Part shown: in pieces, positions 1 through 34,722 of the stretch
How positions within the stretch are numbered: position 1 is the first letter of the stretch
Layout of the letters: each line of letters starts with the position of its first letter
DNA from: a virus
Virus record (IMG/VR): IMGVR_UViG_3300036772_000093
Location: 1-34,722 of that record
Strand: one strand, 5' to 3'
DNA: 34,722 nucleotides
Position numbers and translations under genes: made by a program
Notes under the pieces: generated by a model
What the model saw: the letters and a program-made list of their open reading frames with translations, nothing else
Told to the model about the DNA's origin: nothing
The model's database searches: none

Positions 1-5
1 TAAAG

Positions 6-33
6 AAGAGCCCATATATTTATGGGCTCTTTC
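6..33 (+). terminator. Rho-independent terminator in left host flank
   Basis: The arms at 6-16 and 21-31 are perfectly complementary around a 4-base loop (core GAGCCCATA and TATGGGCTC), and a T-rich tract follows. It presumably ends a host gene lying left of the window. The A-rich left side means it could also work for transcripts coming from the right. Confidence 0.75.
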
Positions 34-112
34 TCTGAAGCCTCATTAATTCTACTGAAGATACCCTGAAGGGAAAGGGAGTGGCTTGTGAACTTATTTA
101 TCGCCATGCTGA

Positions 113-140
113 ATTTAACATAATATAGCTTGCGCGAAGA
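113..140. other. Left prophage junction: hybrid dif-like att site
   Basis: Bases 113-123 (ATTTAACATAA) equal the XerD arm of dif. Bases 124-129 (TATAGC) take the place of the 6-bp central region, which is TATACA in the right copy. Bases 130-140 (TTGCGCGAAGA) match the XerC arm TTATGCGCACC at only 6 of 11 positions. This is the pattern expected when one half comes from the chromosome and the other from a phage site with a degenerate XerC arm. The similarity to the right copy also extends four bases leftward (GCTG) past one mismatch. Confidence 0.82.
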
Positions 141-159
141 CGGGTAGAAATTTACCCGT
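140..159. promoter_or_regulatory. Palindromic operator 1, upstream of the early genes
   Basis: The two 7-bp arms ACGGGTA (140-146) and TACCCGT (153-159) are perfect inverted repeats separated by 6 bases. The site ends 15 bases before the first early gene. The same GGGTA-N6-TACCC core recurs at 2737, 4724 and 25306. It is probably a binding site for a dimeric phage regulator. A transcript could also fold here into a small hairpin, so RNA-level attenuation is an alternative. Confidence 0.6.
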
Positions 160-174
160 TTAGCGTGGGGCTAT

Positions 175-480
175 ATGGTTAACAGTAACTTACAAATAAG
201 TGATAATCAGAGGGTAGGGGAGGCGCGCAAGGCGCTAAACCAAATTTTCCAAAAAGCTTATCAATCAGCAGCTAACGGCAAGCCTTTCGCATACATCATC
301 GACTATGGTTTTTTGCATGTTTCACATGACGAACTTTGCCGAGATACTCCTCGTTTAGTGCGTGATGTTCTGGTTGGCTTATTCCGATACAACATCAGGC
401 ACAAAATCACCTCGCGCGGGTTACGCGTATCTATCCCGAACTTTTGGACTCCTTCGCTTGATTCAAGGGGGAGAGCATGA
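175..480 (+). CDS. Hypothetical early phage protein (101 aa)
   Basis: I do not recognise this protein. It is the first gene inside the left junction and starts 15 bases after the palindromic operator at 140-159, so it is probably the first gene of an operon controlled there. The sequence is soluble, mildly basic and without membrane segments. The C-terminal half (residues 55-95) is rich in Arg and contains a 'RPRLVRDVLVGLFRYN'-like amphipathic stretch, which could bind nucleic acid, but no defined motif is visible. The stop codon overlaps the next start (ATGA at 477-480), indicating translational coupling. A small early regulatory role is only a guess. Confidence 0.7.
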   Translation: MVNSNLQISDNQRVGEARKALNQIFQKAYQSAANGKPFAYIIDYGFLHVSHDELCRDTPRLVRDVLVGLFRYNIRHKITSRGLRVSIPNFWTPSLDSRGRA

Positions 481-1022
481 GCGCCACGCCACTTAATACG
501 GACATCACAACGCAAGATATAGTTAACGTGATGCTGGGCCGCAAATTGCGCACGCTTGATGTCATTGCCGAGCTTGAAAACGAGTTTGGGGACTGTGACC
601 GCAAGCTAATTAGAAATCGCATAGACAACATGCGCGCATCTAAAAGCGTGGATATTGAAGTTATTGAAAAAGAAGACTGTGACGGCAGAGTCAAATACTG
701 GTATCTGAAGAGCGTCAGCAAATCTTATTTCCGCCAATCCTCACTAACTCGACATATGCGTCGGGGTCTGCCTGCAATAGTTAAGCAGCGCAAAAAACGT
801 GTCTATCCCCGTCCTAAATTCACCCCTGATGAAATTAATGCATGCAGATTAGCGAGGGCGGCGCACGTCTTGTGGTCTACGGGTGTTTGGGTTGCACCAA
901 AGCTGGTGTCAACAGGCAGAAAAGGCGACAAAAACAACGCGCAGCCCGTCACGGTGTATGCGCCGCGGTATTCAAACAATCATTTTTTTAATAATAGGGC
1001 TCCGCAATGGAACACAATTTAA
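477..1022 (+). CDS. Putative winged-helix-like early protein (181 aa)
   Basis: The gene begins in a 4-base ATGA overlap with the upstream gene. Residues 10-80 read like a small helical DNA-binding fold. A helix containing 'TLDVIAELENEFGD' is followed by a basic helix with 'RKLIRNRIDNMRA' and then by a two-strand wing-like segment ending in 'KYWYLKS'. The pattern is reminiscent of phage winged-helix proteins. Residues 90-140 are strongly basic (KQRKKRVYPRPKF). The C-terminus is low in recognisable structure. DNA binding is inferred from these features alone, and no family name can be assigned. The last bases overlap the following gene by 16. Confidence 0.65.
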   Translation: MSATPLNTDITTQDIVNVMLGRKLRTLDVIAELENEFGDCDRKLIRNRIDNMRASKSVDIEVIEKEDCDGRVKYWYLKSVSKSYFRQSSLTRHMRRGLPAIVKQRKKRVYPRPKFTPDEINACRLARAAHVLWSTGVWVAPKLVSTGRKGDKNNAQPVTVYAPRYSNNHFFNNRAPQWNTI

Positions 1023-1273
1023 AAATAGCACCTATTCATTTTGCACCGGTTGCAGATGGCCTGAAGCATGCAGAATTACGTATAAATGACCGTGATTATA
1101 AGTGCGGCGATAAAATAACCCTCAATGAATATCAGGGTGGATTCACGGGAGAGTTTGTTGACGTTGTTATCACGCATGTTGCGGACGTTGGCTCATTCGT
1201 TCCGGGGTATGTCTTATTAAGCATCGAATTGATAAATAAAGAAATAACAGGAGAAGCCACGCAAGGGGCTTAA
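1007..1273 (+). CDS. DUF3850 (ASCH/PUA-like) domain protein
   Basis: This 88-residue protein fits the DUF3850 family, which has a PUA/ASCH-like fold thought to bind RNA or modified nucleotides. The family signature is visible at residues 20-42. There, a Lys/His pair precedes 'ELRINDRDY', followed by a 'GD-I-L-EY' strand, and then 'GEFVDVVITHV' (48-58) forms the next strand. Many phages and prophages carry one such gene in the early region, but its function is not established. It overlaps the upstream gene by 16 bases and lies 5 bases before the next one, so it belongs to the early operon. Confidence 0.75.
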   Translation: MEHNLKIAPIHFAPVADGLKHAELRINDRDYKCGDKITLNEYQGGFTGEFVDVVITHVADVGSFVPGYVLLSIELINKEITGEATQGA

Positions 1274-1278
1274 ATAAA

Positions 1279-1572
1279 ATGAATACTGAGCAGCTAAAGC
1301 AGCACATTGAAGATACTGATGATACAGCGCTTGATTTACTGCTGGACGCAATGCCGCGCGGGGCAAGTCGCTTTGTTAGCATAACCAATAATCTCGCCAA
1401 ATATCTTGCAGAGGTAAAGCAGCATTACCCGGAAGCGCGGTTTTACACGTCTGGTGGTGATGGATTTGCGTTGATTCTGGGGGATACGCATAGCGGCAAA
1501 GGTGAAAACCCAAATAACGAGCTTATGGCAATTCAAGCGCCAAAATTGCGCGTCATGGGCGGGGACTGGTAA
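1279..1572 (+). CDS. Hypothetical early phage protein (97 aa)
   Basis: The protein is unrecognised. The first 30 residues are acidic and helical (a run of D, E and L). The middle holds 'SITNNLAKYLAEVKQHYPEARFY', a likely amphipathic helix, followed by a Gly-rich turn, 'TSGGDGFALIL'. There are no membrane segments, cysteines or known catalytic motifs. Its stop codon is directly followed by the start of the next gene at 1573, so the two are probably translated together. It is a member of the packed early operon 175-2737. Confidence 0.65.
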   Translation: MNTEQLKQHIEDTDDTALDLLLDAMPRGASRFVSITNNLAKYLAEVKQHYPEARFYTSGGDGFALILGDTHSGKGENPNNELMAIQAPKLRVMGGDW

Positions 1573-1770
1573 ATGACCAATAGCAACCTAACAGCTGGCT
1601 GGGCGCGGCCCCTTAATTCACGTAAGCACCACTTCTTCAAAGAGGGTGAGGCGGTAAGTATTTGCGGAAAGTGGATGCTGGTTAATCCGGTGAGGGAACC
1701 AGACACCTTTGAAAGTCCTGATGATTGCCTGGCTTGCCGCCGCAAACTTACTAAGGAGCAGGCCAAATGA
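1573..1770 (+). CDS. Small putative zinc-binding protein (65 aa)
   Basis: This short protein carries His19-His20, Cys31 and a Cys52-x-x-Cys55 pair, which could together hold one zinc ion. The arrangement HH...CGKW...CLAC resembles many tiny phage and prophage proteins that begin with a 'HYF...SLCG-W' block and end with a CxxC block. These are usually annotated as hypothetical. The gene starts immediately after the previous stop, and its own stop overlaps the next start (ATGA at 1767-1770). Zinc binding is inferred from the cysteine spacing. A role in binding nucleic acid is possible but not shown. Confidence 0.65.
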   Translation: MTNSNLTAGWARPLNSRKHHFFKEGEAVSICGKWMLVNPVREPDTFESPDDCLACRRKLTKEQAK

Positions 1771-2027
1771 TTAGCTCACTTGAAGAGCGTAAAAAAGGCG
1801 TGAATCTTTTAAGCGATGGCGCAACGTTCCGTATGCACGCCCGCCAGCTTATTTTATCCCGCAATGATATGGACATCGACTCAATGCGCGAAACCCTGGG
1901 CGATATCTTTGCTGGCTCGGATATCTCCCCGCAGTACGTCGAGCTTTTCAGGATGGTGTGTGACCTTGAATTTGTTGAGGCTGCTGGTTCAGCAATGGTC
2001 GATTGTTACTATTCGGGACGTGAATGA
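1767..2027 (+). CDS. Hypothetical early phage protein (86 aa)
   Basis: The protein is unrecognised. It is mostly helical and acidic, with a segment 'DIDSMRETLGDIFAGSDISP' that resembles a small protein-protein interaction domain. It lacks cysteine motifs and membrane segments. Both ends overlap neighbouring genes by 4 bases, so it is translationally coupled within the early operon. Its genuine coding status is supported by this tight packing rather than by similarity. Confidence 0.65.
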   Translation: MISSLEERKKGVNLLSDGATFRMHARQLILSRNDMDIDSMRETLGDIFAGSDISPQYVELFRMVCDLEFVEAAGSAMVDCYYSGRE

Positions 2028-2737
2028 TGACTGAATCGGTTATCAATTTCCGGTGTGACCGCGCCACACATGAGCGCGCTAAAGCGCGCTTGTCAGTGGG
2101 CGCGGTCAAGTTACCAGACATCCTGCGCCTTGCTGTTAAGTCTGTCGCTGACGATAGCGCCACGGTGCTTAATGAAGTGCTAAAAGAATGCGGTAAAGAG
2201 TATGCGGTCGGCATCAACTCTGCCTGGCTATATTACAAGGCGCATGAGCTTTTCACTTATGACGAGGGCGTCTTATATCGGAATAGTAACAAGGGCGCTG
2301 GTGTCCGTGGTGCTGCTGTTGACATTGTTAACCGGGCCGGGGTGTCATGCGTTGTAATTAATGGTGAATATTATCCGGTAAAAGATGTTATCTGGTTAAT
2401 GTTCTATGGCCATGTATCGGGCGATGTCGTTTGTGTGGAAGGTGATAGCCTTAAAATAAGCAATCTCATCGCGGAGGATGAGAGCGCACCTATAGCGAAA
2501 ATTGAACATAATATATCTAGCGAAGAGAAAGACTTAATTAAATCAGGAAAAATGCGGGCGCTAGTCATTGAGACTAACGAGAGCGAACGCAGGAAACGTG
2601 GTTGTGTTGAGCTCCTTTGTAATACCGGTGAAACATTCTATTTAATGTTGAGTGATGAAAAGGGCTGGTGTGGTACTCGCAGCGCAATACACGCACAGAG
2701 ATTAGAGTTAAATAAATTTGTAATTAGTATTTCATAG
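2024..2737 (+). CDS. Ribbon-helix-helix protein with degenerate HNH-like domain
   Basis: Residues 5-42 look like a ribbon-helix-helix DNA-binding domain of the DinJ/RelB kind: a strand 'VINFRCD', then 'HERAKARLSVGAV' and 'PDILRLAVKSVA'. Residues 75-150 follow the layout of phage HNH endonucleases: 'LFTYDEGVLYRN', a strand pair ending in 'VIWLMFYGHVSGD', then 'VEGDSLKISNL'. The usual catalytic His and Asn of the 'DHINGDxxDNRxxNL' block are replaced, and the His before the 'IW' motif is a Lys. Nuclease activity is therefore unlikely. Residues 160-237 are unassigned. The last gene of the early block, it ends inside operator 2. A DNA-binding regulator is the best guess. Confidence 0.6.
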   Translation: MMTESVINFRCDRATHERAKARLSVGAVKLPDILRLAVKSVADDSATVLNEVLKECGKEYAVGINSAWLYYKAHELFTYDEGVLYRNSNKGAGVRGAAVDIVNRAGVSCVVINGEYYPVKDVIWLMFYGHVSGDVVCVEGDSLKISNLIAEDESAPIAKIEHNISSEEKDLIKSGKMRALVIETNESERRKRGCVELLCNTGETFYLMLSDEKGWCGTRSAIHAQRLELNKFVISIS

Positions 2738-2754
2738 GGTAGAAAGCTACCCGT
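2737..2754. promoter_or_regulatory. Palindromic operator 2, upstream of the integrase operon
   Basis: GGGTA (2737-2741), six bases, then TACCC (2748-2752), followed by GT, repeat the half-sites and spacing of operator 1. It overlaps the stop codon of the upstream gene and lies 35 bases before the helix-turn-helix gene. A weak promoter-like pair, TTGTAA at 2718-2723 and TAGAAA at 2740-2745, would place the operator over the -10 element, but that promoter is tentative. Confidence 0.6.
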
Positions 2755-2788
2755 ACCGATTCATAATTGATAATATGGGGGTCTTCAG

Positions 2789-3070
2789 ATGGGGCTTCTT
2801 ACTATGATTAACGATGCTGTAAAAAAACTGCAAAAAGAAAAGCGCGTTTTGACGTTGGGTCAGCTTGTTGACGCTGTTTGCAGCGGTGACCTTCGCAACG
2901 AATGCGGGCTAGACCGTCACGCCTTCGCAGAGCTGGTGGGCTCAACTCGAAAAACAATCCGTGGCTATGAAGCATGGGAAGCCGCACCGCGCATGGGTGA
3001 CCTGTTTAATATTGCCACGTCTTTAAATATCAAGTTGCAGATGCCGGGGGCTCACGATGGAAGCAATTGA
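2789..3070 (+). CDS. Helix-turn-helix (XRE-like) regulator
   Basis: Residues 43-62 (HAFAELVGSTRKTIRGYEAW) read as a Cro/C1-type helix-turn-helix. They are followed by 'MGDLFNIATSLNIKL', which is how the end of XRE domains often looks. At 93 residues it is a single-domain protein without an oligomerisation or RecA-sensitive region. It is the first gene of the three-gene operon with the core-binding-domain protein and the integrase, overlapping the former by 14 bases. It lies just after operator 2, so it may regulate its own operon or the early genes. It is the clearest candidate for a lysogeny regulator, because no lambda-type CI is present. An alternative ATG at residue 6 is possible. Confidence 0.65.
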   Translation: MGLLTMINDAVKKLQKEKRVLTLGQLVDAVCSGDLRNECGLDRHAFAELVGSTRKTIRGYEAWEAAPRMGDLFNIATSLNIKLQMPGAHDGSN

Positions 3071-3407
3071 AGCCGAAACTGGAACCGGCACCGGGCTTGC
3101 AGCTGAAGTGTTGGCGATAGCTGAAGCGCGCGCGATAGCTGAAGGGCTGCAAAGCAATACGCTGTCAAGGCATCGAAGCGCAATTAATGCCCTGGCTGAT
3201 ACGCTAAACGGATCCGCCGTGCGTCTTGTGCGTCCGGGGCGCTGGGTGTCGCTGTATGCGCGGGAACCATCCACCAGCACGTTAACTTCTAATATGAAGT
3301 TTCTTGCATCGATTCTGGAATGGACGGAGTCGCAGGGCTACGAAAAGTCAGGCCAGTATATCCGCATTGCGCACGCAATCCGCCAGGCGTTAGCGGTGAA
3401 GGCATGA
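3057..3407 (+). CDS. Stand-alone integrase core-binding-domain-like protein
   Basis: This 116-residue protein resembles only the N-terminal DNA-binding (SAM-like, core-binding) part of the integrase encoded next to it. 'NTLSRHRSAI' (34-43) parallels 'DTITRECHAI' (22-31) of the integrase. 'STLTSNMKFLASILEWT' (74-90) parallels 'TTVRAELNYTAGVLEWT' (66-82), with similar distances between the two blocks and an 'AIRQAL' / 'AIRKTA' helix after them. It lacks a catalytic domain: there is no R, HxxR or Tyr motif. It overlaps the integrase start by 4 bases (ATGA), so the two are probably made together. It may be a partner subunit, a directionality factor or a competitor for the att site. A decayed duplication is the main alternative. 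Confidence 0.7.
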   Translation: MEAIEAETGTGTGLAAEVLAIAEARAIAEGLQSNTLSRHRSAINALADTLNGSAVRLVRPGRWVSLYAREPSTSTLTSNMKFLASILEWTESQGYEKSGQYIRIAHAIRQALAVKA

Positions 3408-4285
3408 TAACGGAGGTCTTACTCAGGATGGCAGAGCGGCGCGGCAAAGACCGCGCCTTGTGTCCTGACACAATTACCCGCGAATGCCACGCAATACGCA
3501 GCACTAACCCTGTGCTGCGTCTCGGCGTCCGTGCTGCGTCTCATCCTGATTACTGGAAGCGACACGCAGAAAACCGCATTAATGAAGGGCGCGCCGCTAC
3601 GACAGTCCGCGCCGAACTCAATTACACCGCAGGCGTGCTGGAGTGGACGGTTAAGGGCGATATTGACATGAAAGTCATGACGCCAGCGTCAGCGACGGCC
3701 ATTTCAAAAGCCATACGCAAGACAGCGCAACAGGTAAGTAAGCGGGTAAAAAGGTTTCCATCACTCGCCAAACCTGCGCGTGTCAGCATTGACGAATTTA
3801 GCCAGACAGCGCGCCAGATTGAGAGCATGAAGAGCCCGCACAGGGAGATTGGTAAGATGGCGTTATGCTTTGGTCTGCGTGCTACTGAAGCCGTATCGCT
3901 GCGTCAAAACTCATTGCTTGATAATGGGATGCTGTTTATTTCAGACAGAACAACGAAGACGCGCGCAAATTTATTACTGCCTGTACCGGTGAAATATATA
4001 AAGCAAATCAGGGGCTGGCTTGAAATTATTGAAGAGGCGAGCGTCAGTTATAGTGCTGTATATATGTACATTGGGCGAAAAGGTTTTGGTTGGTGCCTTC
4101 ATGACATGCGGAAAATGTTCCGAACAAAAGCCGCTGTGCGTGGCGAGGATTATTTAGCCGGTGAGTTAATTCTCAATCATGAAATTAAAGACGTGCCTAA
4201 TGTTTATTTGCAAAAGCCGCCGTACAAAAAAATGCGTGATGCTTTGTTGCATGCGCTAAAAGATTATGACGCCGCGCAAGGCTGA
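3404..4285 (+). CDS. int: Tyrosine recombinase (phage integrase)
   Basis: The catalytic set of tyrosine recombinases is visible in order: Arg159 in 'GLRATEAVSLR', Lys185 in 'TTKTR', His233-x-x-Arg236 in 'LHDMRKMFR', His259 in 'LILNHE' and the nucleophile Tyr268 in 'NVYLQ'. Residues 20-110 form the N-terminal core-binding domain, and no arm-binding domain is obvious. The 293-residue length is close to that of XerC/XerD. I start it at the ATG overlapping the upstream stop. The ATG at 3428, which follows GGAGG at 3412-3416, is an alternative giving 285 residues. A terminator follows. It should catalyse integration and excision at the dif-like att site, either alone or with host XerC/XerD; which of these applies is not decided by the sequence. 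Confidence 0.9.
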   Translation: MITEVLLRMAERRGKDRALCPDTITRECHAIRSTNPVLRLGVRAASHPDYWKRHAENRINEGRAATTVRAELNYTAGVLEWTVKGDIDMKVMTPASATAISKAIRKTAQQVSKRVKRFPSLAKPARVSIDEFSQTARQIESMKSPHREIGKMALCFGLRATEAVSLRQNSLLDNGMLFISDRTTKTRANLLLPVPVKYIKQIRGWLEIIEEASVSYSAVYMYIGRKGFGWCLHDMRKMFRTKAAVRGEDYLAGELILNHEIKDVPNVYLQKPPYKKMRDALLHALKDYDAAQG

Positions 4286-4316
4286 TTGCTGACCACAAAC
4301 ACTGCGTGACTTCCAG

Positions 4317-4338
4317 ACCGCCTCCGGGCGGTTTTTTT
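4317..4338 (+). terminator. Terminator after the integrase
   Basis: ACCGCC (4317-4322) and GGCGGT (4327-4332) form a GC-rich stem with a 4-base loop and are followed directly by seven T. It separates the integrase operon from the intergenic region and the late tail genes. Confidence 0.88.
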
Positions 4339-4723
4339 ATGCCTAAAAATCGGCCTGGATAATGTTAAGCAATTGTTGCTCGCAAACGAGCATAGCCTTG
4401 TTAAACGTAGTTAATAATCTGTTAAAAATGAGCGCTGTTGATAACTTTGTGTGAATCACGAAGCGAGAGAAAAGGGAATAGGAAACACAGGTCGCACGAT
4501 GAGAAACGGCGAAAAAATATATATTCAATATAAACAACAAGATAGGCTTGGCTGTCATTTTTTGAGTAATAAACGCCCGTTTTTGAAGCGTTATATTATT
4601 TTTTTCAGTCGGTTGGATTTTTAAAAGTATAAAGGGAGAAAATAACGCCAGAAAATTAGCGAGTTACAACGACGTTATATGTGGAGGGGGAACACTTAAC
4701 ACCTCTGAGCATGGTTAATATAC

Positions 4724-4739
4724 GGGTAAAAAAATACCC
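4724..4739. promoter_or_regulatory. Palindromic operator 3 in the intergenic region
   Basis: GGGTA (4724-4728), six A residues, and TACCC (4735-4739) match the core and spacing of the operators at 140 and 2737. The site lies 22 bases before a second inverted repeat at 4761-4781, so this may be a regulatory region. Confidence 0.55.
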
Positions 4740-4760
4740 ATAAAAGCGAGAGTATTAATA

Positions 4761-4781
4761 AATGTAACCTGCACTTACATT
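4761..4781. repeat. Inverted repeat AATGTAA-N7-TTACATT
   Basis: Arms of 7 bases at 4761-4767 and 4775-4781 are perfect reverse complements. The 7-base gap and lack of a T-run make it look more like an operator than a terminator. The cognate protein is unknown. Confidence 0.4.
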
Positions 4782-5166
4782 CTCGGTTAGTGCTGGGCGC
4801 GCCAATCCACCAACAAAATCCAACTAAATCATAGATATATAAAAACAAAGCCATGAATCGCACCAGAATCAGCCCGTAAATATTACGGCGCAGTGGTCAA
4901 ACCAGTCATTTGGCTCCGTTGACATGGAAATTAATCGAGCACCGGTGAGTGCGAAGCAGGTGTGAGGAGCGAGCTCTTCAGGTATTTATTTTGGCCCGTG
5001 TTTGTTTCAGGCCTTATGTCATGGGCATTGGCTGGGATGCGCATATTTATTCAAATGGGAACACGGAGAGAATATTACCCGCATGGCTTTGTAACAGTTT
5101 TTAGGCACAGACAAGGAAGGGGTCGTGACGGCTAATTTGAGTGTGTGAGAGTTGGCACGATTATTA

Positions 5167-5262
5167 ATATCCACAGGGCGTGCCAGTATTCATGCGGCTT
5201 TGCGTGGGGTTGACGAAAGGAGAAAAATAAGCAGGTAGGGTGAAATCAGCCATTTATCCACA
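5167..5262 (+). other. Two DnaA-box-like sites
   Basis: TTATCCACA at 5254-5262 is a perfect consensus DnaA box, and ATATCCACA at 5167-5175 differs by one base. Both lie in the AT-rich intergenic region of a phage that shows no replication initiator gene. Whether they act as an origin is speculative; two boxes can occur by chance. Confidence 0.3.
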
Positions 5263-5353
5263 GCCAGCCTATTTTGTGTCTTGTCGTGCTTCACCTGACG
5301 GCCTCACATGATGATGTTGTGATTGCTCCGACTATATAAAGGAGTAAATGCAA

Positions 5354-6295
5354 ATGGCCTGGGGGCGAATTTTTCAAATCATCATTAATTGCACAACGGG
5401 CGAGAGCATCACGATTAATGATGCTGACTGTGACTTTTCCTGCGTGCGTGACAACGCGAAAGAACCGAACGAGGCGGAGTTAACGCTCTGGGGGATTTCA
5501 GCCAATACACAAAACCAGATAGCCGTTTCAGGAAGCACTTTAAGCATTGCGGCGGGTTACCGTGATGAGGGGTTGTTGACACTTTTTCAGGGGGAACTGA
5601 TAGCCGCAGTTACTGTCAAGCCTGCGGAAGTCTACGGGCTAAAAATCAAAATCTATGAATCGCTTATCCCGTTCCGGGCATCAGTAACAAAGCGGTCATT
5701 TAAGAAGGGTCAAAGGCTGGTCGAGGCGGTCAGGCTTGTTGCCGCAGATATGGGGTTGGGTTGTCGCTTATCCAGCGGGGCTGAAGCGTTGACGCTGGAT
5801 AAGCCGGTGTCGGGTGTGGCTCTTTCGCGCGACGTGCTTAACAGCTTGTGCAAACCTGTTAATGCCACATGGTCTATTCAGTATCAATCCCTGATGGTGA
5901 CAGCTGGTGATTCCATGACAACCGGCTCCGCGCTGTTCTCCCCGGACAGCGGGCTGATTGGCGCGCCAACACTGAAGCTACATACCCCGAAGCGCCATAA
6001 GAAAGGCAAAACCACTGCGAGCAAAAAGAAGAAGCATTCCGTCGCTACTTACCCGTGGCCTCCTAAAAACTCCCATACCGATTACACAAAGGGTGCGCGC
6101 CGCCAGATTGGCACAGTTGAGGGCATTAACTGGCGTTCCGTGCTGCGTGGCGGCGTTGAAGTTGGCGACAAGGTGCAGCTCGAGTCACCGTCTTTGGGGC
6201 AGGGCTGGTGGGTCACCGTCACGAAAATTACGCACCGTTTCGGCACGCAGGATTTAAGCGTCTGGGAATCGCAGTTTGAAGGGGTCATTGAATGA
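5354..6295 (+). CDS. Putative baseplate hub protein
   Basis: The protein of about 313 residues precedes the spike gene, with which it overlaps by 4 bases. That is the position of the hub in contractile-tail phages (T4 gp27 or Mu gp44 role). The N-terminal half is beta-rich, with a 'LTLWGISANTQNQI' segment and 'LFQGELIAA', as in hub proteins that trimerise beneath the tail tube. Residues 225-240 form a strongly basic linker (repeated KK) before a C-terminal OB-like part, 'VGDKVQLESPSLGQGWW'. I prefer the ATG at 5354, nine bases after AAGGAG, over the ATG at 5348. It is the first gene of the tail block after the intergenic region. The hub assignment rests on position and general pattern. Confidence 0.7.
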   Translation: MAWGRIFQIIINCTTGESITINDADCDFSCVRDNAKEPNEAELTLWGISANTQNQIAVSGSTLSIAAGYRDEGLLTLFQGELIAAVTVKPAEVYGLKIKIYESLIPFRASVTKRSFKKGQRLVEAVRLVAADMGLGCRLSSGAEALTLDKPVSGVALSRDVLNSLCKPVNATWSIQYQSLMVTAGDSMTTGSALFSPDSGLIGAPTLKLHTPKRHKKGKTTASKKKKHSVATYPWPPKNSHTDYTKGARRQIGTVEGINWRSVLRGGVEVGDKVQLESPSLGQGWWVTVTKITHRFGTQDLSVWESQFEGVIE

Positions 6296-7008
6296 GAGCT
6301 GTTAGTCAGGTCAGCGCCATTGTTCAGGAAGAGCTCGAGTCCGCATTATTTACCCTGGAAGCAACGATTGTGTCCGTGGCCGGTGGCAAAGCGGTTGTGC
6401 AGCCCACAGCCCGCCGCATTTTTGGTGACAACGATGAGCCTTACGAATACGAGTCGGTAAGCGATGTGCGGCTTATTTCGCTTTTGTGGAACGGTGGCAA
6501 TTCCGGGGTAAGTGGTGCGGTTAAAGCGGGTGACAGCTGTTTGTTGATAGCTATTTCTCATGCTGACGCGCAGTCACCAGACCATAAAACATTGTCCGCC
6601 TGTGCGGCCATAACCGGCTTTAGCGATACGGCAGCACATGCGATGCCAGATAGCGTGGGGATCCGAATTTTCCACGCAGCCGCAAATATCACCCTGGATG
6701 ACAACAACATCACGATTGATAACGGCGGCGGGGCAAAGCTGGTGCTGGATGGAGGCGGAATAACACTCGATGCCCCGGCAGGCTTCACGGTTAACGCTAA
6801 TACGCAAATTAACGGCAACGTAGGCATTGCTGGCGACATGACCACGGCGGCAGGTTCGGGCGGCTCTGGCCGTGCTGCGTTTGCGGGTGATGTTCAGGTC
6901 AGCGGCACCAGTGCGGCAATTGACCACGTTTCAGGCGGCATTAGTGGTAGCGGACATACACACAAAGAGAACGGCGACGGCGGCGGCATTACCAACCCGC
7001 CTCAATAA
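6292..7008 (+). CDS. Baseplate spike protein (Gp138/Gp45-like)
   Basis: This 238-residue protein has the two parts of a membrane-puncturing spike. The N-terminal OB-like domain (residues 15-115) carries 'TIVSVAGGKAVVQPTARRIF' and is of the Gp138-N type. The rest is a beta-helix region full of short N/D/G repeats, such as 'ITLDDNNITIDNGGGAKL'. The tip ends with His222-x-His224 in 'GHTHKENGDGG'. In related spikes, HxH histidines at the tip bind an iron ion. The trimer would sit at the centre of the baseplate and pierce the outer membrane on contraction. The 4-base overlap with the hub gene supports joint assembly. Confidence 0.85.
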   Translation: MRAVSQVSAIVQEELESALFTLEATIVSVAGGKAVVQPTARRIFGDNDEPYEYESVSDVRLISLLWNGGNSGVSGAVKAGDSCLLIAISHADAQSPDHKTLSACAAITGFSDTAAHAMPDSVGIRIFHAAANITLDDNNITIDNGGGAKLVLDGGGITLDAPAGFTVNANTQINGNVGIAGDMTTAAGSGGSGRAAFAGDVQVSGTSAAIDHVSGGISGSGHTHKENGDGGGITNPPQ

Positions 7009-7019
7009 AGGAAGAGACA

Positions 7020-7403
7020 ATGAAACTTAGCGAACGCGCCGCGCAAGTGGCTATTGAGAATGGCGGATTTTTGCAGGCGGGAGACGCCACATTCAACATC
7101 AACACGGGTGATGTTATTGAGGTCACGCCTCGGATTGGGCTTGAGGTGCTGGACATTGATAAGCGCCCGATGTTTGACGCGCCATTAAATATGGTGATGG
7201 CCAATTGCCGCCAGGCTGGCGATGGGTATGTGCCTTATTACAGCGATGTTATTTATGAAACGTCACATCAGGCCGCGCTGGCACAGATGCTTAACGATGC
7301 CGGTGAAGGTTTTGACCCTGATGACCTTATTGACTGGCAATCTCTTGACGCATGGGTGTCAGTTATCACCGTCAGGCAGGTAACAAACTATGCAAATAAA
7401 TAG
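7020..7403 (+). CDS. Hypothetical baseplate-region protein (127 aa)
   Basis: The gene has a strong ribosome-binding site (AGGAAGAG) and lies between the spike and the gp25-like gene, overlapping the next gene by 14 bases. I do not recognise a family. Residues 10-55 appear beta-rich ('TFNINTGDVIEVTPRIGLEVL'). The C-terminal half is acidic, with 'DPDDLIDWQSLDAWVSVI'. The position suggests a small structural or assembly protein of the baseplate. It has no membrane segment or signal peptide. Confidence 0.7.
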   Translation: MKLSERAAQVAIENGGFLQAGDATFNINTGDVIEVTPRIGLEVLDIDKRPMFDAPLNMVMANCRQAGDGYVPYYSDVIYETSHQAALAQMLNDAGEGFDPDDLIDWQSLDAWVSVITVRQVTNYANK

Positions 7404-7605
7404 CGAGCAATACAGAGTGGCTCGAGACGGCCATTTCTTTTCACGCACTACCCCTGAAAACGGGGAGGCTGTCACGCTGTGCATGCCTACACCGCGCGGG
7501 CGTCGATTTATACCCGTTGGTAACGTCAGCGAGGTTAAAGAGCTTGGGCAGGGTAAATGTCTGGTGACCATCCACGACTTAGCGCCGGTGGCGGGGTTTT
7601 ACTGA
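7390..7605 (+). CDS. Small hypothetical tail protein (71 aa)
   Basis: This small basic protein is beta-rich throughout, with a 'TPRGRRFIPVGNVSEVKEL' segment, and is unrecognised. It overlaps the upstream gene by 14 bases, and its stop codon TGA at 7603-7605 shares its last base with the ATG of the next gene. It is probably co-translated with the baseplate genes. A structural or assembly role is inferred only from position. Confidence 0.6.
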   Translation: MQINSEQYRVARDGHFFSRTTPENGEAVTLCMPTPRGRRFIPVGNVSEVKELGQGKCLVTIHDLAPVAGFY

Positions 7606-7955
7606 TGCTGGATTTATTGCAGGACAAAGACGGGGTCATCCTGAATAAAAGCGGTGACCTTGTGCTTGACGGTGGGGTCGATGGCATTGCCCAGCAGTGC
7701 GAAATCAGAATTGGCACCAATAAGGGGGAGTGGTGGCTTGATGAAACGCTGGGTATCCCGTGGTTTTACGGCGTAATGGGTCAGAAACTACCCGCGCCCA
7801 TAGTGGGCAAGATGATTGCTGAAGAAGGCATGAAGACAGAAGGTGTCACAGACGTTCGTATTACGCGTGCGGTAATGGTGGCCGGTAAGCTGGCAATAAC
7901 CTTTGATGTTGTGGCCGGTCAGGAGTCAAAGGGGGTGGCCATAAATGGGAATTGA
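7605..7955 (+). CDS. Baseplate wedge protein, gp25-like
   Basis: The 116-residue protein has the look of the T4 gp25 / P2 gpW family: 'DLVLDGGVDGIAQQCEIRIGT', then 'GEWWLDETLGIPWFYGVMGQ', then a helix and a final 'VTDVRITRAVM' strand. These proteins form the inner wedge of the baseplate and contact the sheath. The ATG at 7605 overlaps the preceding stop and gives the expected length. An in-frame ATG at 7557 would add 16 residues that do not look like the family. It lies directly before the baseplate J gene, the usual order, with an 11-base overlap. Confidence 0.85.
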   Translation: MLDLLQDKDGVILNKSGDLVLDGGVDGIAQQCEIRIGTNKGEWWLDETLGIPWFYGVMGQKLPAPIVGKMIAEEGMKTEGVTDVRITRAVMVAGKLAITFDVVAGQESKGVAINGN

Positions 7956-9369
7956 GTTAGTCAGTGATAACGGCTGGCGCGGTGCGCGTCTGCCTGAGCT
8001 CCGCGGTCAAATTTATGCCAGCCTGCGTGCACTTCTCGGTGACATATCGTCTGATGGGGATGCCGTTATTGGTCAGATTATCGCGGTATGCTCTGAAGAT
8101 GATTTGCAGATTGTGGAGGCTATGGGCTGGATTTTCGGCGGCTTTTATATCTCGCAAGGCGAGGGGGCGCAGCTGGACGGGGTCGGGGAATGGCTAAATA
8201 TTTCCCGCTATGGCATGACGCAATCCTCCGCGCGCGTGGTCTGGCTCATGAAGGCGGACGGCGTAGTCAGTGCCGGTGACAGCTTTGAAGTGCAGGGAAT
8301 AGAGGGTGACTGGCTGGTATCTGCCACCACAATTCCCGATCCTAATTCCTGCGCAGGGCTTGTGCTTGCGGTCAAAGATACTGCACTGGTTGATGGCAAC
8401 ACGTTCGTCCTGTCTGTAAACGGGAAGGAATACACGACGCAGTTTGAATCCGGCGATACTTCAGCCACGGTGACGGCGCGTCTATATGGGCTTGTCATTG
8501 CCGGTGACAGTGCGATGACAACCATGGTGACTGCCTTTGGTGAAATGTTGTTTGTCGCTGATGGGGTAAGCGTGGCGCGATTTTCGTATGCGTCGGACGT
8601 ATATGACGTGGTACGCGTGGGGATGCCTGTTATCGCGTGGTACGACTCCGAAACGCTTTTCCCTGTCGTGGATTATGGAGACATTATTAGTGATGACGTG
8701 CTTGTACTTGCCAACGGTAGCCAGGGCTTTTCAATTGAAGGCGATGAGAGTTACCGGGCGCGCCTGAAGGCCGCAGCCGCAGAACGCAAATCATCAATTG
8801 GTGCATCACGTCCGGGTATAAAAGCATCCGTTCTGGCTGTTGAGGGCGTGTCTTTTTGTTCGGTCAACGTCAATCGTGGCATTGAAACAGATGAAAACAG
8901 CCTACCGGGAAAAAGCGTGCAGGTGTTCGTGGCGGGTGGTGCTGATAATGACGTTGCGCAGGCGATTTATAACGCGGTGGCTGGAGAGGCTAACACGTTC
9001 GGCGGCAGCTTTGGTACGGCCACTGACGGTGATTCAACGGAAACGATGTATTTTACCCGCCAGGCTTATCAATCGGTGTACGTTGCCGTGTCTGGCGATG
9101 CGTGGGACGCAGAGACTACCGGCAGGCCAGTTGATTATTTTTCTGTGACGCGCGCAGTCATTCAGGACTATTTCACATCACTTATCGTGGGGCGTGATGT
9201 CTACGCGGGCCAACTGGAATCTAATCTCATGGTTGCCCTGCCAACGCTCACGGACATTACTGTCAATGTTGGTGTTACGGCTAACCCGTCTGGCCGTTCG
9301 GTAAGCATTGCAGACGGCGCAATTGCGGTCACCAATGACAGCTTTATCACCGTCGAGGGCGAAATATGA
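7945..9369 (+). CDS. Baseplate J-like protein
   Basis: The 474-residue protein matches the baseplate J family (P2 gpJ, Mu gp47, T4 gp6 role), which forms the wedge ring of the baseplate. The N-terminus 'PELRGQIYASLRALLGDIS' and the following 'GFYISQGEGAQLDGVGEWLNI' are typical of the family start. The central 'GDESYRARLKAAAAERKSS' corresponds to its conserved core, and 'GVSFCSVNVNRG' begins its last domain. It overlaps the gp25-like gene before it by 11 bases and the DUF2612 gene after it by 4. Length and context agree with an intact gene. Confidence 0.92.
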   Translation: MGIELVSDNGWRGARLPELRGQIYASLRALLGDISSDGDAVIGQIIAVCSEDDLQIVEAMGWIFGGFYISQGEGAQLDGVGEWLNISRYGMTQSSARVVWLMKADGVVSAGDSFEVQGIEGDWLVSATTIPDPNSCAGLVLAVKDTALVDGNTFVLSVNGKEYTTQFESGDTSATVTARLYGLVIAGDSAMTTMVTAFGEMLFVADGVSVARFSYASDVYDVVRVGMPVIAWYDSETLFPVVDYGDIISDDVLVLANGSQGFSIEGDESYRARLKAAAAERKSSIGASRPGIKASVLAVEGVSFCSVNVNRGIETDENSLPGKSVQVFVAGGADNDVAQAIYNAVAGEANTFGGSFGTATDGDSTETMYFTRQAYQSVYVAVSGDAWDAETTGRPVDYFSVTRAVIQDYFTSLIVGRDVYAGQLESNLMVALPTLTDITVNVGVTANPSGRSVSIADGAIAVTNDSFITVEGEI

Positions 9370-10121
9370 AGCCCTACATCATATCGCTTGAAGCACTGGC
9401 CCGCGCCCGCTTAACATCAAAAGTCAGGTTGTCTAACAATATCAATTTGTTAACAGGGCTTCGCGCTAATCATGACTCATTGGTGGGCGCGCTGAATTAC
9501 CTTCAAACGGGTATGAAGCTATCCACATCAACAGGCGTCATGCTGGATGCGTGGGGCGAACGTTATGACCTGCCGCGGGCTGGCATGGGCGATGATGAAT
9601 ACCGTAGCAGAATGCAAACCCTGTCATCAGGGCTGACGGCGTCACAGCAGAGCAGACCCACATTGGGCAAATACATTGCGAACGTTTACGGCGTGAAATG
9701 GCTGAAAACAGGCGGCGTCACGGCCCATGCTGGCGCGGAGGGTGCTGTGTTTAACCGCGCACCACTTGGCCGCATGATTTACGTGCAATGTGGCGCAATG
9801 GCCCCAGATATTGGGCTGCCTGAGTCATTGGTTAGCGGCACTTATGCCGGGGATATTTACAGCACGGCCACGCGGCCAAATCACAAGCTGACCGATAACG
9901 CACCCATGATGCCAGGCAATATCTTTGTGTCAGTGTGGGGCGGTCTGGAGTACGTCAAAACAGAACGCGTCATCAGGGTAAAGGCCGGGGTCACCATTCG
10001 CGTTAGCGCGGGTAAATCCATACTTACCCGTCAGCGCACGGATGAAGTTGTCAGTGCTGAAGCGCTGGCACCAAAAAACACACTGGCCACACGAAAACCA
10101 ATCGAGGTGACAAATGGATAG
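9366..10121 (+). CDS. DUF2612 tail/baseplate protein
   Basis: This 251-residue protein fits the DUF2612 family, which takes the place of P2 gpI / Mu gp48 next to baseplate J and links baseplate to fibres. The N-terminal part has 'GVMLDAWGERYDLPRAGMGDDEYRSRM' (split as a helix and loop), the usual signature in which a 'LD-WG--Y-LPR-G-DDEYR' pattern appears. It overlaps the J gene by 4 bases and the next small gene by 8. Residues after 120 are beta-rich. Confidence 0.85.
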   Translation: MKPYIISLEALARARLTSKVRLSNNINLLTGLRANHDSLVGALNYLQTGMKLSTSTGVMLDAWGERYDLPRAGMGDDEYRSRMQTLSSGLTASQQSRPTLGKYIANVYGVKWLKTGGVTAHAGAEGAVFNRAPLGRMIYVQCGAMAPDIGLPESLVSGTYAGDIYSTATRPNHKLTDNAPMMPGNIFVSVWGGLEYVKTERVIRVKAGVTIRVSAGKSILTRQRTDEVVSAEALAPKNTLATRKPIEVTNG

Positions 10122-10356
10122 TTGGGCGGACAGCGATAAATCATATCCGTCATTAAACGCGGATACACCAAATAAGCAGGAACCTTCACAGGAAATGCAG
10201 GCCGCAGGCTTTGTGCCAACGTACATGGACAGGGGCGGCAACCTTGTTACCGGCGATCCACTGACGGCACAGCACATGAATTACATTCTGTGGGACTTGT
10301 ACGGCAAATATCAGGCGGCGCTGGCACGCATTGAAGCGCTGGAAGGTGGCCAGTGA
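10114..10356 (+). CDS. Small tail protein, paralogue A (80 aa)
   Basis: The protein is clearly related to the product of the next gene. Both share a 'YPS' start, 'EPS', 'GF-PT', 'GDP', a 'H-N-I--DLY-K' helix and an 'R-(E/D)ALEG' end. The residues after position 60 form a short coiled-coil-like helix. Genes of this type follow the baseplate in many enterobacterial myoviruses and are usually unnamed. They might be small fibre-attachment or trimer proteins, which is only an inference. It overlaps its neighbours by 8 and 4 bases, consistent with an operon. Confidence 0.7.
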   Translation: MDSWADSDKSYPSLNADTPNKQEPSQEMQAAGFVPTYMDRGGNLVTGDPLTAQHMNYILWDLYGKYQAALARIEALEGGQ

Positions 10357-10592
10357 ATAAGTTTGCCTACGTCACGCGTAACTACTTATTTAAAAACGGC
10401 GATTATCCGTCAGCCGAAGAGCCATCTGCACAGCTTCAGCAGGACGGATTTAAACCGACTTTTATTAACGGTGACGGTACGTTTTCTGCGGGGGATCCGG
10501 TTGAGTACAAACACCTTAATTTTATTTTTAATGATTTGTATGCGAAGGCCGCAGACATGGCCAGCAGGCTTGATGCGCTTGAGGGGGAATAA
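10353..10592 (+). CDS. Small tail protein, paralogue B (79 aa)
   Basis: This is the second copy of a tandem duplication with the gene at 10114. It keeps 'YPSAEEPSAQLQQDGFKPTF', 'GDPVEYKHLNFIFNDLYAK' and the final 'RLDALEG', all matching in spacing with paralogue A, but the rest has diverged. It starts in a 4-base overlap with its sister. It is probably a structural component near the baseplate, with function unknown. Confidence 0.7.
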   Translation: MNKFAYVTRNYLFKNGDYPSAEEPSAQLQQDGFKPTFINGDGTFSAGDPVEYKHLNFIFNDLYAKAADMASRLDALEGE

Positions 10593-11228
10593 GTGACCAT
10601 AACTGAAGATGAGCTCATTGCTATTAGTGCTTTACCGGCGGGCAAAAACGATAACGCAACGCTGCAACCTGATTTAATCACCCTGCATGAGGTCAGGGAT
10701 AGCGCGGACAGCGTGTTTGCGTTGCCATACCAGAATACCAATATAGATGTTTTTGGCGGCGGTGCCGCTGGCCAATGGTCGCTTAATTTTCAAAACCCAT
10801 TGCAGCGGGTAGTTTTAGACCTTGAAGTTTACTTTGACGGTTTATCTGTGGAGAGCGCGCCGCCGAATCTGTCCGCGCTAACCATGACACTGGCGGGCTT
10901 TTCAAGTGGGGTGCTGTTTGCCCCGGCAACTGCCTACAACGCCGCAGCGCCAGCAAATTTCTTTGGCTTAACGGTCAGTGGGCTTGCGCCGGTTATCAAG
11001 CTGGGTGGCAAGCGCCGCCGTCTTGAGCAATCAGGGCAGGTCATAATCCCGCTGGTGGCTGTATTGCTGTCTGAAAGCCCGCTCACGACACAGGAAACCT
11101 TCAGGACGCTATCCGTTACCCTGAAGCGTACAGACGAGTCACAAGCAAGCGTGGTGCCGATAATTGGCGGTATGGTTTACAGCAACCCGCTTCCGTCCGC
11201 GCGGGACAGACTTGTGACAACCAAATGA
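10593..11228 (+). CDS. Hypothetical tail protein (211 aa), GTG start
   Basis: The gene begins with GTG directly after the preceding stop, with a GAGGGGG ribosome-binding site five bases upstream. The 211-residue protein is beta-rich and soluble ('GQWSLNFQNPLQRVVLDLEVYFDG') and has no cysteines. It resembles virion proteins that decorate or connect the baseplate, but I recognise no family. It is the last gene of the plus-strand baseplate operon, and a 69-base gap follows. Confidence 0.7.
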   Translation: MTITEDELIAISALPAGKNDNATLQPDLITLHEVRDSADSVFALPYQNTNIDVFGGGAAGQWSLNFQNPLQRVVLDLEVYFDGLSVESAPPNLSALTMTLAGFSSGVLFAPATAYNAAAPANFFGLTVSGLAPVIKLGGKRRRLEQSGQVIIPLVAVLLSESPLTTQETFRTLSVTLKRTDESQASVVPIIGGMVYSNPLPSARDRLVTTK

Positions 11229-11297
11229 CCTGCTCGTATCAAAAGTAAAAAATACAGACCGATGACTTGTAACTAACAAAACTAAGGTTTGTGATTT

Positions 11298-11567
11298 ATG
11301 CAAATGATAACCCGCAAAAAGCCCGCGTTTACTGACCTGTATAACACGGGCGTACTGACCCGCATTGTGGCCGTTAAAACTGATGTCGGGGGCTGGCGCT
11401 TGTTCGGGCTGTGGCGTGATAAGGATATTGCTGTCTTTGTTGAGGCCGCGCGCGGCGGTATGCGTGAATGGTCGGGCCTAAATTACCTGGCTGATTTTTG
11501 CGAGGATTTAGGCGTGTCGCGGTGGGAGGTTCACAACAAGACTATTCCAAAGGAAATTGATCGGTGA
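11298..11567 (+). CDS. Hypothetical accessory protein (89 aa)
   Basis: The protein contains 'GGWRLFGLWRDKDIAVFVEAARGGMREW' in two neighbouring stretches and a C-terminal 'ADFCEDLGVSRWEVHNK'. The pattern reminds me of small conserved proteins on conjugative plasmids, but this is a recollection, not a match. It is separated from the tail operon by 69 bases and followed 99 bases later by a membrane-anchored zinc-ribbon gene and a terminator, so it may be an acquired gene pair rather than a virion gene. The start could also be the ATG at 11304. Confidence 0.6.
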   Translation: MQMITRKKPAFTDLYNTGVLTRIVAVKTDVGGWRLFGLWRDKDIAVFVEAARGGMREWSGLNYLADFCEDLGVSRWEVHNKTIPKEIDR

Positions 11568-11666
11568 GAGCGATCAATAACAGTTTATCGATCGTTTATA
11601 TCCATTATCAATGGGTGGGTATTGCCGCTATCGTTCGGGGCATCATTTTGCAAGGGAGGTGGTGCG

Positions 11667-11852
11667 GTGTTGTTGATTATGGGGCTGATTATTGCAGTGG
11701 TGGTGTTTTTCCTGATGCCCTGCGGCGCAAGGTGCCACCACTGCGGGCAGCGCTCGACGCTGTTTGCACGCGCGATGGCATTTGAAAAAGATTTTTGTGA
11801 CGATTGTTTGTATACAGTAAATAGAGAAATCAGAGAAAAAAGAAGCGAATAG
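11667..11852 (+). CDS. Small membrane-anchored CxxC zinc-ribbon protein (61 aa)
   Basis: I start this gene at GTG 11667 because GGGAGG at 11654-11659 lies seven bases upstream. The frame extends further left but without a good start signal. Residues 2-18 are a single hydrophobic segment, so the protein is probably anchored in the inner membrane. Cys23-x-x-Cys26 and Cys44-x-x-Cys47 form a likely zinc ribbon. The stop codon overlaps the stem of the terminator at 11851. The function is unknown. It pairs with the gene at 11298 as a possible accessory unit. Confidence 0.6.
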   Translation: MLLIMGLIIAVVVFFLMPCGARCHHCGQRSTLFARAMAFEKDFCDDCLYTVNREIREKRSE

Positions 11853-11870
11853 CCCGCAGTGCGGGCTTTT
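11851..11870 (+). terminator. Terminator between tail operon and fibre genes
   Basis: AGCCCGC (11851-11857) and GCGGGCT (11861-11867) form a perfect 7-bp stem with a 3-base loop, followed by TTT and further T-rich sequence. It stops plus-strand transcription just before the convergent tail fibre assembly gene. Confidence 0.85.
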
Positions 11871-11878
11871 ATTTGTCG

Positions 11879-12418
11879 TCAGGTGACTGGCGGGACTGGC
11901 CAGCCAGTGACGGGGGCTGTAGTGGTATCTGTGCGGTTTAAAAAGACGCGGTATTTTTTCCATTCAAGCAAAAGTGCTGCCTCATCATCATTTGCAATGC
12001 CTAAATCAACCGCATCCTGAAGCGGCGCAATTGCAGCGTTAGCGACATCCATTAACTTCGTCTTTATCGTATTGGCAACAGCAATTAGCTCTTCTTTACT
12101 TTTCTGGTACGCAATAATTTTCGTTCCGTCGAATTGCCAGTCAGAAGGGAGGCTTTCGAAATACTTATCAGGAATTTTCTTTATCCCAATGACTCGCTCA
12201 CCCACTCCGGGGGCGATGCTGCTTGCATCTTCTGTGATGTGCCTGACTCGACCAGACCGGGCATCAATGACACAAGTGTATTTCGTCGTTATTTTTTTTT
12301 GAAATTCATAATAAGTCTGTCCGTCCGCATCGATTGACGCCCCCGCAAGAAATGGCTCAATATCTTCAGCGATACTGATGAAAATATTTTCATTCTTTAC
12401 CGTGTCGAAAAAAATCAT
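11879..12418 (-). CDS. Tail fibre assembly protein (Tfa-like)
   Basis: The 179-residue protein belongs to the tail fibre assembly chaperone group. It has an N-terminal beta-rich part and a helical C-terminal part with 'KLMDVANAAIAPLQDAVDLGIA', followed by 'EALLLEWKKYRVFLNRTD' (read with its flanking residues) and a Pro-rich end, 'WPVPP'. The 'W-KYRV-LNR' block is the hallmark of this family. It follows the fibre gene on the minus strand after 11 bases and has AAGGAG seven bases before its ATG. Tfa proteins help fibre trimers fold and may stay attached to the tip. Confidence 0.92.
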   Translation of the reverse strand: MIFFDTVKNENIFISIAEDIEPFLAGASIDADGQTYYEFQKKITTKYTCVIDARSGRVRHITEDASSIAPGVGERVIGIKKIPDKYFESLPSDWQFDGTKIIAYQKSKEELIAVANTIKTKLMDVANAAIAPLQDAVDLGIANDDEAALLLEWKKYRVFLNRTDTTTAPVTGWPVPPVT

Positions 12419-12429
12419 AATTTCACTCC

Positions 12430-13545
12430 TTACACATACGGCACGTTAATCCACGCGCCATTTAACAAATATTGTGCGATTCGGTGCTCATGCGTTGTTG
12501 GATTGTTATATCCATTTGTTGCATAGATACCCGTCATAATAGTCTTTGCAGAGTCGCGCAAGTCGCCTCCAGTCGCGCCATAACTTGCAAACCGAAAACC
12601 AGCAATGTATTTACCATCGCTTACAGTCTTTGAATAAACATCTAATTTAGAAGCGTAGCGGTTATCAAAAGTTGCAAAACTGGTTGGATTCAAGTTGCCT
12701 GTTACAGAAATATTCGCAGTGGTTGAGCCGCCTCTTATGTCAATACCGCCGTCTGCTTTTAGGGCTAAATTATTATTTCCAGTATAATTGGAAATATAAA
12801 TATCTTTGGTTGTCGTACCCTGCCCGATATATCCAAGATTGCCACCTTCAGCTAAGGCAAAGTAAATAACAAATGCTGTATTGGCTGTTTGTTGCTTTAC
12901 GTTCAAGCCGGGCGCAGTAAGTGGCCCTGTCATTGTATCGCCGGTTTTCGCTACAGCTCCGGTATCCGCAGCGGTGGGCTTATTTTCTGTATCGTAGACC
13001 TTGCCCCATTTCGACCATGAGCCGCCATATAGCGCCCGACAATACGTGCGGGAGCTACTGTAAACACGGTAAACCTGAGTTGTGCCCGCATTTTTATAGA
13101 TTTCAAGTGTGCCAGAGTTGGATTCGGGGTAATTTTTTCCGGATGCGGCCTGAGCATTAGCATTCTGATAATACAATCCCGGCGTAGTGTAATCATTCAA
13201 GTCTGCGGCGTTGGGAATAGCAATGGCCTGGTCATTAAAAATATCCTGTGACGTGACGGTCACTGCACCGCTGGTATCGGCTGTGTGACCGTTAACTTTT
13301 CTCACATCTCCGAATGCCTGCCAGCCTGTGCTTGTAGGTTTGTAGGTATTGCCATCGGATCCGATGAAAAGAAGTTTTGTAGCGGCGGTGGGAAGTAGTG
13401 CTAGCAGGGTGCCCGACTGTGAGCCGGGGGCCGTGGTATTACCGGCATCAACAGGATAAATTCCGGGTGCGGTAACTGCTTTGATGTTTTGTGTGGTTGG
13501 CAGGGCGCGCCGCATCATCAGCGCGCTGTAGTAGTCTTCAGCCAT
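12430..13545 (-). CDS. Tail fibre protein
   Basis: The 371-residue protein has the modular layout of enterobacterial tail fibres. Two knob-like repeats begin with 'TAPGIYPVDAG' (near residue 25) and 'TTPGLYYQNANA' (near 122). Next come 'GGSWSKWGKVYDTENKPTAADTGAVAKTGD' (in two adjoining stretches) and 'MTGPLTAPG', which is common to phage and pyocin fibres. The C-terminal part ends in 'HEHRIAQYLLNGAWINVPYV', the probable receptor-binding tip. It lies on the opposite strand to the baseplate genes, between the ERF gene (10-base gap) and Tfa. It should bind the bacterial surface and define host range. Confidence 0.9.
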   Translation of the reverse strand: MAEDYYSALMMRRALPTTQNIKAVTAPGIYPVDAGNTTAPGSQSGTLLALLPTAATKLLFIGSDGNTYKPTSTGWQAFGDVRKVNGHTADTSGAVTVTSQDIFNDQAIAIPNAADLNDYTTPGLYYQNANAQAASGKNYPESNSGTLEIYKNAGTTQVYRVYSSSRTYCRALYGGSWSKWGKVYDTENKPTAADTGAVAKTGDTMTGPLTAPGLNVKQQTANTAFVIYFALAEGGNLGYIGQGTTTKDIYISNYTGNNNLALKADGGIDIRGGSTTANISVTGNLNPTSFATFDNRYASKLDVYSKTVSDGKYIAGFRFASYGATGGDLRDSAKTIMTGIYATNGYNNPTTHEHRIAQYLLNGAWINVPYV

Positions 13546-13555
13546 AAATCACCGT

Positions 13556-15070
13556 CTAATAAGGTATATCATCCTCCGTTATGCTGGAGGCGGGCGCGCC
13601 GGGATTGGTGAGCCTTGACAGTATTTCAGTGATTTCCGCATGGGCTTGAAAGTCGGTGCGTGACAAGACGCGTTTAATCATCATCACCTTTTCTTCGACA
13701 CTGCCTTCCCCGTCTGCAAGTTCGCGGCAAAGCCTGACCTTCTGGCGCATCAATACGGCGTGTTCGTTCGTCAGGTCAACGGCGGGCAGTTTCTCGCTTT
13801 CTGGTAATGACGGTTCCAGTGCAACCCCTGATTTAACGGCCATGACGATGGCGTCCAGCTCTTCAGCATTATCAACGCGGGTCGATTTCTTTCCGCTTGC
13901 CACATCCTCACGGTGTTTGTCACGTTTGGCCATAATGCGTGCCAGTTCTTCCGGGGCGGTAGCGTCGAGGCTGGCCAAATCTTCAGGGCAGTAAACAGGC
14001 ATAGTCTGTGACGTGTCCGCGCCATAGTGACGTGCAATCAGTGCGTCTGACTCTTCATCGCCGCTGGTTATGATTTTGGCCGTGATGATGCCGTCATATT
14101 CCTGGCATGCTTCCAGCCACACGCGATACAGCGCGCGGCGCTGGTCTTCTTCATCATAAAACGTGACCGTGCCACAGCGCACCTTGTCGAATAACTCCGC
14201 TTCAAGTGCGCGCTGTATACCGTCCAGCTCACGCAGGTCACCTTGCAGCGGCGCGGTAATGCGGCGGATATAGTTGATTTCGTCCGGGGTAAGCGGTGCA
14301 AAGCGGCGCTCTTGTTCGGCTGCGCGGGCATGCTCTTCAGCGGTGTAAGGCTCGGCACCCATCGCCACAGCGGCACGTTCAGCGGCTTCACCTTCTTTGC
14401 CAGGCATTGGCAACCATTCACGGTGCGTGCTGGTGGCCGGTGATGCCTGCGCACCCACGCGGCGACGTTCGCGGCGGGTCAGAGCGTCCATATCTCCGCC
14501 GTCATCAGGTTGCAGGCCCAGCGCTGCGTAAAGGGCGTAGCGGCGGCAATACGTAACCGTCCAGCCCCATTGCTGGCACTCGTCCAGATTCTGATTCTTA
14601 CGGATGCCTTTTAACGTGGTTTCCATCGTGAACACACATTCCGTGCCAGTTGGGATGTGGTGGAAAGTGGTGACGATTTCAGGCACACCCGTTGCACTAG
14701 TCTTCATGGTCTGTGAATGGAATAAACCCGCCCGGTACATCAGCGGTTTAATCACGCGGTAAAGTTCGGGCAAGTCAGACCAGGCGAAATGCTCTTCTGT
14801 GGAATAACGGTTTTTAACTGGGTTATTCGCCTGATGTGAAACCCACTGGATAGCCGCGCGCACGTCGCTAAATTGGGAGCCTAAAGTGTTTACTTCGTGC
14901 ATGGTCGGGCTGGCTGTTTCCGCTTTTTCTGCCTGATTTGATGGGGTATTGATGACCGGGTCATTTTTTACCGGTTCGTTTTGGTTATCAGTGTCCATAG
15001 GGGAGATTCCATTAAGCAGAGCGCTTACGCTGGATAACAGGGTTGATACTGCGTTGATTTGAGTTTGCAT
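13556..15070 (-). CDS. ERF-family single-strand annealing recombinase
   Basis: Residues 58-195 match the ERF family of phage annealing proteins. The key block is 'TYCRRYALYAALGL' (173-186), followed by acidic 'DDGGDMDAL' (189-197), as expected for ERF. The enzyme anneals complementary single strands and supports phage recombination and concatemer formation. At 504 residues it is much longer than a minimal ERF of roughly 200. The additional C-terminal 300 residues are charged and helical, without a recognised domain. The start has AGGAG eight bases upstream. It is the first gene of a minus-strand unit with the fibre and Tfa, which is unusual for an early function. Confidence 0.88.
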   Translation of the reverse strand: MQTQINAVSTLLSSVSALLNGISPMDTDNQNEPVKNDPVINTPSNQAEKAETASPTMHEVNTLGSQFSDVRAAIQWVSHQANNPVKNRYSTEEHFAWSDLPELYRVIKPLMYRAGLFHSQTMKTSATGVPEIVTTFHHIPTGTECVFTMETTLKGIRKNQNLDECQQWGWTVTYCRRYALYAALGLQPDDGGDMDALTRRERRRVGAQASPATSTHREWLPMPGKEGEAAERAAVAMGAEPYTAEEHARAAEQERRFAPLTPDEINYIRRITAPLQGDLRELDGIQRALEAELFDKVRCGTVTFYDEEDQRRALYRVWLEACQEYDGIITAKIITSGDEESDALIARHYGADTSQTMPVYCPEDLASLDATAPEELARIMAKRDKHREDVASGKKSTRVDNAEELDAIVMAVKSGVALEPSLPESEKLPAVDLTNEHAVLMRQKVRLCRELADGEGSVEEKVMMIKRVLSRTDFQAHAEITEILSRLTNPGAPASSITEDDIPY

Positions 15071-15401
15071 AGTGCTTGCTCCTGTTTGTGAGACTTATCC
15101 CCACTTTTGAGATGGGGCGGGCTGGAGCTCAAAACCGCAAACAGTCGGCGGACGTATTACGCAGGCGAGCCCACGCTATTAGTCGCACTCCAGCCCATAA
15201 ATCAGCACTGTGACGGCATGGCACCGTCAGAGCATAAATTTAGGCACAAAAAAATCACGCTGACGGGGTGAATGACCGCTGTTTGCTAAAAGGTGTTTTG
15301 AGCACCGGAGACAAAATTAACGCCGTAACTGATTTGAGTCAATGGATTTTGTGGTGGTAATGGGTAATTATCTATCCGCACAGATCAAAAGGTGATCAAT
15401 T
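15071..15401. other. Divergent regulatory region with inverted repeats
   Basis: This 331-base gap separates the minus-strand ERF gene from the plus-strand accessory genes and must contain promoters for both. I see several inverted repeats: GGGCTGGAG / CTCCAGCCC at 15119 and 15188, GCAAACAG / CTGTTTGC at 15137 and 15279, a TGACGG-N7-CCGTCA hairpin near 15210, and CCCCA / TGGGG near 15100. They could form a structured leader or binding sites. No gene is visible. Confidence 0.45.
15362..15377. promoter_or_regulatory. Imperfect operator 4, upstream of an accessory gene
   Basis: GGGTA (15362-15366), six bases, then TATCC (15373-15377) differ at one position from the GGGTA-N6-TACCC motif. It lies 24 bases before the start at 15402, just after a weak promoter-like pair (TTGAGT at 15334 and GGTAAT at 15356). 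It may bring the accessory gene under the same regulator. Confidence 0.4.
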
Positions 15402-15722
15402 ATGGTGATTGAGGTCGATTCACAGGGAAATGCAAAGGTTGCAAAGTGGAAGTTAAAACAAATAGCACAACGTGCAGGCTTTAGATTGGATGCTGCGAGG
15501 GAGTACCGGCAAGCAAGAGGAGGAGGGATGCGGTATTACCGCCGCGCATGCATTCATGATGATTCAGAACATATGATATTTGATGGTGAGTTTTATGACG
15601 CCAGAGTAAATCCACCGCAAGTTATGATGCCTTGCCCTTGTTGCTATGCTGAATGGTTGTTTGGTTCAGAAGAAGTAAAAGAAGCTATTGCCGCAATTAA
15701 TAAGTCTGTAGACAATGAGTAA
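15402..15722 (+). CDS. Hypothetical accessory protein with Cys/His cluster (106 aa)
   Basis: The gene has an AAGGTGAT ribosome-binding site and follows operator 4. The protein shows a possible metal site: Cys50, His52, His57 and 'CPCC' at 78-81. The N-terminal half is basic ('KWKLKQIAQRAGFRLDAAREYR') and could form a DNA-contacting helix. I do not recognise a family. With the next gene it occupies the gap between the ERF region and the terminase, a common site for accessory (moron) genes. Coding status is supported by good signals and composition. Confidence 0.6.
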   Translation: MVIEVDSQGNAKVAKWKLKQIAQRAGFRLDAAREYRQARGGGMRYYRRACIHDDSEHMIFDGEFYDARVNPPQVMMPCPCCYAEWLFGSEEVKEAIAAINKSVDNE

Positions 15723-15756
15723 TAATTTACCAGCAAAATAAGAAGGCAAATTGTCG

Positions 15757-16284
15757 ATGGATGATTTTGACTATACGCAGTTGCTTAACTGGATTGTTCC
15801 TTTGGGCTCCGTCATTGCCGCGATAATCTCCGCTCGCGCTTCAAGAGTATCAGCCATTGCAGCAAGGCGCTCAACCGTCGCAGCCTTTGAAGGGATAGAG
15901 GCCAACAGGGTCATAGCTGAAAATGATTGGCGTATTAGGATGATGGATGAGCGTATGAAGGTATGGCGTGCATTTGACAACTTGATGATTAATTACACCA
16001 GGCATGGGGTATCCACTTATGACGAAATAGCTAACGCAAAGGTTGAGTTTCAGCGTGTGCCTTTTCTTTTTCCAGTTGAGGTTGACAAATATTTAGCAAA
16101 ACTAGAAAAGCGCATGATAAGGCAGATTGTTTTAGACGACAGGCGGCGACAAATCCGTGAAGGTATTTACTGGGTGGAGCTGTTTAAAGAGCAGCAAAAA
16201 GAATTGAACCTTTGTAAGTGGCTGGGCAACCAGCAACAAGCAGGCAAAAAAATTTTCAAAAAACACATGAGTCTGATTAGCTAA
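15757..16284 (+). CDS. Membrane-anchored hypothetical protein (175 aa), possible moron
   Basis: I choose the ATG at 15757, ten bases after GAAGG, over the TTG at 15751. One hydrophobic segment at about residues 8-25 ('LLNWIVPLGSVIAAIIS') is followed by a basic, helical cytoplasmic domain. That domain includes 'ENDWRIRMMDERMKVWRAFDN' in two adjoining stretches and a Lys/Arg-rich C-terminus. Such one-pass proteins with a charged domain are typical of bacterial accessory genes and are not virion components. It lies just before the terminase genes, separated by a strong hairpin. A role in the lysogen, for example exclusion of other phages, is conceivable, but nothing in the sequence proves it. 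Confidence 0.65.
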   Translation: MDDFDYTQLLNWIVPLGSVIAAIISARASRVSAIAARRSTVAAFEGIEANRVIAENDWRIRMMDERMKVWRAFDNLMINYTRHGVSTYDEIANAKVEFQRVPFLFPVEVDKYLAKLEKRMIRQIVLDDRRRQIREGIYWVELFKEQQKELNLCKWLGNQQQAGKKIFKKHMSLIS

Positions 16285-16350
16285 ATTACTGGCGTAGGAT
16301 CCGCTGCGCAAATCCCCTCCGTTATCCCCACAAGTTAACCAATTCAATCA

Positions 16351-16389
16351 AAAAGCCGCCGTGCGTAACCTGCGCTCACGGGGGCTTTT
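16351..16389 (+). terminator. Hairpin terminator overlapping the terminase leader
   Basis: The arms AAAAGCCGCCGTG (16351-16363) and CACGGGGGCTTTT (16377-16389) pair with one mismatch around a 13-base loop. It would end transcription of the accessory genes. The GGGGG in the right arm lies nine bases before the ATG at 16394, so the hairpin may also hide the ribosome-binding site of the terminase small subunit. Confidence 0.7.
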
Positions 16390-16393
16390 GTGC

Positions 16394-16921
16394 ATGAAAA
16401 AAATAAACAAGCGTGACGAACGCTTTGCCCGCCTTGTGGCGGAAGCCACGACAGCGCCGGGCTTCTGTTATGCAACATCCAGAGAACGTGAATACAAAGG
16501 ATTTAATGATGATTTTCAGGCCGAAAAACTGCTTGAAGACAGCGACATAGCGCAGGCCGTTAACACTTATCGAGGTCACATTCTTTCGCGTGACGTGCTG
16601 TCCAGGCAGGAAGCTTTAGTCAAACTAACGGCCATTTTTCGTGCGCCTACCGCTGCGGAGATATTCAGGGAGCTTGACGGCTTATCAGGGCTACGCATTG
16701 ACCCGGACGTAATGAAAGCCCGCATGGTAGGGCTGGAGCTGGCGGGCGTAAAGCGGATAAAGCGCACAAAGAACGGGCTGGAGGTGGTCGGGTACGACCT
16801 TGACACGTTGGCTGCGCGAATTATGCAGCTTGCCGGGGTTGATGTCAGCAAACCTATTAGCGAAGAAGGCAAGCGCACGGCGCGCCGCCTGCTTAATGAC
16901 ATTTTCGGGAGCATGAAGTAA
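16394..16921 (+). CDS. terS: Terminase small subunit
   Basis: The 175-residue protein is directly upstream of the terminase large subunit and overlaps it by one base. The C-terminal half includes a helical 'LDTLAARIMQLAGVD' and a basic end. The N-terminal part contains 'RFARLVAEATTAPGFCYATS', consistent with the DNA-recognition half of many small terminases. It should bind the packaging site and hand DNA to the large subunit. The frame opens at GTG 16361, but that start would sit inside the hairpin at 16351-16389, so the ATG at 16394 is preferred. The assignment rests mainly on position and general composition. Confidence 0.82.
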   Translation: MKKINKRDERFARLVAEATTAPGFCYATSREREYKGFNDDFQAEKLLEDSDIAQAVNTYRGHILSRDVLSRQEALVKLTAIFRAPTAAEIFRELDGLSGLRIDPDVMKARMVGLELAGVKRIKRTKNGLEVVGYDLDTLAARIMQLAGVDVSKPISEEGKRTARRLLNDIFGSMK

Positions 16922-18291
16922 TGAGCGGCAACCCGCCGAAATTCAAGCTTAAGCCAATGCGCGCCATGATGCGGCCATTGTTCGAGCCGCACCGCGTCAA
17001 GTGTCTTTTCGGTGGGCGTGGTTCAGGTAAGTCGTGGGATGTGGCTGAAGCGCTCATCGAAATTGCTGTCCGTTCTGAAGTGCGCGTGTTGTGCCTGCGG
17101 CGTGTTCAGAAGTCGATTGCTGCGTCGTCGCACCAGTTATTAAGCGACACCATCCGCCGCCTGGGCTATGAGTCAGAATTTACCATTACAAATAACGCCA
17201 TCACCTCAAAAGAGGGGGCGGAATTTATGTTTATGGGCCTTCAGTCGAACCTCGACAGCGTTAAGTCAATTGAAGGCGTAGACATCTGTTGGGTTGAGGA
17301 AGCGCATTCAATATCAAGTGCCGCGTGGGAAATTTTATTACCGACCATCCGCCGCAAATTCTCTGAAGTGTGGGTGACGTTCAATCCGGATTTTGCATGG
17401 GATGACACCTACGTCCGCTTTGTGCTCAATGCAGAGGAAGACTGGTTTGTATTGCAGGTTAACTGGGATGACAACGAGCACTTCACGCCAGAGCTCGAAA
17501 AGGAGCGCCAGACCTGCCTGAAATACTATCCAGACCGTTACGACAATATCTGGGAGGGGGTGCCGATTTCCGAGGCCGCAGGCGCTGTGGTGAGCCGTGG
17601 CAACCTGGAAAGGCTGTTTGTGGATCCAGATTCAGCGCTGGCCAGAGCATGCAGAACGGGTAAAAAAGTCGCCGTGCTCGATGTGGCAGACGAAGGCGCG
17701 GACGATTCTGTCTTAACGGTCTGGGACGGCTATTTCTGCGAGCAGGTAAAGCGATTGCAGGCGCGCGACCCCGCGCAGCTGGCCGTGCAGTCATTGAAAA
17801 TCGCGCAGGAAGAGGGTTGCAGCGTACTGATTTACGACTCAGTAGGCGTCGGGGCCGGAGTCCGCGGCGAGCTAAATAAATACCCTGACATTGACATGAT
17901 ATTTAAAAAATTCGTGGCCAATGGCGAGGTGCAGCGCAAAACCAAGCGCTACCGAGGCGGACGCCTTAACGAAGAAGTCTTCCTGAATCTCAAATCGCAG
18001 GCGTGGTGGGCATACCGTGACCGCGTTAACGACACCTGCCGCTTTCTTGATACCGGCATCAAGCCCCTGGACGGCATGGTTGCGTTTTCGAACACCATCG
18101 AGCGCCGTTACAAAGACCGCATTTTATCGGATTCAACCGGCGTGCAGTGGGAGTCAAACAGGGACGACAAAATCCAGATTGAAGACAAAAAATCCGTTAA
18201 GAAGCGCCTGGGCGTTTCTACAGACTATGCAGACGCGGTTATCCCGCACATGTTGAAATTTAAATCAGGGCTGGACGCATATGAAGAGTAA
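16921..18291 (+). CDS. terL: Terminase large subunit
   Basis: The ATPase motor motifs are visible. Walker A is 'FGGRGSGKSWD' with Lys37, and Walker B is 'ICWVEEAHS' with acidic residues 126-127. Candidate nuclease acids are Asp254 in 'VAVLDVADEGADD', an Asp in 'VLIYDSVG' near residue 306, and another near 435 in 'STDYADAV'. These are the metal-binding positions expected for the RNase H-like nuclease. At 456 residues it has the normal length of a PBSX/P22-type large terminase. It cuts and pumps DNA into the prohead through the portal. It overlaps the portal gene by 11 bases. Confidence 0.95.
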   Translation: MSGNPPKFKLKPMRAMMRPLFEPHRVKCLFGGRGSGKSWDVAEALIEIAVRSEVRVLCLRRVQKSIAASSHQLLSDTIRRLGYESEFTITNNAITSKEGAEFMFMGLQSNLDSVKSIEGVDICWVEEAHSISSAAWEILLPTIRRKFSEVWVTFNPDFAWDDTYVRFVLNAEEDWFVLQVNWDDNEHFTPELEKERQTCLKYYPDRYDNIWEGVPISEAAGAVVSRGNLERLFVDPDSALARACRTGKKVAVLDVADEGADDSVLTVWDGYFCEQVKRLQARDPAQLAVQSLKIAQEEGCSVLIYDSVGVGAGVRGELNKYPDIDMIFKKFVANGEVQRKTKRYRGGRLNEEVFLNLKSQAWWAYRDRVNDTCRFLDTGIKPLDGMVAFSNTIERRYKDRILSDSTGVQWESNRDDKIQIEDKKSVKKRLGVSTDYADAVIPHMLKFKSGLDAYEE

Positions 18292-19639
18292 AAATCTACC
18301 CGCTAAGAAGTCAGCGCCGGTGCCGCAAGGCACTTTGCAGGGAACGCTAATGGGCGGGGAAATGGTGGCAGACGTTAACAATGACAGCTACGTCAGCATG
18401 ATGCAGGGCGTGGCCGGTGTAGCACCAGGCGCACGCGGTGCCGCTGGCATGACATCACCCACAGCACGACGAATGCAGGCGCGTATAGCGTCGGGGATGA
18501 TTCCCCTTAACGCCATGTTTCTGGATGAGCAGTCAGGCATTGGCCATCGCATCAACGCAGAGCCGGTGCAGGCCGCAATGCTGGCGGGCTATTCCGTAGT
18601 GGCGGACTCACCAGAGCAGCAAAAGGCTGTAGAAAACCTGTTTGAAGATATGAAGGTCTGGGACGTAGTCGCAAAAGCGGCAATATGGCGGCGCTCGGCG
18701 GGCTGGTCGGTGATTGTGTTTGGTGATGAGTTCGTCAGGCCGCACCCGTCTTACCGTATTACGCCGTCTAACGACTGGTATACCGATTACCGTTCGTCAA
18801 TGTTTGGATTGCCTGAGGGTTGGCAAATCGAGCTAAAAGCGCCGATTGGCGGAGATGTATTTATCCCGCAGCAATACAGCTTTCTGATGGGTGACAAAGA
18901 CCATGACCCGCTTTATCAGATTTCGGGCACGGAATTTGGCACGCCGGTATTAACCAGGGTATTTGCTGCGCTTGAGCGCCTTGGGCTGACGCATGAGTTT
19001 ATTTTGTCGATTATGTCGATGAGTGTTCAGGACATCTACAAACGTAACGAACTTGATGAAGAGTTAGAAACCCGAAGTGGCGAGCGTAAAGTGGCCAGTC
19101 GCATTGGCGGGATTGCAGCTACTCGCATGCTTAATGACATCGTGGTCATTGATGGCCAGGAGACTTTAGAGCGGATGCAATCCAGCGTAACCGGACAGGC
19201 GGATATTCTGGACATCGCTTTCCGGGTTATATGTGCAGAATCCGGCTTTCCCGTTTCCGTACTGGCCAACACCAAAGCCGGGTTAAGCAACAGCGACAGC
19301 AGCGGGGATGATGTCTGGTTGCGGATGGTCGAAAGCGAGCAAACAACATATATCATCCCGGCGCTCAAAGCGATTGCACGTCATTTCCTTGGTCTGCGGG
19401 TAGATTTTGTGCCGAACAAGTCACAAGGCGATATTAAGAGGGATGCGGACACAGACAAGACCCGTGCAGAAATCGTGCAGCTTTACTACAGCATGCGCTC
19501 TATCACGGCTGAAGAAGCCCGCGCTACCGGGCAGGAATACGCCTCGTTTACCACGTTAACTAAAGACCTGCCCACGCAGGGATTAAAGCCGGATGAGACA
19601 GGCAGCGGGGCGGATGATGAAGACGACGCCACGCTATAA
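18281..19639 (+). CDS. Portal protein (DUF1073 family)
   Basis: The 452-residue protein follows the terminase and precedes the head morphogenesis gene, the usual portal position. It fits the DUF1073 portal family. The region with 'GIGHRINAEPVQAAML' (near residue 88), 'RRSAGWSVIVFGDE' (near 140) and 'ESGFPVSVLANTKAGLSNS' (near 320) is typical of that family. Twelve copies would form the DNA channel. Current automatic annotation often calls DUF1073 proteins 'anti-CBASS Acb1 family', which I regard as misleading here, because the whole protein looks like a portal. The last 26 bases overlap the next gene. Confidence 0.9.
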   Translation: MKSKNLPAKKSAPVPQGTLQGTLMGGEMVADVNNDSYVSMMQGVAGVAPGARGAAGMTSPTARRMQARIASGMIPLNAMFLDEQSGIGHRINAEPVQAAMLAGYSVVADSPEQQKAVENLFEDMKVWDVVAKAAIWRRSAGWSVIVFGDEFVRPHPSYRITPSNDWYTDYRSSMFGLPEGWQIELKAPIGGDVFIPQQYSFLMGDKDHDPLYQISGTEFGTPVLTRVFAALERLGLTHEFILSIMSMSVQDIYKRNELDEELETRSGERKVASRIGGIAATRMLNDIVVIDGQETLERMQSSVTGQADILDIAFRVICAESGFPVSVLANTKAGLSNSDSSGDDVWLRMVESEQTTYIIPALKAIARHFLGLRVDFVPNKSQGDIKRDADTDKTRAEIVQLYYSMRSITAEEARATGQEYASFTTLTKDLPTQGLKPDETGSGADDEDDATL

Positions 19640-20987
19640 CGGCGCATATCCGTTAGCCGCCGAGCTTGTATTAGCGGCGCGCCTTGATAAGCAGGCCCGT
19701 AGCTTTACTGCCGCCGTTAAACAGGCGTGTCTGGCGACGTACAAAGCCGTCGCCCGTTCCGGTGGCGTTTTCAACACGGATGCCGCAGACGGCAAAGACG
19801 TTGGCATTGTGCAGGCCGCAGGCGAAACGATTTCACCGGTTCTGGTCAAACGTGTCCGCAAATACCTTAAGCAGAAGTACGGGTCAAACTGGTCACACTT
19901 AACGCGTGATAAACAAACCGAACTGATTAAGGCGTTTATTGCGCAGGCTGTGGATATTGCGCCAGTCAGTGCGGGTAAATTAAAGACCGTCGCAGCGCTG
20001 ATGCCTTACGGGGAGTACGGCGCAATCCCGGCGCACATTATCGCTGGTGTTCAGCAGGTTATCAGTAGCAACCTTTCCAAAAGCTTTGCTGTTACCGATG
20101 CAGGCGCGATTGGTCAGGCGGCAGACAGCGTGTCAGCGATTGCCAGCAATGCAAATGCCATCCGCCGCCAGATTGAAGGGGCAGACTTTGGTTTAACCCC
20201 TGAATACTGGCAAAACCATTACCGGAAATTCACTGTTAATAAAGCGCCGCTGGTGGATGTTGTCACCGGCGCACCGGTTGCCGCCGAGGCTGGCGGAGCC
20301 GTTGCACCTGAAATTACCCGTCTTTTATCTCCCGTGCTGGATTTGTCGGTCATCAGCAGCGCCCCGGCGCTGGAAGCTGTCAAAAGAGACGCAATCAACA
20401 ATGTTGAGCAAAATTTCCAACTCATTGTAAAAGCCGCGAATGGGCAGCGGCTGGCACCAGGCGTAAAGCTGTCACCTGAAGAGCTTGAAGACCTTATCAG
20501 CGTTGACATATTCGAAAAGAATCCCGAACTAAGCGCGGCTACAGACCAATGGGTTGAGGACAATTTCAACCGTATAAAAAACATGAATGCCGATGCCATG
20601 AAGCGCGGCATCAAGGTTACACAGCAGGCGATTAAAGAAGGGCGCTCTTTACCCTGGCTTGAAGAGCAGCTGACAAGCCAGCTTGAGATTTCCGCGAACA
20701 AAGCAAAGACCATCGCACGCACAGCGACAAGCAACGCCGCATGGAGCGCCGAACGAGCCACGGCCAAAGCGGCGGGCATGAATTACTACAAATGGCGCGG
20801 CATGCTCGATGAGCGGGAGCGCAAACAGCACTTTGACCGGGAAGGGCAATCATTCGACCCACTACACCCGCCACCGGATGGAAATCCGGGTCAGCCCATC
20901 AATTGCCGTTGTTGGCCGGAATGGTTATTTAGCAGTACCAATGTTGAGGAAGCCGAAAATGAAATTGCAGCACGACACAGAAATTAA
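19614..20987 (+). CDS. Head morphogenesis protein (Mu F / SPP1 gp7-like)
   Basis: The C-terminal part carries the minor head protein signature: 'ARTATSNAAWSAERATAKA', then 'YYKWRGMLDERERKQH', then 'GQPINCRCWPEW' with Cys residues. The same order appears in Mu gpF and SPP1 gp7. About 457 residues long, it is larger than the minimal family, with an N-terminal helical region. Several starts are possible: ATG 19593, 19614 or 19617. I use 19614, where the preceding purine-rich sequence gives a modest ribosome-binding site. It acts at the portal vertex during prohead assembly. It overlaps the next gene by 29 bases. Confidence 0.9.
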   Translation: MMKTTPRYNGAYPLAAELVLAARLDKQARSFTAAVKQACLATYKAVARSGGVFNTDAADGKDVGIVQAAGETISPVLVKRVRKYLKQKYGSNWSHLTRDKQTELIKAFIAQAVDIAPVSAGKLKTVAALMPYGEYGAIPAHIIAGVQQVISSNLSKSFAVTDAGAIGQAADSVSAIASNANAIRRQIEGADFGLTPEYWQNHYRKFTVNKAPLVDVVTGAPVAAEAGGAVAPEITRLLSPVLDLSVISSAPALEAVKRDAINNVEQNFQLIVKAANGQRLAPGVKLSPEELEDLISVDIFEKNPELSAATDQWVEDNFNRIKNMNADAMKRGIKVTQQAIKEGRSLPWLEEQLTSQLEISANKAKTIARTATSNAAWSAERATAKAAGMNYYKWRGMLDERERKQHFDREGQSFDPLHPPPDGNPGQPINCRCWPEWLFSSTNVEEAENEIAARHRN

Positions 20988-21984
20988 CGTTGACGCGGTG
21001 CGTGACTGGACGGTCACGGATGAGGGTTGGTTACAAATCGATATTCCCCTGCGCCGTGCGGGGATACTTTCCTATGACACAGGCAAGGGCGACAGCTTTA
21101 GCGCAAAAGAATACTTGTCAGAAGACGAATTGTTTAACGCTGACTCAATGAAGACACTTATCGGCAAGCCGGTTGCCATGACCCCGCATCCAAAAGGGGG
21201 GAAGGTAACTGCAAAAAATTTCCGTGCGCTGACTGTAGGCACGGTGATTGACGCCTTCAGGCGTGGTGATGACCTTGTTGCAAGGTCACTGGTTCAGGAC
21301 GAAAACGCAATTAAGTTAATCCTGAATGATAAATCACTGCGCGGGGCGTCTGCCGGTTACCAGTGCGACAGCAAACAAAAGGTCACCGGTACTTCAAAAT
21401 GGGGCGATTACGACACGGTGCAGAAAGGGGCGCATTACAACCACTTACTCATTTGTCGCAATCCACGTAACAGCAATGCGCGCTTTAATCTGGACGAAAT
21501 TATGAAGCCTGAAGAAGTTAACGTTGACGAGTTAAAAACACAGGTCGACACGCTTACAAAAGAGCGTGACGGGCTACAAAAGCAGGTCGGCACCCTTAGT
21601 GGTGATTTGCTTGCAGCTAACAGAAAAATCGTGAATCTGGATTCGCTGAATAGTGAGTCCTACGAACGCGGCGTCAAAGACGGGGAAGCCCGCCAGCAGC
21701 TTAACGAGCATGCTAAAGCGCTAGGCATCAACGTAGACAGCCTTGATATTAAGCTGGTTAAGCTTGCTGTCATTAAAAAAGCCACGCCGGACGTTAATAC
21801 CGATAGCTGGGATGACGCGCAGATTGACGTTGGTTTGCAAATGGCAATGGCCGTGAAGCCTGCCAAAGAATTTAAACAAAATCCGCGCCGTCCGCAGGTC
21901 AACAACGACAGCGCTAACGGTGACGAGGCTGACGGTCACACAAGCTATCAGAACGGCATTTTTGGGGGTGGCAATGCAAACTGA
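20959..21984 (+). CDS. DUF2213 protein: putative prohead protease and scaffold
   Basis: The protein fits the DUF2213 family, found between head morphogenesis and capsid genes in this type of phage. The N-terminal 180 residues are beta-rich, with 'LIGKPVAMTPHPKGGKV' and 'LRGASAGYQCDS', and look like a capsid maturation protease fold, though the catalytic residues are not certain. Residues 180-260 form a heptad-rich coiled coil ('LKTQVDTLTKERDGLQKQVG'), as in scaffolds. A fused protease-scaffold is therefore likely. The ATG at 20959 is preferred because GAGGA lies eight bases upstream. Confidence 0.8.
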   Translation: MKLQHDTEINVDAVRDWTVTDEGWLQIDIPLRRAGILSYDTGKGDSFSAKEYLSEDELFNADSMKTLIGKPVAMTPHPKGGKVTAKNFRALTVGTVIDAFRRGDDLVARSLVQDENAIKLILNDKSLRGASAGYQCDSKQKVTGTSKWGDYDTVQKGAHYNHLLICRNPRNSNARFNLDEIMKPEEVNVDELKTQVDTLTKERDGLQKQVGTLSGDLLAANRKIVNLDSLNSESYERGVKDGEARQQLNEHAKALGINVDSLDIKLVKLAVIKKATPDVNTDSWDDAQIDVGLQMAMAVKPAKEFKQNPRRPQVNNDSANGDEADGHTSYQNGIFGGGNAN

Positions 21985-22768
21985 AATCAGAAACGACTAT
22001 GACGCCGGTTTGCCGGGTCAGCTGGCGGTACTGCCATCTTTTAACAGCGCTGCAAAAGTGGATTCCTGCCGCGCCGCTGGTCTGATTTATGCAGGTGACG
22101 CGGTCAAGCTTGGCGCGACAGATAACAGCGTTGAGGCATGGGAGGCCACCGACGATGTCTCGTTGTTTCGCGGTGTGGCCGTGCGCTCACATTCTAACTT
22201 TGGCATGACGCCAACGCGCACTTACGGCGCAACAGCTGCTTATGCCGTAGACGCAAACAGTCCGCAGGGCGTATGCAAAGACGGGCCGATTTTTGTAGCG
22301 GTCAAGTCTGGTCAGGCTCCGAAAAATGGTGACCTTGCCGCGCCGATTGGCCGCAATGCCACCTCAAACGTTATGGAATGGGGGGTGCTCGCCGCTGATG
22401 CTGGCCAGACGCGAGCCGAATTTAAGACCGGCATTTTGCCAGGCGGTGTGGCCATCATTCAGGTAACGGATGGTGCCTTGCTGGGAAAGCCTAAAGCGTC
22501 GGTTGTTAACGTGACCGGCGCAACCGTGGCACCGGCTACGGCATCCGTTGCCGCAGGCGCAACACAGCAGCTGACGGCCACCGTGACACCGGCTAACGCA
22601 ACGGATAAAAGCGGAACCTGGTCGAGTAGCGACACAAGCAAAGCGACTGTAGACGCATCAGGGCTGGTTTCTGTGCCGTCAGGTGCCGCCGCAGGCACGG
22701 CCACCATCACATTTACAACAACGGACGGCGGAAAAACCGCCACTTGTGCCGTTACTGTTACCGTTTAG
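21974..22768 (+). CDS. Capsid decoration protein with C-terminal Big_2 Ig-like domain
   Basis: The first 180 residues resemble the structural cement proteins that precede the DUF2184 capsid gene: 'DAGLPGQLAVLPSFNSA', then 'LFRGVAVRSHSNFG', then 'GVLAADAGQTRAEF'. The last 80 residues form a bacterial Ig-like group 2 (Big_2) domain, recognisable from 'VAAGATQQLTATVTPANAT', 'WSSSDTSKATVDASGLV' and 'GTATITFTT'. The core part would clamp the capsid lattice. The Ig domain should project outward and may stick weakly to mucus or cell surface sugars. It starts in an 11-base overlap with the protease/scaffold gene. Confidence 0.85.
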   Translation: MQTEIRNDYDAGLPGQLAVLPSFNSAAKVDSCRAAGLIYAGDAVKLGATDNSVEAWEATDDVSLFRGVAVRSHSNFGMTPTRTYGATAAYAVDANSPQGVCKDGPIFVAVKSGQAPKNGDLAAPIGRNATSNVMEWGVLAADAGQTRAEFKTGILPGGVAIIQVTDGALLGKPKASVVNVTGATVAPATASVAAGATQQLTATVTPANATDKSGTWSSSDTSKATVDASGLVSVPSGAAAGTATITFTTTDGGKTATCAVTVTV

Positions 22769-22778
22769 GGAAGTGGAA

Positions 22779-23714
22779 ATGAACAAAACCGAAATTACGC
22801 AGATTATGCAGTCCTATTGCGCTGGCACGCTGCGTGCGAATGGACAGCAGGTCAACGTTGATGAGCAGGGCATTATCTTTGCTGATGATGTGATTGCGGT
22901 ATCAAAGAAGATTTACGAAAAGAAAATGCCGGTTCCGCAGGCGTTAACGCTTTTCCCGCAGGAATCCGATCTGACTGACGCGGATGAATGGTTTGAATAC
23001 CGCATGTATGACGCGCAAGGCATGGCCAAAATTATGGCCGCGTATGGTACAGATATGCCGATGATGACCGTAAAAGGCGAGGCCTTCATTGCGCGCATGT
23101 ATACAATCGGGCTGGGCTACGGCTGGACGTATAAAGAAATGTTGCAAGCGGCGAAAAAGGGCATTCCGCTTAAACAGATTGAAGGCACGCAGTGCCGCAA
23201 AATTCATGAGCGCACGGTCAGCAATCTGTTATGGAAGGGTAATGCGGAATACAACATTGTTGGTTTTTCTGACCATCCTAATATCCCGGAGGTGGCGGTT
23301 GCAGGTGGCTGGGCAGCGGCAGACGGTGACGCCGTCTGTGATGATGTGACGGCCATTATTTCCGCCGTCAACGGCACATCCGTTTTTGACGTAAATAAGT
23401 TTCAGGTGCCAGGGCAGGCATGGACGATTATGCAGAGTAAGCGTGTGCCGGATACAAGCGATACGGTGCTGTCATTCCTGCGCAAAGCGTTTCCTGAAGT
23501 CATCTTCAGCAAAAACACCGATTTAGATGCTGATGGTTCGTGTATGGCACTCGATATGAACGAAGAGAACTTCACGCAGGGTACGCCGGTACTCTTCCGC
23601 CAGCTGGCACCACAGCCAAAAGGCATTGATATTGCCGTACCGTGCATATCGATGACATGCGGCGTTATCGTTCGTCAGCCTTTGGCTGCGGCTAAATCGA
23701 CAAGGGTGGTGTAA
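22779..23714 (+). CDS. Major capsid protein (DUF2184 family)
   Basis: The 311-residue protein has the features of DUF2184 major capsid proteins. The segments 'PQALTLFPQESDLTDADEWFEY', split over the start of the lattice domain, and 'MYTIGLGYGWTYKEMLQAAK' (near residue 108) match, followed by 'ERTVSNLLWKGNAEYNIVGF', where phage capsids of this kind place their loop-bearing domain. A GGAAG ribosome-binding site precedes the ATG at 22779; the frame itself is open further left in another gene. It forms the icosahedral shell in its HK97-like fold, made and matured with the protease/scaffold upstream. Confidence 0.9.
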   Translation: MNKTEITQIMQSYCAGTLRANGQQVNVDEQGIIFADDVIAVSKKIYEKKMPVPQALTLFPQESDLTDADEWFEYRMYDAQGMAKIMAAYGTDMPMMTVKGEAFIARMYTIGLGYGWTYKEMLQAAKKGIPLKQIEGTQCRKIHERTVSNLLWKGNAEYNIVGFSDHPNIPEVAVAGGWAAADGDAVCDDVTAIISAVNGTSVFDVNKFQVPGQAWTIMQSKRVPDTSDTVLSFLRKAFPEVIFSKNTDLDADGSCMALDMNEENFTQGTPVLFRQLAPQPKGIDIAVPCISMTCGVIVRQPLAAAKSTRVV

Positions 23715-23716
23715 GT

Positions 23717-24082
23717 ATGTCCGCTAAAAACAAACCTCAAACAACGCAAGGAACGGCCAGCGTGTCAGAAACAACCCAGGCAACAACCAACGGCACCGCA
23801 TGGCTTGCCAACAAAACACAGCGCCCGATCCACATCATGCAGCGCGGCAGAGATGAGGATGGCAATAACCTTGCCAATATCCGCCTGTCAACAATGGGCG
23901 CTGTGCAGGTGGCGGAATCAACGCTCAAACTGGCAGGCGTGGCACAGCTACTGAAGAAAAAATCAGTCGTGCTGGTAACTGAAGCGCAGGCGAAGAAGCT
24001 AAACAAAGCGCATGACGCCGTTGTCAGCCAGCCTGAGCCAGAAGCGACCACAGAAGAGGAAGACGATGGTGACGACGATTAA
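23717..24082 (+). CDS. Hypothetical head protein (121 aa)
   Basis: The gene starts two bases after the capsid stop and overlaps the connector gene by 17 bases. The N-terminus is Thr- and Gln-rich and probably disordered. The middle holds 'ANIRLSTMGAVQVAESTL', and the C-terminus is a very acidic tail of Glu and Asp. I do not recognise a family. Similar small proteins lie after the capsid gene in related phages and may be minor head or connector components. Confidence 0.65.
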   Translation: MSAKNKPQTTQGTASVSETTQATTNGTAWLANKTQRPIHIMQRGRDEDGNNLANIRLSTMGAVQVAESTLKLAGVAQLLKKKSVVLVTEAQAKKLNKAHDAVVSQPEPEATTEEEDDGDDD

Positions 24083-24437
24083 AGAATGGTTAGCCATTCT
24101 TTTACCGGGTTACATCGTGGATGAGGGCGCTATTAGCGCCCTTTCTTCATTATGTATCAAGGTCTATGACCTTCAGGCGGCGGTAAATGATGGCTATGAG
24201 TTGAATTACCTGTTGGCGCTGTATATCGCGGCTAATCAGAGCTACGCGATTGAGGGCAATACCGGCAGTATCCGGGCAGTGAGCGGCAGGCGCGAAGGCA
24301 AGGTGTCCGTTACTTATGCAACGGGTAAAAATGGTTCCGTCCGGGCGGGCTGGAAAGGCACCTCGTTTGGCATTGATTTTCTGGACATCATGAAGGCGAG
24401 CCGGGGCGGGGCAATGCTGTTGGGTAGCGCATCATGA
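24066..24437 (+). CDS. Head-tail connector / adaptor protein (DUF4054-like)
   Basis: The 123-residue protein is helical at its start ('AISALSSLCIKVYDLQAAVN', then 'LNYLLALYIAANQSYAI'). It ends with a beta hairpin and 'LDIMKASRGGAMLLG', which resembles DUF4054 adaptor proteins binding beneath the portal. The ATG at 24066 lies inside the end of the preceding gene, and its stop overlaps the next start by 4 bases. The position between capsid and tail-completion genes supports an adaptor function. Confidence 0.75.
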   Translation: MVTTIKEWLAILLPGYIVDEGAISALSSLCIKVYDLQAAVNDGYELNYLLALYIAANQSYAIEGNTGSIRAVSGRREGKVSVTYATGKNGSVRAGWKGTSFGIDFLDIMKASRGGAMLLGSAS

Positions 24438-24922
24438 AGGGCGGTGCGCAGTTTAACACGATGGGCTTTGACCGGGTCATCCGTAAGAACATCAGCGCCC
24501 TGGCCGGGATAACCGTAAAAATCGGGATCCAGAAGGGCGCAACGGCCACGGGGGGTGGTCTTGTCGCGCCGTATGCGGCCAATAATAACTTTGGCACCAA
24601 AACCAAAGGTGGCAAAACCAAAATCCCGTCACGGCCATTCATGACGTATTCAGCGGACAGAATCGCGGACTGGATGGAAGCCGCCGCGTTTTATGAGGTA
24701 GTCAACGATGTCATCACCGGCAAGATAACCGCAGATGTGGCAGCGGGGCGCATCGGTTCAACAGCGGTTGAAATTACAAAAAGGACAATCCGCGATTCGG
24801 CGCTTTACAAACCAAATACGGAATACACGCTCGCCAGAAAACGCAAGAAAAAACAAGGTAATAGACCATTATTGGCTTCTGAAAGCTTATTTGGAAACGT
24901 TAAATTTGTGAGGGTGTCTTAA
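24434..24922 (+). CDS. Tail completion protein (HK97 gp10-like)
   Basis: The protein of 162 residues shows the 'SRPFMTYSADRI' block (near residue 66) typical of HK97 gp10-type and virion morphogenesis proteins. Before it come Gly-rich turns ('TKTKGGKTK') and afterwards a helical part with 'AVEITKRTIRDS'. These proteins finish the tail end or the neck. It overlaps the connector gene by 4 bases and the next gene by one. The function is inferred from the motif and from its place in the neck cluster. Confidence 0.75.
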   Translation: MKGGAQFNTMGFDRVIRKNISALAGITVKIGIQKGATATGGGLVAPYAANNNFGTKTKGGKTKIPSRPFMTYSADRIADWMEAAAFYEVVNDVITGKITADVAAGRIGSTAVEITKRTIRDSALYKPNTEYTLARKRKKKQGNRPLLASESLFGNVKFVRVS

Positions 24923-25272
24923 TGCGTCGTCAGGTTCAGGTAATGCAGCCGGTTAAGGGTGAGCTGGTGGCCGGTGTCTACAGGCAGGGCCATGAAAAGC
25001 CGTTTCCCGCAATGTTGAGCATGCAGCCCGCCAACGGCGGCGGCACGTTTAAAGAATATTTGACGGGTAGAAAAGTATCAGACTACATGGAAGCCATCGG
25101 GGAAGTTGACCTGAAGGCCACGGAAGAGGGCGAGCATAACGGCGCGCAGGTTATCTGCGGCGGTAAGACTTATGAAGTGGTTGACCGCCTCGAGTGGTTA
25201 AACGGCGTAATAAATCATTATGAATATTTGCTGTATTGCACCAGTACACAAAAGGAAAAGGTGAGTGGATGA
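24922..25272 (+). CDS. Putative neck/head-closure protein (116 aa)
   Basis: The gene shares its first base with the stop of the previous gene and has a GAGGGTG ribosome-binding site. The protein is beta-rich, with 'GKTYEVVDRLEWLNGVINHY' towards the C-terminus. This is the layout of small stopper or head-closure proteins, which commonly end in a strand pair containing '(Y/W)-V---W--G-I'. It lies between the tail completion and neck terminator genes. Its stop codon overlaps the following ATG (ATGA at 25269-25272). Confidence 0.65.
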   Translation: MRRQVQVMQPVKGELVAGVYRQGHEKPFPAMLSMQPANGGGTFKEYLTGRKVSDYMEAIGEVDLKATEEGEHNGAQVICGGKTYEVVDRLEWLNGVINHYEYLLYCTSTQKEKVSG

Positions 25273-26051
25273 ATACTGCAACGGTTAATTTACTGACCAC
25301 GGAAGGGGTAATTATTTACCCGTCATACCGCGCGGAAATCGGTGAATTTAACGAATCAGGCAACGTTAGTGAACTGGTTTTTACTCCGTATGACGGTGAC
25401 GCGCCACAGGCCGTGACCGCTGTGACAGTCACGTCAGAAGAGGGTGTTATCACTTTGCCGGTTGAGGTGCTGGTGTCAGTGGGAACGGTCATCAAATTTT
25501 CGCCTCGTAGCCTGACCAGTAACTCTGCCATCCCGCTGATTTTGCGCGGTGCGCCCTATTTTGCCGCCGTTCGCGCCCGACAAATGCTCGTCGAGCTTAT
25601 GGGCACGGACAATGCCGCCTATGCGCTGCAATCCATGCCTGAAGCGGATAAGGATTTTGCCATCATCTATGTCACGTCACACACGACAACCCCGTCAGAG
25701 ATTGACAGCGGGTTTGATGAGCTGGGCCGCTGGTACGATTTTAACGCCTGGGCGGAAGTATCAATCATCCGCAGCAGCGCAACCGCTATCCAGTATTTAC
25801 ACGACCTTGTCACCGTGCTTGAGACGCGGCGCGGCTATTACTGGCAGTTTGAAAAGGGTTTCGATTTAGTCAGGTCGCAAGCAGTGTCTAACAATTCCCC
25901 GCTTATAAATAATCTCGGCTATCAGCAGCAGGCTGAAGTTGTTTTGTCGTTCGCGTTTGTCTATCGCCATTACGAGCCAGAAGGCTGGATTGGTCAGGCA
26001 AAAGTTAGTGACGACTTAGCGCACGTTGAACTAATACGAGAAGGGGAATAA
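25269..26051 (+). CDS. Neck terminator protein
   Basis: The 260-residue protein ends with the conserved pattern of phage neck terminator proteins (LIC_12616 group). 'YWQFEKGFDLVRSQAV' is followed by 'NNSPLINNLGYQQQAEVVL' and 'FAFVYRHYEPEGWIG'. These proteins cap the top of the tail. The N-terminal 90 residues are beta-rich and not typical. The ATG at 25269 is coupled to the stop of the previous gene. The sheath gene follows at two bases. A copy of the GGGTA-N6-TACCC motif falls within this gene at 25306-25321. Confidence 0.8.
   Translation: MNTATVNLLTTEGVIIYPSYRAEIGEFNESGNVSELVFTPYDGDAPQAVTAVTVTSEEGVITLPVEVLVSVGTVIKFSPRSLTSNSAIPLILRGAPYFAAVRARQMLVELMGTDNAAYALQSMPEADKDFAIIYVTSHTTTPSEIDSGFDELGRWYDFNAWAEVSIIRSSATAIQYLHDLVTVLETRRGYYWQFEKGFDLVRSQAVSNNSPLINNLGYQQQAEVVLSFAFVYRHYEPEGWIGQAKVSDDLAHVELIREGE
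25306..25321. promoter_or_regulatory. Intragenic copy of the GGGTA-N6-TACCC palindrome
   Basis: GGGTA (25306-25310), six bases, TACCC (25317-25321) is an exact match to the operator core but lies inside a structural gene, 37 bases after its start. It could be a weak or auxiliary site for the same regulator, or coincidence. Confidence 0.35.
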
Positions 26052-26053
26052 GG

Positions 26054-27412
26054 ATGGCAGACTTGCGCCGCCTGTTTAATATCTCAATCACCAGACAGAC
26101 CAAAGCAGCCTCCTACGGCACCTTTGGTGTGGGGCTTGAGATGTCACCCGCGCCTGGATTTTACGGCGTGACTATTGAAAATTTTGAAAGCATCACGATG
26201 GATGATGTATCAAAAACTGTTAAGGCCTACACGCTTTACGATGATGTCATTGACGACGGCGTAAAAGGTGCCGCGCTTAAAGCGGCCAACGCTTACTTTG
26301 CGCAATCGCCCACGCCAGACACGCTTGTCATTGCGGATATTTCCGGGGCGTTCGAGTCCGTGGCCATTCTGCTTAACGGGGAGGATTCCGGCGTAGAAAA
26401 CGTTGTTGCAGCAGTGGCTACGGTAGTGAATAAAGAGGTGCTCACTGCGACTTTTGACGGCACGGTGTGGACAGGAGAGGCCGCAGCAAACATCACCGCT
26501 GACGAAAATGACCCGTTGAAATATCAGGTAACGGGGCGCGTAGTGTTTGTTGCTGGGGCTGACGTGTCCGTGGGTTATTCAGACGTTAAACCGGATTCCT
26601 TCACTGACGTTATCACCGATATTCGCCATCAAAATGACGACTGGTTTATGTCGTTTACCACGTCGCGCAACCCTGCGTTATTGACTCAGATTGCAGACTG
26701 GACAGAAGCGCAGATTAATAAAATGGCGGCGCTAATTGACGATGGCGGCGCGGTCTATAGTTCGGATCCTAAGTGGCCGGCAGGCGGCATCACACAGTAT
26801 CTTTTCGATAAGGCGCTGGCGGGTAGTTTTGCAGTCACGACGCGTATTGAATCCAATTATCTAGATGCCGCATTAGCAGGCCGTTGTCTGACAATGCAAC
26901 CGGGGTCTGAGACATGGGCGCTTAAGCCATTGTCCGCCGTTGTGGCGGATAATTTCACAGAAACGGATTATCAGACGATTAAAGCCATTAACGGCAACAC
27001 GTTTGAGAACTACGGTTCGGGCGTAGTCGTCACGTACCCTGGCACCTGCGGTGACGGCGAGGCTATTGAAGTCGTGCGTTTTTGCTATTGGCTTGCTGAC
27101 TACATTCAAAAAAATCTGGCCACGATGGCCATCAATCAAAAGAAAATTCCGTATGCGCCATCAGGGATTGAAATGGTTTGCATGAATATCGAGTCCAGTT
27201 TGAAAACCGGCCAGGACAATGGCGGCATTATGGAAAGTTTCTCAAACGGCACTGACTATGTGCGCGGGTTTACTGTTACCCGACCGACAATGCAGCAAAT
27301 CACCGCAGCACAGCAGATAAAAGGCAATTTGTCTGTCCCGTTCAATTTTTACCTGAGCTATGCCATCAAGCACGTTGACGGCATCGGCACTGCGTTAACC
27401 TGGGGGATGTAA
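26054..27412 (+). CDS. Tail sheath protein (DUF3383 family)
   Basis: The 452-residue protein fits the DUF3383 sheath-like family. It starts with 'LFNISITRQTKAASYGTFG', has a central 'WFMSFTTSRNPALLTQIADW' region, and ends in 'AQQIKGNLSVPFNFYLSYAI', which resembles the C-terminal strand exchanged between sheath subunits. Sheath subunits surround the tube and contract on infection, so this gene shows that the phage is a myovirus. The tube gene follows after 3 bases, as is usual. The ribosome-binding site lies in the purine-rich stretch before the ATG. Confidence 0.9.
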   Translation: MADLRRLFNISITRQTKAASYGTFGVGLEMSPAPGFYGVTIENFESITMDDVSKTVKAYTLYDDVIDDGVKGAALKAANAYFAQSPTPDTLVIADISGAFESVAILLNGEDSGVENVVAAVATVVNKEVLTATFDGTVWTGEAAANITADENDPLKYQVTGRVVFVAGADVSVGYSDVKPDSFTDVITDIRHQNDDWFMSFTTSRNPALLTQIADWTEAQINKMAALIDDGGAVYSSDPKWPAGGITQYLFDKALAGSFAVTTRIESNYLDAALAGRCLTMQPGSETWALKPLSAVVADNFTETDYQTIKAINGNTFENYGSGVVVTYPGTCGDGEAIEVVRFCYWLADYIQKNLATMAINQKKIPYAPSGIEMVCMNIESSLKTGQDNGGIMESFSNGTDYVRGFTVTRPTMQQITAAQQIKGNLSVPFNFYLSYAIKHVDGIGTALTWGM

Positions 27413-27415
27413 ATA

Positions 27416-27829
27416 ATGGGAAGCTATCTGGGAAACCAAAACCCCAAAGACTGGATTTTAACGGCAAGTCTTGCGCCGGTATATGGCTTTGCGAAAGACA
27501 GCAATATCGAGCTGGAATTACGTGAAGACGCCGTTGACGCTGACAGCGGCATCCAGGGCGACTGGGTGTTTGTTGAAAAAAATGACGGGTCATCAACGGT
27601 GAAATTTACCCTTTACCGTAATTCCGCCTCAAACGGCATGTTACATGCGCTATTGAAAACGCGTTCTGTTTTCCCTGTGACATTGACCAATATCCGTAAT
27701 AAGACCGTTCACACACTGCCCTATACGATGATTCAAAAGCAGCCCAAAGACGGGAACAACGGCGGCGCTAATGCCAATACGCTTGAATGGACGCTTATTG
27801 CTGGCGAAACGGATTCCACTATTATCTAA
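27416..27829 (+). CDS. Tail tube protein (DUF3277 family)
   Basis: The 137-residue protein follows the sheath gene immediately and has the size and layout of DUF3277 tube proteins. Its first strand pair is followed by 'GDWVFVEKNDGSSTVKFTL', and 'GMLHALLKTRSVFPVTL' in the middle and 'TLEWTLIAGE' at the end are typical of the family. Hexameric rings of it stack to form the inner tube. It lies between the sheath and the tail assembly chaperone, as expected. Confidence 0.88.
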   Translation: MGSYLGNQNPKDWILTASLAPVYGFAKDSNIELELREDAVDADSGIQGDWVFVEKNDGSSTVKFTLYRNSASNGMLHALLKTRSVFPVTLTNIRNKTVHTLPYTMIQKQPKDGNNGGANANTLEWTLIAGETDSTII

Positions 27830-27839
27830 GGCTATATAA

Positions 27840-28325
27840 ATGTCTGAAATGTTGAGAGAAATCAGCGCCAATGGGCGTAAATTTAATATTGCAAAAATGA
27901 GTGCCTTTGATGCCATCCATTTTAAGTTGCGCATTATGGAGATTATCGCCAGGCACGGTATTAACGCGTCAGGGTCGATGATGGAGGCGGCGGGGCGTGT
28001 ATTTACTTTGCTTAATCGTGAAGACCATGACGAGATCCTTTTCACCTTGCTTAGAACTTCACAGGTGCAATGCCTGGACAATGAAATGATGCTGGAAGAC
28101 TGGGGCGCACTTAATGCCACCTTTGGTGCCGATAGCATCGCGGATGTTTACCTTGTGGCGCTGGAGTGCGTTAAATTTAGCGTTGCGCCGGTAGCCGAAG
28201 GGTTAAAAAAAAATATTGGTCTGGACGTGTCGATGGACATTCAGAGCAGCGTGCGCGGATTGTTAGGCAGTTGGCTGAAAACCTTGACCCCGCCGTCAGA
28301 GCCGAAATCACAATCTGGCGAGTAA
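27840..28325 (+). CDS. Tail assembly chaperone, short form (G)
   Basis: The 161-residue protein is the unshifted product of the tail chaperone gene before the tape measure. It is mostly helical ('FDAIHFKLRIMEIIARHG', 'VFTLLNREDHDEILFTLL'). The same reading frame carries a run of nine A at 28205-28213, where some ribosomes should slip by -1 and continue to 28465. By analogy with lambda G and GT, this product coats the tape measure protein during tail assembly and is not part of the virion. It has an AAGG ribosome-binding site about ten bases upstream. Confidence 0.82.
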   Translation: MSEMLREISANGRKFNIAKMSAFDAIHFKLRIMEIIARHGINASGSMMEAAGRVFTLLNREDHDEILFTLLRTSQVQCLDNEMMLEDWGALNATFGADSIADVYLVALECVKFSVAPVAEGLKKNIGLDVSMDIQSSVRGLLGSWLKTLTPPSEPKSQSGE

Positions 28326-28465
28326 TACAATCAGGCCTGATTTCCTACGACGCTGTGAAATCAGGCCTTGCTTCCTTCGATGACATCATGCGCGCCGCCG
28401 CAGTCTTAGAGTTCGATTCCGCTGTATCTGCGGCCATTTCCAACGCCGAGCAACCCAAAAAATGA
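27840..28465 (+). CDS. Tail assembly chaperone, -1 frameshift fusion (GT)
   Basis: The first part is read in the frame of 27840, and the remainder in the -1 frame. The slippery heptamer is A-AAA-AAA at 28205-28211, in the correct register (codons AAA at 28206 and 28209). After slippage, translation continues from codon 28211 without a stop until TGA at 28463-28465, giving about 208 residues. The -1 frame contains 'VRAEITIWRVIQSGLISYDA', which looks like a genuine T domain. It overlaps the tape measure start by 4 bases. The T part has no strong start of its own; its only candidate is TTG at 28271. Confidence 0.8.
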
Positions 28466-30432
28466 CAGAACAAACAAAAGAGCTAGTCACGAAAGTTGAC
28501 GTACAACCTGACCTTGCCGGGTTGATTGCATTCGAAAATGAAATTGACCGCGCCATCAGCAAAGTTAAACAGCTGGATAGCGCGATTAAGCGGGTTGGAG
28601 AGCTGCGCCCGGCAAGCCGATATTCTCCCCCGGTGAACAATCCAGGCGCGACAGCTGCCGCCGCTGGGCTGTCTGCCGGGTTGGGTGCAAATCTGGTTAA
28701 TCGTGGCGCGTTGGGGCCGCTGGTGCGCAAGGCATCGCAGGATGTCGCTAAAAACGCAGCGCAGACCGCAGCCACGGGCGTTAACCTTGCGATTGAAGAT
28801 ATGCGCGGGCGCATGATATCTGGCCGTGGGATGGGGCTATTGGGCGGGGCTGGTACTGCTACGGGGGGCGGGGCGGGATTTCCAGCCCTGGCTGGTGGTG
28901 CTGGTGGAATTGGCGGGAACCGGGGTGGTTTTTCGCTTTTTGGTGATGAGGGGCCGCGCAAAATTAGTGGCCTCGATTTAAACGGCACAGACTGGAATAA
29001 GGCAGCAGGCGGGAAGGTAACCCGCGCCGCAGGTAGTCAGGGGAGCGGCCTTAAAATGCCTGACATGATGGCCGGTGCTGCCGCTGCGGTAGGGTTATCG
29101 ATGGGGCTAAATGCCGTTGCAGACAGCATGGACAGGATCCAGTCGAGCGAGGCACAGCTTGAACGTCTGCCGCAGACCATCGGCAGTAGCAAAGATGCCT
29201 ACATAGCTCTTAATGCAGCTGCAACCGACGTGCGCAGCAACGGTGACGCATTTATCACCACGTATACGAATATGGCCACAGCTACAGAGAAGTTGCATTT
29301 AAGCCAGGCGGAAACCATCAAATCAACACAGGGCATGGTAAGCGCCTTACAACTGGGTGGCGGAAGCAAGGTTGCAATTGATAATGCGCTTTACCAGATG
29401 GGCCAGGCTTTTTCATCTGACCGATTCGGCGGAGATGAATTTCGGTCATTTATGGAGGCCATCGGCACGCAGGCACCAGAGGTGGCCAAAGCATTTGGCA
29501 CCGATGTCGCAGGCCTGCGCAAAATGTCTGAAGCGGGAAAGCTGACCGCAGAAACAATGGTCAAGGCGTTTGCATCTATGGCTGATAAAAACATGGATAT
29601 GCTTAATAAACAGGGCTGGACGTGGGGGCAGGTCACAACAGTCATGAAAAATGATTGGGACAGTTTCTTAGCTACAGCAACACAAAATGGGGAGTGGTCA
29701 CACCTTATGTCATGGGTGGCCACAAACGTTATTCCAGTGTTCAAAAGCGCAGAAAAAGGCGTTGCTAAGTTCTGGAACACGACAACGGATGAGAGCAAGT
29801 CCAGCATACTGATTGGCATTCTGGGTGCCATTGGTGCCGCCTTTGTCGCCCTGGCAATCCCGGTGTTGGCGGCAACATGGCCATTTTTGGCCGTGGGTGC
29901 GGCGGTGTTCCTTCTTTATGAGTTATTCCAGGAGTTTAAGCACTGGATGGACGGCAGCGCTAAAACGATTTTTGATAGTCTGTTTGGTGCGTTTGATGAG
30001 TTTGAAAAGCGCTACCCGACGATAATTAAGGGCTTAAAGCTGTTGGCTGACGCGATGAAATCCACAAGTAGCGATGTTCCAAATGATATTACCGTGGGGG
30101 ATTTACGGAAAGAAAAAGGCTTACCAGCAAAAGACACTGATAATGGTGATGCAGAGGAGGGCAAAAAGACAGGGGCTCTTGATGTGGTTGAGTGGTTTCT
30201 GAATGATATAATGACGATACCGCAGCAGCTTAAAGACCTCCCTATGTTGCCGCCAGCGTTGACCCATAGCGCACCAGTGAAGCAAACCACAATCACCAAT
30301 AGTGGAAACACGACAATCACTGTGGCCACGCCTGAAGACGCCGCAGCGGTAGCCAATAGTCGGGACAAAGCGTTTGTTGGGCAGGTTAACGGCGGACTTG
30401 ATAATATGGCTGAAGGTGGCGGGTATTTATAG
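28462..30432 (+). CDS. Tape measure protein
   Basis: The 656-residue protein contains the tape measure domain of about 190 residues (210-400): 'LERLPQTIGSSKDAYIAL', 'TEKLHLSQAETIKSTQGMVS', then 'DRFGGDEFRSFMEAIG' and 'MDMLNKQGWTWGQV'. Gly/Ala-rich linkers precede it. A long hydrophobic region near residues 450-490 may enter the membrane during DNA ejection. Its length sets tail length, here a fairly short tail. It starts in a 4-base overlap with the chaperone fusion gene. A moron gene follows it. Confidence 0.93.
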   Translation: MTEQTKELVTKVDVQPDLAGLIAFENEIDRAISKVKQLDSAIKRVGELRPASRYSPPVNNPGATAAAAGLSAGLGANLVNRGALGPLVRKASQDVAKNAAQTAATGVNLAIEDMRGRMISGRGMGLLGGAGTATGGGAGFPALAGGAGGIGGNRGGFSLFGDEGPRKISGLDLNGTDWNKAAGGKVTRAAGSQGSGLKMPDMMAGAAAAVGLSMGLNAVADSMDRIQSSEAQLERLPQTIGSSKDAYIALNAAATDVRSNGDAFITTYTNMATATEKLHLSQAETIKSTQGMVSALQLGGGSKVAIDNALYQMGQAFSSDRFGGDEFRSFMEAIGTQAPEVAKAFGTDVAGLRKMSEAGKLTAETMVKAFASMADKNMDMLNKQGWTWGQVTTVMKNDWDSFLATATQNGEWSHLMSWVATNVIPVFKSAEKGVAKFWNTTTDESKSSILIGILGAIGAAFVALAIPVLAATWPFLAVGAAVFLLYELFQEFKHWMDGSAKTIFDSLFGAFDEFEKRYPTIIKGLKLLADAMKSTSSDVPNDITVGDLRKEKGLPAKDTDNGDAEEGKKTGALDVVEWFLNDIMTIPQQLKDLPMLPPALTHSAPVKQTTITNSGNTTITVATPEDAAAVANSRDKAFVGQVNGGLDNMAEGGGYL

Positions 30433-30437
30433 GGCCG

Positions 30438-30466
30438 TTTATATGGTTTTAATTTCTCGATATAAT
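30438..30466 (+). promoter_or_regulatory. Promoter of the DUF4282 moron gene
   Basis: TTTATA at 30438-30443 and a perfect TATAAT at 30461-30466 are separated by 17 bases. The pair lies just after the tape measure stop and 20 bases before the ATG at 30486. It would allow the moron to be expressed in the lysogen independently of the late genes. Confidence 0.6.
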
Positions 30467-30485
30467 AAATAAGGAAGTGCGCGCA

Positions 30486-30827
30486 ATGAAATTGTTAAGT
30501 TTTGAGGAAATGATTACACCAAAGATTTTAACCAGTCTTTACAGTCTGACTACGCTTTTAGGGATTGTTTTTGCTGTTATCGGCCTATTCACTGGATTCT
30601 TAAAGAGTTCGATTATCTTGATAATTGCGGTTGTTTTTAATCGCGTATTTTTTGAATTTATCATTGTTACCTTTAAAAACAATGAGTACCTGAAAGACAA
30701 CAACGATTATTTGAAGCGCATTGCTGAAGCGCTGGAAGGTTGCGAAAAAAATCACGCCGGGTCGATTAATACCCGTGAAGATATCGGGGTTTCACCACTT
30801 AGCGAAAGGTCACAAGACAAGCAATAA
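30486..30827 (+). CDS. DUF4282 membrane protein (moron)
   Basis: The 113-residue protein fits DUF4282: 'FEEMITPKILTSLYSLTTLL' begins the first membrane segment (about 10-38), a second follows at about 42-62, and 'FIIVTFKNNEYLKD' closes the domain. The C-terminal 40 residues are polar and probably cytoplasmic. AAGGAAG lies eight bases before the ATG. It sits between tail genes with its own promoter and its own terminator, the classic arrangement of a moron. DUF4282 proteins are small inner-membrane proteins of unknown role; a lysogen trait or a late membrane function are both possible. Confidence 0.78.
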   Translation: MKLLSFEEMITPKILTSLYSLTTLLGIVFAVIGLFTGFLKSSIILIIAVVFNRVFFEFIIVTFKNNEYLKDNNDYLKRIAEALEGCEKNHAGSINTREDIGVSPLSERSQDKQ

Positions 30828-30850
30828 TAAGGCGTCATCAAACACCCTAG

Positions 30851-30877
30851 AATCCACCTTAACCGGTGGATTTTTTT
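30851..30877 (+). terminator. Terminator after the moron gene
   Basis: AATCCACC (30851-30858) and GGTGGATT (30865-30872) form an 8-bp stem with a 6-base loop, and the stem runs into seven T. It lies only 12 bases before the next baseplate gene, so late transcripts must read through it or start again nearby. Confidence 0.85.
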
Positions 30878-30888
30878 ATGGGTGAAAT

Positions 30889-31455
30889 ATGTCAGATATG
30901 GGCGGGCTAAATGCCCCAAATGGTAGCCGGGTCGTTATTGTTTCGGCGTCAGGGGTAGCTGTGTCATTACGATTACGCAAACGCGAAAACTACTCAGTTA
31001 AACGCAGCGTATCAAAAGCCACACTGGAGACGGGTTATAAAATTTCAGATGGCACTATCACAGAGCAACCAGAAATTGATATTGAAGGCATTGTCACAGG
31101 GAGCGACGGTTACGGGCTGGCATTTGACCCAACGCGAATTAATGCCGAAGTAAACAGCATTAATAATGCCTTTGCGCTAAATGAGCTTGTGTCTGTATAC
31201 ACCTCGTTTATTGCCATCAGCGATGCGGTTTTAACGTCTTTCAGTGCTGAGGCGTCACCACGCGACAAAACAATCTCAATCAAGTTAAGCGCGGAAAAAA
31301 TCAAATTCACAACGTTCCAGCGAACACAGAACGAAGCGCCAGCGCCAAAAAAAACAAAAACAAAAAATCCAGCTGGGCAGGGGAGGGCAGGAACTGGCAA
31401 GAAATCTGCCGCGCCAGTAGAAGAGCCGAAACACGATATTTTATATTTTACATAG
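30889..31455 (+). CDS. Putative baseplate/Dit-like tail protein (188 aa)
   Basis: The protein lies just after the tape measure block. The first 130 residues are beta-rich ('VKRSVSKATLETGYKISDGT', 'PEIDIEGIVTGSDGYG'), similar to Dit-like proteins that attach the baseplate to the tube. The last 55 residues are basic and rich in Ala, Pro and Lys, probably disordered. The start codon follows GGTGAAAT closely after a terminator. Dit-like function is inferred from position and pattern, not from a firm match. Confidence 0.7.
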   Translation: MSDMGGLNAPNGSRVVIVSASGVAVSLRLRKRENYSVKRSVSKATLETGYKISDGTITEQPEIDIEGIVTGSDGYGLAFDPTRINAEVNSINNAFALNELVSVYTSFIAISDAVLTSFSAEASPRDKTISIKLSAEKIKFTTFQRTQNEAPAPKKTKTKNPAGQGRAGTGKKSAAPVEEPKHDILYFT

Positions 31456-31466
31456 GGTTACTTTAA

Positions 31467-31802
31467 ATGGCTGACCAATTTTTCAACATTCCCCTTGTGG
31501 CTTCTATTCCCGACCAGGACTTAACCATCAACTTTGACGGTTCGTTTTTTTCTATCCGTGTTTTTTATGCAACGACTACGCACTTGTGGTGGCTTGAGTT
31601 GAGCAGCGTAGATATGGCTGTGACACTGTCACAAATCCTGTTGCGGCCAGATGTCTTGCATGGATTGGCCGGTAAAGTGCCAGGGTATGCAGGCAACGCG
31701 ACTATTGGCATGGTTCGCAACAGGGTTAACGGCGTATATGGCTCAATAGATGCCTTTGCGGGTGATTTTGGGCTTTACATGACTGATGCAGTGACACTGT
31801 AA
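31467..31802 (+). CDS. Baseplate plug-like protein (111 aa)
   Basis: The 111-residue beta-rich protein fits the small baseplate plug family (similar to the plug of cyanophage Pam3). It starts with 'FFNIPLVASIPDQDLTINF', contains 'GSFFSIRVFYATTTHLWWLEL' across two strands, and ends with 'DAFAGDFGLYMTDAVTL'. In relatives it is followed directly by the hub gene. Here the hub gene is at 5354, at the other end of the prophage, so the two are neighbours only when the phage ends are joined and the lysis and lysogeny genes are left out. Confidence 0.75.
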   Translation: MADQFFNIPLVASIPDQDLTINFDGSFFSIRVFYATTTHLWWLELSSVDMAVTLSQILLRPDVLHGLAGKVPGYAGNATIGMVRNRVNGVYGSIDAFAGDFGLYMTDAVTL

Positions 31803-31834
31803 CGTCAAGGTATCCGATGTACTGGTGAGTAGCG

Positions 31835-32179
31835 ATGAATAACACAATACAGGAGCTAACGGAGCAAGTGACTAAATGGATTGAAGTTTATTTTCCGGCT
31901 ATCTGCGCGGGGTTAATGGCTGCAACGGTTTCAATTTTTATGGACATCAGAGCGGGTGAACCACCAAAAAGAACCGCGTCGGGAGGCATAATTTGCGGGA
32001 TGGTGGCGACGGGTTGTTATTCGTTCGCAATATTTTGCGGCATGCCGCCAGAGGCTGGCATTTTTTTTGGTGCATATGTTGGATTCAGAGGTGCGGATAA
32101 CATCAAAGACACATTTGTATCGATAGGTGATTCATTCCGTAAACGCAAGTCTGGAGGGGTTGAGAATGCAGATAAGTAA
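31835..32179 (+). CDS. Holin
   Basis: The 114-residue protein has three hydrophobic segments, near residues 19-37, 49-68 and 71-84, and a basic C-terminal tail ('RKRKSGG'). Size, topology and position directly before the endolysin indicate a class I holin of the phage lambda S group. It would form lesions in the inner membrane and release the endolysin, which has no signal peptide. The ribosome-binding site is weak, which could keep expression low. It overlaps the endolysin gene by 14 bases. Confidence 0.82.
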   Translation: MNNTIQELTEQVTKWIEVYFPAICAGLMAATVSIFMDIRAGEPPKRTASGGIICGMVATGCYSFAIFCGMPPEAGIFFGAYVGFRGADNIKDTFVSIGDSFRKRKSGGVENADK

Positions 32180-32603
32180 TAACGGCATCAATTTTATAAA
32201 ACGTGAAGAAGGTGAAAAACTCACGGGTTATGAGGACACGCGCGGCATTCCAACAATCGGCGTGGGCCACACCGGGAGCATTAACGGAAAGCCGGTTGCT
32301 GTGGGTATGAAAATAACCGCCGAGCAATCATCCGCATTATTAAATGGGGATTTAGGATGGGTGGAAAGCACAATCAGTAATTATGTTAAATCCTCACTAA
32401 ACCAAAATCAGTATGATGCCCTGTGTAGCTTTATCTTTAATGTGGGCGCAAACGCGTTTAAAGGGTCAACAATGCTTAAGCTGTTAAACGTGGGCAATTA
32501 TCCTGGTGCATCAGATGAATTTCCGAAGTGGAAAAAGTCAGGTGGCGACCCGGATATTTTGTTACCTCGTCGCCAGCGAGAAAGAGCGTTGTTTCTTGCA
32601 TGA
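32166..32603 (+). CDS. Endolysin, T4-lysozyme type (GH24)
   Basis: The catalytic triad of T4-type lysozyme is present with its exact spacing: Glu15 in 'REEGEKL', Asp24 in 'YEDTRGIP' and Thr30 in 'PTIGVGHTG'. The enzyme cleaves the glycan bond between MurNAc and GlcNAc in peptidoglycan. At 145 residues it is compact, and it lacks a signal peptide or SAR helix, so it depends on the holin. The ATG at 32166 has GGAGG eight bases upstream. The stop overlaps the start of the spanin gene by 4 bases. Confidence 0.95.
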   Translation: MQISNNGINFIKREEGEKLTGYEDTRGIPTIGVGHTGSINGKPVAVGMKITAEQSSALLNGDLGWVESTISNYVKSSLNQNQYDALCSFIFNVGANAFKGSTMLKLLNVGNYPGASDEFPKWKKSGGDPDILLPRRQRERALFLA

Positions 32604-33139
32604 GCACGTTATTTAAATTGCTGTGGAAACCGCTGACGATTGGCGCTGTGCTGGCGCTGGTACTGTGGTTTTTTTCACATGCCCGCTATGAAGCTGGATA
32701 CAAGGCATCAAGTGCAGCCTGGCAATTAAAGGACGCACAGCGGCAAAAGGCTGAAGCGCTGGCTTTGGCTGTCGCGGAAGCTACTGAGCGGGAAGAAGAA
32801 AAAAGGCGACAAGATGAAGCGACAAAAGCGGCGCTGGCCGCAAATAAAGAGATTGCTAAGGTACGCGTTGATGCCGCTGACGCTCGGCGTGCTGGTGAGC
32901 GGTTGCAGCGGACCATTAACAGCATCAGAAAGCAGCTTGCAGGCAGTGAAACCGGCAGGCTTGCCGCCGTTGCCGATGCAGGCGCAACAAGAGCCGCAAC
33001 CGGCATTTTGCTTGCCAACGTGCTTGAACGCGCTGACAAGCGAGCGGGCCAGCTGGCGGAATATGCTGACCGGGCCAGAGTAGCCGGTCAGACGTGCGAG
33101 CGTATATATAGAGGCGTTGCCGCTGCCGGTAAACCTTAG
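32600..33139 (+). CDS. Rz: Inner-membrane spanin (Rz-like, DUF2514)
   Basis: The 179-residue protein has one N-terminal membrane helix (about residues 9-27). A long periplasmic Ala-, Glu- and Arg-rich coiled coil follows ('AEATEREEEKRRQDEATKAA'), then a C-terminal 'RAGQLAEYADRARVAGQTCE' region. It fits DUF2514 i-spanins. It would pair with the outer-membrane lipoprotein encoded inside it, at 32814-33083, to fuse the two membranes at the last step of lysis. It overlaps the endolysin stop (ATGA). Confidence 0.9.
   Translation: MSTLFKLLWKPLTIGAVLALVLWFFSHARYEAGYKASSAAWQLKDAQRQKAEALALAVAEATEREEEKRRQDEATKAALAANKEIAKVRVDAADARRAGERLQRTINSIRKQLAGSETGRLAAVADAGATRAATGILLANVLERADKRAGQLAEYADRARVAGQTCERIYRGVAAAGKP
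32814..33083 (+). CDS. Rz1: Outer-membrane spanin lipoprotein (Rz1-like), nested
   Basis: This gene lies wholly inside the Rz gene in another frame. The start has AAAAGG seven bases upstream. The N-terminus is strongly basic (residues 1-16) and is followed by a hydrophobic stretch and the lipobox 'VSGC' with Cys31. Signal peptidase II would cleave there and release a mature lipoprotein of about 59 residues. The mature part includes Pro-rich 'PAGLPPLP', as in other Rz1 proteins. It should sit in the outer membrane and contact Rz. Confidence 0.85.
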   Translation: MKRQKRRWPQIKRLLRYALMPLTLGVLVSGCSGPLTASESSLQAVKPAGLPPLPMQAQQEPQPAFCLPTCLNALTSERASWRNMLTGPE

Positions 33140-33170
33140 GCCAAATCTGGTGGAGCACTTGTTGTCATTT

Positions 33171-33196
33171 GCCCGGACATCACCGGGCTTTTTTTT
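33171..33196 (+). terminator. Terminator after the lysis genes
   Basis: GCCCGG (33171-33176) and CCGGGC (33183-33188) form a stem with a 6-base loop, followed by eight T. It ends late transcription and insulates the toxin-antitoxin pair. Confidence 0.9.
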
Positions 33197-33202
33197 ACCC
33201 GC

Positions 33203-33235
33203 TTGATGGATGGTAACGAATACGTTACCATCCAT
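33203..33235 (+). promoter_or_regulatory. Autoregulated promoter/operator of the toxin-antitoxin pair
   Basis: A perfect 13-bp inverted repeat (33206-33218 and 33223-33235, each containing GGATGGTAACG or its complement) surrounds a 4-base centre. It overlaps a promoter-like pair, TTGATG at 33203-33208 and TACCAT at 33226-33231, with 17 bases between them. The AAGGAGG of the toxin gene follows at 33243. This is the arrangement expected for repression by the antitoxin complex. Confidence 0.75.
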
Positions 33236-33255
33236 TCACCGCAAGGAGGTTAAAA

Positions 33256-33594
33256 TTGATAGTTAAATACTACGAAACGGAAGACGGTGACATCCCGCTT
33301 GAGAAGTGGCTGACAAAGAACAAGGCCGCAATGGCCAAAGTTTTTGCAGTCACACAACGGCTTAAGGACGGGAATATGTCGTCAGTGAAATGGTTGTCAG
33401 GGCGTCCGGGCATTGGTGAGTATCGCGTTAACTGGGGTGCCGGTCTGAGGGTTTACCTGATGCAGGACGGCGATGAAATCGTGATTTTACTCTGTGCCGG
33501 TTTTAAAGACAGTCAGGACAAAGATTTAGCCAGGGCGGAGAGTTTCCGGGCAGACTATTTAAGAGGTAAAAAATATGCCAGCGGTAGACATTGA
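33256..33594 (+). CDS. Type II toxin, RelE/HigB-like (HI1419 family)
   Basis: The 112-residue protein matches the addiction module killer family exemplified by Haemophilus HI1419. The signatures are 'PLEKWL' (14-19), 'GEYRVNWGAGLRVYLMQDGD' (54-73) and 'LLCAGFKDSQDKDLARA' (78-94). Members of the RelE superfamily usually cleave mRNA on the ribosome. It starts with TTG, six bases after AAGGAGG. It precedes its antitoxin, overlapping it by 20 bases. The location next to the right attachment site suggests stabilisation of the prophage. Confidence 0.9.
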   Translation: MIVKYYETEDGDIPLEKWLTKNKAAMAKVFAVTQRLKDGNMSSVKWLSGRPGIGEYRVNWGAGLRVYLMQDGDEIVILLCAGFKDSQDKDLARAESFRADYLRGKKYASGRH

Positions 33595-33871
33595 TGTTAT
33601 GTGGTCGAGGCTCCTTAAGGAGGATCCAGGCTCACGCAAAGCGATACTTGAAGAGATTCACGAACTCATCAGAGACGGTGAGATAGAAACGGCAAAAGGC
33701 ATGCTGCGCACGCTCATAAAGGCAACGTGCGGTTTTCCTGCAATTTCAAATGAGATTGGCCGCAACTCAAAATCAATCATGCGCATGCTGTCGCCAGATG
33801 TTGACCCCGGCGTTAAGGCATTTATGGCCGTAGTGAAAGCCGCAGAGCGTCAATCACTGAAGATGTTGTGA
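33575..33871 (+). CDS. Type II antitoxin with helix-turn-helix (HI1420 family)
   Basis: The 98-residue protein is encoded after the toxin, in the order known for the HI1419/HI1420 pair. Residues 54-72 ('FPAISNEIGRNSKSIMRML') form a helix-turn-helix, as in that antitoxin family. It should neutralise the toxin and, with it, repress the palindromic promoter at 33203-33235. The N-terminal 45 residues, probably helical, are longer than in the shortest members of the family. A terminator follows 60 bases downstream. Confidence 0.82.
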   Translation: MPAVDIDVMWSRLLKEDPGSRKAILEEIHELIRDGEIETAKGMLRTLIKATCGFPAISNEIGRNSKSIMRMLSPDVDPGVKAFMAVVKAAERQSLKML

Positions 33872-33931
33872 TTTTTTGAATGACGTAAAGGCGCAGCGGT
33901 AATACGTTTGCAATGCCTGAAGCATAACCAG

Positions 33932-33956
33932 ACCCGGCCACCGCGCCGGGTTTTTT
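33932..33956 (+). terminator. Terminator at the right end of the prophage
   Basis: ACCCGGC (33932-33938) and GCCGGGT (33945-33951) form a stem with a 6-base loop, followed by six T. It ends the toxin-antitoxin transcript. Between here and dif (34128) I see no gene, only a half operator GGGTA at 34044. Confidence 0.88.
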
Positions 33957-34127
33957 CTGCTCGATAGTTACAAAGTCTGCGTTGTGAACGGGATAGGGCG
34001 GGGTCAATCGTAAAAATGTGCTGTTTGTAGTTGAAATAAACGCGGGTAAAAACTAGACTACGGGGAAGAGTTTAGCAACAAGTGCGTAAAGCGCATTGAC
34101 TGGCCTGTCTTCGTTCAAATTCGCTGT

Positions 34128-34155
34128 ATTTAACATAATATACATTATGCGCACC
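34128..34155 (-). other. dif: Chromosomal dimer-resolution site dif (right prophage junction)
   Basis: Read left to right, the site is the XerD arm ATTTAACATAA (34128-34138), central TATACA (34139-34144) and XerC arm TTATGCGCACC (34145-34155). The reverse complement equals the E. coli dif sequence as I know it. XerC and XerD recombine here under FtsK control to resolve chromosome dimers. The first 15 bases are repeated at 113-127. The prophage thus supplies the XerD half of this site, and dif stays intact after integration. Confidence 0.92.
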
Positions 34156-34314
34156 AATATAGAATCAGGCGAAATCCAGTGTTTTATGGGCATCGTTTGT
34201 CTGGTCGTTACTAGTTCCAACAAGCTCTTTCTACCTTGCTACACAGCTCACCTGCCACCCCAGTCTCAGTCCCGGAGATTCGATTTCTGGGGTGCGCATT
34301 CCAGCTGCAAAAGA

Positions 34315-34536
34315 TTATTCAATACGTACTACGTCAGGATGTTGCTCTGTCGCCATCTCATGAAAAATATCACCCAGCCAACCGGCTATTTCAGCTTCTG
34401 TCAGATAATCAGGAATGATGATGTCATGCAGACGCGAATATTTGCGCTCTGATAAATCAACCCGGTACACAAGCCAGCGTTCATGCTCACGACGAACGCC
34501 GATATGCTGCCGACCAAAAACTTCGTAGATATTCAT
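34315..34536 (-). CDS. Small hypothetical host protein (73 aa, DUF7661-like)
   Basis: The protein begins 'MNIYEVFGRQHIGVRRE' and contains 'RWLVYRVDLSERKYSRLHD', then 'YLTEAEIAGWLGDIFHE'. I start it at 34536, because AAGG lies eight bases upstream. The longer frame adds ten residues without support. Proteins of this type are common in enterobacteria and are, I believe, named DUF7661. The function is unknown. It is followed on the same strand by nothing until dif. It lies 35 bases after the efflux gene end and may be co-transcribed with it. Confidence 0.75.
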   Translation of the reverse strand: MNIYEVFGRQHIGVRREHERWLVYRVDLSERKYSRLHDIIIPDYLTEAEIAGWLGDIFHEMATEQHPDVVRIE

Positions 34537-34571
34537 ATTTAACGCCTTGCTCCCATCATGTCCCAAACTCG

Positions 34572-34722
34572 TTAACGCGGATAATTTCCCACCGCGCGGT
34601 TCACTCCAGCCCAGGCCGTCATGACATCACGCTCGCTCATCGCCAGCGACTGCCTCGCCTGAATATTGCTGCGCTGCGCATCCAGCACATCGATAAAATT
34701 GCTAAGTCCACCATCGTAGCGC
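34572..34722 (-). CDS. Outer-membrane efflux protein (TolC/NodT family), 3' end
   Basis: Only the last 49 codons are in the window; the gene continues beyond the right edge. The translated end contains 'RYDGGLSNFIDVLDAQRSNI' and 'MTAWAGVNRAVG'. This matches the final helix pair of outer-membrane efflux lipoproteins of RND pumps ('RY--G---FLDVLDAQR' pattern). It is host sequence and shows that dif lies near an efflux operon in this chromosome. Confidence 0.85.
   Translation of the reverse strand, partial: RYDGGLSNFIDVLDAQRSNIQARQSLAMSERDVMTAWAGVNRAVGNYPR

Follow-up and report, generated by a model that had tools for sequence, protein, structure and literature searches.

How can a large tailed phage occupy dif and leave the host a working site? 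Because the host needs dif each time a chromosome dimer arises, any element that settles there must leave it intact. The question is raised by a viral stretch of 34,722 nucleotides (IMG/VR record IMGVR_UViG_3300036772_000093), here called the window, in which a full dif and a partial copy of it flank a 34-kb tailed phage. We propose, with a probability of roughly two in three, that this is a temperate tailed phage with dif as its attachment site and an attP that carries the XerD half; it would rebuild dif through exchange by its own compact tyrosine recombinase and leave a damaged left site that is a poor target for XerC/XerD.

Attachment sites and content of the element

A sequence-only reading had placed a perfect E. 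coli dif at 34128–34155 and a partial copy at 113–127, 34,015 bp apart. The former matches at 28 of 28 positions on the minus strand, where shuffled sequences predict no match at up to 3 mismatches. The latter was confirmed as a 15-mer, ATTTAACATAATATA, that recurs at 34128–34142 (0.00 expected from shuffles) at just that start-to-start distance; one extra copy in the window, with 1 mismatch, lies at 2501–2515. The left copy runs on into TATAGC and TTGCGCGAAGA, which agrees with the XerC arm at 6/11 positions and is the degenerate arm that had been described. The sites and their surroundings are as follows.

1–112: left host flank, on the XerD side of dif; bases 77–112 resemble DNA adjoining dif on the left in other genomes
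113–140, plus strand: attL, with XerD arm at 113–123 (11/11), centre TATAGC at 124–129 (4/6 to dif) and phage arm in the XerC position at 130–140 (6/11)
128–34127: prophage body, from the shared 15-bp core to the rebuilt dif; homology to the prophage of Buttiauxella sp. B2 reaches both hybrid sites
34128–34155, minus strand: attR, the rebuilt full dif, XerD arm assigned to the phage and XerC arm to the host
34156–34722: host DNA right of dif (XerC side); DNA on the same side of dif in G231, G239, G075, G251, G094 and G396 aligns with its first bases

The element had been said to end at the 15-bp repeat, and the B2 prophage bears this out: phage homology has its right limit at a perfect dif and its left limit at the same hybrid, and the host DNA right of dif differs. 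The 36 bases left of 113 match DNA left of dif (0–1 mismatches) at 28/36 positions in G035, G200 and G319 and more weakly, at 24/36, in G157, in a comparison where 300 random 36-mers gave a mean of 19.9 and a maximum of 25. On the right, similarity to DNA right of dif covers the first 33–77 bases in six genomes. When dif and its adjoining right flank were compared with E. coli, short matches appeared in 2,914 of 5,426 genomes (up to 84 bases among the matches listed), and the right flank without dif matched none of the E. coli genomes. In G053, 146 bases of the far right flank were matched at 88%; the 19 kb of G053 that were inspected hold no dif at up to 6 mismatches.

A broad hotspot, as counted by the exact 15-mer, was considered and set aside. 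The 15-mer occurs in 267 of 392 family genomes, with two copies in seven (G003, G159, G232, G274, G306, G338 and G389), among the matches listed. Five of the seven were inspected: one of the G003 copies is the prophage under study, G232, G274 and G306 are genomes of less than 1 Mb, and the G338 copies lie 1.3 Mb apart. Inspection of 29 15-mer loci gave dif at 22 and other sequence at 7.

A temperate tailed phage (Caudoviricetes) is identified by genes for terminase, portal, capsid, tape measure and lysis that form one unit.

5348–9369, plus strand: baseplate region, including hub-like and baseplate J-like proteins among others (phrog_196; PF04865)
13556–15070, minus strand: ERF-family recombination protein (PF04404, E=5.1e-10)
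16921–18291, plus strand: large terminase (PF04466, E=6.9e-30)
18281–19639, plus strand: portal protein (PF06381, E=7.7e-22)
22683–23714, plus strand: major capsid protein (PF09950, E=3.3e-27)
26054–27412, plus strand: DUF3383 protein, possibly the tail sheath (PF11863, E=1.4e-21)
28462–30432, plus strand: tape measure protein (PF20155, E=3.2e-34)
31835–32603, plus strand: holin and lysozyme (PF05106, PF00959)

The assignment to the myoviruses is upheld in part, by the baseplate J and DUF3383 matches and by gene order; no sheath was identified by name.

Empty sites and junctions across the lineage

Comparison across related genomes shows that insertion falls exactly in dif, that dif is rebuilt and that the arrangement is conserved across the lineage, as judged from sequence. 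The anticipated empty site, host left flank, dif, host right flank, was found at base level in a pair from the lineage: E. coli ECONIH4, with a prophage of 34,233 bp, and 0H26, which is without it. Left of dif the two are identical at 3,762 of 3,762 bases, and from dif rightwards over the first 4,235 bases; the ECONIH4 attL departs from the 0H26 dif after exactly 19 bp. A last-base variant of the XerC arm is common to the ECONIH4 attR and the empty 0H26 site, so that attR takes after the host in its XerC arm. This base-exact empty site belongs to an E. coli relative and not to the window's own host, the left flank of the window being only 112 bases long. Further empty sites agree with it: for L127 on the left side only, where the flank equals G396 at 79/79 bases (G396 dif intact), and for Buttiauxella B2 through short homology to G012.

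All nine left ends that extend beyond the phage carry the XerD-arm hybrid, in a TATAGC form (window, B2, L110 (=L099)) or a TATACA form (L114, L118, L127, L134, CX12 and ECONIH4). At the right end, dif with at most one mismatch stands in 5/5 cases (28/28 in the window, B2 and CX12; 27/28 in L100 and ECONIH4), each with a perfect XerD arm. These junctions and the exact ECONIH4/0H26 empty site sustain the claim that the phage sits in dif and restores it, and by these comparisons it is one of a lineage of temperate tailed phages inserted at dif in E. coli and related bacteria. A chance origin of the flanking repeats is rejected on the shuffle expectations and the same empty site. Non-site-specific insertion, with the two repeats arising by chance or by later rearrangement, is scarcely tenable: the 112-base left flank of the window and the splitting of the B2 prophage over two contigs leave some room for it, but the two-sided E. 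coli empty site and the junctions, 9/9 on the left and 5/5 on the right, speak against it, and for the lineage it is contradicted by the ECONIH4/0H26 comparison.

The enzyme of exchange

Two features bear on the question of which enzyme acts at these sites.

3057–3407, plus strand: stand-alone paralogue of the Int N-terminal (core-binding) domain (profile comparison with the Int N-terminus: probability 93.4, E=2.5e-7, 95 columns)
3404–4285, plus strand: Int, a compact tyrosine recombinase of 293 aa (phrog_1, catalytic residues, fold)

That the phage has its own tyrosine recombinase is supported by PHROGs, alignment and fold; PF00589, which serves to detect the family and does not define it, gave no match (E<=0.001). 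Every one of 25 Int homologues matches phrog_1, and R159, K185, H233, R236, H259 and Y268 are invariant in all of them; these residues, placed by the alignment, we take to be the catalytic set R-K-H-R-H-Y. A structure model built from the 25 sequences reached a pLDDT of 85.5 and superseded a poor first model from 3 sequences (pLDDT 41.4). It aligns with Brujita Int (5vfz; Z 12.9, 253 aligned, 11% identity, residues 1–290 covered) at an rmsd of 10.5, a large value meaning that domain placement is not matched, and with an archaeal Xer (4a8e; Z 12.6, 242 aligned, rmsd 10.2). E. coli XerC and XerD chains are absent among the fold matches listed, which is not evidence of difference. As modelled, Int has the arm-less (Brujita-type) architecture, with core-binding and catalytic domains only.

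Int is the sole site-specific recombinase identified in the window element among the part of its ORFs scanned, serine recombinases lying outside the search; in CX12 and ECONIH4 the annotation between attL and attR shows no site-specific recombinase other than its homologue. The homologue lies left of the baseplate genes in B2, L003, L099, CX12 and ECONIH4. The Int alignment, run against 392 family genomes and the genome collection, found strong relatives only in B2 and at one collection locus, with weaker matches in 17 other family genomes (best E 7.8e-7 to 9.8e-4); the alignment was of window type, so that L099-type phages may be missed. In Buttiauxella G006, G008 and G013, where dif is on a Mb-size contig, no integrase lies within 100 kb of dif among the matches listed.

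The XerD side of attP is kept whole; on the XerC side the arm is degenerate in the window type and unrecognisable in the E. coli type. Over the outer nine XerC-arm positions, eight distinct phage arms match at 18/72, the chance value. This pooled count hides a split that gives more weight to host enzymes and less to the phage Int: three window-type arms, which are related and so not independent, match at 12/27 positions (6.75 expected), and the five others at 6/45 (chance 25%). The window arm also agrees at 8/11 positions with what we take to be the XerC arm of the plasmid site psi. Judged from these above-chance matches and the likeness to psi, XerC might still bind the window's own arm. In window-type ends two central bases on the XerC side differ from dif. 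L117, L118 and L130 have ACTTAACAAAATATA some 1.2 kb beyond the start of Int, and L123 has a looser version; these are near-matches and not att sites.

We picture the exchange as follows. An attP in which the 11-bp XerD arm is complete, the centre retains four or six of its six bases and the XerC position holds degenerate or unrelated sequence would recombine with dif inside the shared 15–19 bp. The right junction would then become a full dif, made of phage XerD arm and host XerC arm, and the left junction would be damaged on its XerC side, joining host XerD arm to phage sequence. The catalyst is presumed to be the compact recombinase at 3404–4285. If the left site is a poor XerC/XerD substrate, dimer resolution at the rebuilt dif would proceed without loss of the prophage and would remain available to the host.

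The phage probably uses its own recombinase rather than the host's alone, and Int is most likely the enzyme of exchange. Alternatively, the element might be a tailed-phage IMEX: host XerD, with XerC, would carry out the exchange, the phage recombinase being otherwise employed, for example in resolving phage multimers. The whole XerD arm retained in attP, the differing XerC-side central bases of window-type ends, which would place exchange toward the XerD side, and the agreement of the window arm with dif (6/11) and presumably with psi (8/11) all suit such a reaction. So do the Int homologues of VW-6S and Solano (two of four named records examined), which lie in the early/replication region beside another annotated integrase, and the phage VPHZ6, which has an Int homologue, a ParA gene and a Xer-like site at 21340. 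Of six named phages that have Int homologues, four were searched for dif-like sites, and among these only VPHZ6 has an exact XerD arm. Int also lies more than 3 kb from attL, and arm type is not tied to it: L099 has a window-type arm, whereas the arms are of other kinds in L114, L118, L127 and L134, whose Int proteins share 79–92% identity with that of L099. These last points, like VW-6S and Solano, count against Int. According to passages of PMC5357621, moreover, TLCphi integrates via XerC/XerD despite one highly divergent attP arm.

We nevertheless consider exchange by host enzymes alone unlikely, given an XerC arm at chance level (18/72) and the loss of gokushovirus lysogeny, reported in part of PMC7062461, when either dif arm is removed. 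The arm retained in TLCphi, the gonococcal island, EludIMEX-1 and the gokushoviruses is the XerC arm (passages of PMC5357621 and PMC7062461), the five non-window-type arms fall below chance, and a recombinase complete in its catalytic residues is kept in 25/25 lineage members. A mixed reaction, in which Int replaces XerC and pairs with host XerD on the shared XerD arm, would accommodate the full XerD arm in 5/5 right ends, a phage arm too variable for any one motif to explain, and the Xer proteins among the fold matches. It seems very doubtful: retention of the XerD arm would follow just as well from the need to restore dif, and open-licence PubMed Central yielded no precedent among the matches listed.

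Exchange by Int might also bear on regulation, through sites at both ends of the prophage.

142–157, between attL and the first gene: palindrome GGGTAGAAATTTACCC, operator-like, also an RNA hairpin
175–480, plus strand: opening gene of the left operon, an ORF of 101 aa without matches in Pfam, PHROGs or NCBIfam
2737–2752, just before the HTH gene: second exact palindrome GGGTAGAAAGCTACCC
2789–3070, plus strand: HTH protein, candidate repressor (PF01381, E=2.4e-6; RstR and HipB-type matches below curated cut-offs)
33930–33953, plus strand: terminator-like stem-loop, then a T run, after the late/lysis genes; kept in the window, B2 and L100
34031–34059, plus strand: promoter-like site TTGAAA-N17-TAGACT toward attR; hexamers and spacing invariant in 3/3 close right ends, spacer variable

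The scans alone are weak for terminators (3 found, 1.7 expected) and no evidence for promoters (2 found, 1.9 expected); CX12 and ECONIH4 have only a looser promoter-like site. Integration would part the right-end promoter-like site from the int operon. We tentatively extend the proposal to an arm-less integrase dedicated to dif that uses only the XerD half, rebuilds a working dif at each insertion and leaves a junction unusable for XerC/XerD excision; with attP between an early promoter at the right end and the int operon at the left, integration might cut int off and make a directionless recombinase effectively one-way. The operator-like palindromes weaken the case for promoter splitting as the only regulatory switch and point to an additional repressor.

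Comparison with known systems

What are the implications for elements that live in dif? The proposal opens to test how a damaged dif escapes excision, whether the prophage affects dimer resolution and whether the position of attP sets a life-cycle switch; E. coli offers strains that carry the prophage and strains that lack it. A search of open-licence PubMed Central returned, among the matches listed, no description of a tailed phage that sits in dif and has an integrase of its own; a paper on Xylella prophages (PMC2605562) does not mention dif, XerC or XerD, and PMC6536676 has XerD in one passage only, as a family name.

Outside dif, Int resembles the arm-less integrases of the Brujita kind, which passages of PMC6109161 describe as giving integration-dependent immunity with attP in the repressor gene: the integrase has two domains, and the window attP lies between the promoter-like site and the int operon. 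Hosts, target and regulation differ. Phages and islands that use a tyrosine integrase at tRNA genes likewise bring a piece of the target that restores it, but the target of the window lineage is a recombination site and not a gene; for islands integrated at dif by Xer proteins, the same source, in the part available, states that Xer is not island-encoded (PMC4383910).

The elements known as IMEX (CTXphi, VGJphi, TLCphi, the gonococcal genomic island, EludIMEX-1) use host XerC/XerD, according to passages of PMC5357621. The window lineage shares their target and qualifies as inserted at dif, and the gonococcal island similarly has an intact dif at one end and a modified one at the other (passages of PMC5357621 and PMC9765430). 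Here, however, a tailed phage of 34 kb brings a tyrosine recombinase of its own and keeps the XerD half, whereas it is the XerC half that remains in TLCphi, the gonococcal island and EludIMEX-1 (PMC5357621, in part). Enterogokushoviruses are also phages in the dif of E. coli, with one flanking dif conserved and the phage-derived one variable; they differ in size (4.3–4.7 kb), in being without an integrase and in varying in the spacer and XerD arm. The same passages of PMC7062461 report no lysogens in xerC or xerD mutants, complementation having restored only xerC. LME-1 of Legionella, again a mobile element in dif with a modified dif at one end, inhabits a single-recombinase host in which XerL is necessary and sufficient (PMC9765430, in part). 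As far as these partial sources go, IMEX, gokushoviruses and LME-1 all use host Xer enzymes and are subject to host control over these. If our reading is true, a tailed phage that has its own recombinase and replaces half of dif would represent another solution to the same problem, with mirror-image usage of the arms.

Prophage ends and the empty site

The sequence-only reading had placed a tailed phage between a perfect dif on the right and a partial, degenerate copy on the left, and all of this is found. The window, a virus record of 34,722 bases, matches E. coli dif at 28/28 positions on the right, while the XerD arm and four central bases are present again at 113-127; this left copy runs on with the full centre TATAGC and then TTGCGCGAAGA, which agrees with the XerC arm at 6/11 positions. 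Terminase, portal, capsid, DUF3383 protein, tape measure, baseplate J, holin, lysozyme and ERF genes lie between the two copies.

Features of the window
113-140: attL, the left hybrid site (XerD arm, centre, phage arm)
132-175: predicted stem-loop between attL and the first start codon
3057-3407: stand-alone paralogue of the Int N-terminal domain, upstream of int
3404-4285, plus strand: Int, a compact tyrosine recombinase of 293 aa
4286-5347: about 1 kb with no plus-strand ORF of at least 60 aa
33256-33871: RelE/ParE-family toxin-like gene, then a second gene
34128-34155, minus strand: attR, the rebuilt dif

The toxin-like gene at the right end (TIGR02683, E=5.1e-18) is followed by what may be its antitoxin gene.

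In the phage collection, nothing is closely related to window 10001-34722 (6 records, with matches of at most 90 bases), and the 6 records matched by the recombinase are distant, each with an identity below 60%. Used as query, the recombinase retrieves two IMG/VR loci (L002 and L003) and Buttiauxella sp. B2, which carries the hybrid site at 7198 of contig L004 and a perfect dif on a separate contig; phage homology between B2 and the window extends to both sites, whereas the host DNA right of dif differs. A search for the left and right hybrid patterns added L099 (same hybrid, Int 48% identical) and L100 (a right end). The L099 Int in turn finds 26 IMG/VR loci, L110 being L099's own record. All five that include DNA left of the phage (L110, L114, L118, L127 and L134) have the XerD-arm hybrid; of the remaining 21, 20 start within the phage, right of attL, and L112 matches only from base 717 and is uninformative on attL. 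By blastn, relatives of the L114 int occur in 3 of 5,426 complete E. coli genomes (CX12, CX08 and ECONIH4). In CX12 and ECONIH4 this gene belongs to a prophage situated within a few kb of hipA, and the hybrid attL is 34,498 bp and 34,233 bp from dif, respectively.

A prophage-free relative had been proposed as the check, and for ECONIH4 (attL 695119-695146, dif 660886-660913) E. coli 0H26 supplies it base-exactly, with one contiguous dif. No base differs among the 3,762 compared on the left or among the first 4,235 counted rightwards from dif; farther on, the ungapped comparison fails (1,038 mismatches in the total of 5,739). The ECONIH4 attL equals the empty dif over exactly 19 bases counted from the XerD end, and the last XerC-arm base is the same variant in both genomes. 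Elsewhere, 79 bases of the L127 left flank are identical to genome G396, where dif is intact, and B2 compares with a shorter empty site in G012 over 57 bases at 93% on the left (15 within dif) and 49 at 96% on the right (28 within dif). The window's own left flank agrees with four genomes at 24-28 of 36 bases (random mean 19.9, maximum 25), which indicates homology only; its right flank is homologous to six genomes. Insertion at dif and the rebuilding of dif are established by sequence comparison.

Directly next to dif on its XerD side, ECONIH4 and 0H26 carry a large gene and two more genes for site-specific integrases (L137 43293-48590; L138 5885-9501), and a weak integrase match is seen there in B2 (L004 ~6229-6684); different elements may be collecting on this side. 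Buttiauxella G006, with dif on contig 1, has a second dif-like site with 2 mismatches on contig 2 (L019, 91482-91509). Left of attL in the L099 record (G401), beside the prophage, two large neighbouring ORFs look GTPase-like by eye (4012-6108 and 6118-7827, reversed coordinates), possibly dynamin-like or defence genes.

Attachment-site halves and the candidate catalyst

The comparison of left ends covered nine: window, B2, L110, L114, L118, L127, L134, CX12 and ECONIH4. Every one contains ATTTAACATAA. The window, B2 and L110 have TATAGC as their centre and the other six have TATACA, hereafter the window and E. coli types. Of the 11 bases that follow, 2 to 6 agree with the XerC arm, and over the outer nine positions of the eight distinct arms 18/72 agree, the chance value. 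This agreement is uneven, 12/27 in the three window-type arms versus 6/45 in the other five, and the window arm matches the XerC arm of psi at 8/11 positions. These matches suggest that the E. coli type has lost the XerC arm, which in the window type is degenerate but may still be present. A perfect XerD arm is found at each of the five right ends (window, B2, L100, CX12 and ECONIH4). Because attR combines a phage XerD arm with a host XerC arm, the half of dif that the phage brings is the one it displaces.

Which enzyme performs the exchange? Int lacks PF00589 and NCBIfam matches, but phrog_1 and phrog_216 match 25/25 of its homologues, in all of which R159, K185, H233, R236, H259 and Y268, the catalytic residues, are invariant. 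A model built from 25 sequences (mean pLDDT 85.5, pTM 0.57; weak at 113-126) has an archaeal Xer as its top Foldseek match (E 6.6e-4, TM 0.41). In VIA-align, where rows within 1 Z count as tied, it aligns with the SSV1 Int catalytic domain (Z 13.1, 153 aligned, rmsd 3.1), Brujita Int (Z 12.9, 253 aligned, rmsd 10.5) and archaeal Xer (Z 12.6, 242 aligned, rmsd 10.2). Neither its length nor its alignment allows for an arm-binding domain. The stand-alone duplicate of the N-terminal domain, preceded by an HTH protein gene, recurs in L002, L003 and L099 and could regulate Int. Downstream, the ORF-poor stretch separates int from the baseplate genes, and a gap of ~1.1 kb lies at about this position in CX12 and ECONIH4.

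Int is most likely the catalyst of integration, because it is the sole site-specific recombinase identified, with a complete catalytic residue set (the attL-attR interval of CX12 and that of ECONIH4 have no other annotated), and because the XerC arm is unrecognisable in most phage arms, whereas those Xer-dependent elements for which we found the arms described keep it. Against this, the window type retains a XerC-like, though degenerate, arm, homologues in VW-6S and Solano occur alongside another integrase, and the phage arms do not track Int. Window-type centres read TATAGC at three left ends and TATACA at three right ends, which in this small sample places the exchange towards the XerD side; such a position would fit Int or XerD alike. 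We infer that the left site would resist XerC/XerD excision. The proposal of a tailed phage with its own recombinase that sits in dif stands as to insertion and restoration, with Int as the probable agent.

Possible control of the int operon

A terminator is followed, some 70 bases left of attR, by a promoter-like TTGAAA-N17-TAGACT, invariant in the window, B2 and L100 although the spacer varies; a consensus scan by itself shows no excess of such sites, and within the left operon their count is not above the shuffled rate. CX12 and ECONIH4 share the block TGTTTGTAGTTG, with only looser hexamers. In the circular phage this site would read over attP and on into the left operon, which contains int, while in the prophage the entire element would separate the two.

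Repressor control is also likely, given the repeated GGGTA-N6-TACCC palindromes. At up to 1 mismatch the window holds 12 (142, 2737, 4724, 7778, 9509, 15362, 18286, 23579, 25306, 27266, 30759 and 32303) against 0.36 expected, and 0/100 shuffles reach 12; one lies between attL and the first gene and one before the HTH gene. There are 14 in the available parts of the B2 prophage, 11 in the L003 record and 1 each in the ECONIH4, CX12 and L099 phages. Dispersed in this way, they look like putative repressor operators; in P1 or mycobacteriophage L5 such operators are spread over the genome. The stem-loop beside attL, predicted in the other eight left ends too with stems that differ among phages, may be an operator or RNA element.

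Comparison with known systems

The splitting of promoter-like site and int operon, with a putative effect here, resembles integration-dependent systems with arm-less integrases, as described in PMC6109161. A Xer-like site also occurs in Vibrio phage VPHZ6 (L103, 21340-21367; exact XerD arm, XerC arm 8/11 by eye), which has a ParA gene and a homologue of Int; the site is possibly the multimer-resolution site of a phage-plasmid.

The element is an integrase-bearing temperate tailed phage that targets dif, with Int as the presumed enzyme. Among the papers listed by searches of the open-licence literature, none reports a tailed phage that occupies dif and brings an integrase of its own, a scope that leaves novelty unproven. 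In a Xer review (PMC5357621) and in reports on LME-1 (PMC9765430), gokushoviruses (PMC7062461) and NO16 phages (PMC9966536), use of host Xer is either presumed or demonstrated for the elements described, and the Islander paper (PMC4383910) describes Xer proteins that serve as integrases at dif as not island-encoded. Relative to the dif elements so described, the lineage's arm usage is the opposite: it keeps the XerD half.

Follow-up and report, generated by a model that had tools for sequence, protein, structure and literature searches.

A stand-alone core-binding-domain protein encoded with the integrase of phages inserted at dif

In what way phages inserted at dif live alongside the XerCD system of chromosome-dimer resolution, or make use of it, is the question raised by a short gene that adjoins the integrase gene of a viral contig. 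This contig, referred to here as the window and analysed over its whole length of 34,722 bases, consists of a prophage with short host DNA at both ends. The original prediction described the 116-aa product of the short gene, for which we coined the name CbX, as a stand-alone core-binding (CB) domain co-translated with the integrase, which might occupy one arm of a dif-like att site, act as a directionality factor or block XerC or XerD.

Counted from attL, the window encodes proteins of 101 and 181 aa, small ORFs, a 237-aa protein, a helix-turn-helix (HTH) protein, CbX and the integrase, followed by a hairpin; the features for which coordinates are given in this paragraph lie on the + strand. 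The 237-aa protein (2024..2737) has a weak match to HNH nucleases (phrog_99, E = 1e-4) and belongs to a conserved gene block, with homologues at the equivalent place in L002, L003, L006 and L028. The 93-aa HTH protein (2789..3070; PF01381, E = 2.4e-6) is conserved in relatives, and the end of its ORF shares 14 bp with the beginning of CbX. CbX (3057..3407) was assigned on the grounds of homology, fold and selection, whereas the 293-aa tyrosine integrase (3404..4285) was assigned by its match to phrog_1 (E = 2.2e-10), its fold matches and its invariant residues. The ATG at 3404 was taken as the integrase start because the relatives begin at its equivalent, although the reading frame could be extended back to 3320. 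A terminator-like hairpin at 4315..4334, predicted by consensus scan only, would end an HTH-CbX-integrase operon.

Relationship of CbX to the integrase

Comparison of the two window proteins by BLASTP aligned CbX residues 18-90 with integrase residues 6-82 (E = 0.002). Both sequence blocks originally reported as shared by the two proteins are contained in this alignment, the range of which adds the N-terminal helix (VLAIAEARAIAEGL in CbX / LLRMAERRGKDRAL in the integrase). The profile-profile P value dropped as more relatives were included, from 0.0015 with four sequences of each family to 1.4e-5 with five of each, 3.4e-7 with 16 and 18 sequences, and 2.1e-8 with 18 of each and the CB part only. 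When CbX was aligned to the integrase CB domain by hhalign, a score of 51.0 was obtained, the maximum for 100 column-shuffled CbX alignments being 20.4. In addition, the HMM of either family retrieves the other among the ORFs of the locus (CbX HMM to the window integrase, E = 1.9e-8), and the aligned range of about 98 columns covers the entire CB domain. Neither XerC and XerD from Buttiauxella genomes nor arm-type phage integrases showed comparable similarity to CbX, so that, of the proteins compared, the integrase of the same lineage supplies the nearest relative found, in its CB domain. As originally noted, a catalytic domain is missing from the small protein: CbX stops after CB helix E in all relatives and has no domain with the nucleophilic tyrosine. 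These alignments, together with the fold model and the conservation described below, show CbX to be a duplicated CB domain of the lineage's own integrase, kept as a separate, catalysis-free protein.

The protein is not covered by the family collections searched. No meaningful family was returned for CbX by Pfam, NCBIfam or PADLOC, and no match was obtained in phage and plasmid records; a sequence search of the PDB gave chance matches only. The window CbX has no match in PHROGs, and its homologue in L045 weakly matches the CB part of phrog_1 (E = 0.047).

The AlphaFold (AF2) model of CbX, built with 16 relatives, is all helical (pLDDT 84.5, pTM 0.79). Plain Foldseek gave weak matches to this model, with E of 1 or more. 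The best 14 matches found by VIA-align, however, are all tyrosine-recombinase or integrase-like domains with Z from 9.1 to 7.5, among them lambda Int (9.1), XerA (8.0), XerD (7.6), Tn1549 Int and isolated integrase CB domains. Helical bundles often give middling Z values, and the case for the fold consequently rests on the agreement of this match list with the sequence result. Structure prediction had been named as the check on the CB assignment, and the model does have a CB fold like that of solved tyrosine-recombinase CB domains.

The integrase model comprises a CB part (residues about 1-112) and a catalytic domain (about 129-288) resembling the SSV1, P2 and lambda integrases; the Z values were 14.0 for the SSV1 Int catalytic domain, 13.7 for the XerA-like structure 4a8e and 12.4 for lambda Int. 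Residues R159, K185, H233, R236, H259 and Y268 are invariant in 18 relatives. The protein begins straight at the CB domain and has no arm-binding domain. A split integrase, with CbX as the missing N-terminal arm domain, was considered and rejected, since the part to which CbX aligns, the CB domain, is complete in the integrase; in single-chain relatives of about 420 aa, the N-terminal domain differs from CbX.

Conservation and spacing of the two genes

Relatives were collected from viral contigs scanned with both families, from the genome of Buttiauxella sp. B2, from another genome belonging to that genus group and from E. coli CX12. CbX and the integrase occur together in all 31 of the 31 records with enough upstream DNA, some of which are nearly identical to one another; the integrase records L090 and L092, which end before the expected place of CbX, were left out of the count. 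Conservation of the pair in other prophages at dif had been proposed as a further check, and CbX was always found with the integrase in such prophages, no relative with enough upstream sequence lacking the small gene. One apparent CbX-less record, L107, was rejected as such because it does have CbX, separated from the integrase by about 5.1 kb of upstream DNA with cargo genes. Three weak genome matches were discarded: no integrase-like ORF is present in the L015 stretch of G220, and those in G292 and G089 have stop codons. Among the sampled Enterobacterales and Gammaproteobacteria genomes, a real match was obtained in the known carrier only, the family being rare outside the group.

The dN/dS of CbX (0.02-0.23) indicates purifying selection. 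The distance matrices of CbX and the integrase are correlated with r = 0.94, a value reached in none of 2000 permutations. As none of the phages open to this check has lost CbX, the protein probably serves a distinct function in recombination or in the control of recombination.

The spacing of the two genes proved less constant than their association. The predicted 4-base overlap is present as ATGA at 3404-3407 and recurs in three close relatives of the window. Co-translation, as originally proposed, cannot be extended to the family, as the overlap is limited to the window's clade: elsewhere the two genes are separated by 0 or 2 bp, by 0.8 to 1.7 kb of variable genes, or by about 5.1 kb. What is conserved is the presence of both genes in the same order, not their overlap or co-translation. 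The gap is a variable cargo site, with stretches at L028 8657-9364, L037 3781-4311, L050 3715-5396 and L118 about 474-5568, in which Ead/Ea22-like proteins, a C-5 cytosine DNA methylase (L118 4117-4794) and unknown ORFs are encoded.

Within CbX, the start of helix D (STSTxxSNMKF) has an entropy of 0.29 bits, the lowest of any segment, and helix E is also well kept. In the integrase, helix D (0.70 bits) and helix B (0.98 bits, with no invariant residue) are both less conserved than this segment. Helix D of CbX is presumed to be the DNA-recognition helix, and its constancy suggests a constant target. The pI of CbX counts against a DNA-binding accessory, being less basic in the window clade (6.7-9.5) than in the rest of the family (9.5-10.4).

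Attachment sites at dif

The dif-like att site proposed for this phage is real: an exact enterobacterial dif is present at 34128-34155, together with a 15-bp core repeat at 113-127. The attL core (113..127, + strand) consists of the XerD arm of dif (ATTTAACATAA) and TATA of the central region, repeats 34128-34142 exactly over 15 bp, and has the start of the phage to its right. The XerC arm is replaced there by a phage arm (TTGCGCGAAGA; 130..140, + strand) that is not conserved among related phages. At attR (34128..34155, - strand) the complete enterobacterial dif (GGTGCGCATAATGTATATTATGTTAAAT) is found as an exact match, obtained in none of 100 shuffles, with host DNA beyond. Many records show the same layout, with a complete or near-complete dif at the right junction and the XerD arm at the left, and every junction that could be read is at dif. 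In E. coli CX12, for which the whole chromosome is available, both junctions were found near hipBA. From this layout it follows that attP carries the XerD arm and central bases, with its own sequence on the other side.

The two halves of the site differ strikingly in conservation. In 21 pairs with integrase CB domains at least 90% identical, identity amounts to 100% over the XerD arm and to 34%, which is chance level, over the nine outer bases of the opposite arm; judging from this value, the integrase probably does not recognise the second (phage) arm specifically. The central bases read TATAGC in the window clade and in L035, versus TATACA elsewhere. The constant target at hand for the recognition helix of CbX would then be the XerD half-site.

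With up to one mismatch allowed, the XerD arm occurs in a 49-kb stretch of E. coli CX12 at the two att sites only; the window holds one exact extra copy and one with a single mismatch. Repeats of core-type sites were sought near the window att arms and not found. In the main clade, although not in the window, the phage side of attR (L074-L084, L110, L113, L114 and L071) has a conserved block, AACAAGCGG..TTAC..CGTT, which precedes the XerD arm by about 10-30 bp and represents a candidate accessory site.

In the window, about 47 bp separate the attL core from the first phage gene downstream of it, and a short dyad (gggtagaaatttaccc in the window; region 113-175) lies between the two. The same arrangement is seen in L028, L029, L071, L072, L073, L085 and L115. 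Given this position of the core, integration could alter the promoter or leader of the first operon.

The E. coli CX12 prophage encodes, among its head genes, a protein annotated as belonging to the anti-CBASS Acb1 family (L071 25429-26802). Beyond attL in the same chromosome (L071 46536-49001), further integrase genes are present, one short ORF lying beside an IS1 copy; dif in this strain seems to hold more than one element.

Possible roles of CbX

The reading that we favour, with about even confidence, is that CbX is a catalysis-free, sequence-specific DNA-binding accessory subunit of dif integration, most likely bound at the constant half-site, where it would load, direct or restrain recombination. 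The constant half of the recombining site, shared by dif, attP, attL and attR, is made up of the XerD arm and the central bases beside it, and the phage half has no conserved sequence. The invariant recognition helix of CbX would bind the constant half-site, or a constant site adjoining it, while the helices for CB-CB contact would touch the integrase or a Xer protein. Since attP has no second specific arm, CbX might in this way assist in loading the integrase there, or it might set the direction of the reaction by displacing XerD or the integrase. Of the functions originally envisaged, occupation of one att arm by CbX may be favoured, because one half-site and the recognition helix of CbX are both constant.

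The subunits of tyrosine recombinases are linked through their catalytic domains, and a C-terminal segment is exchanged between them in the synapse. As a CB-only subunit can neither donate nor accept this segment, CbX is not an ordinary member of the tetramer or synapse, and it is more likely to load, block or bend than to be a catalytic partner. Further points weigh against the accessory reading: the constancy of the XerD arm may reflect nothing more than that of dif, the module has other small DNA-binding proteins, such as the HTH protein at 2789, that are possible directionality factors or regulators, and the solo CB domains known elsewhere (ALOG) regulate transcription. In a more specific and more tentative form of the accessory reading, CbX acts as a half recombinase, recognising one dif/att half-site in trans and deciding assembly or direction together with an intact integrase for which the opposite half offers no specific site, perhaps with host XerD as well. 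If this were true, two proteins would divide the work between them in a way that has not been described for phage integrases.

It is also possible, if on balance unlikely, that CbX is a transcription regulator derived from a recombinase DNA-binding domain, which binds early-operon operators and controls integrase expression or lysogeny. Precedents exist in the plant ALOG proteins, which are solo CB domains (PMC3537659), and in the dead recombinase MrpR/YopR (PMC10516654); moreover, CbX sits in an operon behind an HTH regulator, and binding to the att core, so close to the first phage gene, could regulate the operon too. However, no repeated XerD-arm-like operators occur elsewhere in CX12, the two extra copies in the window notwithstanding, and CbX is strictly linked to the dif integrase, not to structural or replication genes.

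We regard as unlikely an action on the host Xer proteins, whereby CbX would compete with XerC or XerD at dif, attL or attR against Xer/FtsK-driven loss of the prophage, or activate XerD as XafT of TLCphi does. The presence of the XerD arm at both junctions, with a complete dif at attR, the similarity of the CbX fold to XerD and the precedent of a phage-encoded XerD activator (XafT, as cited in PMC9765430) are all consistent with it. Nevertheless, these phages have their own complete integrase, CbX has no sequence similarity to XerC or XerD, and XerCD-driven excision should already be poor at an attL that lacks the XerC arm.

That CbX replaces the missing arm-binding domain in trans, binding phage arm DNA outside the core and delivering the integrase by contact, appears improbable. 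It would account for an integrase devoid of the N-terminal domain of arm-type integrases, and its sites could be the AACAAGCGG..TTAC blocks that main-clade phages have next to the XerD arm in the phage DNA, but these blocks are not common to the window clade and CbX matches a CB domain rather than an arm-binding one. Finally, a functionless remnant of an integrase duplication is scarcely credible: CbX is indeed a partial paralogue, yet purifying selection, its retention in every countable record including those where cargo separates the genes, and the conserved recognition helix all contradict this.

The accessory subunit that we favour has partial counterparts among known systems. The statement that no phage system of this kind has been described stands in so far as no phage CB-only partner of an intact integrase was found described in our incomplete coverage of the literature; it needs qualification in that solo CB domains are known from plants and a recombinase-fold repressor from phages. 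The ALOG (LSH/G1) family consists, like CbX, of stand-alone tyrosine-recombinase CB domains without a catalytic domain, kept as DNA-binding proteins (PMC3537659), but these are eukaryotic transcription regulators that are not found beside an active integrase and have no described recombination role. Their zinc-ribbon insert is absent from the CbX family, and the window CbX has no cysteine. MrpR/YopR of SPbeta, a repressor built on a dead recombinase fold, and SroF of phi3T (for the two together, PMC10516654; PDB 9rd5, 9rgl) are phage proteins of tyrosine-recombinase descent that bind DNA without recombining it; they are, however, master repressors composed of a CB and a degenerate catalytic domain, whereas CbX is CB only and tied to an intact dif integrase.

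IMEX elements (CTXphi, VGJphi, TLCphi, GGI, LME-1) insert at dif by means of a partial dif copy, a mode of insertion that all readable junctions show for the present phages as well, but they use host XerCD for recombination (PMC9765430, PMC5357621), while these phages encode a complete integrase. TLCphi encodes a factor acting on XerD, the activator XafT (cited in PMC9765430). An attP of the TLCphi type was rejected for the window phage, since TLCphi diverges on the XerD side (PMC5357621) and the divergence here is on the XerC side.

The integrase itself resembles the simple integrases Brujita Int, XerA and Cre, which consist of a CB and a catalytic domain without an arm-binding domain. To our knowledge, none of these is made together with a separate CB-only paralogue. 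A conserved CB-only partner offers a compact system in which half-site choice, and directionality in the absence of a classical arm-binding domain, can be tested, and a phage case would join the few known reuses of a recombinase DNA-binding domain on its own.

The phage group of the window appears to be undescribed: in a search with 24 kb, deposited phages showed almost no nucleotide similarity to the window phage, a short tail-fibre assembly stretch only being shared. Near the right end of the window (33256-33871), two adjacent ORFs resemble, by eye only, a RelE/HigB-type toxin and an antitoxin-like partner.
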